Positions 1-44,699 are shown, numbered from the stretch's first letter. The stretch is DNA of 44,699 bases from an uncultured Arenicella sp. (GCA_937989675.1 CALKRK010000038.1:1-44699), one strand, 5' to 3'. The notes: generated by a model not told the origin, from the sequence alone. Numbers and translations: made by a program.

Positions 1-119
1 TAATATAAGCGATGTGTTTTATCTTGTGATAGTTGCTAATTGCAACTGCCATTGAAGACTCTAGCTACTGGAGCTCATGGATGCATACTCCAATAGCTGA
101 GAATATAAATGTATTGCTT

Positions 120-710
120 CTACTCGCTGGCTAACTTTTGCTCAAAAGCCGTTTGAGAGTCACAGGCTTTTTTGAGGTCAGTGGTCGATAACTCACCTAT
201 TTGCGTTGTGAGCCGCATATATTGTGCGGCTTCTTCATCTGTGATCTTTCCCGCTTGAGTGAGCTCCACTTGTTGTTGTATCGATACACCAAAGCGCTCC
301 CACAAAATTGTTGAATTACAGTTTGGGTCATCAGTGGTGTCTTGCCGGTTTATCGGGGTGGCAACGTAGTTGTCTGGCGCATGTTTTTCCATTACAGCGT
401 CGTATTGCTGGCAAATACCCTCATCGATAGGATTTTCATAACCTTGTGAAGGGTTCTCTTCGCTAACGGCAGCTAGCTTGAGGCCAATCTCGTTTGTTTC
501 TTCGTTGATTTCGGTTTGCTTACGCAATAAGTCAGCCGGTGCTTCTTTACCGTCCTCCATGTAATCAAAGATTTTGCGGTTATAAACTTGTGCCATGTTA
601 TTAACTGCCATCATCTTCTCTTGAGCCGTCTTTAACGAGCAGACAGCGTGAGTTTGGTGGCTAGCGACGAAGGTTAGAAAAGCCACGAGTGCAAGTAGGG
701 TTGATCTCAT
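120..710 (-). CDS. Small secreted protein of unknown function
   Basis: 196 residues. The N-terminus has a basic residue, a hydrophobic stretch and an Ala-rich end around residues 5-22, which reads as a Sec signal peptide with cleavage near THA-VC. The mature part is hydrophilic, mostly helical, rich in Glu, Gln and Asn, and carries four cysteines (near residues 24, 100, 131 and 183) that could form disulfides in the periplasm. I recognise no family. It lies 40 bases downstream of the WG-repeat gene on the same strand, so the two may be co-transcribed. Its 5' leader shares an 18-base motif with the leader of the ferritin-like gene at 4950. The ATG at 710 is supported by the signal peptide starting there and a weak AGAGA-type ribosome site. 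Confidence 0.75.
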   Translation of the reverse strand: MRSTLLALVAFLTFVASHQTHAVCSLKTAQEKMMAVNNMAQVYNRKIFDYMEDGKEAPADLLRKQTEINEETNEIGLKLAAVSEENPSQGYENPIDEGICQQYDAVMEKHAPDNYVATPINRQDTTDDPNCNSTILWERFGVSIQQQVELTQAGKITDEEAAQYMRLTTQIGELSTTDLKKACDSQTAFEQKLASE

Positions 711-720
711 AGTATTAGTT

Positions 721-740
721 CTCTGTGGGTTAGGTTGAAG
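721..740 (-). repeat. Leader motif copy 1
   Basis: On the minus strand this reads CTTCAACC then TAACCCACAGAG, ending 10 bases before the ATG at 710. The same 18 bases, lacking the internal CC, precede the ferritin-like gene at 4960-4977. It covers the ribosome-binding position. Function unknown; it may be a shared translation-initiation or regulatory leader, or a remnant of duplication. Confidence 0.5.
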
Positions 741-750
741 TTCGAGCCAG

Positions 751-3153
751 CTATTTGGATTTTAGCCAGTCTTGATAATCTTGGTTTTCATGAAATTCTT
801 GAAAGTAGACGAATTCCGGGTTTGCATCTAATACGGTTTTTATAATAGCAAAAGCTTTGTCTTGCTGATCGAGGTTTAGCAGCACTCGAACATAGGTATC
901 ATTCAGTGCGACGTCTTCCTCGCGGGCGTATTGCATGGCTGCTTCGATATACCCAAGTGCTTTCTCGGGGTCGCTTTCTCGTAAGGTCCATGCGGCGCCA
1001 TTGCCGGCATTCCGAAATACTTCCATTTGGAACTGACCTGACTCTGTAAATACCCACGTGCCAACGCCATTGTTGTTGAGGTAGTTGATAGCCGTGTCGG
1101 CTACTTTTATGTAGTTCTCCTGTGGCATGCCGCCTTCTAATTCGGGGTAAGCTGAACTAAGTAGTGCGTAGAGCGTCCATAGGTAATCGTATTCGCTAAT
1201 CGAGCTGCCTTCCTCGACGAGTTTAAAAACGGTATTCGCTTGCTCTTGTTTCAAACCTATGTTGCTAGAGTTTTGAGACAGTGCTTTGACGGCTGCATGG
1301 ACATTTTCGTCAGATTCGTCACTGGTTTCTACAAGTTCATAGGCTGTTTCGTCAAACTCTAGCGTCGCGGATTTTGATCGTTGTTTCGGAAGCACTGACA
1401 ACTTCAATGTGCTGGTGATGTCACCGTCTCCATACACCGTTGATTGATCAAGTATTAAGTAGGAATTACTTATTGACCAAGCGCGCGCCTCAGCACTATC
1501 GCCGGTGTAATAATTCAACTCCTGAATCTTTTTCCAACGATTATCCTTATGTGTGAAAGATCGCCCATATTGCTTTGTTAACTGTTTTTCAATTGCCGAA
1601 AACTGACCGGAAAAATCGGCAGATGACTCCATAAAATAATAGGTTCCCCAGTCGATTTCCGAAAGGTAATGAAAGGCCAACATCTCTATATTGCCAAATA
1701 CTGAATCTGCGATTTCATCGCTTGAAATACTATAGGGCTCGCCGCTGAAAATCTCAAAATACCTTGGTTTGCTATCCAGCAATTTTTGCACTACTGGCTT
1801 TATATCGCTGAGCCAGCTTTCGTCAAAACCAAACTCAAGATTTCCGGGCTTAAAAAATAAGGGATGTTGAGTGCGTAGCGTTCCAGTTGGGTAGGTGGCG
1901 CGCCACAGTTCCTTGCCTTGTGTATCGCTTACAACAAAAATATCTGATTTGGTGTTAGTGATAGTGTTGGTGGTTAGTGCAATTTCGCCTTCACGGTTAA
2001 CATAAACCAGTTTTCGATCTTCGGTAATCGCCGGGATAAATTTGCCGTTAAGATTGGCAATTTCGGCGTTATCGATATGGGTAGTGTAGGGTTCGGCAAT
2101 TGGATTGGCTAATTGTGTAAATGAGCCATCACGCTTTAACCAACCCCAATGCCGCGCACTAATAGCAAGGCCGTCGCATTGCTCTCTAAAGCCACTGAAC
2201 CAATCGTAGGAGGGCGCGTTGAGAGTGTCTATTTTGCTGCCGTCCAGAGACGCAAAAGTTATATTGTTATAGCCATGAGAAAGAATATTGCAATCTGAGT
2301 AAAGAGATATATTTGAGGCTCGACTTTTGTAGATTTCCTCACCTTGAGCGTTTATAACACCAGCGTGACCGCGATTATCGGTGAATACGGCTAAGCCAAG
2401 TTTATTAAAAGATGTTAGTGATTCAAATTTTGGCTTGATGACCCAATCGCCAGTGTTGTTAATAACGCCCCAAGTAAGCTCGTAATCTTCACCTGTTGCG
2501 GCGGGTGCGAGGCCATTGCTTGAGAATTCCCTAATAGCGCTAAATTGAGGTTTGATTAGCCGCTTTCCGTTTGTGTCGATGACTCCCCATTTACCATTTT
2601 CCTTGAGTAAGACCGGGGCCAACCCAGTTTTAGAGAAGCGTTTTGCAATCGCGAAAGGGCCCTTGATGGCTACTTCGCCTGTCGCGTTTATGTAGAAAAC
2701 TCGGTTGTTTTCGCCGACGATCGCGAAGCCATTTTCCATTGGTGACGCGCGTTTGTACGTGGCTGGGATTACTATTTTACCCGAGGTATTTAGGTAGCCC
2801 CATTTACCATCTTTTACAAAACGAGCAAGCCCCATTTCTGTCAATGCGCGTGCGTTGTCTAGTGTGGTTGGGTAGATCTCCTTGCCTTGATCATCAATAT
2901 AGCCGTAAGCGCCGTTGTCGTCGCGAACGACACTAACTTTCTGGCCATTAGGCCCTTCAGCGAAGCCTGAAATTAACGCGTATTTAGGCGGCATAACAAG
3001 TTGGCCGTCATCGCTTACTAAGCCCCATAGTTGACCATTTTTTGTTGGTAGGAAAAAGAGTTCAGTTTGTTTTTCTATCGAGCTTTGTGCCCATAGCGTG
3101 GTAGTTTGTAGCATTGAAAGTGCTACGAATATAATCAAGCGATTTCCATTCAT
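751..3153 (-). CDS. Secreted WG-repeat protein
   Basis: 800 residues. A signal peptide (residues 1-23, ending LWAQ) is followed by a series of WG beta-repeats over about residues 40-290, with the pattern W/Y-G-x-I/L-x-x-x-G-x-x-I/V-x-P-x-Y/F (for example near KWGYLNTSGKIVIP and KWGVIDTNGKRLIKP). The middle, about 290-620, shows weaker repeats and a region without recognisable motifs. The C-terminal 180 residues are helical and look like tetratricopeptide/Sel1-type repeats (AWTLRESDPEKALGYIEAAM and following). WG repeats are usually protein-interaction beta structures; no enzymatic motif is visible. It starts 36 bases after the sigma-factor gene on the same strand, so it may belong to that unit. 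A predicted periplasmic or surface scaffold is the most I can support. Confidence 0.85.
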   Translation of the reverse strand: MNGNRLIIFVALSMLQTTTLWAQSSIEKQTELFFLPTKNGQLWGLVSDDGQLVMPPKYALISGFAEGPNGQKVSVVRDDNGAYGYIDDQGKEIYPTTLDNARALTEMGLARFVKDGKWGYLNTSGKIVIPATYKRASPMENGFAIVGENNRVFYINATGEVAIKGPFAIAKRFSKTGLAPVLLKENGKWGVIDTNGKRLIKPQFSAIREFSSNGLAPAATGEDYELTWGVINNTGDWVIKPKFESLTSFNKLGLAVFTDNRGHAGVINAQGEEIYKSRASNISLYSDCNILSHGYNNITFASLDGSKIDTLNAPSYDWFSGFREQCDGLAISARHWGWLKRDGSFTQLANPIAEPYTTHIDNAEIANLNGKFIPAITEDRKLVYVNREGEIALTTNTITNTKSDIFVVSDTQGKELWRATYPTGTLRTQHPLFFKPGNLEFGFDESWLSDIKPVVQKLLDSKPRYFEIFSGEPYSISSDEIADSVFGNIEMLAFHYLSEIDWGTYYFMESSADFSGQFSAIEKQLTKQYGRSFTHKDNRWKKIQELNYYTGDSAEARAWSISNSYLILDQSTVYGDGDITSTLKLSVLPKQRSKSATLEFDETAYELVETSDESDENVHAAVKALSQNSSNIGLKQEQANTVFKLVEEGSSISEYDYLWTLYALLSSAYPELEGGMPQENYIKVADTAINYLNNNGVGTWVFTESGQFQMEVFRNAGNGAAWTLRESDPEKALGYIEAAMQYAREEDVALNDTYVRVLLNLDQQDKAFAIIKTVLDANPEFVYFQEFHENQDYQDWLKSK

Positions 3154-3189
3154 TGATTGATGCCTATTTGGTGGGGTTGCAGAACTATA

Positions 3190-3936
3190 TCAGCTGGTTT
3201 TTTGTTTGTGAATTTGGGTCAGTACAAACCTTACAATTTCATCGCAATGCTGGCCACCAACCTCATAAATATTGGGGCCGTAGTCACGTACTATTTTTTC
3301 CTGAAGCAACGCTTTTGCGCGGAAGAAGCGTGTTTTAACGGTTGTTTCATGGAGGTCTAGAACCTGTGCGGTTTCTCTAACACTTAATTGTTCAACACCA
3401 CGCATGATGAAAACAGTTCTGAATTTTTCGGGCAATGCATCGATTTGATGGCTTAGCTGATAGCGCAATTGATTGTTCTCGGCAATTGAATCTGGCGGAG
3501 TGGGGGTGCTATTTGACTTATTCATTTCTGACCCACGTATCGTGTCTAGTTCTATTACATCCGTTGGCTGCATTTTTCCGGGCTTTAATTTTCTGCGAGC
3601 CATCAGGGCTTCATTTTTTGCGATGGTCATAATCCAAGCCGAGAAATTGGAGTTACTCGAGAGTGTTCTGAATTTTTGATACGCTTTTATATGAACTTCC
3701 TGCACCACATCCATCGCATGGCCATCATCAAGGATAATGCTGCGCGCTAGTCGGAAGAGGCGTTGATTGTATCTACGCATAATGTGTTCATACGCATCGA
3801 TGTCTCCTTGACGAACCAGCTCCAATATTTCTCTATCGCTCATGGTGTGTCCATCGGGCTTAACTCCGATACCATTATCGGCGTCGAGTGCTTGTGTACC
3901 CTGTTTTTTGAACGGCTTCAAAAGTTGTTTAATCAT
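3190..3936 (-). CDS. ECF-type RNA polymerase sigma factor (RpoE-like)
   Basis: 248 residues from the chosen start. Region 2 (about residues 32-105) contains the core-binding helix YNQRLFRLARSIILDD and the DVVQEVHIKAYQKF segment; region 4 (about 150-205) contains LPEKFRTVFIMRGVEQLS and the helix-turn-helix ETAQVLDLHETTVKTR. The C-terminal tail with GGQHCDEIV is common in proteobacterial ECF sigmas. The longer reading frame would begin at 3999 inside the cytochrome gene; ATG 3936 lies 16 bases after the cytochrome stop and is preferred. A still shorter start at 3843 cannot be excluded because neither has a good ribosome site. No anti-sigma gene is visible beside it, which is unusual. Its neighbours, a ferritin-like protein and a cytochrome c, suggest an envelope redox or metal stress role, by inference. 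Confidence 0.9.
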   Translation of the reverse strand: MIKQLLKPFKKQGTQALDADNGIGVKPDGHTMSDREILELVRQGDIDAYEHIMRRYNQRLFRLARSIILDDGHAMDVVQEVHIKAYQKFRTLSSNSNFSAWIMTIAKNEALMARRKLKPGKMQPTDVIELDTIRGSEMNKSNSTPTPPDSIAENNQLRYQLSHQIDALPEKFRTVFIMRGVEQLSVRETAQVLDLHETTVKTRFFRAKALLQEKIVRDYGPNIYEVGGQHCDEIVRFVLTQIHKQKTS

Positions 3937-3952
3937 AAGGATTATCAATAAG

Positions 3953-4360
3953 CTATTGAGCACATAAGTCTGACATTGAGCGCTCCTTAATATAGTCAAT
4001 CAATGTCGTGCGTTGGGCTCGATCTTGCAGCCCTACAAACCCCATCGACGTACCCGGAAGAAACGTCAGTGGTGATTTGAGGAACTGATCCAATGATTCC
4101 TCGTTCCACACGATATCAGATTCGCGCATGGCAGACGAGTAATCGAAGCCTTCTGCAGAACCAGCTTGCCGACCAAATAGTTGGCAGTGCATGGGGCCTG
4201 TTCTATGGTATTCAAAGGAATGGCAGCCCATGCACTGCTGATAAATATGTTGCCCTTGTTGCATGCTCTCTGGCCTGGTTTGTGCGCAGAGAATAGATTG
4301 ATTCACCATTAACAAGCTAAACAAATAGAATGCTGGCCGGGTTGGGCGCTTTCGTCTCAA
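3953..4360 (-). CDS. Small exported c-type cytochrome
   Basis: 135 residues with an N-terminal basic and hydrophobic signal (residues 1-26). The haem attachment motif C-M-G-C-H lies near residues 43-47 and is followed by the class I cytochrome pattern GPMHCQLFGRQAGSAEGFDYSSAM. The distal methionine ligand is probably in PGTSMGFVG near residue 106. It should carry one covalently bound haem c in the periplasm and act as an electron carrier. It overlaps the ferritin-like gene by four bases (ATGA), a sign of translational coupling, and is followed 16 bases later by the sigma-factor start. Compared with cytochrome c2/c552 the length is normal. Confidence 0.92.
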   Translation of the reverse strand: MRRKRPTRPAFYLFSLLMVNQSILCAQTRPESMQQGQHIYQQCMGCHSFEYHRTGPMHCQLFGRQAGSAEGFDYSSAMRESDIVWNEESLDQFLKSPLTFLPGTSMGFVGLQDRAQRTTLIDYIKERSMSDLCAQ

Positions 4361-4950
4361 GAGAAAAATGCCCCTGGCACAGGGTCTAGGCCTAAAGCAT
4401 TCCGTAATATAGCCCAGTGCATGGCCTCATCGGCTAAGATGCTGGCGGCAACTTTGCTTAGGTCTCTATTATCAAATATGGGGATTGCACCAGCATACGC
4501 GCTAACAGCCCCGCGCTCCAAGCCTGCAGCAAATTCCAATACGTTACTTTGAGTCTTGAGTTTCTCAACTGGGAAGCGATAGTCTGCTTTGGCCTCAGCA
4601 GCGACACCACCAAATTGTTTTACGGCGGCAGCAAGTGCTTCGATATGCTCTTTGTGGTGACCTTGAAATTTGATCGCAATCGGGAGTACGGCATCGTTCA
4701 ATAGGCCACTTTCTGCGCCAAGTTGGTATGCCGCTACGGCTTCGTGCTCAGCGGCTATTGCGGTGTTTAGAATACGGATATCTTGTTTAACCGCATTGCT
4801 GCTTTGTTTACCGGTGCCGGCCGATGCGGTAGCTCCAGCCATCATGGTTACGGCAGTGGCCGAGAGCGTTAAGCCGCCAGCACGTTGGATGAATTGACGG
4901 CGAGAGCTAGCGAGAGTCTCTTTAAAGAGCTCTGGTGCATGTTTACTCAT
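4357..4950 (-). CDS. Tat-exported ferritin-like domain protein
   Basis: 197 residues. A twin-arginine signal with SRRQFIQRAGG at about residues 16-26, then a hydrophobic Ala-rich stretch, indicates export of a folded, probably metal-loaded protein. The body has the helical pattern of ferritin-like DUF4439/Ferritin_2 proteins, with Glu and His pairs at AAEHEAVAAY, HHKEHIEAL, ERGAVSAY and DEAMHWAIL that could bind a di-iron centre. Start at 4950 has a GAGG ribosome site. It heads the ferritin-cytochrome-sigma run. Function (iron storage, oxidase or peroxide handling) is inferred only from fold and neighbours. Confidence 0.85.
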   Translation of the reverse strand: MSKHAPELFKETLASSRRQFIQRAGGLTLSATAVTMMAGATASAGTGKQSSNAVKQDIRILNTAIAAEHEAVAAYQLGAESGLLNDAVLPIAIKFQGHHKEHIEALAAAVKQFGGVAAEAKADYRFPVEKLKTQSNVLEFAAGLERGAVSAYAGAIPIFDNRDLSKVAASILADEAMHWAILRNALGLDPVPGAFFS

Positions 4951-4959
4951 TGGTGGTTC

Positions 4960-4977
4960 CTCTGTGGGTTATTGAAG
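4960..4977 (-). repeat. Leader motif copy 2
   Basis: On the minus strand CTTCAA then TAACCCACAGAG, nine bases before the ATG of the ferritin-like gene and including its GAGG ribosome site. It matches the element at 721-740 over 18 bases apart from a two-base indel. Confidence 0.5.
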
Positions 4978-4991
4978 AGATTACTAATAAG

Positions 4992-5019
4992 TAAATGCGT
5001 TAGCGCGGCAAAAGGTTCC
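4992..5019 (-). promoter_or_regulatory. Candidate ECF-sigma promoter for the ferritin-cytochrome-sigma operon
   Basis: Read on the minus strand, GGAACC (5014-5019) is followed after 16 bases by CATTTA (4992-4997), about 40 bases before the ATG at 4950. GGAAC is the classic -35 element of RpoE-like sigma factors; the -10 match is weak. If real it would make the operon autoregulated by its own sigma factor. Confidence 0.4.
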
Positions 5020-5062
5020 CAGATTTCAGATAAATTTACTCAAAGGCAGTTTCTAACAAACG

Positions 5063-5977
5063 CTATTGAAATGCTTTTGCGAGGTCATGCCCCGTTGTGC
5101 TCCAGGTATCGGCTTGCGCAGTAATGTAGTCTAAAACGGCTTCTAGCTTACGTATGCGATGCGGTTGCCCGAGCATCCAAGGGTGTAAATTTAGTGCGAG
5201 TATACGCCCGCCGTGGGTGTTGGTTTCTTCGAGTAAAAAGTCGTGAGCGTCACAAATCTGCTCCACATATGAATTTTCGCTGTGCAGGTTATTCATCAGA
5301 ATAAACTTGTCTTCGAGCTCATTTGAAAGAGGCATGGCGATTAAGTCGCCGTGCTTTGTGTTGAATGAATAGGGCATGTCGTCGTTCACCCAGTCGCTAA
5401 AGTATTCGATGCCTTGCTCGGCGAGTAAGTCCGGAGTGTTCTCACTTTCGCTTCTTGCTGGGCTTAGCCAGCCAGAAATATCTTGACCACTGAGTTCGCG
5501 CAGAGAGCCTAACGCTTTCTTGATGAGTTCGCGCTCTTCGTCGATGTTTTGACCACCATAGTGAAGTGCGTCCATGTGTAGACCATGGCAGGCTATTTCA
5601 TCACCACGTTCTTTGATCACGTCTAACAGGTATTGGTTACGTTCTGCGAGCCGTGTGTTGATTGTGAAGGTGGGCTTAATATTGTACTTGTCAAACAGTT
5701 TTAGAAAGCGAAAGACCCCAACTCGATTACCATAGTCACGCAAAGTATAGTGCCGTAAATCAGGGTAGGGCATGGTCATGCCGCCAGGCACTTTAAACGG
5801 CTTGCCTTGTTGGTTTATTGGAAAGAATTGCAGGCAGACGTTGACCCATAGGGCGAGCTTTTTACCGTTTGGCCATTCGACTTTTGGCCGCTCAGAGAGC
5901 ATCGACCAATCGTAACGTCGGTGGTCCATGCCGTACTGGCGTTGCGGGTATTCGAGAAATTTCTTATCCAACGTCAT
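5063..5977 (-). CDS. PuuE-like polysaccharide deacetylase-family hydrolase (paralog 1)
   Basis: 304 residues. It has the NodB-type barrel layout of the allantoinase PuuE / cyclic-imide hydrolase branch: RPKVEWPNGKKLALWV at residues 30-45, DYGNRVGVFRFLKLFDKY near 80-97, HGLHMDALHYGG near 130-141, LSPARSES near 170, DDMP near 192 and a late HPW near 267. It aligns end to end with the upstream paralog. A notable difference is Gln50 where the paralog has Glu37 in the first-strand motif. It shares a four-base ATGA overlap with that gene, so the two are probably translated together. By family and context it may open a cyclic amide or imide rather than deacetylate sugars; the substrate is unknown. 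Confidence 0.88.
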   Translation of the reverse strand: MTLDKKFLEYPQRQYGMDHRRYDWSMLSERPKVEWPNGKKLALWVNVCLQFFPINQQGKPFKVPGGMTMPYPDLRHYTLRDYGNRVGVFRFLKLFDKYNIKPTFTINTRLAERNQYLLDVIKERGDEIACHGLHMDALHYGGQNIDEERELIKKALGSLRELSGQDISGWLSPARSESENTPDLLAEQGIEYFSDWVNDDMPYSFNTKHGDLIAMPLSNELEDKFILMNNLHSENSYVEQICDAHDFLLEETNTHGGRILALNLHPWMLGQPHRIRKLEAVLDYITAQADTWSTTGHDLAKAFQ

Positions 5978-6891
5978 GCCTGTTTCCTGCTTTGAATGTC
6001 TTCGGTGGCGGTATCGTAGTAATGCTCGATAAAATAGTCGGCGATTTCACGCCCAGTAGTAACCCAAACGTCGGGGTGGCCAGTGATGTATTCGAGAGCC
6101 TCTTCAAATGCCCGCAATCGGTGCGGGCAACTGACTTGGTAGTTGTGCGTAGGCACGCACATAACGGTGCCGCTTTCTTCGCCTTCCACATAGAGCTGAT
6201 CGAAGTTGTCTTTAATAATCTGCCCGTAGCGGCGTGGTTCAATTTTATTGACGACGTAAGCAATGGTGTCGTTCATTTCCAGCGAATAAGGAATGGAGAC
6301 GAATTTCTTACCACTACGCACTTTGACCGGAGTGGGCTGGTCGTCGTGGAAAAGATCGCAGGTATAAGTACCGCCGGCCTCGGCAAAGAGGTCAATGGTA
6401 TGGTCTGAATGCGACAGTGCTGGAGCGAGATATCCAGCTGGTTTTTTGCCGGTGTGTTTTTCGATGGTGTCGACCGAGTCTTGAATCATTTCGCGTTCTT
6501 GGTCTTCCGATAGACCGTAGGTGTAACGCGTATTGTAGATGCCGTGGCTAAAGAACTCCCAGTCTCGCTCGGCACAGAGTTCGATGATTTCCGGGTGATG
6601 ATCACAGATCGCTGTTGAAAGCGAGATAGACCCGCGGATGCCGTACTTGTCTAGCAAGCGCATCTGGCGCTGGTGACCAACCCGGTTACCGTAATCTCGA
6701 ATGCTATAACCGCCAACCGCTGGTGTGGCTTGCGGCCAAGGTTTTCGATGTGGGTTCTCAGGCGGATCGAGTTCATAAAACTCAATATTTGGCGCCACCC
6801 AAAAGGCGATCTTGGCACCATTTGGCCATTCTATCTTTGGGCGATTTTGATACGGCCAGTAATCGTACAATTGCGGGTCTTCTTGATTCAT
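5974..6891 (-). CDS. PuuE-like polysaccharide deacetylase-family hydrolase (paralog 2)
   Basis: 305 residues, same family and order of motifs as the following gene: RPKIEWPNGAKIAFWV at 17-32, then PNIEFYE with Glu37, DYGNRVGHQRQMRLLDKYGIRG near 80-100, SHGIYNTRYTYG near 129-140, LAPALSHSD near 170 and DDQP near 193. This is the typical set seen in allantoinase PuuE and in bacterial cyclic imide hydrolases, which use the polysaccharide deacetylase fold on lactam or imide rings. It lies 31 bases downstream of the isochorismatase gene and four bases overlap the next paralog, so the three probably form one operon divergent from the large plus-strand operon. Exact substrate cannot be read from sequence. 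Confidence 0.88.
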   Translation of the reverse strand: MNQEDPQLYDYWPYQNRPKIEWPNGAKIAFWVAPNIEFYELDPPENPHRKPWPQATPAVGGYSIRDYGNRVGHQRQMRLLDKYGIRGSISLSTAICDHHPEIIELCAERDWEFFSHGIYNTRYTYGLSEDQEREMIQDSVDTIEKHTGKKPAGYLAPALSHSDHTIDLFAEAGGTYTCDLFHDDQPTPVKVRSGKKFVSIPYSLEMNDTIAYVVNKIEPRRYGQIIKDNFDQLYVEGEESGTVMCVPTHNYQVSCPHRLRAFEEALEYITGHPDVWVTTGREIADYFIEHYYDTATEDIQSRKQA

Positions 6892-6922
6892 AACAGCTCG
6901 AACTGAATTTCTTTGGTTTGGC

Positions 6923-7591
6923 TTAGCTGGCTTGCGAATCTAGCCAATCAAAGACCTCTCTAACGTCTAATACGTCGGCGTACTTGATGGCGAGATCCGT
7001 TAGATTAGCAAAGTGATAGCTTTCGTGTTTGTCGGCCACGCACTCTTCTGGAACGATGGTGCGGTAACCGCGCGAGAGCGAATCTACGGCGGTAGCTCGT
7101 ATGCAGCCTGAGGTAGAGCCACCAGTAACGACTACAGTATCCACTTTGTGCCACACACACAGCGATTGCAATTGCGTTTCAAAAAACGCAGAGGGCATTT
7201 TTTTGCAATAAATCGCGTCTTTGACGGGGTCAATTTCAAGGCGATCGTCAAATTCAGTGCGCTGGGATCCATGCTTAATGTTTTGTAGCGAATCTGGTGT
7301 GTCTGTACGCGTGCCCCAAACACCACAGTCTTCCCCAGACTCCATATAAGCCACATGCGTCCAAACCACAGGCCAATCTAATTTGCGAAATTTCTTGGCT
7401 AGTTCGTTGGTGTATTCCATCTGTTTAGGGTCGGTTTCATACGCGGTCTTAAACAGGTCAGTTCTGGTATAGGCTTTTTGCGGGTCGACGTTCACTAAAA
7501 TAGCTTTATCGCCGAAGCCGAACCTGGCTCGAGCCGGATTGGCTTTTAATTCTTGATAGATTTCGCGCGCAGTTTTGTCGCTGGTTTGCAT
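6923..7591 (-). CDS. Isochorismatase-family cysteine amidohydrolase
   Basis: 222 residues from the chosen start. The cysteine hydrolase triad is visible as Asp36 (ILVNVDPQKAYT), Lys130 (CKKMPSAFFET) and Cys163 (GGSTSGCIRATAVDSLS); the Lys-Cys spacing of 33 equals that of N-carbamoylsarcosine amidohydrolase. Family members release ammonia from carbamoyl or amide groups, for example N-carbamoylsarcosine, ureidoacrylate or maleamate. A longer frame opens at 7624, but ATG 7591 has AGGAG six bases upstream and is preferred. First gene of the minus-strand operon with the two PuuE-like hydrolases: a ring-opening step followed by amide cleavage is the natural reading, by inference. Confidence 0.92.
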   Translation of the reverse strand: MQTSDKTAREIYQELKANPARARFGFGDKAILVNVDPQKAYTRTDLFKTAYETDPKQMEYTNELAKKFRKLDWPVVWTHVAYMESGEDCGVWGTRTDTPDSLQNIKHGSQRTEFDDRLEIDPVKDAIYCKKMPSAFFETQLQSLCVWHKVDTVVVTGGSTSGCIRATAVDSLSRGYRTIVPEECVADKHESYHFANLTDLAIKYADVLDVREVFDWLDSQAS

Positions 7592-7596
7592 ATAGA

Positions 7597-7601
7597 CTCC
7601 T
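7597..7601 (-). promoter_or_regulatory. Ribosome binding site that fixes the start at 7591
   Basis: AGGAG on the minus strand, five bases from the ATG at 7591; no comparable site precedes the longer alternative at 7624. Confidence 0.7.
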
Positions 7602-7680
7602 GAAAACCGGGATAAGTTCGTCATATGGGCTTCAAAATCACACTATTTTGATTCAACAAAATGCCCTATGAATGTTTTAT

Positions 7681-7709
7681 TTGATATATTAGTATAACAT
7701 TAATACAAT
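7681..7709 (+). promoter_or_regulatory. Sigma-70 promoter candidate for the twelve-gene operon
   Basis: TTGATA (7681-7686), a 17-base spacer and TACAAT (7704-7709), 48 bases before the GST start. The spacer is AT-rich and contains an imperfect inverted repeat (TATTAGT / CATTAATA) that could be an operator. The divergent operon must also start within 7592-7757, so shared control is likely. Confidence 0.55.
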
Positions 7710-7757
7710 GTGTCGAGGCAAGGCGTGTTTTAGCGCCATTCAATAACTATACATCGA

Positions 7758-8435
7758 ATGAAACTCTTTAATCTTGATAACTCTCCGTTTGCGGCACGGG
7801 TCCGAATGCAAATTCGCCATAAAGGTTTGCCCATCGATTTTGTAGAGCCGCCTGAAGAACTGCGTACACAGAAATTCAGAGAAGCATATCCGTTGGGTAA
7901 GGTTCCAGCGTTAGAGCTCGATAACGGCGATATGATCGCTGAGTCGACGGCGATCATGAATTATTTAGAATCGGTGTTTCCAGAAACGCCGATGCGGCCA
8001 GCCGGGGCAATTGAACAAGCGCAAAATGAAATGTTGGTTCGATATACCGATAACCATCTTTCGCTTGGTTTGTCGCCGGTGTTTCAGGAGTTCTTTGCTT
8101 TGCTTAATTCTCAGCAAGTGCCGGATCATAAAGAGGGCCGGTTTGATTTACTGATGCCTGAGTTGCGTAAGTTGGAGCGGCTCCTCATTCAGTTGCCTTC
8201 ATACAAAGAACGCGAGTTACAAACCGGTGATTTATGCGTGGTTGGAAATTTGTACTACGTAAATGAACTAGCCAGTTATTTTGGCAAGCACGATGTATTG
8301 GAAGGCTTGAATACGGTTAATAGTTGGCTGCAATGGGTAATGGCCTACCCTGCGGTCGCGACAGAAATAGACGTGATGAATGAGTCGCACCGCGCGATGG
8401 TTAAGTCACGTTCAAAACAGGGCGGCAAAACATGA
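7758..8435 (+). CDS. Glutathione S-transferase family protein
   Basis: 225 residues. The N-terminal thioredoxin-like domain (1-78) has the DNSPFAARVRMQIRHKGL start with Ser9 as likely thiol-activating residue, the cis-proline VPALELDNGDMIAES and the ESTAIMNYLE helix; residues 90-215 form the helical domain. It could be a maleylacetoacetate/maleylpyruvate-isomerase-like or stringent-starvation-like member, but the SSCxxR zeta signature is absent. First gene of the plus-strand operon; its stop overlaps the next start by four bases. In this context it may isomerise or protect against a reactive unsaturated intermediate; this is inference. Confidence 0.88.
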   Translation: MKLFNLDNSPFAARVRMQIRHKGLPIDFVEPPEELRTQKFREAYPLGKVPALELDNGDMIAESTAIMNYLESVFPETPMRPAGAIEQAQNEMLVRYTDNHLSLGLSPVFQEFFALLNSQQVPDHKEGRFDLLMPELRKLERLLIQLPSYKERELQTGDLCVVGNLYYVNELASYFGKHDVLEGLNTVNSWLQWVMAYPAVATEIDVMNESHRAMVKSRSKQGGKT

Positions 8436-9151
8436 GTTATCGTACGATTCGCGGTGTTATCCGATACACCAGTAAAAAGCCAGAGCGTTTAGACCAGGAA
8501 CGTGGCCGCGAAATCTTCATCTTAACTCAGCAACCGGATGGTACAGACGTATTACTAGCGCATTGTGAAATAGACGATGCGCCTGCGGTAATAAGAGATG
8601 TGAGTCTCGCGTTAAATCACGATGATTCCAGTCCGTTAGACTGTTCAGTACGTTTAACGGTTGGCGATGAATTTGAGGGTAGTGGCTGGATGCGTTTTGC
8701 AAATGGCTATGCGGAATGCGAAACCTTTAACCGTAAAGACGGGCGTATTACCCAGCGCATCGAAACGCCTGAAAAAGTAAAGTGGCTCCAAGCGCACCCA
8801 ATTATTGGAGATGCGCTATTAATGAAGCTTTACGATCTAACAAAAGGCCCTGGGAAACTGCCGTTGGAAAATCTATTTCTAACGTCACCCGATCACCGTG
8901 GCGCAACCGGCCCCATGTTTTTTGTGACTGGTTTAACCTTGGTCTACGTTGGAGAAGAGGCCATTGATGTGGAAGCGGGGCATTTCCAAGCACGCCATTT
9001 TCAGGTTACCGGTACCGAAGGCAATCTGCCTGAAGAGCATCCGCCGTATGACGTTTGGTGCACGGCTGACGACGACTATATTCTGCTGCGAGCAAGTGCT
9101 GGCGGCTACATGCAAACACATTACGAATTATCAGAATTGATTCGAGACTAA
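8432..9151 (+). CDS. Conserved-looking protein of unknown function
   Basis: 239 residues with no signal peptide or membrane segment. The sequence alternates polar and hydrophobic residues as in a beta-barrel or lipocalin-like sheet (residues 4-110), followed by a short helical part with KWLQAHPIIGDALLMKLYDL (about 119-138) and another beta-rich part to the end, including GATGPMFFVTGLTLVYVG. I recognise no named family. It overlaps the GST by four bases and is followed after five bases by the CoA transferase, so it is a firm operon member. A binding or accessory role for the pathway substrate is possible, without direct evidence. Confidence 0.8.
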   Translation: MSYRTIRGVIRYTSKKPERLDQERGREIFILTQQPDGTDVLLAHCEIDDAPAVIRDVSLALNHDDSSPLDCSVRLTVGDEFEGSGWMRFANGYAECETFNRKDGRITQRIETPEKVKWLQAHPIIGDALLMKLYDLTKGPGKLPLENLFLTSPDHRGATGPMFFVTGLTLVYVGEEAIDVEAGHFQARHFQVTGTEGNLPEEHPPYDVWCTADDDYILLRASAGGYMQTHYELSELIRD

Positions 9152-9156
9152 TAAAG

Positions 9157-10359
9157 ATGAGTAAACCATTAGAAGGCGTTCGTGTACTTGACCTAACGCA
9201 CATGTTATCAGGCCCTTACGGTGCGATGATTTTAGCTGATTTAGGCGCTGAGACAATTAAAGTAGAGCCGTTGCATGGGGAGGGTACGCGTAAATTGTTG
9301 GCGACTGACCCCAAGAACTCGCTGGAAGGGATGGGCGCGTATTATCTCACCCTGAACCGAAATAAGAAGAGTACTTCCATTGATCTGAAAAACGCCGATG
9401 GGCTAGCCGTATTTTATGAGTTAGTTAAGCAAGCGGATATTGTGATCAGCAACTTCGGTGCTGGTGTGCCAGAAAGACTGGGCATTGATTACGAAAGTTT
9501 GAGCAAGGTTAACCCCCGAATCATCACCTGCGTAGTTTCAGGTTTTGGTTCCGATGGTCCGAACCATAAACGCCCGGCATTCGATCAGGTTGCGCAGGCT
9601 ACTGGCGGTGGCATGTCAATTACTGGCTCCGGGAAAGAGGATCAGGTGCGCGCGGGTATTCCGATCGGCGATTTAGGCGGCGGTATGTTTGGTGTGATGG
9701 GCGTTTTATCGGCGTTGTATGAGCGCGAACGCTCAGGCCGCGGGCAACACGTTGATATCTCAATGCTCGATTGCCAAATTTCCTTATTGAACTATATGGC
9801 GACCATGTACTTTCTATCTGGAGACGACCCATACCCTATTGGTAACTCGCATTTTGTGCACGTGCCTTATGACACATTTAAGTGCGCAGACGGTTTTCTG
9901 GTGATTGCGGTTATTACTGATAATTTCTGGACTAATCTTAAAGAAGTAGTGTCGGTACCTGAATTTGACGACGCCGAGCTGGATGGTCAGCCAGGCCGGT
10001 GGGCAAATCGAGACATGATCACCGAGAAATTAAATGAAGCTTTAGCATCACAGACTGTCTCCTATTGGGTTGAGAAATTAGAAGCCAAGCGCATACCGTG
10101 CGCTCCGGTTAATCGATTTAGCCAGGCACTTTCGGATGAACAAGTTTTGCACCGTAATATGGTCGTGGACTTAAAACATCCTTCGGGCGCTTCGACTAAG
10201 GGGCCGGGCAATCCGATAAAACTTTCTCGCACTGGAGAGGAAACGTTTACGGCGGCACCTTTGCTTGGAGAACATACCGATGAAGTATTTAAAGAGTTAC
10301 TCGGTTACGACGATGAGAAGCTCGCGCAGCTCAAACAAAGTGGAGTAATAGGCGGATGA
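9157..10359 (+). CDS. Family III CoA transferase (CaiB/BaiF type)
   Basis: 400 residues, normal for the family. The N-terminal GVRVLDLTHMLSGPYGAMIL and ADLGAETIKVEP motifs bind CoA, and NRNKKSTSIDLKN follows. Asp172 in IPIGDLGGGMFG sits where the catalytic Asp169 of formyl-CoA transferase lies. RSGRGQHVDISMLD is also typical. The enzyme moves CoA between carboxylic acids, so it would activate a pathway acid. Four-base overlap with the HMG-CoA lyase gene suggests that the CoA ester made here is passed to that lyase. Confidence 0.93.
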   Translation: MSKPLEGVRVLDLTHMLSGPYGAMILADLGAETIKVEPLHGEGTRKLLATDPKNSLEGMGAYYLTLNRNKKSTSIDLKNADGLAVFYELVKQADIVISNFGAGVPERLGIDYESLSKVNPRIITCVVSGFGSDGPNHKRPAFDQVAQATGGGMSITGSGKEDQVRAGIPIGDLGGGMFGVMGVLSALYERERSGRGQHVDISMLDCQISLLNYMATMYFLSGDDPYPIGNSHFVHVPYDTFKCADGFLVIAVITDNFWTNLKEVVSVPEFDDAELDGQPGRWANRDMITEKLNEALASQTVSYWVEKLEAKRIPCAPVNRFSQALSDEQVLHRNMVVDLKHPSGASTKGPGNPIKLSRTGEETFTAAPLLGEHTDEVFKELLGYDDEKLAQLKQSGVIGG

Positions 10360-11282
10360 GTGAACGCGTTATTATTAACGATGTAGGCCCGCGAGATGGC
10401 CTGCAAAATCAACCTAAAATACTAAGCGTTGTAGAGCGGCTAGAACTTATTCGGGCCTTGCAAGCCGCCAATGTGGAACATATAGAGTTTGGCGCATTTG
10501 TGTCGCCCAAGGCTGTGCCGGCAATGGCCGGAAGTGATGACATTATCAAAATGATGCAAGGCGAGCGCGGAGAGCTCTCGGCCTTGATTCCTAATCGACG
10601 TGGCTATGATTTGGCCGTGGAAGCAGGAACTAAGACGGTGGCAATGGTGGCCTACGGCAGCGAAGGCATGGCACAAAAAAATGTTCGTATGAGCCGCGCT
10701 GAAGCCGACAATGCCACCCTACAAATCATCGAGCAGGCGAAGCGTGATCGAGTTAAGGTGATTGCGACGATAGCCACGGCGTTTGAATGCCCATTTGATG
10801 GCCCCACCGACGCCGGTGTGGTTGCGGAAACTACGGCTAAGTTTTTAGAGGCTGGGGTTAGCTCGGTGGTAATTGCTGACACTATTGGTGCGGCTAATCC
10901 GGGGCAAGTTAAATCGCTAATGACGCGATTGGTATCCGATAACGGCGCACGCCAGCTTGCTTGCCATTTTCACGATACGCGAGCCTTAGGCATGGCCAAT
11001 GTATTTGCAGGATTGGAAACAGGTATCCGTCGGTTCGATGCGTCAATTTCTGGCTTAGGTGGTTGCCCGTTTGCACCAGGTGCTACTGGCAATATTGCCA
11101 CCGAGGATACCGTTATGATGCTGCATCAAATGGGTTTTGAGACTGGCATCGATTTGGACAAATTAATACGAGCGTCGGATTTGGCTGAACAACTGACAGG
11201 AACGGCTCCTGGCGGGCGTTCTAAGCCATGGCTTAAACCCTTTTTAGAAAGGCAAAACGAAAAACAAAACGCGAGGACATAA
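10356..11282 (+). CDS. Hydroxymethylglutaryl-CoA lyase family protein
   Basis: 308 residues, a TIM-barrel of the HMGL family. DVGPRDGLQNQ at 9-19 (Arg13 and Asp14 for catalysis and metal), VEHIEFGAFVSPKAVPAMA near 36-54, the metal-binding HFHDT near 208-212, and the signature GLGGCPFAPGATGNIATED with the catalytic Cys. The family splits HMG-CoA to acetyl-CoA and acetoacetate, or related 3-hydroxy-3-alkyl dicarboxylyl-CoAs. Beside a CoA transferase rather than leucine-degradation genes, it may cleave a branched hydroxy-diacid CoA ester formed in this pathway. The symbol mvaB fits the family, but true substrate is uncertain. Confidence 0.93.
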   Translation: MSERVIINDVGPRDGLQNQPKILSVVERLELIRALQAANVEHIEFGAFVSPKAVPAMAGSDDIIKMMQGERGELSALIPNRRGYDLAVEAGTKTVAMVAYGSEGMAQKNVRMSRAEADNATLQIIEQAKRDRVKVIATIATAFECPFDGPTDAGVVAETTAKFLEAGVSSVVIADTIGAANPGQVKSLMTRLVSDNGARQLACHFHDTRALGMANVFAGLETGIRRFDASISGLGGCPFAPGATGNIATEDTVMMLHQMGFETGIDLDKLIRASDLAEQLTGTAPGGRSKPWLKPFLERQNEKQNART

Positions 11283-11283
11283 C

Positions 11284-13344
11284 ATGGGATTCAGACTAGG
11301 TGTAGACGTTGGCGGTACTTTTACCGACTTGTTGCTGATAAACGAAGAATCTGGCGCAACCTTTACCGCTAAGGTGCCGTCCACTCCTGAAGATTCGTCG
11401 ATAGGCGTATTGAATGGTATCGCGAGAATCTGTGAAGAATCCGGTATCGACCCAACCCAAGTGAATCGGGTAATGCACGGTACTACCGTCGCCACCAATG
11501 CGGTTTTAACGGGCAAGGGCGCTACCGTTGGCCTGGTTACCACAGCTGGTTACGAAGATACGCTGCAAGTTGCTCGATCTTTTTGTCCGGGCGGTTTAGG
11601 CGGTTGGGTTACCTTTGTTAAAAAGCCCTTATTGGCACCACTGGAGCTCACCATTGGAGCGCAAGAGCGCATCGGCGCTGATGGTAAGGTAGTGCGTGAG
11701 TTAGACGAAGACGCGTTTCGTAATGATTTAAAAGCACTGCACGCGAAGGGTGGTATCGAGGCGTTAACCATTTGTTTTATTAATGCTTACATAAATAACG
11801 AGCATGAAAAACGAGCGCAAGTGATTGCCGCTGAGGTTTTTGGTGATGTTCCTATTTCGATCTCAAGCGATGTTGTGCCAGAGATGCAAGAGTATGAGCG
11901 TACTGAAACCACCGTAGTTAACTCTTATGTGCGCCCTGAGGTGTCTAAGTACGTAAGCAATTTACAGGCTGCACTGGATGACAAAATGGGTGAGGGAACT
12001 CAATTGTCCATACTGCGTTCGGATGGCGGTTTAGCCTCTGCGCGCGCCAGTGGCGAGTCGCCAGTTAATCTTTTAATGTCCGGGCCGGCAGGCGGTGTGA
12101 CCGGCGCGGTGTATTTTTGCGAGCGCGCGGGTTACAAAGACATCTTAACCTTTGATATGGGTGGCACTTCAACGGATGTGGCTCTGATTCAAGGTGCGCG
12201 TGCGCGCGTTCGGCGTGAAACCATCGTAGGCGATGTGCGCGTTAGAGCACCTTCGGTTGATGTCAGAACCGTGGGTGCCGGAGGTGGGTCTATCGCCTTT
12301 GTACCTGAGCTAACCAAAGCGCTTCGTGTGGGGCCAGAGTCGGCGGGTGCGGTTCCTGGGCCAGCTTGTTATATGAAGGGCGGTGAAGCACCAACAGTTT
12401 GCGACGCGAATGTGGTGCTGGGTTATCTGCCTTCCGATGCGCAGCTTGGTGGCAAGATGGAAATCAATCGTGAAGCGTCAGTCAAGGCGGTGCAAACGGT
12501 CGCTGATGCGATTGGAATTGACTTAATGGAAGCCGCTGAAGGTATTATCAAAATCGTAAACGAGTCGATGTTTGGTGCTTTGCGATTAGTGTCGGTTGAA
12601 CAGGGTTATGATCCGCGAGATTTCGCCTTGGTCGGGTTTGGTGGAGCCGGGCCATTGCATGCTAATGCGCTTGGTGTTCTCACCGACGCCTGGCCGGTGA
12701 TTGTGCCGCCAGGGCCCGGAGTCTTATGCGCATATGGCGATGCTACAACGCAGGTACAAGACGAAGCGGCGCGAACGTATTTGATGATGACCGCGAATTT
12801 GAGTGATCAACAACTCGCCGATGATTTGCATGAGTTAAAGGCGCGCGCTGGAGAGTCGCTTATTGCTGACGGCATTAGCACCGATCAACAAGAGGTGACC
12901 TATCAAGCCGATTTGCGTTACGCAGGTCAAGCCTTTCAAATAACCGTCAATTTTACCGAAGAAGAATTGCAGAGCAAAGGCGTGTCATTGCTAACCGAAG
13001 CGTTTGATGCGGAACACGAACAGCTATTCACTTTTAAGTTGGATGACGGCCATGAGATCTTAATGATTCGAGCTGTGGCGCGTGCCAAAGCGCAAAGCAT
13101 TGCTGAGCAAACTGTGGGTGATGCTGATGCCGAGTTGGCGGATTGCGTTATCCAAGATAGCAAGTTTTACTACAGTGGCGAGTGGCATGAGGCAAAAATT
13201 TTCGACCGTTCAAAATTGCACCCAGGTATTGAAGTGCCTGGCCCAGCGATTGTGAGTGAAATGGATTCGACGACGGTAGTCTTGCCGGGCTTTACGGCCA
13301 AGGTAGACACGGTCGGTAATCTGCTCATCAACCCAAATTCTTAA
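11284..13344 (+). CDS. hyuA: Hydantoinase/oxoprolinase subunit A (HyuA family)
   Basis: 686 residues. Begins with the ATPase motif GVDVGGTFTDLLLI and HGTTVATNAVLTGKGA (Hydant_A_N), then Hydantoinase_A from about residue 200 with SGPAGGVTGAVYF, DMGGTSTDVALI and VGAGGGSIAF, and a C-terminal part to 686. HyuA works with HyuB in ATP-dependent opening of lactam or hydantoin rings (N-methylhydantoinase, 5-oxoprolinase); related pairs carboxylate ketones (acetone and acetophenone carboxylases). One base separates it from the lyase gene and twelve bases from hyuB. Start ATG follows an AGGACATAAC ribosome site. Confidence 0.94.
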   Translation: MGFRLGVDVGGTFTDLLLINEESGATFTAKVPSTPEDSSIGVLNGIARICEESGIDPTQVNRVMHGTTVATNAVLTGKGATVGLVTTAGYEDTLQVARSFCPGGLGGWVTFVKKPLLAPLELTIGAQERIGADGKVVRELDEDAFRNDLKALHAKGGIEALTICFINAYINNEHEKRAQVIAAEVFGDVPISISSDVVPEMQEYERTETTVVNSYVRPEVSKYVSNLQAALDDKMGEGTQLSILRSDGGLASARASGESPVNLLMSGPAGGVTGAVYFCERAGYKDILTFDMGGTSTDVALIQGARARVRRETIVGDVRVRAPSVDVRTVGAGGGSIAFVPELTKALRVGPESAGAVPGPACYMKGGEAPTVCDANVVLGYLPSDAQLGGKMEINREASVKAVQTVADAIGIDLMEAAEGIIKIVNESMFGALRLVSVEQGYDPRDFALVGFGGAGPLHANALGVLTDAWPVIVPPGPGVLCAYGDATTQVQDEAARTYLMMTANLSDQQLADDLHELKARAGESLIADGISTDQQEVTYQADLRYAGQAFQITVNFTEEELQSKGVSLLTEAFDAEHEQLFTFKLDDGHEILMIRAVARAKAQSIAEQTVGDADAELADCVIQDSKFYYSGEWHEAKIFDRSKLHPGIEVPGPAIVSEMDSTTVVLPGFTAKVDTVGNLLINPNS

Positions 13345-13356
13345 TAGGAGAACGTC

Positions 13357-15228
13357 ATGTCAGCAAAGATTATTGAAACAAATAATACGCCGCTCAACAA
13401 AATAGACGTAGATGGCGTCACGGTCGACATAATAGAAAACGCCTTGCGTAATGCGCGCGAAGAAATGGACGCTGTACTATTTAGAACTGCGATGTCTCCA
13501 GGCATTCGAGAGCAAGGTGATTGCTTTCCAATGATTGCCAACAAAGAAGGCAAGATGGTGGTTGGGCAGTTCGGTTCGTTCATTGGTCCTTTTATGGACG
13601 CCTACGACAGCGAAATCGAAGAAGGCGATATCATTCTCACTAACGACCCATATATGTGCAATGCAGCGGTATCGCATTTACCTGATTGGATAGTGTTGGT
13701 GCCGGTCTTCAAAGAAGGCAGGCATATAGCTTGGTCAGCCATGTTCGGTCACATGTCGGATAATGGCGGTATGGTGCCTGGTTCGATTCCGATTGAAGCC
13801 ACAACGATCTATCAAGAAGGTATTCGCATACCGCCAACCAAGTTGTATAAAAAGGGTGTGTTGCAAAGCGACATTCTAGAGTTGATTTTACACAACGTGC
13901 GCACCTCCCAGTGGAATCGCTTTGATTTAAACGCGCTAGTGGCGGCCTGTAATACCGCGGCTAAACGCTGCGTGGAAATGGCGGAGCGCTTTGGTGACGA
14001 TGTTTTCTACTCCACCATGGACATCATGTTGCAACGTAATTATTCGGCGATGAAACACATTATTGAAATGTTTATCCCCGAAGAGCCGCGTGTATTTGAA
14101 GACTACATTTGTGACGATGGCATGGGCATGGGGCCGTACAAAATAAAGTGTAAAATGTGGCGTGAAGGCTCGGTGGCGCACTTTGATTTTGATGGTACAG
14201 ATCCGCAAGCTCAGAGCTCTGTGAATTTTTACATGAACGAAGACATGTTCAAGATGTTCTTTGGTTCGTTCACGATTAACGTTGTTGACCCACAGATCGT
14301 GTTCAACGACGGGTTCTATGACCTGGTTGAAGTGAATATTCCGCAAGGCAGTTTACTTAAACCGAATTTTCCTGCGGCCTTGTCGGGACGTACTCATGCG
14401 CTAGGGAGAATCTTTGACATCATGGGCGCGTTACTCGGCCAAGGTGCCCCGGAGATGATGCTGAACGCAGCGGGTTTTTCCGATTCACCGCACTTGTTCT
14501 ATTCGGGTTACGACGACAACGGCGAATGGTTTCAGTTGTTCCAAATTGGTTTTGGCGGAGTGCCGGGCAGACCAGTTGGCGATGGCCCTGATGGGCACTC
14601 TTTGTGGCCTGGTTTTACTAATGTGCCGAATGAATTTATTGAGTCGTATTTCCCGCTACGCATTGAGCGCTACGAAACCATACCGGACTCGGGTGGCGCT
14701 GGTTTGCATCGTGGTGGTAACGGTTTGAGTGTGGCATATCGCTTTTTATGCGATGGCGACGTGGGTATTCACGACGAGCGATGGCTAACATACCCTTGGG
14801 GTGTGTTGGGCGGTGAAACTGGCTTACGTTCAACTAAGCGCCTTGTCAGAACCGATGGCTCTGAAGAATGGCTGCCAGCGAAAGCTGAGGGCATCAAAGT
14901 GAAAGCTGGTGACCTATTATATTTTAATACCTGGGGGGGCGGCGGCTGGGGTGACCCATTTGAGCGCGAACCTGAACTGGTAATGCACGACGTAAATCGC
15001 AGGTTAGTGACGCGTGAAGGCGCTAAGCGTTATGGTGTTGTGATCGCCGATGATGGTTCGGTGGATGTGAGCGCGACGGAAGCACTGAGAAACGAGTTAC
15101 GAGCGAATAGAGCCGACAAACCAATGTTTAATTTTGGCGGTGAGTTAGAGGAAATCCGTGCACGTTGTGAGGCCGAAACGCATTTGCCTGCGCCAGTGAA
15201 GCCAGAATTTGTTGGCGCTTCTAGTTAA
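13357..15228 (+). CDS. hyuB: Hydantoinase/oxoprolinase subunit B (HyuB family)
   Basis: 623 residues, slightly longer than many HyuB because of a C-terminal tail after about residue 525. Family hallmarks: MDAVLFRTAMSPGIREQGD near 38-56, LTNDPYMCNAAVSHLPDW near 92-110, MFGHMSDNGGMVPGS near 129-143, and DSGGAGLHRGGNGL near 447-460, followed by GGGGWGDPFER. AGGAG precedes the ATG. Partner of HyuA in an ATP-dependent amidohydrolase or carboxylase. Together with the PuuE-like genes this gives the locus two independent ring-opening chemistries. Confidence 0.94.
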   Translation: MSAKIIETNNTPLNKIDVDGVTVDIIENALRNAREEMDAVLFRTAMSPGIREQGDCFPMIANKEGKMVVGQFGSFIGPFMDAYDSEIEEGDIILTNDPYMCNAAVSHLPDWIVLVPVFKEGRHIAWSAMFGHMSDNGGMVPGSIPIEATTIYQEGIRIPPTKLYKKGVLQSDILELILHNVRTSQWNRFDLNALVAACNTAAKRCVEMAERFGDDVFYSTMDIMLQRNYSAMKHIIEMFIPEEPRVFEDYICDDGMGMGPYKIKCKMWREGSVAHFDFDGTDPQAQSSVNFYMNEDMFKMFFGSFTINVVDPQIVFNDGFYDLVEVNIPQGSLLKPNFPAALSGRTHALGRIFDIMGALLGQGAPEMMLNAAGFSDSPHLFYSGYDDNGEWFQLFQIGFGGVPGRPVGDGPDGHSLWPGFTNVPNEFIESYFPLRIERYETIPDSGGAGLHRGGNGLSVAYRFLCDGDVGIHDERWLTYPWGVLGGETGLRSTKRLVRTDGSEEWLPAKAEGIKVKAGDLLYFNTWGGGGWGDPFEREPELVMHDVNRRLVTREGAKRYGVVIADDGSVDVSATEALRNELRANRADKPMFNFGGELEEIRARCEAETHLPAPVKPEFVGASS

Positions 15229-15265
15229 GCGCTTGTAAGAACATCCATATAACGGCTAGAAAATC

Positions 15266-15865
15266 GTGGATCTAAGGCAGAACGATATCGCATTTGGCCG
15301 ACAACCAGCGTTGATCGTTGTCGACATAATTAATGGCTTCACTGATCCAGCTTGCCTGCTTGGGCACAAGTGTGAAGCTGTGGTTGAGGCAAATCAAGAA
15401 TTGTTGTCGATCTTTCGTAAGTACGCATGGCCGATATTCTTTACAACAGTCGTATACGAAAATGACCATCAGGCGAGGGTGTTCAGAGAGAAGTTGCCGG
15501 CCTTGAATGTATTGCAAGCCGGTTCAAAATGGGTCGAGATCGATTCAGCTATGGCGCGCCGTGTTGAAGAACCCGTGATCAAAAAACATTGGGCCAGCGG
15601 TTTTCATGGCACTGACTTACACGAGCGCTTACAGGCACTTGGCGTGGACTCCTTGCTTGTTACTGGTCTCACTACCAGCGGTTGCGTGCGAGCGACAGCG
15701 GTAGATGGTTTACAAAACGACTATCGAGTTATTGTGGCGGCTGACGCCGTGGGCGACCGTAATCAGCAAGCGCATGAGGCGAATTTGTTTGATTTGGCCG
15801 CGAAGTACACAGAAGTAAAAAACAACAGTGAACTGATTACGTTACTAAACGCAATCAAAGCATAA
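15266..15865 (+). CDS. N-carbamoylsarcosine amidase-like isochorismatase-family hydrolase
   Basis: 199 residues with triad Asp20 (ALIVVDIINGF), Lys107 (VIKKHWASGFHGT) and Cys140 (LTTSGCVRATAVDGLQ). The segment from ASGFHGTDL to DRNQQAHEANLFDLAAKY closely follows N-carbamoylsarcosine amidohydrolase. The start is GTG at 15266: an in-frame stop at 15257-15259 rules out anything much longer, and the next Met is far inside the domain. HyuAB followed by such an amidase is the order of N-methylhydantoin breakdown (ring opening, then loss of carbon dioxide and ammonia). It is the second isochorismatase-family enzyme of the locus. Confidence 0.92.
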   Translation: MDLRQNDIAFGRQPALIVVDIINGFTDPACLLGHKCEAVVEANQELLSIFRKYAWPIFFTTVVYENDHQARVFREKLPALNVLQAGSKWVEIDSAMARRVEEPVIKKHWASGFHGTDLHERLQALGVDSLLVTGLTTSGCVRATAVDGLQNDYRVIVAADAVGDRNQQAHEANLFDLAAKYTEVKNNSELITLLNAIKA

Positions 15866-15889
15866 ATTTAACGCAGTACGAGGTTTAAA

Positions 15890-17479
15890 ATGATTCCACA
15901 ACAACAGTCGAATGAGTCCCTCATCGATGAATTGGCCACCATTGTTGGTGCTGAGCATGTCCTAACGGATGCGGAATCGTGCGCTTTATATGCTCAGGAT
16001 GTATTTACCAAAGCTATTCCAGCCATGGCTGTGGTGCAGCCAGAAAATACTGAACAGCTCGCGGATGCGGTAAAAACAGCGGTTGGAGCTGGTTGTGATG
16101 TGATACCGCGTGGTGGCGGTATGTCGTATACCAGTGGTTATGTCCCAAGCTCTGATAATGCGGTTTTGTTTGACCTCAGGCGCATGAATCGAGTATTGGA
16201 AATCAATATCGAAGATATGTATGTTACAGCCGAGTGCGGATGTACCTGGAAAGAGTTGCACGAAGCACTTCAGGAAACGGGCCTTCGTACCCCGTATTGG
16301 GGGACTTTGTCCGGCAGTAAAGCAAGCATTGGCGGTGGATTCTCACAGAACTCCATCTTCTGGGGTTCCGGGCAGTTTGGTACGGCGGCAGACAATGTGA
16401 TTGGCTTAGAAGTTGTCCTCGCCGACGGTAGCGTTGTTAAGACGGGTTCTGGTGCGCAGATTAACAGCCAACCTTTTTTCCGCCATTTTGGCCCTGATCT
16501 TACCGGGTTGTTTACCTGTGACTCTGGGGCCCTTGGCTTTAAGGCAACGGCGACTATTCGCTTAATTAAAAAGTTTGAGGGGCGTCAATTTGCGGCCTTT
16601 GACTTTAAAACAGGCGAAGACGCGATTTCAGCCATGTCCGAGATTTCGCGGCAAGGTTTAGCTATGGAGTGTTTTGGCTTTGATCCGTTTTTGCAATCTC
16701 AGCGTATGAAGCGAGAAAGCTTAGCGAAAGATGTTAAAGCCTTAGCGGGCGTTATGAAAGCATCCGGATCGGTTTTGGGTGCGCTCAAAGACGGTGCCAA
16801 GGTAGCGCTTGCCGGTCGTCGCTATATGGACGATGTTGATCACTCGGTGCAGATAATGATCGAAGACTATTCTCAGACAGGAGCTGACGCCAAGGCTAAT
16901 CAAATTAGGGAGATCGCCAAACGTTTTAATGGCCGTGAAATAGAAAATAGTATTCCAAAGATTACACGTGCCAACCCTTTCGGCCCGGTTAACGGTATGT
17001 TGGGTCCAGAAGGTGAGCGATGGGTACCCTCGCACGCATTGGTGTCGCACTCTAAGGCGGTCACAGGTTACCAAGCCATTCTCGAGCTATTTGCCAAGCA
17101 TCAAAAAGAAATGGAGGCGCATCAAGTCGAAACCGGATTTTTATACGCGACGATATCGTCGAATGCCTTCGTGTTAGAGCCGGTCTTCTTTTGGCCAGAC
17201 AGCGCGGAAGCCTTGCATCGACAGAGTGTTGAGGCAGACCATCTGGCTAAGCTCCCGGTACATAAAGAGGATCTTGAGGCTAGAGCCTTTGTTGCAAAGG
17301 TGCGTGAAGAGTTTGCTGAACTATTCCGTGATATCGGCGGTGTGCATATGCAAATTGGCAAGTCATATCGATATGCAGACGGCATAGACGCGAATTCGTT
17401 TGCTCTGATTGAAGCGATTAAAAAAGCGGTTGACCCTACGAATCAAGTTAATCCAGGCGCGTTGGGGGTTGCTAAGTAA
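15890..17479 (+). CDS. FAD-binding oxidoreductase (VAO/GlcD type)
   Basis: 529 residues. FAD_binding_4 domain over about 45-225 with VQPENTEQLADAVKTAV, PRGGGMSYTSGY and the flavin-pyrophosphate region GSKASIGGGFSQNSIFWGSGQFGTAADN; the C-terminal half is a substrate domain like that of the FAD-linked oxidases, ending in DPTNQVNPGALG. Such enzymes oxidise hydroxy acids, alcohols or p-alkyl phenols. No signal peptide is visible. The stop and the next ATG overlap by one base. The substrate in this pathway is unknown; oxidation of a hydroxylated intermediate is a reasonable guess. Confidence 0.9.
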   Translation: MIPQQQSNESLIDELATIVGAEHVLTDAESCALYAQDVFTKAIPAMAVVQPENTEQLADAVKTAVGAGCDVIPRGGGMSYTSGYVPSSDNAVLFDLRRMNRVLEINIEDMYVTAECGCTWKELHEALQETGLRTPYWGTLSGSKASIGGGFSQNSIFWGSGQFGTAADNVIGLEVVLADGSVVKTGSGAQINSQPFFRHFGPDLTGLFTCDSGALGFKATATIRLIKKFEGRQFAAFDFKTGEDAISAMSEISRQGLAMECFGFDPFLQSQRMKRESLAKDVKALAGVMKASGSVLGALKDGAKVALAGRRYMDDVDHSVQIMIEDYSQTGADAKANQIREIAKRFNGREIENSIPKITRANPFGPVNGMLGPEGERWVPSHALVSHSKAVTGYQAILELFAKHQKEMEAHQVETGFLYATISSNAFVLEPVFFWPDSAEALHRQSVEADHLAKLPVHKEDLEARAFVAKVREEFAELFRDIGGVHMQIGKSYRYADGIDANSFALIEAIKKAVDPTNQVNPGALGVAK

Positions 17480-18039
17480 TGTCTAGAGTTGACCCAATAA
17501 AGCGAGAGAATCTCGACCCTGAAATGCAGGCGATAATGAATGCAGGCGATGAAATTATGGGTTTCACATCCAACGATGCGCTCATCATGGCTTACAAACC
17601 AGATTTGTTAAAAGCGATGCTTGGTCTCGTGCAGTCGGTATATCAGCCAGGCACAATACCTCTGGATTTAAAGAAGCTAGTCGCTGTGATGACTAGCAGC
17701 GCAGCTGGTTGCCAATATTGTGAAGCGCACACTCAATACGGAGCGATCAAAGAAGGCATCGCCGCCGAGAAGTTGGCCGCGATCTGGGAGTACGCAACTA
17801 GCCCTCTATTTGATGATGCTGAGCGCGCGGCTTTGGATGTTGCGCGCGCCGCTGCGTTTACTCCAAATGAAACTACCGACCAACAATTTTCCGAATTGAA
17901 ACGTTTTTATTCCAGTGAGCAAATAGTGGAAATCGTTGGCGTGATAGCCATGTTCGGTTTTCTTAATCGCTGGAATTCGACTATGTCGACCGACCTTGAA
18001 CAAACACCGAAAGCCGCCGTAAAAGCGAGCGGCCTATAA
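17479..18039 (+). CDS. Carboxymuconolactone decarboxylase/AhpD-like protein
   Basis: 186 residues, all helical. The redox motif C-Q-Y-C-E-A-H (Cys78, Cys81, His84) lies in the SSAAGCQYCEAHTQYGA helix as in AhpD-like members of the CMD family. These proteins act as peroxidase partners or in poorly defined catabolic steps. One-base overlap with the FAD oxidase suggests that it may deal with peroxide or a reactive product of that enzyme; this is inference. The next gene starts four bases after its stop. Confidence 0.88.
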   Translation: MSRVDPIKRENLDPEMQAIMNAGDEIMGFTSNDALIMAYKPDLLKAMLGLVQSVYQPGTIPLDLKKLVAVMTSSAAGCQYCEAHTQYGAIKEGIAAEKLAAIWEYATSPLFDDAERAALDVARAAAFTPNETTDQQFSELKRFYSSEQIVEIVGVIAMFGFLNRWNSTMSTDLEQTPKAAVKASGL

Positions 18040-18043
18040 CGCT

Positions 18044-19042
18044 ATGACACAGAACCGACAAGTCCATCTTAAATCTACGCCCGAGAATAACCCTGAACCT
18101 GGAAATTTCGAAGTCGTCTCTACACCAATGCCTGATATCTCGGATGGCGAAGTGCTGTGTAAAACTGAGTATCTCTCGCTCGACCCTTATATGCGTAGCC
18201 AAATAGCTGGCCGCCATATGTCTGGTTCGATTCAACCCGGAGACCTAATGCGAGGTGAAACTATTAGTACGGTTGTCGAATCTCGACACGCGGATTTCGC
18301 TGCCGGTGATATCGTACGCGGTTTTGGCAACTGGCAAGAATATTCGGTGCACAGTGCGAATGAACTTAGCGCGCAGCCAAAAGAAATTTCCCCGCCTTCC
18401 TACGGTTTGTCGGTGTTAGGTATGCCCGGCTTGACGGCCTACGCGGGTTTAGTTTGGACCGCCAAACCCAAAGCGGGTGACGTTGTTGTTATACCTGCGG
18501 CGACTGGTGGTGTTGGCTCGACCGCCGGGCAGTTAGCGAAAATACATGGGTGTACTGTGATCGGAATCGCTGGGTCTGATGTTAAGTGCGACTATGCTGT
18601 TAAAGAGTTGGGCTACGATGCATGTATAAATCGTAAGACTGAGAATTTAGCTGAAAAGCTAACGGAATATTGCCCCGATGGTATTGATATCTATTTTGAT
18701 TTGGTCGGCGGCGAAACATTGAATTTGGTTTGTACAAAACTGGCACTTAATGCGCGTGTTATTTTGTGTGGGCTAATGGAAGATTACAATAAGCCGACGC
18801 GCACTCCTGGTCCATTACCGGGGCCGATAATCGGTGCACGTGCGACTCTAAGCGGATTGGTCGTATATGATTTTGAACCACGCCGAGGTGAGTTTATTGA
18901 AGCTTGTTTGCCATACGTTAATGATGGGCGTTTGAGTATGCGCGAAGATATGGCACATGGGATTGATGCAGCGCCCGAGGCGTTTTGCCGTTTAATGCGC
19001 GGAGAAAATCAAGGCAAGGCTATGGTGAAAGTTTCAAGCTGA
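18044..19042 (+). CDS. Zinc-free MDR-family NADP-dependent oxidoreductase
   Basis: 332 residues of the leukotriene-B4-dehydrogenase/CurA branch: YLSLDPYMRSQI near residues 43-54, GLTAYAGLVWTAKPKAGD near 128-145, and the nucleotide-binding loop AATGGVGSTAGQLAK near 151-165. Zinc ligands of alcohol dehydrogenases are absent. The family reduces activated carbon-carbon double bonds (enones) with NADPH. In the operon it could saturate an unsaturated intermediate. It is placed three bases before the VOC-protein gene. Confidence 0.9.
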   Translation: MTQNRQVHLKSTPENNPEPGNFEVVSTPMPDISDGEVLCKTEYLSLDPYMRSQIAGRHMSGSIQPGDLMRGETISTVVESRHADFAAGDIVRGFGNWQEYSVHSANELSAQPKEISPPSYGLSVLGMPGLTAYAGLVWTAKPKAGDVVVIPAATGGVGSTAGQLAKIHGCTVIGIAGSDVKCDYAVKELGYDACINRKTENLAEKLTEYCPDGIDIYFDLVGGETLNLVCTKLALNARVILCGLMEDYNKPTRTPGPLPGPIIGARATLSGLVVYDFEPRRGEFIEACLPYVNDGRLSMREDMAHGIDAAPEAFCRLMRGENQGKAMVKVSS

Positions 19043-19045
19043 TTT

Positions 19046-20077
19046 ATGTTTAAACACATCTCAATTTTATTGAGTATTGCGTGGTCTGTATCGGTTGCCG
19101 CGATTGATGAGGCCGTTCAGCCGATAAGCACACAACCATGGAAAGAAGTTCTAATAAGCGTCCATAGCCTTGAGCGGACGGCTAAATTTTTTACCGAGGT
19201 CGCGGGTTACAGAGAGCGCTGGCGGGGAGAACTAAGCCAGGACGAATTGCAGTTCTTTGGTCTACCTGAAACAGCGCGTGGCGAGGCACTCTTGCTTGGG
19301 CATGATGATTATCAGTCGGGTTTGGTGCGTTTAGTTCGTTTTGATAACGTTGGTCCTAAAGCCGTGATGCGGCCTGGTGCAAGAGCATGGGATACCGGTT
19401 GCTATTTCAGTATTATGGTAAGGGCAAAGAACTTGAGCTCGCTTTACCAGCAGGCGATTGAGTTAGGGTGGTTAACAGAAACGCCGATTACCCCCTTGGC
19501 CTTTGGCGCGTCAAAATTGAATGTGGTTATCTTTAAGGGCCCGGATGGTGTTCAAGTTCAGGCATATGAGCGTCTTGCGCCGCCTTTGCCAGAAGAAGTG
19601 GGCAACTTTCAAAGTATGAGCCGCCCCTTCAATATTATGCAAATGGTTGGAAATCGAGACCGTTCATATGCTTTTTTTAAAGAGGTATTAGGTTTCGATT
19701 CTTGGTTTTCTGGGGCGCCTTACTTGGCGGAGAAGGCCGAGTATAGCCCGATTGGCATTCCGTATAGTTTATCGACCTCAGTGCGGTATCACGCGGCCAT
19801 CGTGTACCCGGTTAAGGGCGAATTTGGTCGGATGGAGCTGATCGACATTCTTGATATTCAGGGGCGAGATCATAGCAAACGATGTGACGCTCCGAATGTA
19901 GGCATTTTGTCAGTTCGTTTTAAGGTAAGAGACATCGAAAAAGCAAGGAATATGATAGCTGATAGAGCTTGGCCAATAACTCGAGGCATCACAAAAGCGA
20001 ATGTAGCTCCCTTCGGAGAATTACAACTTTTCAGCGTGAAGAGCCCCGATGGTGCAACTATTACTTTCTATCAATAG
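19046..20077 (+). CDS. Exported protein with two VOC (glyoxalase-fold) domains
   Basis: 343 residues. A signal peptide (residues 1-19, ending SVAA) is followed by a first VOC module (about 28-175, with VLISVHSLERTAKFFTEVAGY and GPDGVQVQAYERL) and a second (about 190-343, with MVGNRDRSYAFFKEVLGF and SPDGATITFY). Paired VOC domains form one metal-binding dioxygenase or lyase site in several families, but I cannot confirm the ligands. Periplasmic location is unusual for VOC enzymes and suggests action on an incoming substrate. A gap of 66 bases separates it from the CpeT-family gene. Confidence 0.85.
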   Translation: MFKHISILLSIAWSVSVAAIDEAVQPISTQPWKEVLISVHSLERTAKFFTEVAGYRERWRGELSQDELQFFGLPETARGEALLLGHDDYQSGLVRLVRFDNVGPKAVMRPGARAWDTGCYFSIMVRAKNLSSLYQQAIELGWLTETPITPLAFGASKLNVVIFKGPDGVQVQAYERLAPPLPEEVGNFQSMSRPFNIMQMVGNRDRSYAFFKEVLGFDSWFSGAPYLAEKAEYSPIGIPYSLSTSVRYHAAIVYPVKGEFGRMELIDILDIQGRDHSKRCDAPNVGILSVRFKVRDIEKARNMIADRAWPITRGITKANVAPFGELQLFSVKSPDGATITFYQ

Positions 20078-20131
20078 AGGGTTAAACAGTAGAGAGTTAA
20101 ATTGTTTGGCGAAAATACAGGAAGACTACTT

Positions 20132-20137
20132 AGGAGG
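20132..20137 (+). promoter_or_regulatory. Ribosome binding site for the CpeT-family gene
   Basis: A full AGGAGG six bases before the ATG at 20144. It settles the start against the in-frame TTG at 20102, which would add 14 residues in front of the signal peptide. Confidence 0.85.
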
Positions 20138-20143
20138 CTTAGA

Positions 20144-21154
20144 ATGCTATCGAAATCTGCGAGTACGAGTTGGCTGTTTGGTTTACTCATTTTTATTTTG
20201 TCACCGTCATGGGCTCAGGATTCAAGTTCGCGCTATCTTAAGCAAGAGTTAGATTATCTGATGACCATATGGCCAGGTGACTATGATAATCAAGAACAAG
20301 TAAGCTTTGATGCACAAGCTCAAGGGCGTGATGAATCGGAGCAGCTCCGTGTTCATGGATTTGTACATCGGGTAGATATGCCGTCTTTAGGGGAATTTGT
20401 ACTGTATCTCGAAGAGCGTATTAACGACGATGGTCTGCAGCTTCATTATCAGAGGCTATATTCGCTGAGTAGTGACGAGTCGGCCAGAGCAATTCGCGTA
20501 ACGCCTTATAGGGTTATTACTAACTTACCTAGAAAGGATGCATCAGAAGGCGGAGGGCCAGATCTGGGTGGTTTAGCCGATCTAGAGTTTGAACAAATAT
20601 CGGGGTGTGATTTTCTAATTCGCAGAGATGGCGAACTTTTCCGGGCGTTTAACAATCCGCAAGAGTGTTCTATTGAAGGTCAGCTCTATGAGCGCGAGTT
20701 TGTTGTTTCGAGCGAAATTTATGGCTTTCGCGAGCGTCGAATAGCAAAGGCTGATGATGCCTCAACGTCGAAAGCCAATTTCAAGTGGCATCGTATGCAG
20801 CGCGCTCGTTGGTTTGCGTGCATGATCGATGTACCTAAAAATCGGCCGGAGCGTTCAGACCATACTCAACACTACATTAGGGTTCATGATCAAGGAGGAG
20901 CTTTCAAGTTTCGCCACCCCGATGGCCGCAACATGCGTTTGCTCATGCGCAATACTTGGTCATATGGTATGCAGCGTGAGACGTTTTTTATTGGTGTGTT
21001 TGAGGTGTCAGCTAGCGACAAGTTGCTCGTTTACTCGTGGGGCACACCAGGAGCCGATCGGATTGGCTTGAATCCAGGCTATGTTCGAATACAGTGTGAC
21101 TTGGATACGCCAGAAAATCGACGGCTTCAAAAGGGCTTAAGACCAGATTCATAA
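20144..21154 (+). CDS. Exported CpeT/CpcT-family (chromophore lyase-like) protein
   Basis: 336 residues from the ATG chosen by its ribosome site. A signal peptide (1-24, ending PSWAQ) precedes a CpeT/CpcT domain: YLMTIWPGDYDNQEQ near residue 38-52 corresponds to the family's G-x-[FY]-x-N-x-x-Q start, then YLEERINDDGLQLHYQRLYSL and a GCDFLIRRDGELFRAF segment matching the G-C-D ... F motif, and cysteines near 178 and 188. In cyanobacteria these calycin-fold proteins attach phycobilins to cysteines and act in the cytoplasm. Here the protein is predicted to be exported from a bacterium with no visible phycobiliprotein genes, at the end of a catabolic operon. About 130 residues after the domain are unassigned. 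It may bind a bilin-like or other hydrophobic substrate in the periplasm; this is a hypothesis. Confidence 0.78.
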   Translation: MLSKSASTSWLFGLLIFILSPSWAQDSSSRYLKQELDYLMTIWPGDYDNQEQVSFDAQAQGRDESEQLRVHGFVHRVDMPSLGEFVLYLEERINDDGLQLHYQRLYSLSSDESARAIRVTPYRVITNLPRKDASEGGGPDLGGLADLEFEQISGCDFLIRRDGELFRAFNNPQECSIEGQLYEREFVVSSEIYGFRERRIAKADDASTSKANFKWHRMQRARWFACMIDVPKNRPERSDHTQHYIRVHDQGGAFKFRHPDGRNMRLLMRNTWSYGMQRETFFIGVFEVSASDKLLVYSWGTPGADRIGLNPGYVRIQCDLDTPENRRLQKGLRPDS

Positions 21155-21167
21155 AGTGAATCTGGTC
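21141..21167 (+). terminator. Perfect 11-bp hairpin over the stop codon of the CpeT-family gene
   Basis: GACCAGATTCA (21141-21151), five-base loop with the TAA, then TGAATCTGGTC (21157-21167). It closes the twelve-gene operon and lies between convergent genes. There is no following T-run, so it may act as an mRNA-end stabiliser or a bidirectional terminator rather than a standard one. Confidence 0.55.
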
Positions 21168-21198
21168 ACTAGAGAGTTTAGCTTTGGCTAAATGAAGG

Positions 21199-22146
21199 CT
21201 AGTTACTGCTACTCATGCGACGATCTTGAATTTCAATGTCGAGGCGCTTGATCATCGAATACAAAGTGCTGCGGTTTTGTAGCCCCATCATTTTTGCGGC
21301 TTGAGTAATGTTGTGATCACATTTTTCCAATGTGTACTGTATTGCTTGGCGCTCAATACCGTTGCGCAGTTCTTGATAAGAATCGACCTGACTCGAATTT
21401 TGCGCATAATTGTCCATTAGTCTCAAGATTTCCATTGATGCTCTGCGCTCTTTTGAAAACGGGATAAAGCGACGAATGTCTGTGAGTTGATGCTTGGACT
21501 CAGTTTTCAGTATCAGGAAGACAAAGAAGGTCGTTGCAAGTGGCAATAGCCCAGCGAAGTTGACATTGATACCGGCAATCTTAAAAGCGATACCAGCGCT
21601 TAACACGACCAGTAATGGTGCCATCGCGGCCATGCTGTATAGGCTGCGCATGGTATCTAGTTCATGCTCGGCTTGCTTGTAGCCGCGAGCCAATATCCAA
21701 ACGCTACTGGCAAGGGCAAAAATCAGGAATAAAGCGAATTGCATAAAATAAGGGCCTTCAACTGCCGTTAGCGAGTACCCTATTGAAAAATTACCAGCAA
21801 TAATTAAGTTGGTGAACAAGATTTGTATGATCAGCGCAAATGTGACGACTGCAATACCCGTTGAAAAGACGCGATTGCTCGTTAAAGCACGGGTCGTATA
21901 CAAAGAGTGGATGGGCAGCAGTGCGAGCAAGATAATGGTCGCCACATAGTATGTGCGGAAAAGGAAAGACACGGTTTTTTCATCGAGAAATTGAATATAT
22001 CCAACAAACTCGATCAGATTATGGCAAGCGAATACCATAATCAGAAACAATATCGTCGCTGAGATCTTTTTATCTTTTGCTGCATATACAAGTATAAACA
22101 GCTTAAATATCAGTCCAATTAAGGACGGTAATACATACACACTCAT
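21199..22146 (-). CDS. Seven-helix membrane protein with C-terminal Fis-type DNA-binding domain
   Basis: 315 residues. Seven hydrophobic segments (about 4-22, 28-50, 61-83, 93-118, 133-153, 172-191, 195-213) are followed by a linker and a Fis-family helix-turn-helix at about 262-303, with ERQAIQYTLEKCDHNITQAA and GLQNRSTLYSMIKRL. The membrane part resembles the 7TM sensor modules of some histidine kinases, but there is no kinase, receiver or AAA+ domain. It is therefore a candidate membrane-bound one-component regulator that senses a ligand in or outside the membrane. AGGA precedes the start. It follows the KAS III gene by 50 bases on the same strand, which suggests that the enzyme makes what it senses. 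Confidence 0.85.
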   Translation of the reverse strand: MSVYVLPSLIGLIFKLFILVYAAKDKKISATILFLIMVFACHNLIEFVGYIQFLDEKTVSFLFRTYYVATIILLALLPIHSLYTTRALTSNRVFSTGIAVVTFALIIQILFTNLIIAGNFSIGYSLTAVEGPYFMQFALFLIFALASSVWILARGYKQAEHELDTMRSLYSMAAMAPLLVVLSAGIAFKIAGINVNFAGLLPLATTFFVFLILKTESKHQLTDIRRFIPFSKERRASMEILRLMDNYAQNSSQVDSYQELRNGIERQAIQYTLEKCDHNITQAAKMMGLQNRSTLYSMIKRLDIEIQDRRMSSSN

Positions 22147-22196
22147 TTTTTACATCCTTTCCGCACAATTTTTATTACAAGTCTAAATAATTACAT

Positions 22197-23255
22197 TTAA
22201 ACGACGTATCCAAATTGGCCTGTTACCAGTCCTGAACCAGCAAAAAGCCCCCCAATTCGATCGCCCTGTTCCAGTTTACCAGAGTCGAGGAGCTTTTTTA
22301 AGCAAATTGGGAGGGTTGCTGTTGTAATATTGCCATATTTAGGATACGTGCGAACCAGCTTGCTGCTGTCGATACTGCGCAAGCTGAGGGTTTGTTCGAA
22401 TGTTCGCTTGCCAGTTTGATGGGCGACAGCCCAATCGAACTTATCCCAGCCTAGCATTTCCAAGGTGTCGTCGAAGATTTCTTTGTTTAGTTGAAAGCCT
22501 CTGGCCACGATTTGAGCCATTTCCATACGGCCATCAAAGGTGCCATCACGTTCGAAATTGTAACGGCAACGGTTCACTTGTTTGCTATCACATTTTTGGT
22601 TGAAAGCTTGAAATCCAGTGCTAATGTCGTAGCTCTCTCCAATCAGCGCGGCACCCCCGGCATCACCCAAAGACAAAAGCCCCCAAAGCGTATTAGCTTT
22701 TTCTTTGGATACGCCACTTTTTAGCAAGTCAGAAACAGCTTTTACAACTTTCATTGACGTTTCACCGGTCACCACCAGTGCGTAACGAATCAAGCCAGTT
22801 TCAATCATTGCGCTTGCTATTTTGATCCCATCAACAAAGCCGAAGCACGCATTCGCGACGTCGAATACGTGATTGGCTCTAAGGCCTAGCGTGTTTTGCA
22901 CATTGTGTGCCGTAGCCGGTTCTGATTGGTCGCGGTCCATACCGCAGAAAATGACCGCATCGATCAAATCGGGGTTTAGTTCAGGGTATGCATCTAGAGC
23001 CTGTTGGGCCGCCGGAATTGCCAAGTCAGAGGGGTTGAAGTGATCTGGCGCCATACGTCGTTCGATAATGCCCATGTCGCGAGACATCCAGTTTGTGTCA
23101 ACACCGTAGCGCAATTCCGTTTGAATATCTTCCATGAGCGCGTCCGAAGTGACAGTCTCTTTCGGCAAGTAGGAGCCGACCGAGAGCACTTTCGCGGTAA
23201 CGAGAGGTTTGAGCTGTTTGGTTGACATTAGTTGACGGTTTACTAAATGATTCAT
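22197..23255 (-). CDS. KAS III-type 3-oxoacyl synthase (thiolase superfamily)
   Basis: 352 residues. The catalytic Cys137 in DVANACFGF, His279 in WAVAHQTGKRT and Asn309 in YGNITTATLP form the intact KAS III triad, and the C-terminal GLFAGSGLVTGQFGYV is typical of the fold. AGGAG is placed six bases before the ATG. The family includes FabH, OleA and signal-forming enzymes such as PqsD-like synthases. The gene is not near fab genes, so a role in housekeeping fatty acid initiation is less likely. With the downstream membrane regulator it may form a lipid or ketone signal. Product unknown. Confidence 0.88.
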   Translation of the reverse strand: MNHLVNRQLMSTKQLKPLVTAKVLSVGSYLPKETVTSDALMEDIQTELRYGVDTNWMSRDMGIIERRMAPDHFNPSDLAIPAAQQALDAYPELNPDLIDAVIFCGMDRDQSEPATAHNVQNTLGLRANHVFDVANACFGFVDGIKIASAMIETGLIRYALVVTGETSMKVVKAVSDLLKSGVSKEKANTLWGLLSLGDAGGAALIGESYDISTGFQAFNQKCDSKQVNRCRYNFERDGTFDGRMEMAQIVARGFQLNKEIFDDTLEMLGWDKFDWAVAHQTGKRTFEQTLSLRSIDSSKLVRTYPKYGNITTATLPICLKKLLDSGKLEQGDRIGGLFAGSGLVTGQFGYVV

Positions 23256-23288
23256 GTTGTTCTCCTAAGAAAACGAGGTTAAGGGAAA

Positions 23289-23316
23289 TCTATATTGCCA
23301 TTTTGTTTACGATCAA
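23289..23316 (-). promoter_or_regulatory. Promoter candidate for the KAS III gene
   Basis: On the minus strand TTGATC (23311-23316), 16 bases, then TATAGA (23289-23294), about 34 bases before the ATG at 23255. Confidence 0.45.
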
Positions 23317-23621
23317 TCGTCCCGAGAATTAACCAAATTTGACAATTTGCTGAGCTAATTACCATGTTGTTAAGAGTTTAGTACATCATTTGTCTAGAAA
23401 TGCATTTCGCTTGGTTTTTGTTGCCTCTACAAAAGGCGCCTTGATTGCTTTTAGAGTCGGGCGACAAAAGCGAAATTTTGTCAATTTGCTTACTGTTTCG
23501 ATAAAGCAAGTTTGAATCTAAGGGCAGCTTAAAATGAAGCTTCTCAAGAGCGCTGACATGCAACCATATATAGGTGTAGCGAAGTGCTCTGAATTATTAA
23601 GAACAAAAGTAGGGTTGTCGT

Positions 23622-23627
23622 TATAAT
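23622..23627 (+). promoter_or_regulatory. -10 box candidate for asnS
   Basis: TATAAT preceded by GTT, 68 bases before the asnS ATG. No convincing -35 element is seen. Confidence 0.4.
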
Positions 23628-23695
23628 TCTTGTGTCTAGGCGAGTTTTTAGTTGATCAAATACGCCTAAAGAACTAATTTGAATGAGGTTCAAGA

Positions 23696-25093
23696 ATGAA
23701 CAAATTTTCTATTGCAGAGATTTTTAAAGGAGCGGTTACCATTGGTGGCCAAGTTACGATTAAGGGTTGGGTAAGAACAAGGCGTACATCGAAGGCGGGT
23801 ATTTCATTCGTCGCGCTGCACGATGGTTCTTGTTTTGACGCTATTCAAGTTGTTGTGCCAGATACGCTAGAAAACTACGAAAGTGAGGTGCTTCACCTAG
23901 GTGCAGGCTGCGCGATTATAGCCACTGGTGAGCTTGTCGAGTCACAAGGCAAGGGGCAGTCAGTTGAAGTCCAGGCGAGCTCTATTGAAGTGGTTGGCGT
24001 CGTCGATGACCCGGAAAAATATCCGATAGCGAAGAAACGACATACGTTCGAGTTTCTAAGAACACAAGCGCACTTGCGACCACGAACTAACGCTATTGGC
24101 GCGGTAACACGAGTACGCAACACCTTAGCTAACGCAATTCATAACTATTTTTATGAGCGCGGTTTTAATTGGATCAATACGCCAATTATTACGGCTAGCG
24201 ATTGCGAAGGCGCTGGTGAGTTGTTTCGAGTTTCTACTCTGGATATGGCTAACATTCCGCGCACCGATAAAGGCGAAGTCGACTATAGCCAGGATTTTTT
24301 CGGTGGCGAGAGCTTTCTAACGGTCTCAGGGCAGCTAAACGTTGAGGCGTATTGCTTAGCAATGTCCAAAGTGTATACATTTGGGCCAACCTTTCGCGCT
24401 GAAAATTCACATACTAGCCGCCATTTGGCCGAATTTTGGATGGTTGAACCGGAAATCGCATTCGCTGATCTGAATGACGACGCAGGGTTGGCGGAAGACT
24501 TCCTTAAGCATTGTATAAACGCCGTGTTGGAGCAACGAGCGGATGATATGGATTTCTTCCAGCAGCGTGTTGATAAAGAGGTGTTGAACCGTCTAAATAA
24601 TGTAATAAGCTCTGATTTTGTGCACATGGATTACGGTGATGCGATTGATATTTTATTAAAAAGTGGGCAAAAGTTTGAGTTTCCGGTGGAATGGGGAGTG
24701 GATCTCGCATCTGAACATGAACGATTTTTATCCGAACAGCATGTGAACGGACCTGTCATTCTAAAGAACTATCCGAAAGAAATTAAAGCCTTTTACATGC
24801 GCTTAAATGATGATGAAAAGACCGTGGCGGCAATGGACGTGTTGGTGCCGGGTATTGGTGAAATCATTGGCGGAAGTCAACGCGAGGAGCGATTGGATGT
24901 GCTCGATACGCGTTTCCCGGACAAAGAAACCGCCGAGCATCTATGGTGGTACCGCGAATTACGTCGCTATGGCACAGTGCCGCACGCAGGTTTTGGACTC
25001 GGATTTGAAAGACTGATTAACTACGTAACTGGTATGGAGAACATTCGTGATGTAATTCCATATCCGCGTGCACCGGGTTCGGCTCAGTTTTAG
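23696..25093 (+). CDS. asnS: Asparaginyl-tRNA synthetase
   Basis: 465 residues, the usual bacterial length. An N-terminal OB-fold anticodon-binding domain (about 16-100, [19 protein letters not shown]) is followed by the class II catalytic core: the [10 protein letters not shown] segment, motif 2 in [20 protein letters not shown] with the loop arginine, and motif 3 in [15 protein letters not shown] near the C-terminus. The closing [16 protein letters not shown] is characteristic of AsnS. It charges tRNA-Asn in the cytoplasm, joining asparagine with ATP. A GAGG ribosome site precedes the ATG. It appears monocistronic; the next gene has its own promoter candidate. Confidence 0.98.
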
Positions 25094-25170
25094 GTTGAGC
25101 TATCAGTTGAAAAGGTATGCCACGGGGATAATACAGAAGAGCAGGAACTAGGGTTTTAATTGGTCTTTAA

Positions 25171-25200
25171 TTGATCATATGTATGTTTTAATTCTATTAT
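25171..25200 (+). promoter_or_regulatory. Sigma-70 promoter candidate for the VOC gene
   Basis: TTGATC (25171-25176), 18-base spacer, TATTAT (25195-25200), 38 bases before the ATG at 25239 in an AT-rich stretch. Confidence 0.5.
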
Positions 25201-25238
25201 GATTTATTGGGTTTAGTTCGGTAGACAGGATATTAATT

Positions 25239-25610
25239 ATGAAACTCGGATCTTTTTCACTTAGCCTCGCGGTTAAAGACATTAACGCCTCCTTTGAGTT
25301 CTATCAGAAGCTTGGCTTTGTTGAGGTTGGCGGCGATATTACACAAAATTGGTTAATATTACGAAATGACACACATACCCTTGGCTTATTCAGTGGTATG
25401 TTTGAGAAAAATATGCTGACGTTCAATCCAGGCTGGAATCAGCTTGGAGAAGAGATTGATGAATACACGGATGTCAGAGACATTCAACGAGAGTTAAAGC
25501 AGCAAGGTGTGTCGTTAGATGCTGAAGTGGATGAAACGTCGCATGGGCCAGCCAGTATCATGCTAATGGACCCGGATGGTAATCCGATCTTGATTGATCA
25601 ACACCGCTAA
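25239..25610 (+). CDS. Small VOC (glyoxalase/bleomycin resistance-like) protein
   Basis: 123 residues, one VOC module: [22 protein letters not shown] at the start, [15 protein letters not shown] in the middle and [17 protein letters not shown] at the end, the last with the acidic residue usually at the metal site replaced by Asp-Gln-His. Cytoplasmic, no signal. Members bind metals or small molecules; the substrate is unknown. AGGA is eight bases before the ATG. A separate 56-base gap leads to the SnoaL-like gene. Confidence 0.88.
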
Positions 25611-25666
25611 TCGTGGTGTAGCTTTGCTTGCGCTCCCGAACTGATTAAAAGAAGAATTTTACAACG

Positions 25667-26080
25667 ATGACGTTGATTGAAGAAAAGCCGTTTAATGTTG
25701 AAGATGTGCGAGATCACATAGTCGAAAAAGGTAAGCTGTGGAGCAAAGGTTTGCGCGAACAAGATGTTGATCTATTACACTCACTTTATGATGAAGAGGC
25801 GTGCTATTTGCCGGATGAAACGTCGGAGCTGCATGGCAAAAGGTTGCCAATTCGGGCTTACTGGAGAGCTTCTATGCGAGTGATTAAAGACCTGCAATTG
25901 GAAATGGACACGTTAAATGGCTCTCGTGAACTGCTATATGAAACTGGTCAAGGAACCGCGAGGATCGCCGGCGATGAAGGAACTGCGCAGACCGTGAGGT
26001 ATCATTACGTCAACGTTTGGAAACTACAAAAAGACGGCACCTACAAAGTCGCGATCGATACTTTTAACGACATTAAATAG
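25667..26080 (+). CDS. SnoaL/DUF4440-like NTF2-fold protein
   Basis: 137 residues. An N-terminal helix with LWSKGLREQDVDLLHSLYDEEACYLPD, GKRLPIRAYWRASM, and a beta-sheet ending in YHYVNVWKLQKDGTYKVAIDTFN fit the cone-like NTF2 fold of the SnoaL/DUF4440 family. Such proteins bind or transform small molecules, often without conserved catalytic residues. No signal peptide. It lies between the VOC and GNAT genes on the same strand and may be co-transcribed with both. Confidence 0.8.
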   Translation: MTLIEEKPFNVEDVRDHIVEKGKLWSKGLREQDVDLLHSLYDEEACYLPDETSELHGKRLPIRAYWRASMRVIKDLQLEMDTLNGSRELLYETGQGTARIAGDEGTAQTVRYHYVNVWKLQKDGTYKVAIDTFNDIK

Positions 26081-26108
26081 TCGCATTTATTTGGGCCTTA
26101 TCATTGAT

Positions 26109-26618
26109 ATGCAACTAGAGCAAAACGTTTCGATAAGAGCAGCGCAAGGCAAAGATTTGCCAACTCTTATAGAATTTGAGCAAGGTGTCGTATCGGCGGA
26201 GCGACCACATGCGTTTGATTTGAAAGAAGCTGGCGTTGTTTACTATGATTTACCTGCATTGTTAAATAGCTGTGATGCTGAACTTATCGTCGCCGAGTTA
26301 AGCGAGGCAAATGATGGTGCAAATGAAGAGTCGGATGGCGAACTAATCGCTTGTGGTTATGTTCGAATAGACCCCTCAAAGCCTTATCATAAATCAGAAC
26401 AACATGGCTACTTGGGCTTTATGTACGTAGCGCCGAAATGGCGCGGTAGAGGAATCAATAAGCGGATACTCGATGAACTAATAAGTTGGGGTAGTAACCG
26501 CGGCGTTCATGTTTATAAATTGGATGTGTATTCCGGTAATCAATCGGCAATCCGGGCTTATGAAAAAATGGGTTTTACATCGAATCTGCTCGAGATGGCT
26601 TTAGATGTCGATTTGTGA
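26109..26618 (+). CDS. GNAT-family N-acetyltransferase
   Basis: 169 residues from ATG 26109; the open frame begins at a TTG at 26091, which is less likely. The acetyl-CoA pyrophosphate loop is in APKWRGRGINKRILDELISWG, preceded by the YLGFMYV strand and followed by VYKLDVYSGNQSAIRAYEKMGF, the classic GNAT end motif. An insertion of about 20 acidic residues (SEANDGANEESDGE) lies between strands 3 and 4. It would transfer an acetyl group to an amine on a small molecule or protein; the acceptor is unknown. Confidence 0.88.
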   Translation: MQLEQNVSIRAAQGKDLPTLIEFEQGVVSAERPHAFDLKEAGVVYYDLPALLNSCDAELIVAELSEANDGANEESDGELIACGYVRIDPSKPYHKSEQHGYLGFMYVAPKWRGRGINKRILDELISWGSNRGVHVYKLDVYSGNQSAIRAYEKMGFTSNLLEMALDVDL

Positions 26619-26659
26619 ATATATTACCTATCTAGATATCTTGTATTAACAGTTGAACC

Positions 26660-27331
26660 TCAAAATAGTGCTGGCTTTGCGATGCCAATTGCGGCTTCTA
26701 ATACTAGGACCACCCAAATAGTCACTACCCATGGCCTAACTCGGTTTAGGCTAGCGCGCATAGCTTGATTGTCGGCATCATCAACCGATTGAGATGAGGC
26801 CATTTTTACATAAGTGGCGACGAACCCCGCGAGACGAATTCGAATCATTAGTCCACAAAATACTAAGAACGCGAATCCCAGCAGTTTGGCGATCAGCCAG
26901 CTGCCGTTTTCAAACCGGCCGGTGCTAATGGCGACAACACAAGACAGGATGATAGACGCAATCACAAGCCACCGAAAGTAGAAGTCAATTTTGGTAAGCG
27001 TGGGTATATAGTTTGCATGATGATTGAAGTGAAGTACCAATACCATGCTGATCCAAAAAGGCCCGATTATCAGAATTAGCCAAAATTGCCATACTAGATG
27101 CTCAAAGCCAACGGCGGCTGATAGCAGCCCGCCCACTGTCAACATTAGGCTCATACAAATACGCGGCACTAAGTCACAGCCAAGCATTATTTTCGCCGCC
27201 GTTAAACGCGTCTCACGGCTAAGCGTATCGTCGACCACGAAGCCACTGGAATAGAAAACGCCGAGATCGCCACCTAGCCAATATACAAACAGCAGTATAT
27301 GAAGCAGCAATAATATTTCGTAGTAACCCAT
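26660..27331 (-). CDS. Integral membrane protein, DUF2269/CopD-like
   Basis: 223 residues with about six hydrophobic helices: near 3-25, 58-76, 78-102, 120-140, 145-166 and 200-218. Histidines in LLLHILLFVYWLGGD near the start and HFNHHANY in the middle could hold haem or metal, as in CopD/DUF2269-type proteins, but this assignment is tentative. A good ribosome site (AAGGTAGG) precedes the ATG. The gene starts 20 bases after the MFS transporter stop on the same strand, so both are probably co-transcribed. Confidence 0.75.
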   Translation of the reverse strand: MGYYEILLLLHILLFVYWLGGDLGVFYSSGFVVDDTLSRETRLTAAKIMLGCDLVPRICMSLMLTVGGLLSAAVGFEHLVWQFWLILIIGPFWISMVLVLHFNHHANYIPTLTKIDFYFRWLVIASIILSCVVAISTGRFENGSWLIAKLLGFAFLVFCGLMIRIRLAGFVATYVKMASSQSVDDADNQAMRASLNRVRPWVVTIWVVLVLEAAIGIAKPALF

Positions 27332-27351
27332 TACGACCTACCTTAGCAACG

Positions 27352-28812
27352 CTAACTCGTGTTGGAATTGAACTTCCTGTACTTGCCTAGCGCTAATAAA
27401 GGAATGGAACCAATGACTAATAGTATGGCGGCCTGGATTAGGGGTTCAGACCAGCCCCCTGAACTGTTGGCCAGCCGTGCGAGAATCATTGGACCGAAAC
27501 CCGCACCTAACGCAAAGAACGCATAGAGAAATCCGTAAATTGCCGAGTAGCTTCGCATTCCAAAATACTTAGAGACTAAGTATGCCAGGAAGTCATACTC
27601 CACTCCTGCGCCAAACCCAATCATCAAAATTGCGATCCGCGCTGACTGTGGAGATAAGTCGGCGGATGCAAGCATATAGAGCGCAATGGCTGGTGAGGCC
27701 AGGAACACGAATGCCACACCGGGAGCCCAGAATTTGTCGATCATGAATCCGCCAATTAGCCTGCCGGCTAACACGGCCAATCCCGTGAGGCCCGCCAACG
27801 CCACGGCGTCAGATACTGAAAACGCTTTTGCACCTAGAATTTGTTCCAGATTCGGTATCACCGATCCGAGCGCGTAGGAAACAGGCACGAAGCAGGCGGC
27901 AAGCAACCATAGACGCCATTCTTTAAAGGATTGCAGTAATGTAAGACCAGGCAAGGTTTGCCCTTTAGTAAGTTTGTATCGGACGATCGGCTCTGTGCCA
28001 ATCTTGCCGAAAACAAAGGCCAACAGTGGCAATGCGGTAATTAACAAAAACGGAAAAACGATAGCGTATTCTAAGCGCAGGCCCTTCTCCGCAATCTGTG
28101 GAAGAATGAACTTTAGATTAAGCCAAGCTAGCGCTATAAATCCAAGCAGAGCCGGTAGCAATATAAGTAACTTATAGCGCCCTAAGGCTGAGTCGCGAGT
28201 TGGTACATCATCGACATCCCGCATTGAAAGTAGGGCGAAAGGGAAGGCGATCAAAATTGGTAACATCCCAAGTGCAATATACGCGGTTCTCCAATCGTAC
28301 ATAGTTGCTACTTCTTGAGCGAAGTATTTGGCCAACGTGCCGAACATGCCGGTGGCAATCAGCGCAATGCCAAGCGCTTTTCCCCGGTGCTTTTCAAAGG
28401 CGTTGTTGACCGCCCGAGTGAAGGTGACGGGAAGCGTGCCGGCGCCGAATAAAGATATCAGTGCCCATAAAAAACCATACAGAATTTTATCACCGGTGTG
28501 CAAAGACTGAGCCATCATTGCAAATCCAAATAACACAATGGAGATTAGGCATACCCTTCTAGCACCGTATTTGTCCGCCAGCACCCCTACTAAAGGAGCC
28601 ATAAAAAATGCGGTGAGTGTATAAATCGGAAACGCGAGAAAAACATCGGCCAGTGTCCACCCGAACTCTTGCATGATGGGGCCAGCAAGCACACCAAAAG
28701 TGTAAAAAGGTAGAGGAGACATCCCGAGGCCAATGCCCACCGCTGATGCGGACATAACTGGCCACCCGCTGGCAAACTCGTTTTGATTCGACGCTTCAGT
28801 TCCGTCACTCAT
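27352..28812 (-). CDS. MFS transporter (OFA/monocarboxylate-like)
   Basis: 486 residues with about twelve transmembrane helices. The MFS signature between helices 2 and 3 is seen in GVLADKYGARRVCLIS, and a GRLIGGFMIDKF repeat lies between helices 8 and 9. The pattern is that of the OFA (oxalate/formate) and monocarboxylate groups. An extended central loop contains extra hydrophobic segments. The frame could start at GTG 28824, but ATG 28812 has GGTGGAG six bases in front and is chosen. It is divergent from the TonB receptor with a 295-base shared region, implying outer and inner membrane steps for uptake of one compound, probably an organic acid. Confidence 0.92.
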   Translation of the reverse strand: MSDGTEASNQNEFASGWPVMSASAVGIGLGMSPLPFYTFGVLAGPIMQEFGWTLADVFLAFPIYTLTAFFMAPLVGVLADKYGARRVCLISIVLFGFAMMAQSLHTGDKILYGFLWALISLFGAGTLPVTFTRAVNNAFEKHRGKALGIALIATGMFGTLAKYFAQEVATMYDWRTAYIALGMLPILIAFPFALLSMRDVDDVPTRDSALGRYKLLILLPALLGFIALAWLNLKFILPQIAEKGLRLEYAIVFPFLLITALPLLAFVFGKIGTEPIVRYKLTKGQTLPGLTLLQSFKEWRLWLLAACFVPVSYALGSVIPNLEQILGAKAFSVSDAVALAGLTGLAVLAGRLIGGFMIDKFWAPGVAFVFLASPAIALYMLASADLSPQSARIAILMIGFGAGVEYDFLAYLVSKYFGMRSYSAIYGFLYAFFALGAGFGPMILARLANSSGGWSEPLIQAAILLVIGSIPLLALGKYRKFNSNTS

Positions 28813-29107
28813 GTATTTCTCCACCCGGTTTTCGATGTAATTCTATTTTCACGTTAACTTACTAACCATAACGAGCCCACGTCGATTGGAATGCCACTAA
28901 AAGGTACTTTTTAAGTTCTATCAGCAAGTCGCGCACTCAATACGCGTACATTTTTCATTTTTTTCACTCTTTTATCACGTCTAATTGTGGTAAAAGATAT
29001 ATTGTTATTACATTATATCAATGAGGTGCAGTTGTAAACCATTGTTGGCACCATCTAACTTATATGAAACTCACGAAGATGAGTGATGACTAAAAGAGGA
29101 AAATTTC
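28813..29107. other. Divergent control region between the MFS and TonB genes
   Basis: 295 bases, AT-rich towards the receptor. It contains the inverted repeat described at 28970-28995 and a weak plus-strand promoter TTGTGG (28985-28990), 18 bases, TACATT (29009-29014). GAGG precedes the TonB-receptor ATG. No gene is seen. Confidence 0.55.
28970..28995. promoter_or_regulatory. Inverted repeat, operator candidate
   Basis: TTTTATCAC (28970-28978), eight bases, GTGGTAAAA (28987-28995): eight of nine positions pair. It overlaps the proposed -35 of the TonB-receptor promoter, as a repressor site would. Confidence 0.45.
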
Positions 29108-31282
29108 ATGAAAAAATCTTTTAAATTAAAGTCACTAGTTTTACTCGGGGCAATCTTGGTTCATGCTCCTCTCGCTTTGGCACAAGATTCTTCCGGCCAA
29201 CCGGAGCTTGTGCTTGAGGAAATTATTGTTACCGCTGAACGTCGTGCAGAATCACTACAAACAACCGCCGCAGCGGTGACAGCGATCGACAGTCAAGATC
29301 TAGAGATAAAACAAATAACCAATATCCTAGACCTGCAGTATGCGGCCCCCAATATTAGCTTAGGAACTAATACCGGAACGGCCAATGCAGCGCGCATATT
29401 TATTCGCGGGGCTGGCGAAGATGAATCGCGTGCCACTGCCGAGCCTGCGGTTGGTGTCTATGTTGATGGTATCTACATAGGGCGTTCAGTGGGTTCTCTA
29501 TTTGACCTAGTGGATCTTGAGCAGTTACAAGTCTTACGAGGGCCGCAAGGAACCCTCTATGGGCGGAACTCGAACGGTGGCGCAATACGACTGACCAGTA
29601 AGGCACCGACAACCGAAGACGATGAGTTTAGTGCACTCGTTACGATTGGAAATGAAAGCCGGCTTGATTTACGTGCCAGTGCTAACATTGTGCTTGGCGA
29701 AAAGACCGCGCTTCGCTCCTCCGTTTTGCGTCGCAGCAGAGATGGTTTTCATACCCTGAATTCGAACGGGGCTTTCGCTGATGTTCAGGGTCGCAACGTT
29801 GGTCAGATCGATACCAGTGCATTTCGGATTGCGTTAGGGCATGAATTTTCAGATGCTTGGAGTGCTGTGTTTGCTTTGGACCGCACGCAAGATGATTCAG
29901 ACCCAATACCAGATACGCTCAACCTCGAGAGTGATGCAGACAATAACCTGTTCACTGTGGAGCCTGCGCCGGGGGCAACTTGCAGTGCCGCAACGCCATC
30001 GATTTTTCAAGGTATTGGTTGTGTGACAAATTACACGAGTTCAGTTGAGTCTCAAGGTGGATCAATTAAGGTCAATGGCGAGATTGGTAATTTCACCTTT
30101 CAGTCGCTTTCTGGCTATCGAGAGTTGAATGACGAGTTGTCAACTCGAATCACTTTTCCTTATGAACAGCAAACGGACCAAGATCAGTTCAGCCAAGAAT
30201 TTACATTGACATCTAACTTTGACGGCCGATTTAACTTCGTAACAGGTTTGTTCTATTTTGAAGAAGATATTCAGTTTGATTCTGTGTTTGTGTTTCCTAC
30301 CGAGATTAATGTACAAACAGAAGCGTTGGCTGCATTTTTCCAAAGTACTTACGACTTTACCGAAACTTTGACCTTAACAACTGGGGTGCGCGCAACTGAT
30401 GAAACGAAAGATCTAAACGCAGCAGCGCTGGCATTAGGGCTTGGGCGAGTTGAATCGCGTGATTTCAGTAATACAACGTACTCGGTCAAGCTTGAGAAGG
30501 AGTTCGGTGAAAACCTGTTCGGTTATACGTCTTACTCAACCGGCTTCAAAAGCGGCGGTTGGTCTCCAGACTGTTTTTCACCAACAGCATGTTTTCTTCA
30601 AGTTGACGAGGAAGAATTGGATTCATTGGAGTTCGGTATTCGTTCGACCTTGCTTGATGGACGCCTTCGTCTAAATGCGACCTACTATTTTAATAAATAT
30701 GATGGTTTGCAAATTGGTGCTACCGTACCAGGGCTCGGCGGCTTCACCCGCTTTAACGTAGATGAAACGGAACAGGATGGTCTAGAGCTCGAAGCATCTT
30801 TTTTAGCGACGTCTAACCTGACCATAAATGCAACATTTGGAACAATCGATGCTGAGTACACTTCTCTAACTCTTCTACAGGCAGGCGGGCTTACTAATGC
30901 CGGTGCCAGCGAAGTTTGTGGTGGTGTAATTAGTGTTGCTTGTGCATTGCAGTTAGAACCCAAAAATGCGCCGAGTTATAAAGGCAATATTGCTTTCGTT
31001 TATGAGCGAGATATTGGCAGTGGATCTTTAACTACGAATGTCGACTTTTCGTTCGAAGATGACTCGTTTAACTTGGTGGCGAATCCAGACAACTCGAGAG
31101 TGGATGTACCAACACTGATTAACGCGAGAGTAGCCTATGCAAGTGGCGAGTCGGGTTGGAGGTTTGCGCTATGGGCGAAGAATCTAGGCGACGAGGAATA
31201 CGCTAGAACGTCTACTGGAACAAACTTTCTATACACAGCCGAACCGCTTACCTGGGGCTTAGATCTCGGTTACAGTTTTTAA
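29108..31282 (+). CDS. TonB-dependent outer membrane receptor
   Basis: 724 residues. Signal peptide 1-25 (LALA-Q), TonB box EEIIVTAERR at 37-46, plug domain about 47-165 with IFIRGAGED, VGVYVDGIYIG and LRGPQGTLYGRNSNGGAI, then a 22-strand type barrel ending in a terminal Phe (GYSF) for BAM recognition. A cysteine-containing loop (residues about 284-302) may be a disulfide-bridged extracellular loop. It imports a large or scarce substrate using TonB energy. It is likely co-transcribed with the alpha/beta hydrolase and DUF3598-like genes and acts with the divergent MFS transporter. The substrate is unknown; no siderophore or B12 signature is clear. Confidence 0.96.
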   Translation: MKKSFKLKSLVLLGAILVHAPLALAQDSSGQPELVLEEIIVTAERRAESLQTTAAAVTAIDSQDLEIKQITNILDLQYAAPNISLGTNTGTANAARIFIRGAGEDESRATAEPAVGVYVDGIYIGRSVGSLFDLVDLEQLQVLRGPQGTLYGRNSNGGAIRLTSKAPTTEDDEFSALVTIGNESRLDLRASANIVLGEKTALRSSVLRRSRDGFHTLNSNGAFADVQGRNVGQIDTSAFRIALGHEFSDAWSAVFALDRTQDDSDPIPDTLNLESDADNNLFTVEPAPGATCSAATPSIFQGIGCVTNYTSSVESQGGSIKVNGEIGNFTFQSLSGYRELNDELSTRITFPYEQQTDQDQFSQEFTLTSNFDGRFNFVTGLFYFEEDIQFDSVFVFPTEINVQTEALAAFFQSTYDFTETLTLTTGVRATDETKDLNAAALALGLGRVESRDFSNTTYSVKLEKEFGENLFGYTSYSTGFKSGGWSPDCFSPTACFLQVDEEELDSLEFGIRSTLLDGRLRLNATYYFNKYDGLQIGATVPGLGGFTRFNVDETEQDGLELEASFLATSNLTINATFGTIDAEYTSLTLLQAGGLTNAGASEVCGGVISVACALQLEPKNAPSYKGNIAFVYERDIGSGSLTTNVDFSFEDDSFNLVANPDNSRVDVPTLINARVAYASGESGWRFALWAKNLGDEEYARTSTGTNFLYTAEPLTWGLDLGYSF

Positions 31283-31312
31283 CTTGATAGGTTGAAATGT
31301 TAAATCAGTCTT

Positions 31313-32152
31313 ATGCGAGCAATGCATAACGTTTCGGTAAGGCGGCGTTTCATTGATCTTGCGCATGGCCAGCTGCACTTTCGTGTGGCTGGCCATGCCT
31401 CTTCAAAACCGGCCATTTTGTGCTTACATATGATGCCCAAGTCCGGCCGGAGTTTCGCTGAAATTATGCCGCATCTTGCGGCTGATCGTTTGGTGATCGC
31501 GCCAGATTATCCGGGATACGGAGAATCAGAACATTTTGGTGGTGAAGGTACGCCGTCAATAAGTGACTATGCAGACGCAGTTGGCGATTTGATTGCTCAT
31601 CTTGAGTTAAGCAAGGTGAACCTGTTTGGTTACCACACTGGTTCGATGGTCGCGGTGCAACTTGCACACCAGTACCCGAGATTGATAAATCGAGTGATTA
31701 ATGTTTCAGCACCGATATTTACTGACGACGAGATTTCATCGTTTAAGAAGTATTACTCGCCAGTAGGCTTGGATGAGGCCGGAACGCGTTTTAAAACGAT
31801 GTGGGCGCGCATACTAAAATATCGAGGCCCAGGGATGACGCTCGAAATGGCGGCGAATTCGTTAGCCGAAAACTTGCGTGGCGGCGAACGCTATGAAGAT
31901 GGGCATTACGCCGCCTTTAGTTTCAGCGAGCGTTATGCCGAGCTACTTGAACGAATTGAGCAGCCAGTGTTGCTAATGAACTTGAATGATGACCTAAATG
32001 AACACACTAAACGGGCAGTTCGTCATTTAAATCAAGGGCAACTAGTAGAGTATCCAGAATGGGGTCACGGTTTCTTAGATGCGTTTGCGCAAGATGTTGC
32101 GTCTGTTGTTCTTGGTTTTTTTGATAAAACTATTGCGATAAAGAACAAGTAA
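31313..32152 (+). CDS. Alpha/beta-fold hydrolase with His at the nucleophile elbow
   Basis: 279 residues. Typical alpha/beta hydrolase order: FRVAGHASSKPAILCLHMMP (oxyanion region), VIAPDYPGYGESE near 61-73, the elbow FGYHTGSM at 105-112, and the C-terminal WGHGFLDAF with the catalytic His; the acid is probably Asp in NLNDDLN. At the elbow the residue is His108, not Ser, Cys or Asp. I recall GYHTG-type elbows in a branch of proteobacterial hydrolases, so this may be a family trait rather than damage. Two in-frame ATGs (31313 and 31322) are possible starts. It is between the TonB receptor and the DUF3598-like gene; its stop overlaps the next ATG by one base. Confidence 0.88.
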   Translation: MRAMHNVSVRRRFIDLAHGQLHFRVAGHASSKPAILCLHMMPKSGRSFAEIMPHLAADRLVIAPDYPGYGESEHFGGEGTPSISDYADAVGDLIAHLELSKVNLFGYHTGSMVAVQLAHQYPRLINRVINVSAPIFTDDEISSFKKYYSPVGLDEAGTRFKTMWARILKYRGPGMTLEMAANSLAENLRGGERYEDGHYAAFSFSERYAELLERIEQPVLLMNLNDDLNEHTKRAVRHLNQGQLVEYPEWGHGFLDAFAQDVASVVLGFFDKTIAIKNK

Positions 32153-32598
32153 TGAGTAATCCACTTAAAGATATAATGCCCTCCGTGCTGCGCCATGAGG
32201 GTGTTTGGAAAGGCCAGTATCAGCATATTGATATCCATGGAAAGGTTATTGATCAGCATGCCAGTCGTGTGGAATGCGTGTTCCCAGACTCCGGCGACGA
32301 AGTCTATATACAGAAAAATCACTTCACCTGGGACGACGGCCGCGAACATTCTGTGAGTTTCGGTGGAATCATAGATGGCGATAAAATATTTTGGAACACT
32401 CCGACCTTTCTTGGTTATGGATGGGCCGCTAGCCAGTCGGTATTCCTCTTAGAATTAGAGCGCAAAGACGTTGTTGATGCATCATTTTCAGAAGCTATTG
32501 TCCTTGGTGAGAGCGGACGTCATCGAGCCCGAACCTGGCATTGGTTTAAAGATGGTAAATGTTATCAGCGCACTCTGTGTAACGAGAGCCTGGAGTAA
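32152..32598 (+). CDS. DUF3598-like lipocalin-type protein
   Basis: 148 residues, no signal. HEGVWKGQYQHIDIHGKVID near 14-33, YIQKNHFTWDDGREHSVSF, and a closing RARTWHWFKDGKCYQRTL strand match my memory of DUF3598, a calycin/fatty-acid-binding-like family that is structurally akin to CpcS/CpcT bilin lyases. Such proteins bind hydrophobic small molecules. TAATG coupling to the hydrolase gene shows that the two are made together. This is the second calycin-type protein in the window besides the exported CpeT-family protein. Domain name is fairly but not fully certain. Confidence 0.7.
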   Translation: MSNPLKDIMPSVLRHEGVWKGQYQHIDIHGKVIDQHASRVECVFPDSGDEVYIQKNHFTWDDGREHSVSFGGIIDGDKIFWNTPTFLGYGWAASQSVFLLELERKDVVDASFSEAIVLGESGRHRARTWHWFKDGKCYQRTLCNESLE

Positions 32599-32602
32599 TC
32601 AG

Positions 32603-33070
32603 TCAATCGTTGAGTAGTAGCTGTAGAATAGAAGGTAGCTGAGGCGAGCTGATTGGCGCTGTTGGTTCATTGGGTGGATTGTTAGGCGGATTATCCGGTG
32701 GTGGAGATCCATTTTGTACAAAGATGGCGACAACAGTACGGCTGCTGATCATGATAAGTTCGCAATCGCCAGAGCCTGTACAAAAACCAGTCCAGCGATC
32801 AAAGCGCCACCCCGAGTCTGGCCTCGCTCGCACCTCCACTAACTCGCCAAAATCGAAGAGCTCGCTAGCAACGTCACATCCAACGCCGCAGAAAATACCC
32901 GCCGGCCGGGAAGAGATAGTTCCACGCCCCTCTTTAGCAACGGTTAGGGTTTGTCTGTTATCAAACTGTGCATTAGCTGCGAAAGCGAATACGCAAAAAA
33001 GAATAGCGATACATAACACGGCGAACTTAGCATGAATAGAAGAAGAGCTTGGCAGGAATGGGGCACGCAT
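32603..33070 (-). CDS. Secreted protein with one InlB B-repeat-like domain
   Basis: 155 residues. Signal peptide 1-34 (FAANA-Q), then one beta-grasp repeat of the divergent InlB B-repeat type: LTVAKEGRGTISSRPAGIFC, VRARPDSGWRFDRWTGFC, and TVVAIFVQ. Four cysteines (near 60, 64, 95, 101) can form two disulfides. After residue 120 a Pro/Asn-rich linker (PPPDNPPNNPPNEP) leads to a short hydrophobic tail ending LQLLLND. Normally such repeats occur in large surface proteins in several copies; here only one is present. Surface role likely; no partner visible. It ends four bases after the convergent DUF3598-like gene. Confidence 0.8.
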   Translation of the reverse strand: MRAPFLPSSSSIHAKFAVLCIAILFCVFAFAANAQFDNRQTLTVAKEGRGTISSRPAGIFCGVGCDVASELFDFGELVEVRARPDSGWRFDRWTGFCTGSGDCELIMISSRTVVAIFVQNGSPPPDNPPNNPPNEPTAPISSPQLPSILQLLLND

Positions 33071-33118
33071 GGATTGTTACTCACTAAGTCAGCATTGTTA
33101 AACCCACTGTATTCGTTC

Positions 33119-33134
33119 GGAGTTGATCAACTCC
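33119..33134. promoter_or_regulatory. Perfect 16-base palindrome
   Basis: GGAGTTGATCAACTCC, 49 bases before the start of the secreted InlB-repeat gene. It could be an operator for a dimeric repressor. The rest of 33071-33327 holds only the hairpin at 33223-33243. Confidence 0.45.
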
Positions 33135-33222
33135 TTTAGCTACCCGAGTACATCATACGGTGTTATTGCAGCCCGGAGTTCAAGGCGGTCTGCGCCAACT
33201 GAGTTTCAGGTGTTTGATTTTA

Positions 33223-33243
33223 AAAGCACTTTGTTCAGTGCTT
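33223..33243 (-). terminator. Weak terminator candidate of the GAPDH-arsJ operon
   Basis: On the minus strand AAGCACT, a six-base loop, AGTGCTT, followed by TTAAAATC. The seven-base stem is perfect, but the T-run is short. It lies 85 bases after the arsJ stop. Confidence 0.45.
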
Positions 33244-33327
33244 GCCTGATAAGATATTCAAATCCATGAGCAAAATTTAACGCTGCGCATAAGATTAACA
33301 GGTAAGCCTTGATGATAGTTCTGACTT

Positions 33328-34536
33328 CTATTGATTAGCCCTATAAACCTTTGCGGGAAGTTTAATGGAGAGTACTGTTGCGATTAGTAAGAACAGCGAT
33401 GAAACCCACAAGCAGGCGACCAAACCCATCACTTGGTAAAGAAGGCCGGATAACACCGTTCCTAATAGCCGGCCACTGGCGTTAGCCATATAGTAAAAGC
33501 CGACATCGAGCGAAACGGCATCTCTGTTCGAGTAGTGCACAATAAGAAAACTGTGCAGTGAAGAATTAACGGCGAAAATGGCACCGAAAATGAGTAAGCC
33601 AGTGACTAAAATCATCGGGGTGAACTCAGCGATCGAGCCCAAGATCGCTATGGTTATGGTCGCTGTAGCCAGTGCGGCCACCCAAGGCAATGCTGCTATG
33701 TGAACTTTGCTATCGCGCGTAAAGCGAGGCGCTTGAGTTTGAACAAGTCCGTAAGCAATAATCCAGCATGCCATAAAAATACCAACTTTCCAGTGGCTCC
33801 AATCAAACTGAGTTGATAGAAACACTGGAAGGGCGACGACAAACCACACGTCGCGAGCGGCAAATAAAAACATTCGTGCCGCAGACAAGCGATTTATAGC
33901 GCTGGATTTCGAAAATACATTGCTAATTTTCGGCTTGTGTTTGGCGCGGCCTAAATCCGTTTTCAGCAGCACCAAGCTCATCAACCATACTACTAAGAGT
34001 GTGGCAAGCATTGCGCCGATAGCACCTCTAAATCCAATTAACATCAATAGTGCGCCGCCGAAAAAAAAGCCAAGCCCCTTTAGCGAGTTCTTGGAGCCAG
34101 TTAATAGCGCCACCCATCTGTATAAGGTGCCTTCCGCGTTTTCGGGCACCAGCAACTTTATGGCGCTTTTCGCGCTCATTTTATTGAGATCTTTAGCAAC
34201 GCCGGATAAGGCCTGCGCAGCCATGACCCATGCTACGGTGAGAAATGCAGAAGGCAGCATCAACATGGCGAGTGCAACGAGTTGTAGCCCTAAGCCGATA
34301 TTCATCGTTCGATTGAGGCCTAGTCTGGCGCCCAACCAACCGCCAAGCAGATTCGTTATTACGCCAAACAACTCGTAGAAAATGAACAGCATGGCGATTT
34401 GCAGCGGGCTGTAACCGAGTTGATGAAAATACAATACTACGAGCATTCTCAACGCACCATCGGTGATGGTGAAGGCCCAGTAGTTAGCCGTGATTATTAG
34501 GTATTGGCGGACCTCATGTGATAGATTTCCCAGCAT
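33328..34536 (-). CDS. arsJ: Organoarsenical efflux MFS transporter ArsJ
   Basis: 402 residues with about twelve transmembrane helices. The N-terminus EVRQYLIITANYWAFTITDG, followed by ALRMLVVLYFHQLGYSPLQI and GGWLGARLGLNRTMNIGLGL, is diagnostic for ArsJ. ArsJ exports 1-arseno-3-phosphoglycerate, the unstable product made when GAPDH uses arsenate in place of phosphate; outside, it breaks down to arsenate, so the pair removes arsenate. The gene starts two bases after the stop of the GAPDH gene, as in known arsJ operons. No arsR, arsC or arsB is visible in this window, which is less usual. Confidence 0.95.
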   Translation of the reverse strand: MLGNLSHEVRQYLIITANYWAFTITDGALRMLVVLYFHQLGYSPLQIAMLFIFYELFGVITNLLGGWLGARLGLNRTMNIGLGLQLVALAMLMLPSAFLTVAWVMAAQALSGVAKDLNKMSAKSAIKLLVPENAEGTLYRWVALLTGSKNSLKGLGFFFGGALLMLIGFRGAIGAMLATLLVVWLMSLVLLKTDLGRAKHKPKISNVFSKSSAINRLSAARMFLFAARDVWFVVALPVFLSTQFDWSHWKVGIFMACWIIAYGLVQTQAPRFTRDSKVHIAALPWVAALATATITIAILGSIAEFTPMILVTGLLIFGAIFAVNSSLHSFLIVHYSNRDAVSLDVGFYYMANASGRLLGTVLSGLLYQVMGLVACLWVSSLFLLIATVLSIKLPAKVYRANQ

Positions 34537-34538
34537 GG

Positions 34539-35555
34539 CTAAACGCCTTTACGCACCACTTTTCGGATCAACTCTGCGGTGCGATTCGCGTAGCCCCATT
34601 CATTGTCGTACCACAGGTAAAGCTTGAGCTGAGTGTCATTGACGACCATGGTGGATAGCGCATCAACAATGCTTGAGCGAGGGTCGCTGCGATAGTCGAT
34701 AGAAACTAGCGGCCGTTCTTCGTAGCCAAGAATATTCGCTAGTTCATTTTCAGCAGCCTGTTTCAAAAGGGCATTAACCTCTTTTGTGCTAGTGGCTTTC
34801 TCGAGTTCGAACACACAATCTGTCAGCGACGCGTTTGCCAAAGGAACACGTACCGCATGGCCGTTGAGCTTGCCTTTTAGCTCTGGGAAAATTTCGGTAA
34901 TAGCGGTGGCGGAGCCCGTTGTCGTTGGGATCAGGCTCATTCCGCAAGCTCGTGCTCGACGCAAGTCCTTATGCGCCGCATCTAGAATCGTCTGAGTGTT
35001 GGTGATGTCGTGAATCGTGGTCATTGAGCCGTGCTTAATGCCCAATTGTTCGTGGATTACTTTCACCGCTGGCGCCAAACAATTAGTGGTGCACGATGCG
35101 GCGGTTACGATATTATGTTGTACTGGGTCGTACAAATGATCGTTGACGCCCATTACAACGTTCAATACCCCGGGCTCTTTGACCGGCGCGCTTACCACTA
35201 CGCGTTTAACACCTTGATCAAGGTAGGTTTGTAATTGTTGTGACTTTTTAAACTTTCCTGAGGCTTCTAAAACCACATCGCAGTTTGACCAATCCGTTGC
35301 GGCGAGCTCATCGTTTTGAGAGTAACGAATATGCTGATCTGCGATTATCAAGTTGTTTTGTTCAGCGGCAGCGTTGTAATTAAAGCGACCATGCACCGAA
35401 TCAAAATTCAGTAGATGCGCCATGGTTTCTGCATCTCCTGAAGGGTCGTTGATTTGCACAAACTCTATCCCATCTAAGCTGGGCCAAGAATACGCCGCGC
35501 GCAATACTAAGCGGCCAATGCGGCCAAAGCCATTAATGCCTATCTTGATTGTCAT
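34539..35555 (-). CDS. gapdh: ArsJ-associated glyceraldehyde-3-phosphate dehydrogenase
   Basis: 338 residues. The Rossmann motif [15 protein letters not shown] is at 7-21, the active-site SCTTNCLAP with Cys155 and the base His182 in [13 protein letters not shown]-dependent oxidation of glyceraldehyde 3-phosphate; with arsenate it forms 1-arseno-3-phosphoglycerate. The direct pairing with arsJ shows that this is the resistance copy, although it could also serve glycolysis if no other gap gene exists. TATAAT at 35588-35593 lies 32 bases upstream, and a repeated CTGTAAC box upstream of that resembles a Pho box. Confidence 0.95.
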
Positions 35556-35587
35556 TATTGTTACTCATTCCAATTTGGCAGACTGCG

Positions 35588-35631
35588 ATTATAGTCACAG
35601 ACATTGGCCTTAAGTTACAGCAATGTTACAG
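35588..35631 (-). promoter_or_regulatory. Promoter with Pho-box-like direct repeats ahead of GAPDH-arsJ
   Basis: On the minus strand two exact CTGTAAC heptamers (35625-35631 and 35614-35620) are separated by ATTG, the 7-4-7 layout of a PhoB box. TATAAT is at 35588-35593, 20 bases beyond the second heptamer; that spacing is longer than in classical Pho promoters. A third related heptamer CTGTGAC abuts the -10. Confidence 0.45.
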
Positions 35632-35637
35632 GTGGCT

Positions 35638-36786
35638 CTATTTTGTAAGCGCTAGTGCTTGTTTAATAAGTTCGGGTACCGAATGTTCGATATGATCCTT
35701 GGCCGGATCTCGCCGTTCACCAAGGCGAACGACCACCATATTGTGTTCAGGAACCACGATGATGTACTGCCCAAGGTGGCCGCTAAACCAATAATGCGCG
35801 GGTGCTTTGTGCATACCCAACCAAGTCGACAATCCATAGAACTGTTCCATGCCCGGTGTAATCATCTGTTGCGTGAAACTTGAGGAAATCAGCTGTTGGC
35901 CTTGCCAATTCCCGTTGTTTAACATTAGTAGACCTAATTTGGCAAAGTTACGCGCATTGGTATTCAGGCAGCAAAATACCAGCTCCATCTCGTTTTCGTC
36001 CGTATGCCATAGAGCGTCATCATTCATGTTCAAGGGTTGCCATACTTTACGACTCAAGTAGTCGCTTAGGCTGGTTGCTGCGCCGGCCTCTTTAAGCGCG
36101 CGCTCAATAAAAATACCCATTAACTCGGTTGACGCGCTGGAATATTGCCAAAAGGTACCGGGCTCAGCGGAGAACTCTCCGTTCAACAAAAACTCGCGAA
36201 TGTCATCTCCGTAAAGTAGTTCTACGGTTGGGCTTAGCGGTGAGTAATAGTGTTCGTCCCATTCGTAACCTGAGTTCATTAATGATAGTTGACCTATTGT
36301 TGCTTTGCGGCCAAGCGGATCATTTTTGAATTCTGGAAGAAAGTCGGTAATGGGTTGATCTAGGCCTTTAATGTGGCCCTCTTCGATTGCGATGCCGAGC
36401 AACATAGTCGTTACTGTTTTTGCCATTGAGAATGAATTCGTTTTACTGCGATCATTGTATCCATTGAGATATTCTTCGTAGAGTACTTGGCCATCCTTGA
36501 TTACGAGTAAAGCCGCCGCGTCGAATGACTTCTGATAATCAATAAAGGAGTCGGGAAACGATGATTTATTATAGTTTGCGTGGTTTGGAATTGTTTGTGG
36601 GTCTTGAGTTTTAATTACTGCGGTTGAGAACTCTTCATAATCATTGATATTAGCCGTCACATGGCCAGCTAGGTAGGTTCGCTGAAGGCTGGTTACAATA
36701 AAGCCGTGGCCGGTGGCATATAGTGTTGTTAAGCTAAGGAGAATCACTCCTAACAGCCCGATGAATATTCTTTTTATTGTTTGCAT
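35638..36786 (-). CDS. Serine hydrolase of the beta-lactamase (class C) family, membrane-anchored
   Basis: 382 residues. An uncleaved-looking N-terminal hydrophobic helix (7-25) anchors it to the inner membrane or acts as signal. The S-x-x-K motif is S120-M-A-K123, the Y-x-x motif is probably in WQYSSASTEL near 215, and the third motif is HLGQ near 342 in place of K-T-G. Such enzymes are mostly esterases or D-amino-acid peptidases, not lactamases. It begins 9 bases after the Lrp/AsnC gene, so it is probably in one unit with that regulator. Confidence 0.9.
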   Translation of the reverse strand: MQTIKRIFIGLLGVILLSLTTLYATGHGFIVTSLQRTYLAGHVTANINDYEEFSTAVIKTQDPQTIPNHANYNKSSFPDSFIDYQKSFDAAALLVIKDGQVLYEEYLNGYNDRSKTNSFSMAKTVTTMLLGIAIEEGHIKGLDQPITDFLPEFKNDPLGRKATIGQLSLMNSGYEWDEHYYSPLSPTVELLYGDDIREFLLNGEFSAEPGTFWQYSSASTELMGIFIERALKEAGAATSLSDYLSRKVWQPLNMNDDALWHTDENEMELVFCCLNTNARNFAKLGLLMLNNGNWQGQQLISSSFTQQMITPGMEQFYGLSTWLGMHKAPAHYWFSGHLGQYIIVVPEHNMVVVRLGERRDPAKDHIEHSVPELIKQALALTK

Positions 36787-36795
36787 AGTGTTTAT

Positions 36796-37257
36796 TCAGA
36801 GTGGAAGTTGGTGCTTGTTAATCGGCTGGCGCAAAACAAAACTCGTGTGTACACCGCTGACCCCTTCTAGTTTTGTGAGCCTTCTCAAGAGAAACTCTTC
36901 ATAGTGTCTCATATCTCGAATCAACACTTTGATAAGAAAATCTGAATCTTGGCCGGTAACGACATAACATTCCATAACCTCAGGTAGCGCGCTGGCCTCT
37001 CGCTCGAACTTTTCAAAGCGGTCAGCCGTGTGCCGATCCATGGTAACGCTGATCATTGCGGTTAGCTTTAGGCCGAGTTTCTCATGGTCTAGAATTGTGA
37101 CATGTCGCGCGATAACCCCTGACTCTTCAAGTTGTTTTACCCGGCGTGCGCAGGGAGTAGGAGAAAGGTTCACTTTTTCGGCTAGCTCCAAGTTAGTAAT
37201 ACGCGCATTTTTTTGCAGTTCTTGGAGTATTTGTCTGTCTTTCTTGTCAATATTCAT
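36796..37257 (-). CDS. Lrp/AsnC-family transcriptional regulator
   Basis: 153 residues. N-terminal winged helix-turn-helix (4-62, DRQILQELQKNARITNLELA and SPTPCARRVKQLEESGVI), then the RAM/AsnC ligand domain (68-145) with AMISVTMDRH, ECYVVTGQDSDFLIKVLIRD and a final VHTSFVLRQPI. It binds DNA as a dimer or octamer and responds to an amino acid. It is divergent from leuA; the inverted repeat at 37321-37336 in the shared region is a candidate site. Control of leuA and of its own operon with the serine hydrolase is a plausible inference. Confidence 0.94.
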   Translation of the reverse strand: MNIDKKDRQILQELQKNARITNLELAEKVNLSPTPCARRVKQLEESGVIARHVTILDHEKLGLKLTAMISVTMDRHTADRFEKFEREASALPEVMECYVVTGQDSDFLIKVLIRDMRHYEEFLLRRLTKLEGVSGVHTSFVLRQPINKHQLPL

Positions 37258-37320
37258 TTAATTAACTAATTTCAATATCAATATTAGATAATATATCTAT
37301 TGTTAGTCGAAAATCGAGGT

Positions 37321-37336
37321 GTTATTAGTTAATAAC
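37321..37336. promoter_or_regulatory. Inverted repeat in the lrp-like/leuA divergent region
   Basis: GTTATTA-GT-TAATAAC, a perfect 7-2-7 palindrome, AT-rich as Lrp-type sites are. It overlaps the -35 position of the leuA promoter given next. Confidence 0.5.
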
Positions 37337-37358
37337 GCTCGTAATTCCGCTCTATAAT
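37329..37358 (+). promoter_or_regulatory. Promoter candidate for leuA
   Basis: TTAATA (37329-37334), 18 bases, TATAAT (37353-37358), 88 bases before the ATG. The weak -35 suggests dependence on a regulator. I see no leader peptide rich in leucine codons and no T-box. Confidence 0.45.
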
Positions 37359-37446
37359 TCGCTCTTACGCTAAATAGCAATCGTGCGTTTCAACAACGCA
37401 ATGCCATCGCAATAAACACAAAACAACCCTAAGTTAGTTCAACAGT

Positions 37447-39096
37447 ATGAAACGTTTCGATCACTCTAAGTACACGCCGATAGTCACATTAAACAAGCCG
37501 GATCGCCGCTGGCCTAACCGCACCATTGAGGTGGCGCCTGCCTGGTGTAGTGTCGATCTGCGCGATGGTAATCAAGCCTTGATTGATCCTATGACGCCGC
37601 CACAAAAACTAGAGATGTTTGAAATGCTAGTGAGTGTGGGCTTCAAGCAAATTGAAGTTGGCTTTCCTGCGGCGTCGCAAACGGATTTCGACTTTGTGCG
37701 AAAACTCGTTACTGAAAACCGAATTCCGGAAGACGTGACTATTCAAGTTTTAACGCAAGCGCGTAAAGAGTTGATAGAACGCACATACGAATCCTTACGC
37801 GGAGCGCCTAAAGCCATTGTGCACGTGTATAACTCCACATCAACGGTGCAGCGAGAACAAGTTTTCAAATTGTCGCGCGAGGAGATTAAACAGATTGCTA
37901 TAAACGGCGCTAAATGGGTTAAGGAAGGTGCGGCAAAGCAACCAGAGACCCAATGGCAGTTTCAGTATTCACCTGAGAGCTTTACAGGTACCGAAATAGA
38001 CTACGCGGTAGAGGTGTGTGATGCCGTGATTGACGTATGGGAACCAACACCAGAGAATAAAATCATTTTGAATCTACCAGCCACTGTTGAGGTCGCCACT
38101 CCGAATGTGTACGCTGATCAAATTGAATGGTTCTGCGACACAATTAAGCAACGAGACTCGGTGATAGTGAGTTTGCACACGCATAACGATCGAGGTTGTG
38201 GTGTTGCGGCGTCTGAGTTGGGTGTGTTGGCGGGTGCCGATCGAGTTGAGGGCACCTTGTTGGGCAATGGTGAACGCACGGGCAATATGGATATTGTCAC
38301 CATGGGGATGAATCTGTACAGCGCAGGTGTAGCACCGCAATTGGATTTTTCGCGCATGGACCGCATTATCAATGTCGTTGAGCGTTGCACACAATTAAAG
38401 GTGCATCCGCGCCATCCGTATGCAGGTGAATTGGTGTTTGCGGCATTCTCGGGCAGTCATCAGGATGCGATTAATAAGTGCTTAGCTCTCTACAAAGAAG
38501 GTGAGGCTTGGGAAGTCGCCTACCTACCTATCGACCCTCGTGATTTAGGGCGCAATTATCAGGAAGTAATCCGCATAAACTCGCAATCTGGCAAAGGTGG
38601 TGTAGCGTATGTGTTAGAACAAGAGCACGGCATCAAGATGCCGCGTTGGTTGCAGGTAGACTTCAGCCCTGTGGTTCAGAACGAAGCTGAACAAACGGAA
38701 GCGGAGGTGAGCGGAGAACAGATCGCTGATTTGTTCCAACGTACATATTTAGCTCCCGATGCCGCAATGCGCCTAAAAAGTTATCAAGTGAATCGCGACG
38801 AAGGCCAAGACTCCTTAGAAGCGGTGTTGGTCAGTGGCACTAACGAAACTGAAATACGCGGACAAGGGCGAGGTGTATTAGAAGCGTTCGTTTCAGGTCT
38901 TAATGAGCATCTTGGGCGTGAAATAGTCATCATTGAATACAATGAGCACACACTGGGGCACGATGATGCATCAGAGGCCATGGCCTACGTTCAGATCAGT
39001 ATCGATTCGCAGCGCGTGTGCGGCGCTGGTAAAAGTAGGGATATTTTAGGTGCCACCTTGGCGGCCATATTAAATGCCGTAGCGCGGGTCTCTTAA
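37447..39096 (+). CDS. leuA: 2-isopropylmalate synthase (LeuA type 2)
   Basis: 549 residues, the long LeuA form that begins with FDHSKYTPI. The HMGL-like catalytic barrel (about 30-310) has SVDLRDGNQALIDPM with metal and acetyl-CoA residues, EVGFPAASQTDFDF, the metal-binding HTHNDRGCGVAASE and GADRVEGTLLGNGERTGN. The C-terminal LeuA dimer/allosteric domain (about 420-549) gives feedback inhibition by leucine. It condenses acetyl-CoA with 2-oxoisovalerate, the first step of leucine biosynthesis, in the cytoplasm. Standing alone here, it is followed by a strong terminator and is divergent from the Lrp-type gene. Confidence 0.97.
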   Translation: MKRFDHSKYTPIVTLNKPDRRWPNRTIEVAPAWCSVDLRDGNQALIDPMTPPQKLEMFEMLVSVGFKQIEVGFPAASQTDFDFVRKLVTENRIPEDVTIQVLTQARKELIERTYESLRGAPKAIVHVYNSTSTVQREQVFKLSREEIKQIAINGAKWVKEGAAKQPETQWQFQYSPESFTGTEIDYAVEVCDAVIDVWEPTPENKIILNLPATVEVATPNVYADQIEWFCDTIKQRDSVIVSLHTHNDRGCGVAASELGVLAGADRVEGTLLGNGERTGNMDIVTMGMNLYSAGVAPQLDFSRMDRIINVVERCTQLKVHPRHPYAGELVFAAFSGSHQDAINKCLALYKEGEAWEVAYLPIDPRDLGRNYQEVIRINSQSGKGGVAYVLEQEHGIKMPRWLQVDFSPVVQNEAEQTEAEVSGEQIADLFQRTYLAPDAAMRLKSYQVNRDEGQDSLEAVLVSGTNETEIRGQGRGVLEAFVSGLNEHLGREIVIIEYNEHTLGHDDASEAMAYVQISIDSQRVCGAGKSRDILGATLAAILNAVARVS

Positions 39097-39118
39097 CTTA
39101 GCTTATCTAATTCTTAAC

Positions 39119-39150
39119 ACCTGCTAGTGTTCGGTAGCAGGTTTGTTTTT
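39119..39150 (+). terminator. Rho-independent terminator of leuA
   Basis: ACCTGCTA (39119-39126), eight-base loop, TAGCAGGT (39135-39142), then TTGTTTTT. A perfect eight-base stem and a T-run, 23 bases after the leuA stop. Confidence 0.88.
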
Positions 39151-39254
39151 GCAGTCGATAAATTGGGCCTGGTGAAGTCTTTCATTCATTAAAATCTCGC
39201 ATTTTAAGAGCTCCTGCCCGCGTAGCATCAGCTTGTAATCACAAGAAGGTTAAA

Positions 39255-39292
39255 CTCAAATGTCTTGTTTAGTCGGATAGAAGTCATTTGAG
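39255..39292. promoter_or_regulatory. Long inverted repeat upstream of the GlxA-type gene
   Basis: CTCAAATG-T-CTT pairs with AAG-T-CATTTGAG across a 14-base loop, 29 bases before the ATG at 39322. It may be an operator or a leader hairpin. The remaining stretch 39151-39254 shows nothing I can name. Confidence 0.45.
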
Positions 39293-39321
39293 ACGGATTG
39301 AGCTTATGTTAATTTTGTTGA

Positions 39322-40287
39322 ATGAATGCTGCCCGATCTATTGCCATCCTCCTCTTTGAAGACGTCAACGCGATTGATGTAACTGGACCAATTGAAGTCT
39401 TCGCGACAGCGCGTGACTCAAACGGTCATTGCCCTTATAAAATCGAGTCTTGGGCCATCGGCGCTGTAACAGTGCAAACCGAATCAGGTCTAAAGCTTTG
39501 TGCTGATAGACGTGTGCCTCTCGAGCCATCTGCAGATATCCTTTTGATCCCTGGTGGAAGAGGGATACGTGATTCGTCAACTCTGCGGCTTTTATCGGAT
39601 TGGTTGCAGAGCCATCAGAACAAGTTCAGCCGAATTGCGTCAGTTTGTACTGGTGCCTACGCACTAGCCGAGGCTGGTTTGTTGGATGGCTGTGATGTTG
39701 TAACCCATTGGGCTTATGCCGCGGACTTGCAAAAGCGTTATCCCTCAGTTTGTGTTAAAGAAGACTCGCTATTCTTGAATCAAGGCCGAATTTGCTCTTC
39801 AGGCGGAGTAACCTCAGGCATAGACCTAGCGCTCGATTTGGTGCAGCGAGATATATCGGAAAAAGCCGCGATGGATGTAGCGCGCGAGATGGTGGTATTT
39901 CTTAAACGCCCAGGAGCACAAACTCAGTTTTCCTTACCTCTTAAGATGCAGACCACAAATAGTGAACGCCTGAGTGAGGTTTGTCGTTGGGCGGCGAGTA
40001 ATCTCGATGCGGATTTGTCGGTTGAGGCGCTTGCTGGTCGAGCGGGCTTGAGCAGCCGGCAGTTCGCGCGCCGGTTTCGGGCGGTGTTTGGCGTGCCGCC
40101 GGCGACCTACATAAAACATGTTCGGCTCGATGCGGGGCGAACCTTGCTGGGGCAGGGTGTCAGTATTTCGAAGTCGGCCTATGCGGTGGGGTTTGCGAGT
40201 GCCGATGGGTTTCGACGTGCGTTTGAGAAGAGGTTTGGAGTGTTTCCTAGCGCTTATCAAAAACACTTTAGAGAGGGTCGCTCATGA
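39322..40287 (+). CDS. GlxA-family AraC-type regulator with DJ-1/PfpI domain
   Basis: 321 residues. The N-terminal DJ-1/PfpI amidotransferase-like domain (5-185) has the elbow SVCTGAYALAEAGLLDG with Cys at the usual nucleophile position, and THWAYAADL after it. The C-terminal AraC helix-turn-helix pair (215-317) includes LAGRAGLSSRQFARRFRAVF, GVPPATYIKHVRLDAGR and AYAVGFASADGFRRAF. GlxA-type activators regulate, for example, catabolism of glycine betaine or arginine; the ligand here is unknown. The gene overlaps the following hydrolase by four bases, so it probably controls it. GC rises visibly in the DNA-binding half. Confidence 0.94.
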   Translation: MNAARSIAILLFEDVNAIDVTGPIEVFATARDSNGHCPYKIESWAIGAVTVQTESGLKLCADRRVPLEPSADILLIPGGRGIRDSSTLRLLSDWLQSHQNKFSRIASVCTGAYALAEAGLLDGCDVVTHWAYAADLQKRYPSVCVKEDSLFLNQGRICSSGGVTSGIDLALDLVQRDISEKAAMDVAREMVVFLKRPGAQTQFSLPLKMQTTNSERLSEVCRWAASNLDADLSVEALAGRAGLSSRQFARRFRAVFGVPPATYIKHVRLDAGRTLLGQGVSISKSAYAVGFASADGFRRAFEKRFGVFPSAYQKHFREGRS

Positions 40288-41396
40288 TTAAACGAATTTC
40301 ACGCCGATCATTTATCGCATCAACCCTATCGGTTGGCGCCTGCTCGGCACCGAAGACTGGCCGCAAAACAAACGAAAGAGAAGTGTTTGTCTGCCCGCCC
40401 TGTGGGTGCTCGAAGGATCACGTTGAGTTTAGTGAACCTGGGCAGTGCCCAGATTGCGGCATGATACTCCAACCTTCGATCGAATCAAATCTAGGTTTTG
40501 AACCGAAGCATTTGGTTTCGCGTGCTGGTTTTTTTAGAATTTCCGGTGGCGCGGGGCGCGAAAGTAAGCACATAAATGTGCATTACTACATGCCTGACGA
40601 TTTTAGTAGTGATTCCCCAATAATGTTCTTAATTCCAGGGGCCGGGCGAAATAGTGCCGAATATCGCAATGCTTGGTTACCGGTAGCGCGAAGTAAAGCG
40701 GTATTGATTGTGGGGCTTGGGTACCCAGAGAACGGCTACGATTTTGCGTCTTACCATATGGGTGGTGTGGTTAAAAACATAGAATTTGGCAATCCAACAT
40801 TTGAGCGCACTGGGGAAAATGCGCGTGTGCTTCGTGTTGAGGATGAGAGTATTCAAATGGAACCCAATCCAAATAAAGCCCAATGGATATTCAGCGATTT
40901 CGACCGCTTGTTTAAATTGATAGTTTCGGCAACCGGTTCTAAACGTTCGGGTTACGACATTTTCGGGCATTCTGCTGGCGCACAAATACTCCATCGCATG
41001 GCACTTTTTTACCCAGATACAATGGCGCAAAGAATAGTAGCCGCTAATGCAGGCTTCTATACATTGCCTGATCTGCGAACACCTTTGCCGTTTGGTGTTG
41101 CTGGTTCCAACTTATCTAATCAGTCAATACTTCGTGCCTTTGCCGTTAAATTGACTATTCTGCTAGGTGAGGCTGATAACAGTGACAGCTCAGGAGGAAC
41201 TCTACTGCGCACCCTGCTTGCAGATAAACAGGGCCTTGGGCGCTATGCGAGAGGAAGATTCTTCTATGCAGCTGCCAAGAAACAAGCGTTAGAGAGTGAA
41301 ATGCTATTTAACTGGGGTGTAGAAACTGTACCAGACGTAGGGCATGACTTTGTGGCCATGAGTACAGCGGCCGCGAGGATTCTCTATTCGTATTAA
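40284..41396 (+). CDS. Tat lipoprotein alpha/beta hydrolase with an N-terminal metal-binding ribbon
   Basis: 370 residues. ISRRSFIAS at 5-13 is a twin-arginine signal, and the hydrophobic part ends in SVGAC with Cys20 as lipobox, so a Tat-exported lipoprotein is likely. Residues 35-62 have CPPCGC and CPDCGM separated by a short loop, like the heavy-metal-binding (YHS-related) ribbon found on copper-handling proteins. From about 90 there is an alpha/beta hydrolase of the polyhydroxybutyrate-depolymerase/Esterase type: the nucleophile in IFGHSAGAQ, acidic GEADNSD and His in PDVGHDFVAMS. The combination of ribbon and esterase is unusual. It overlaps the GlxA gene by four bases. Confidence 0.85.
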   Translation: MIKRISRRSFIASTLSVGACSAPKTGRKTNEREVFVCPPCGCSKDHVEFSEPGQCPDCGMILQPSIESNLGFEPKHLVSRAGFFRISGGAGRESKHINVHYYMPDDFSSDSPIMFLIPGAGRNSAEYRNAWLPVARSKAVLIVGLGYPENGYDFASYHMGGVVKNIEFGNPTFERTGENARVLRVEDESIQMEPNPNKAQWIFSDFDRLFKLIVSATGSKRSGYDIFGHSAGAQILHRMALFYPDTMAQRIVAANAGFYTLPDLRTPLPFGVAGSNLSNQSILRAFAVKLTILLGEADNSDSSGGTLLRTLLADKQGLGRYARGRFFYAAAKKQALESEMLFNWGVETVPDVGHDFVAMSTAAARILYSY

Positions 41397-41536
41397 CAAG
41401 AGCTTAAAGTTGCTTCGGGGCATTACCAGTAACTTAATGTTTGGTTACAAGGCAATTAATTCACGGTTAGTTTGGCGGATGCTTCTTTTGAGTATGAAAG
41501 TCTTGCGGTTACCCAATATTGAGATAGGTATTCGCA

Positions 41537-42004
41537 ATGAAAAATTTTCTTTTGAAGAGTTGTTTAGTTACCGCATTAACCGCGTTGACTGCATGCGCTG
41601 TTACGCCTGACGGGCGCGTCGGTGCTGACCCGAACGTATTTGGCCGCGATAAGGTAATTCCCCTGGGCGCTGGTATTCTAAGCGCGGTTGTTTGCAACAA
41701 GCTGTTTGATGGCCATGGAAGTAAAGACGGATGGACAGCTGCTTGCGGTGCGGCTGGCTACTTCGCATCGACAGCATTTGTAAAACGTCATAATACAGCG
41801 CTTGAGGCGAATAGGGTCGGTCAAACTACCAGTTGGGACGACCCTGATGGAAGCAGGCACTCCGTGACACCAACGCGTACCTACTACGATGGCAATGTGC
41901 CATGCCGTGATTTTCGCCAAACCGTCGAAATCGATGGGCAAACCGAGATCATGGAAGGCAAAGCTTGTCGTCAATCGGATGGAAGTTGGCGTTTGGTAAG
42001 TTAG
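41537..42004 (+). CDS. Lipoprotein with 17-kDa-surface-antigen-like C-terminus
   Basis: 155 residues. Lipobox LTAC (Cys20) follows a hydrophobic signal, so it should be a lipid-anchored envelope protein. A small hydrophobic Gly-rich stretch near 43-80 (LGAGILSAVVCNKLF, GAAGYFASTAF) resembles the glycine-zipper of 17-kDa antigens. The C-terminal CRDFRQTVEIDGQTEIMEG with KACRQSDGSWRLV is the typical end domain of the RT0821/Lpp0805 surface protein group; two cysteines there may pair. Ribosome site AGG is weak. The 140 bases ahead show no firm promoter. Function: outer-membrane structural role, unproven. Confidence 0.85.
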   Translation: MKNFLLKSCLVTALTALTACAVTPDGRVGADPNVFGRDKVIPLGAGILSAVVCNKLFDGHGSKDGWTAACGAAGYFASTAFVKRHNTALEANRVGQTTSWDDPDGSRHSVTPTRTYYDGNVPCRDFRQTVEIDGQTEIMEGKACRQSDGSWRLVS

Positions 42005-42080
42005 TTTTCCCACACGTTTCGTTACCTGTGCGTCGCAAGACAATGGTCTAATAGTTGTAATAATTCAGCGGTACGATCAG

Positions 42081-42101
42081 CGGTTATTAATTCAATAACC
42101 G
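42081..42101 (+). promoter_or_regulatory. Hairpin next to the ribosome site of the beta-helix gene
   Basis: CGGTTATT, five-base loop, AATAACCG: a perfect eight-base stem whose last base touches the GGTGA ribosome site (42101-42105). It could be an operator or limit translation. Confidence 0.5.
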
Positions 42102-42111
42102 GTGACAATCC

Positions 42112-43380
42112 ATGAAACAAATATTGATCGGCGCGCTTGTAACAGGCGGCTTGCTTATTAGCAGTATGGCGGATGCCCGCAGCTATCAACGCGTTTACAA
42201 CGGCAATAACGATGGCGCAGGTAGCTTGCGCGCAGCACTCGACAACGGTGCGACCACTATAAAAATTAATCGTTCAGTCAGCACCATTAGTTTGACTGAG
42301 CCCTTGTATTACAACGGGGAGCGAAAGCTAAGCATTATTGGCTCTGGCCAAATGCTAGATGGTTCAGCCTTAGTTGGCAACGCGGATATTTTTACGGTAA
42401 GCAATGGCGCTGATTTGTCCTTATCCAATCTGAATTTTGTTGGCAATATGAACGAGGTAAACGAAGTGCCATCCAATCCGGTTGGAGGCAAAGGGATTTA
42501 CGTGAGCGTACCAGTCAATCGTACTGGTGTGGTGAAAGTGTCGCTCGACAATATTTTTGTGACACGAGTTGGTAACCATGGTGTACACATTTCCGATTGC
42601 ACGCTAGGCGATGATTGCGGCGGTGGCAGTGGCGGCGGTGGTGAAGGTTCCCCTGCGTCTGTGTATGTGAACGCTAATAAGCTAACCATTAACAAAGTCG
42701 GTTTTGGTAAATCAGATGCTGACGGTTTGCGTGTGGACGACAGAGGAGAAGGCAGTATCTATTTTTATGCAAACAATTCCTCGTTTTTGAATGTCGGCGC
42801 GGATGGCGTAGAGTTAGATGAAGGCAACGATGGTTTTGTTGTGGCCGACGTGCGTAATAGTCTGTTCGACAGTAATGGAGAATATTGTAATTTGATTCCG
42901 TTCGTTGCGGGTGGCCCTTGCGACGATGACGGCGATCGCGACGTTGATGATGGCTTTGATATCGACGAAGCGGGCGCCGGTTCTTTGTTCGCTAGAATTC
43001 GGAATACCCGAGTCACCAATAATTTTGATGAAGGGTTGGATTTTGACGAAGAAGATGGCGATAGTATTCAAGTTTGGTTGGCTAATGTTTACGCCGCTGG
43101 CAATGAAGACGAAGCCATCAAAATGTCGGAAGAAGATGATGGTGATTTAAGAGCCTTTATGCGCTCGGTAACAACCGTCAATAACAATGGCAGTAAAGAA
43201 GGTATTGAACTTGAAGAAGAAGGGGTCGGTGATGTGGCCGTCACCGTGCTTGATTCGAATATGATCGGCGGCGGCGATGAAGAGCTCAAAGTCGAACAGG
43301 GCGATGAAGGTGTTGGTACACTAAAAATACGCCGCTCAACGATTGGTGCACTGGATCTTGATAACGTTGACGAGATTTAG
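42112..43380 (+). CDS. Secreted acidic right-handed beta-helix repeat protein
   Basis: 422 residues. Signal peptide 1-22 (SSMADA). The mature start GNNDGAGSLRAALDNGATTI is that of CSLREA-like pectate-lyase-fold proteins. From about 205 to the end there are seven units of 25-35 residues with the plan D/E-G-x-x-x-D/E-x-E ... G-x-hydrophobic ... N/S-x-hydrophobic, for instance at DGLRVDDRGEG, DGVELDEGNDG, DGFDIDEAGAG, EGLDFDEEDGD, EAIKMSEEDDG, EGIELEEEGVG and EELKVEQGDEG. Acidic clusters at equal spacing would stack into a ladder along the helix, able to bind calcium or other cations. A Gly-rich linker with two cysteines is near 164-180. No active-site residues are identifiable. Confidence 0.85.
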   Translation: MKQILIGALVTGGLLISSMADARSYQRVYNGNNDGAGSLRAALDNGATTIKINRSVSTISLTEPLYYNGERKLSIIGSGQMLDGSALVGNADIFTVSNGADLSLSNLNFVGNMNEVNEVPSNPVGGKGIYVSVPVNRTGVVKVSLDNIFVTRVGNHGVHISDCTLGDDCGGGSGGGGEGSPASVYVNANKLTINKVGFGKSDADGLRVDDRGEGSIYFYANNSSFLNVGADGVELDEGNDGFVVADVRNSLFDSNGEYCNLIPFVAGGPCDDDGDRDVDDGFDIDEAGAGSLFARIRNTRVTNNFDEGLDFDEEDGDSIQVWLANVYAAGNEDEAIKMSEEDDGDLRAFMRSVTTVNNNGSKEGIELEEEGVGDVAVTVLDSNMIGGGDEELKVEQGDEGVGTLKIRRSTIGALDLDNVDEI

Positions 43381-43467
43381 CACTCACTTGGCTGAGCCCG
43401 TTGCCTACATCGTTTATCGATGATAAGCGTCGGGAATCAGTAAATCGTCTTTGTGATTTTGTAACGT

Positions 43468-43776
43468 CTAGAAGAGTAAGTCTTCGTAATCCTGAGTGCT
43501 GCACTCAATTGAGAATGCCAATTGAATATCGTGTTCGTCACACACTTTTATATAGTGCTCAAGTCTCTCTTCTATGCCCTTTGCTAATCGAAAGATACGA
43601 TAAAACAGGTCGCTTCCTGGGGTGTGTTTGTGTTCTTCAAGCACATCCATAAGCTCGGCGTGCAAAAGAAACAAAGTGTCGCCTTGAATGACTGAACCTA
43701 ATACCTTTCTGTTTGGCAAGCGCACCACGGCGTTGTCGACCAGTTCAGAGTATATTTCGATGTCTTTTACATCCAT
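43468..43776 (-). CDS. DUF6959-like small protein
   Basis: 102 residues from ATG 43776. The open frame extends to a TTG at 43818, but that start would add an Arg-rich piece with no ribosome site. IEIYSELVDNAVVRLPNRKV and GSVIQGDTLFLLHAEL fit the V-R-L/M-P-x-R ... G-x-x-x-Q-G-D-x-L pattern that I recall for DUF6959. Cytoplasmic, acidic, helical C-terminus. Function unknown. Name moderately sure. Its 3' end faces that of the beta-helix gene. Confidence 0.72.
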   Translation of the reverse strand: MDVKDIEIYSELVDNAVVRLPNRKVLGSVIQGDTLFLLHAELMDVLEEHKHTPGSDLFYRIFRLAKGIEERLEHYIKVCDEHDIQLAFSIECSTQDYEDLLF

Positions 43777-43880
43777 ACAGGGAGTTCGTTTTAAGCGATG
43801 GCCACCCCACGCGACCAACTAATACAAAACATCCTAACACAGCCATCTTGTCGGCGTATTCAGCCTAACTCTAACGATGC

Positions 43881-44579
43881 TCACTCTGCGAGTTTTGGCA
43901 GAAAAGAGATGTCTACGTAATATTTTTTTGGGTTACCTTTTTGAATTAACACCGACACTTCTTCTCTATCGATATGGTCGCTCGGGTCAAACCAAATATT
44001 TTCACTGTTGAAGATATGTATTTCTGAAGTAGCGGGGTTTTGCCATTGGGCGATGATGCGAAAAGGGCTTCGGCCGTTAACCCTTACTGAGCGATTGATT
44101 CCGACGCTTTGAATCTCAGCCAGAATAGGTACACCAAAGTTCTTTAGGTAGCTGATCTTACGTTTATTTAACACACCTGCAAGCAGCATCGACCCGCCGA
44201 TGGCAAAGAATACAAAGCCTAATCCTCCTAAAATCGATGTGGCTCCCCATAAGGAAAAGTATCCGTTAATCTTGGCCTTGTTAGGGTTCTCTGGCTTGTA
44301 AAAAACTTCGACGGTTTCTCCTTTTGAATAAGAAGGAGGGTTACTACCTGAGCTCGAAGTAAAGGTGATGTTTTCGCCTGTGTTTGTTGTAAAACTTACT
44401 CTCGGTTTGTAAACGTCTGAGTCACTTGAGCGTGAGTAAACCAAGTCGATGACTTGACCGTTTGTTGTAATCGCATCTTTTAAAAAGTTTTTCGTATGAA
44501 TATAGGAGTAGGCAGCGCCAACCAACATTCCTAAACCAATCAGCGTAAAAACGTATTTCAATATCGATATTGCTTTCAT
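43881..44579 (-). CDS. DUF3592 membrane protein
   Basis: 232 residues with two membrane helices, near 8-26 and 110-133. Between them a short beta-domain (38-105) follows the DUF3592 pattern: TNGQVIDLVYSRSSDSDVYK, then PRVSFTTNTGENITFTSSSG and VEVFYKPENPNKAKI. A second, similar beta-domain follows the second helix (about 145-228), ending in a YYVDIS strand. The family is widespread, membrane-bound, and of unknown function. It lies 7 bases after the stop of the acetyltransferase fragment, on the same strand, and is probably co-transcribed with it. Confidence 0.88.
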   Translation of the reverse strand: MKAISILKYVFTLIGLGMLVGAAYSYIHTKNFLKDAITTNGQVIDLVYSRSSDSDVYKPRVSFTTNTGENITFTSSSGSNPPSYSKGETVEVFYKPENPNKAKINGYFSLWGATSILGGLGFVFFAIGGSMLLAGVLNKRKISYLKNFGVPILAEIQSVGINRSVRVNGRSPFRIIAQWQNPATSEIHIFNSENIWFDPSDHIDREEVSVLIQKGNPKKYYVDISFLPKLAE

Positions 44580-44586
44580 ATTACCC

Positions 44587-44699
44587 TCAATCTAGTCTCT
44601 TCAAAAAACACACAACACGCTCTGTTTCCACAAAGCCGAGTTGTTTGTGCGCACTAATGCTTGAAGTGTTAGTTACTTCTGTATCACTTGCAATTTCAT
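44587..44699 (-). CDS. 3' end of an AAC(6')-like GNAT acetyltransferase (cut by window edge)
   Basis: Reading the minus strand from the right edge in the frame that begins at 44697 gives 36 residues and a stop: EIASDTEVTNTSSISAHKQL followed by GFVETERVVCFLKRLD. This matches the C-terminus of aminoglycoside 6'-N-acetyltransferases (E-x-A-S-D-x-x-x-x-N-x-x-S-x-x-A-H-x-x-L-G-F-x-E-T-E-R-V-V). The gene is partial only because the window stops. Chromosomal relatives may act on other amines. Confidence 0.8.
   Translation of the reverse strand, partial: EIASDTEVTNTSSISAHKQLGFVETERVVCFLKRLD

Follow-up and report, generated by a model that had tools for sequence, protein, structure and literature searches.

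A conserved gene locus in an uncultured Arenicella for the probable catabolism of substituted cyclic imides, with tetrapyrrole fragments as candidate substrates

The window, i.e., the whole stretch of DNA analysed here (44,699 nucleotides from an uncultured Arenicella sp., GCA_937989675.1 CALKRK010000038.1:1-44699), contains a dense set of genes for ring hydrolases, amidases and a CoA-transferase at positions 5063–21154, which raises the question of what compound such a set might break down. The ORF listing of the window confirmed the sequence-only reading of two divergent, tightly packed operons with 15 ORFs: the minus strand carries three (5063-5977, 5974-6891 and 6923-7624) and the plus strand 12 (from 7758 to 21154). 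Neighbouring genes of an operon overlap or are 1–37 bases apart, and the first genes of the two operons, which diverge, are separated by 133 bases. The gene families named in that reading were borne out by Pfam matches, the VOC match being weak. The gene set is apparently undescribed; among the papers listed by searches of the accessible literature, none was recognised as describing it.

Gene content and borders of the locus

The minus-strand operon encodes a triad, consisting of two PuuE-like ring hydrolases, PuuE2 (5974..6891, minus strand) and PuuE1 (5063..5977, minus strand; the second of the conserved pair), and, as the third member, the isochorismatase-fold amidase IsoA (6923..7624, minus strand; PF00857). 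Both PuuE proteins belong to PF01522 (Polysacc_deac_1; 37.4 and 40.6 bits at a gathering cut-off of 23.1) and, judging from this family, may hydrolyze imides. Their assignment as PuuE allantoinases was not supported: the TIGR03212 scores of 112.9 (PuuE1) and 124.8 bits (PuuE2) were far under the cut-off of 424.6. The closest solved chain to PuuE2 by sequence was PuuE allantoinase 3cl6, and those closest to IsoA were N-carbamoylsarcosine amidohydrolase 26st (E 6e-30) and 4l07.

The plus-strand operon begins with a glutathione S-transferase-like gene (7758..8435; PF13417), which has a 47% identical relative in the Porticoccaceae locus L013. It is followed by ORF8432 (8432..9151), a 239-aa protein matching no Pfam or NCBIfam model over cut-off and predicted to be beta-barrel-like with a DUF1849-like fold (AlphaFold2 model pLDDT 88.9; Foldseek match 6ntr, E 9e-7), whose relatives in related loci are 45–82% identical. 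The class III (CaiB-type) CoA-transferase (CaiB; 9157..10359; PF02515, CoA_transf_3) scored 294.1 bits with the nearest NCBIfam model, succinyl-CoA:mesaconate CoA-transferase NF041294, under the cut-off of 700, and matched PDB entries named formyl-CoA transferase (10uh) and succinate--hydroxymethylglutarate CoA-transferase (9br7). The HMG-CoA-lyase-type C-C lyase (HMGL; 10356..11282; PF00682, HMGL-like), with the solved match 2ftp (E 1.2e-62), falls by its score into the hydroxymethylglutaryl-CoA lyase subfamily NF004283 (302.9 bits, cut-off 246), an assignment that reaches to the subfamily only.

Next come the HyuA-type (11284..13344; PF01968, PF05378, PF19278) and HyuB-type (13357..15228; PF02538) subunits of a putative ATP-dependent lactamase/hydantoinase, with relatives at 72 and 78% identity, respectively, in locus L106 of a Woeseiaceae genome and at 54 and 64% on plasmid pJE1, and the second isochorismatase-fold amidase, IsoB (15266..15865; PF00857), matching 26st (E 1.3e-41) and also 3ot4/3uao, of which 3uao is presumably the Bordetella maleamate amidohydrolase. 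A hydantoin/creatinine-type pathway, in which HyuAB would open N-methylhydantoin and both Iso proteins would be N-carbamoylsarcosine amidohydrolases, agrees with the best solved relative, N-methylhydantoinase 7hk5 (E 7e-134), and with the 26st matches of both amidases, but it is very improbable: the best NCBIfam models of HyuA and HyuB are those of caprolactamase (NF050156/NF050157; 548.9 and 201.9 bits, under cut-offs of 1000 each), the stretches of loci L022 and L013 hold the core with no HyuAB match, and CaiB, HMGL and the LeuCD-type hydratase described below have no place in it. There is hardly any likelihood of a pyridine-type cleavage as in nicotinate catabolism, with an alpha/beta hydrolase deformylating N-formylmaleamate and IsoB acting as a NicF-like maleamate amidohydrolase; the 3ot4/3uao matches and the recurrence of the alpha/beta hydrolase in relatives speak for it, but no pyridine hydroxylase or dihydroxypyridine dioxygenase was recognised among the window genes scanned, and the PuuE pair and HyuAB would be left unexplained.

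The rest of the operon starts with an FAD-dependent oxidase/dehydrogenase (15890..17479; PF01565, FAD_binding_4), whose PDB matches, covering the N-terminal part only, were led by D-lactate dehydrogenase and glycolate oxidase, with PCMH and VAO lower. It is followed by a carboxymuconolactone-decarboxylase-family protein (CMD; 17479..18039; PF02627; 73% identical relative in L022) and a curcumin-reductase-type enone reductase (ER; 18044..19042; PF16884 and PF00107, ADH_N_2/ADH_zinc_N), which reached 346 bits with its nearest NCBIfam model, curcumin reductase NF058644, under the cut-off of 440, and adjoins the FAD gene in several relatives. The two-domain VOC protein (19046..20077; weak PF00903, Glyoxalase) is perhaps exported, judging by eye from its hydrophobic N-terminus; its relatives lie beside FAD in L019 and L023 (29%) and beside LeuC in L178 and L179 (55–57%). 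The last gene encodes a CpeT/CpcT-family protein (20102..21154; PF06206).

The locus probably extends beyond 5063–21154, and the borders originally proposed were probably too narrow, because relatives of the genes at 26660-28824 and 31313-32598 follow the same core in the Arenicella locus L022. The first of these genes, Mem220 (26660..27331, minus strand), encodes a small membrane protein with nothing over cut-off in the Pfam search, and its 68% relative in L022 sits between ER and MFS. The MFS carrier (27352..28824, minus strand; PF07690) probably belongs to this system, with relatives at 80% in L022 and at 55% in L177, in the latter beside HMGL-CaiB-LeuD-LeuC. The alpha/beta hydrolase (31313..32152, plus strand; PF00561; 53% in L022, 56% in L177) precedes a 148-aa protein (32152..32598, plus strand), which found no family in the Pfam search and has a 70% relative after the hydrolase in L022. 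By its position, the TonB-dependent receptor (29108..31282, plus strand; PF00593, PF07715) is possibly part of the system; no counterpart was present in the L022 stretch.

Conservation of the core and the proposed imide pathway

The grouping of the genes exceeds chance: other genomes, too, hold many of them together. Such co-occurrence, the lack of which would have refuted the sequence-only reading, was confirmed in 27 other stretches with a PuuE2 relative at no less than 45% identity: the triad IsoA, PuuE2 and PuuE1 was intact in 23, and PuuE1 lay no more than 3 kb from PuuE2 in 25 and IsoA in 24. Related loci were found in marine and soil bacteria of the Alpha-, Beta- and Gammaproteobacteria. 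L022 has relatives of 10 of the 15 window genes beside the core (the triad, ORF8432, CaiB, HMGL, IsoB, FAD, CMD and ER), and the genes that follow, for the membrane protein, MFS, hydrolase and small protein, are arranged as in the window. Ten of the 15 also have relatives in the first 45 kb of pJE1 (PuuE1, PuuE2, IsoA, ORF8432, CaiB, HMGL, HyuA, HyuB, FAD and ER; 26–70% identity), which share one island with two LeuCD pairs and one lyase. Some window genes recur elsewhere in the same genomes, not beside the core. Two loci (L131, L132) have the core beside a putative TRAP carrier, recognised by eye, which suggests a small acid there.

The large subunit of an aconitase/LeuCD-family hydratase and a PEP-mutase-family lyase were each located within 20 kb of PuuE2 in 8/27 stretches, and both in seven (L053, L123, L125, L129, L130, L131 and L132). 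The window's own genome (G000, 80% complete) has a LeuCD pair on another contig (G000:C257), and this LeuC clusters (98/96 support) with the LeuC proteins of loci of this kind or of their surroundings. It was the only LeuC to be found in this 80% complete genome and could therefore serve leucine synthesis. The leuC model gave no clean divider (538.6 for the own protein, 582.7 for L130, cut-off 560.25), and the triad-adjacent LeuC of L131 and the second LeuC of pJE1/L129 fall into the other LeuC group. The lyases of related loci are closer to phosphorylmutase and methylisocitrate lyase than to dimethylmalate lyase; the sole lyase match in the own genome, as far as its 80% completeness goes, was 33% identical and lies beside methylcitrate-cycle-type genes.

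From the core and from the LeuCD-type hydratases and PEP-mutase-family lyases in related loci, a chain from imide through maleamate, substituted maleate and malate to C-C cleavage can be inferred with good reason. HyuAB would open lactam rings with ATP, and PuuE1 and PuuE2 would convert imide rings to half-amides (maleamates), from which IsoA and IsoB would release the amide as ammonia to leave 2-methyl-3-X-maleates. Addition of water by the LeuCD-type hydratase would give substituted malates, to be split into pyruvate and an acid or acyl-CoA, either by the class III CoA-transferase and the HMG-CoA-lyase-type enzyme in the window or by the PEP-mutase-family lyase in the relatives. These steps, from ring opening to malate cleavage, probably constitute a substituted-imide pathway. 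The hydratases and lyases near the core in relatives lend partial support to the sequence of ring opening, amide removal, CoA activation and C-C cleavage proposed from the window alone; that proposal had missed the hydratase step and overlooked the larger extent of the locus, its spread across classes and what CpeT may tell about the substrate.

The FAD block, the CpeT-family protein and the nature of the substrate

A search with the FAD gene produced 19 related loci, and in 17 of them the triad was not found within the stretch covered; a single pathway for the FAD block and the core is for this reason not proven. The two lie ~24–38 kb apart on shared contigs in G280, G285 and G286. A loose catabolic island, with the triad as one of several independent pathways and FAD/ER/CpeT as another, would account for these 17 loci and for genomes in which triad and FAD are tens of kilobases or more apart. 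It is an improbable explanation, against which stand the shared stretches in the window, L013, L022, L113, L125 and L129, and the presence of PuuE2 at 75–89% identity in 12/19 FAD-gene genomes (one a 70-residue fragment) versus 2/273 class genomes under the less strict limit of E 1e-60. The class draw, searched by PuuE2 alone, yielded a genome (G046) with PuuE2, PuuE1, IsoA, LeuC, ER and FAD in one stretch.

The CpeT-family protein scored 32.6 bits with PF06206 (gathering cut-off 21, E 9.5e-8). Its predicted fold matched best CpcT 4o4s/4o4o (Foldseek E 1e-6), and the matches at E <0.001 were CpcT, phage CpeT and plant CRL; to judge by eye from the N-terminus, it is perhaps exported. With the own genome left out, CpeT was present in 11/19 FAD-gene genomes versus 2/273 class genomes (Fisher p 2e-13, kinship ignored), and on a stricter count in 5/12 genomes with an FAD gene at least 50% identical (p 1e-6, kinship ignored). 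In all five of the latter, as well as in G000 and G244, a CpeT copy lies no more than 10 kb from FAD, LeuC or ORF8432. The other six CpeT-positive FAD genomes (G285, G286, G288-G291) had an FAD identity of only ~40% and, as far as examined, no CpeT linkage. The two genomes that hold the nearest loci (G274 and G283) lack CpeT, and a search of 50 kb of pJE1 did not find it either. CpeS was found in none of 26 genomes and heme oxygenase in one; the own genome, at 80% completeness, had neither and so gave no indication of phycobiliprotein assembly.

A general catabolic route for small cyclic imides from other sources, with CpeT as an unrelated lipocalin-like passenger, would explain the core on plant- and soil-associated plasmids with no CpeT match in the stretches searched, the TRAP-like carrier in L131 and L132, the stretches of L124 and L126, where amidases, amidohydrolase or HyuAB accompany the core and LeuC was not matched, and the two nearest genomes without CpeT. 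This explanation is rather unlikely, however, considering the enrichment of CpeT even on the strict count and the recurrence in several relatives of TonB receptors and of CpeT, VOC and DUF1838 proteins that appear to carry export signals, which seem needless for a small soluble imide. Imides of tetrapyrrole origin (bilins, chlorophyll or heme breakdown products) are put forward as a bold and tentative choice. According to PMC7318184, ~10^12 kg of chlorophyll is turned over each year, and what becomes of the resulting products during abiotic decay and herbivory is in large part an open question; the oxidation products of tetrapyrroles named there include methyl, methyl-ethyl and methyl-vinyl maleimide, hematinic acid, BOXes and propentdyopents, of which hematinic acid was detected in the leaves studied and maleimides were not.

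As a whole, the system may serve the import and mineralisation of substituted cyclic-imide or lactam fragments, with open-chain or oxidised tetrapyrroles as the leading candidate source, a proposal which has close to an even chance and for which we infer the reactions, their order, compartments and substrate. A TonB receptor would take the substrate into the periplasm, where the CpeT-family and VOC proteins would bind or process it; MFS carriers would bring fragments inward, and the FAD oxidase and enone reductase would adjust how far bridges and side chains are oxidised ahead of ring opening. We suggest with some reserve that the genes of this locus might enable bacteria to mineralise tetrapyrrole pigments whose ring has been opened: bilin-type molecules would be captured by exported proteins of the CpeT family and dismantled by the oxidase and reductase, and each pyrrole-derived ring would be turned by HyuAB, the PuuE pair and the amidases into a 2-methyl-3-X-maleate, to be hydrated and split into pyruvate and an acid, of glutarate type from hematinic acid and C4 from ethyl or vinyl rings. 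If the tetrapyrrole reading is true, a cultured strain could be used to address an open question of carbon and nitrogen cycling, and marker genes for metagenomes become available. Should the substrate be a different imide, there would still be novelty in a pathway conserved across classes, with its uncharacterised PuuE1/PuuE2 pair and the unknown proteins ORF8432, the small membrane protein and DUF1838.

Comparison with known systems

The window protein shares its Pfam family and predicted fold with the CpcT/CpeT phycobiliprotein lyases (4o4s, 4o4o, 5hi8), but it is longer, has an apparent export signal and only 10–18% identity in structural alignment, and CpeS was lacking in the genomes searched here. 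HyuAB is of the same families as caprolactamase CapAB, N-methylhydantoinase and 5-oxoprolinase, with scores under the CapA/CapB cut-offs, while the PuuE pair shares the fold family of PuuE allantoinase, its best solved relatives, and stays far under the TIGR03212 cut-off. The transformation of cyclic imides by an imidase and then a half-amidase is known in Pseudomonas and Blastobacter. The logic proposed here, a PuuE-fold ring opening and then amide removal, is the same, but here an isochorismatase-fold amidase and a pair of paralogous hydrolases make up a conserved triad, which in several relatives is near hydratases, CoA-transferase and lyases. Eubacterium barkeri possesses the dimethylmaleate branch of nicotinate fermentation, which resembles the seven loci with a LeuCD-type hydratase and a PEP-mutase-family lyase near the core. 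In contrast to that branch, the entry would be by an imide and the lyases are closer to phosphorylmutase/methylisocitrate lyase, while the window has CaiB and HMGL instead, with the hydratase on another contig.

The divergent locus and its conserved core

The locus was found on contig C38 of a 3.58 Mb assembly (288 contigs, 80% complete) as three genes on the minus strand (5063-7624) and twelve on the plus strand (7758-21154). Neighboring genes within an operon overlap or are no more than 37 bases apart, and 133 bases separate the first genes of the two divergent operons. The gene families proposed in the sequence-only reading for a cyclic amide/imide catabolic locus were confirmed by profile matches. 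ORF8432 (8432-9151) had no match over a cut-off in the family profile search; it aligned with eight relatives at 46-82% identity, and its model (pLDDT 88.9) resembled the DUF1849 beta-barrel-like structure 6ntr (E 9e-7). The relatives were repeatedly located near the minus-strand triad or adjoining the enone reductase gene (ER).

Both ends of the locus are flanked by further genes. Directly downstream of PuuE1, on the minus strand (3190-4950), there is a compact group of an ECF sigma factor, a cytochrome c and a ferritin-like (PF13668) gene, the last with an apparent Tat-type signal. The CpeT gene is followed, on the opposite strand (21199-23255), by two genes: the first resembles a membrane protein, has a Fis-type HTH domain and could be a sensor-regulator, and the other is of KAS III type.

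The triad, composed of the isochorismatase-fold amidase IsoA and the PuuE-like ring hydrolases PuuE2 and PuuE1, is well shown to be a conserved unit. Besides the window, 34 DNA stretches were fetched, seven of which (L054, L063-L067, L138) had no PuuE2 at 45% identity or above, leaving 27. Within 3 kb of PuuE2, IsoA was present in 24, PuuE1 in 25 and both in 23 of these 27, counted as stretches and not as independent events, since most of the 34 had been fetched because of PuuE2 or the FAD oxidase gene, L013 and L062 come from the same genome, and L125 and L129 are near-identical islands. Within 20 kb of PuuE2, 8/27 had a hydratase large subunit, whatever its type, 8/27 a PEP-mutase-family lyase and 7/27 both. 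At E 1e-60, PuuE2 was matched in 2/273 genomes of the class draw (own genome left out) and in 11/398 of the phylum draw (own included).

The richest neighborhoods combined the triad with much of the remaining gene set. The stretch of G046, a class-draw genome found with PuuE2 alone as the query, included LeuC and LeuD (an aconitase-family hydratase pair), PuuE2, PuuE1, IsoA, ER and FAD, together with an MmgE/PrpD gene, a second gene of like appearance, an amidase and a hydrolase-like gene. Relatives of 10 of the 15 window genes were present in the first 45 kb of the Sphingomonas plasmid pJE1, which encodes an acyl-CoA synthetase, a lyase, two LeuCD pairs, the triad, HMGL, the CoA-transferase CaiB, an ORF8432 relative, two FAD-gene relatives, MFS, TonB, GntR, MmgE/PrpD, a HapK-like gene, HyuA, HyuB and an aldehyde dehydrogenase; GST, IsoB, CMD, VOC and CpeT were unmatched in that stretch. 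A near-identical island was found on a Sphingobium plasmid, and L130, from a genome of the window's class, was similarly dense. A compact form (L131, L132) consisted of the lyase, IsoA, PuuE2, PuuE1, a flavocytochrome-c-type FAD protein, GntR, LeuCD and, judged by eye, a TRAP-like carrier.

Three genomes (G285, G286, G291) had the same neighbors, of clusters c45, c46, c47 and c48, around the triad (L057, L059, L060). HapK-like (REDY-like) small proteins accompanied by a short-chain dehydrogenase were observed in L014, L054, L125, L130, L178 and L179, with PF11639 in L130; HapK is known from the clusters of prodigiosin-type compounds, and prodigiosin is another pyrrole pigment. The own genome also contains a second, distant set (L064, contig C167) with relatives of FAD (37%), PuuE2 (29%) and IsoB (38%), an MFS gene and a flavocytochrome-type FAD protein (44%), perhaps a paralogous pathway.

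Loci around the FAD oxidase gene

Scanning of genome contigs with the window FAD gene yielded at least 19 loci, a lower bound because exact peptide patterns recover only part of the relatives. By title, 17 belonged to Gammaproteobacteria or a family or genus therein, one to Sphingomonadales and one to Pseudomonadota. Genes in the fetched stretches were called mechanically as the longest non-overlapping ORFs, so that some were merged or mis-started, as in L052. Five loci (L024, L025, L027, L029, L030) had a FAD identity of about 40% and a different neighborhood; they were kept in counts out of 19, while a stricter count of 12 drops these five, L028 and L031, whose FAD gene is a fragment.

L022, from an Arenicella MAG, had PuuE1, PuuE2, IsoA, then ORF8432, CaiB, HMGL, IsoB, FAD, CMD and ER in the order of the window, followed by a membrane protein, MFS, a hydrolase and a small protein, with all matches, the core included, at 53-88% identity; GST, HyuAB, VOC, CpeT and the TonB receptor were unmatched in this 18.5-kb stretch. 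In L013 (Porticoccaceae) the triad, GST, ORF8432, FAD and ER occurred with aldehyde-dehydrogenase-like and nitrilase-type genes in between. Nine more loci (L014-L018, L020, L021, L026, L031; seven titled Woeseiaceae and two Gammaproteobacteria) showed a varying set of FAD neighbors, including ER, nitrilase, DUF1330, DUF1838, VOC, MFS, TonB, CpeT-type, CaiB, HMGL and LeuCD. In L106, which adjoins a FAD locus of Woeseiaceae, HyuAB (72% and 78%) was found together with CaiB, HMGL and LeuCD.

The triad was absent from all nine of these stretches and from 17 of the 19 overall. PuuE2 was present at 75-89% identity in 12 of the 19 FAD-gene genomes (one a 70-residue fragment; own left out), compared with the 2/273 of the class draw at E 1e-60, and on shared contigs it was separated from FAD by about 31 kb (G280), 38 kb (G285), 24 kb (G286) and 200 kb (G287). 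Four of the five genomes with the 40% FAD relatives also had the triad, the exception being G288. The strain Thalassotalea algicola M1531 combines FAD, VOC, CpeT and DUF1838 genes with a hydratase and the triad. Because of the linkage in six stretches and the co-occurrence across genomes, it is well supported, with exceptions, that the triad and the rest of the window work as a single system that breaks down a ring amide or imide.

In L024, L025, L029 and L030 a conserved gene of 153-161 aa (c20) lay no more than about 2 kb behind the FAD gene of the 40% subfamily; three of these loci also had a cytochrome c-like gene there, an arrangement perhaps resembling flavocytochrome hydroxylases.

Proposed hydration and cleavage of the intermediate

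PuuE-type hydrolysis would give a half-amide, which the amidase would convert to a diacid; a LeuCD-type hydratase would then form a substituted malate, to be split either by CaiB and HMGL or by the PEP-mutase-family lyase. From the gene content it is a good inference that the pathway yields a substituted maleate, to which water is added before cleavage. Hydratase large subunits near 30% identity were found in L053, L023, L123, L127 and L128, and the presence of several hydratase types at one place argues for the hydration step itself.

The own genome (G000) had one good LeuC match, 61% identical to the triad-adjoining LeuC of L130 and located with LeuD at the end of contig C257. Three tryptophan halogenase-like genes, judged so by eye, are situated beside this pair (L144, 1628-6216). 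In a LeuC tree of 44 rows, midpoint-rooted for drawing only, it grouped with 17 other rows (support 98/96), including the LeuC of L130, pJE1, L113, the Woeseiaceae loci and G244. Each of the 11 further genomes observed in this group had an additional LeuC in another group. The picture is complicated by LeuC proteins that adjoin the triad and yet fall in that other group, namely those of L131 and the second copies of pJE1 and L129. The leuC equivalog scores (G000 538.6, L130 582.7, an other-group LeuC 730.6; cut-off 560.25) separate the two groups only roughly. The tree grouping lowers the probability that the G000 LeuC is a plain leucine-pathway gene, with some probability left to a leucine role since no second LeuC was found in this 80% complete genome.

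The lyase of L130, cut at the stretch end, matched best 4iqd, named carboxyvinyl-carboxyphosphonate phosphorylmutase, followed by petal death protein and methylisocitrate lyases, with 2,3-dimethylmalate lyase at E 6.8e-36; for the pJE1 lyase prpB was nearest, below the prpB cut-off. By these matches the family takes in branched-malate enzymes, the exact substrate not being readable from family membership. The sole lyase match of note in G000 was 33% identical and lay beside genes judged by eye to be of methylcitrate-cycle type; in the window the splitting step may depend on CaiB and HMGL.

The CpeT-family protein and the possible source of the proposed imide

The window CpeT protein scored over the PF06206 cut-off. 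Foldseek with its AlphaFold2 model (mean pLDDT 79) placed CpcT with and without phycocyanobilin on top (TM-score 0.67-0.68 by target length, rmsd 5.1); phage CpeT and the plant CRL protein came next, with no others at E 0.001; phmmer with the sequence alone matched no PDB chain. The relatives' N-termini looked, by eye, like signal peptides or lipoprotein signals. A search of 26 genomes found CpeS in none and heme oxygenase in one; on these grounds a role in bilin synthesis was rejected, and the protein hardly serves to build phycobilisomes.

PF06206 was present in 3/274 class-draw genomes (own, G011 and G244, the last with a related locus itself), and in 11/19 FAD-gene genomes against 2/273 of the class (Fisher p 2e-13, ignoring kinship). 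In six of these 11 (G285, G286, G288-G291) the FAD relative was only about 40% identical; of the 12 genomes whose FAD gene reaches an identity of 50%, five were positive (G275, G276, G277, G280, G284; p 1e-6, ignoring kinship). By coordinates, these five, G000 and G244 have a CpeT copy no more than 10 kb from FAD, LeuC or ORF8432; among the other six, no such linkage was seen in G285, G286, G290, G291 and, for one of its two copies, G288. A short CpeT-family gene occupies another conserved neighborhood in L103, L107 and L110, so that some of the 11/19 come from a different context.

A maleate with two substituents would be consistent with a disubstituted imide. In chlorophyll, heme and bilins the pyrrole rings have two beta substituents, of which one is usually methyl. 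Tetrapyrrole oxidation products described in PMC7318184 include methyl, methyl-ethyl and methyl-vinyl maleimide, hematinic acid, BOXes and propentdyopents; maleimides and hematinic acid are cited there from senescent leaves and lake sediments, and the leaf samples of that study yielded hematinic acid and no maleimides. Maleimides are likewise given as degradation products of tetrapyrrole pigments in PMC8669743, the consulted part of which names no maleimide-acting enzyme. BOXes, being lactams whose side chain carries an amide, would as substrates provide a function for HyuAB and the second amidase.

The literature searched, which extended to few subscription journals, yielded no account of this gene set. 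Among known routes, a hydantoin/creatinine-type and a nicotinate-type pathway both have a low probability for this locus, and a tetrapyrrole as the source of the imide is the specific proposal, held tentatively and at less than even confidence.
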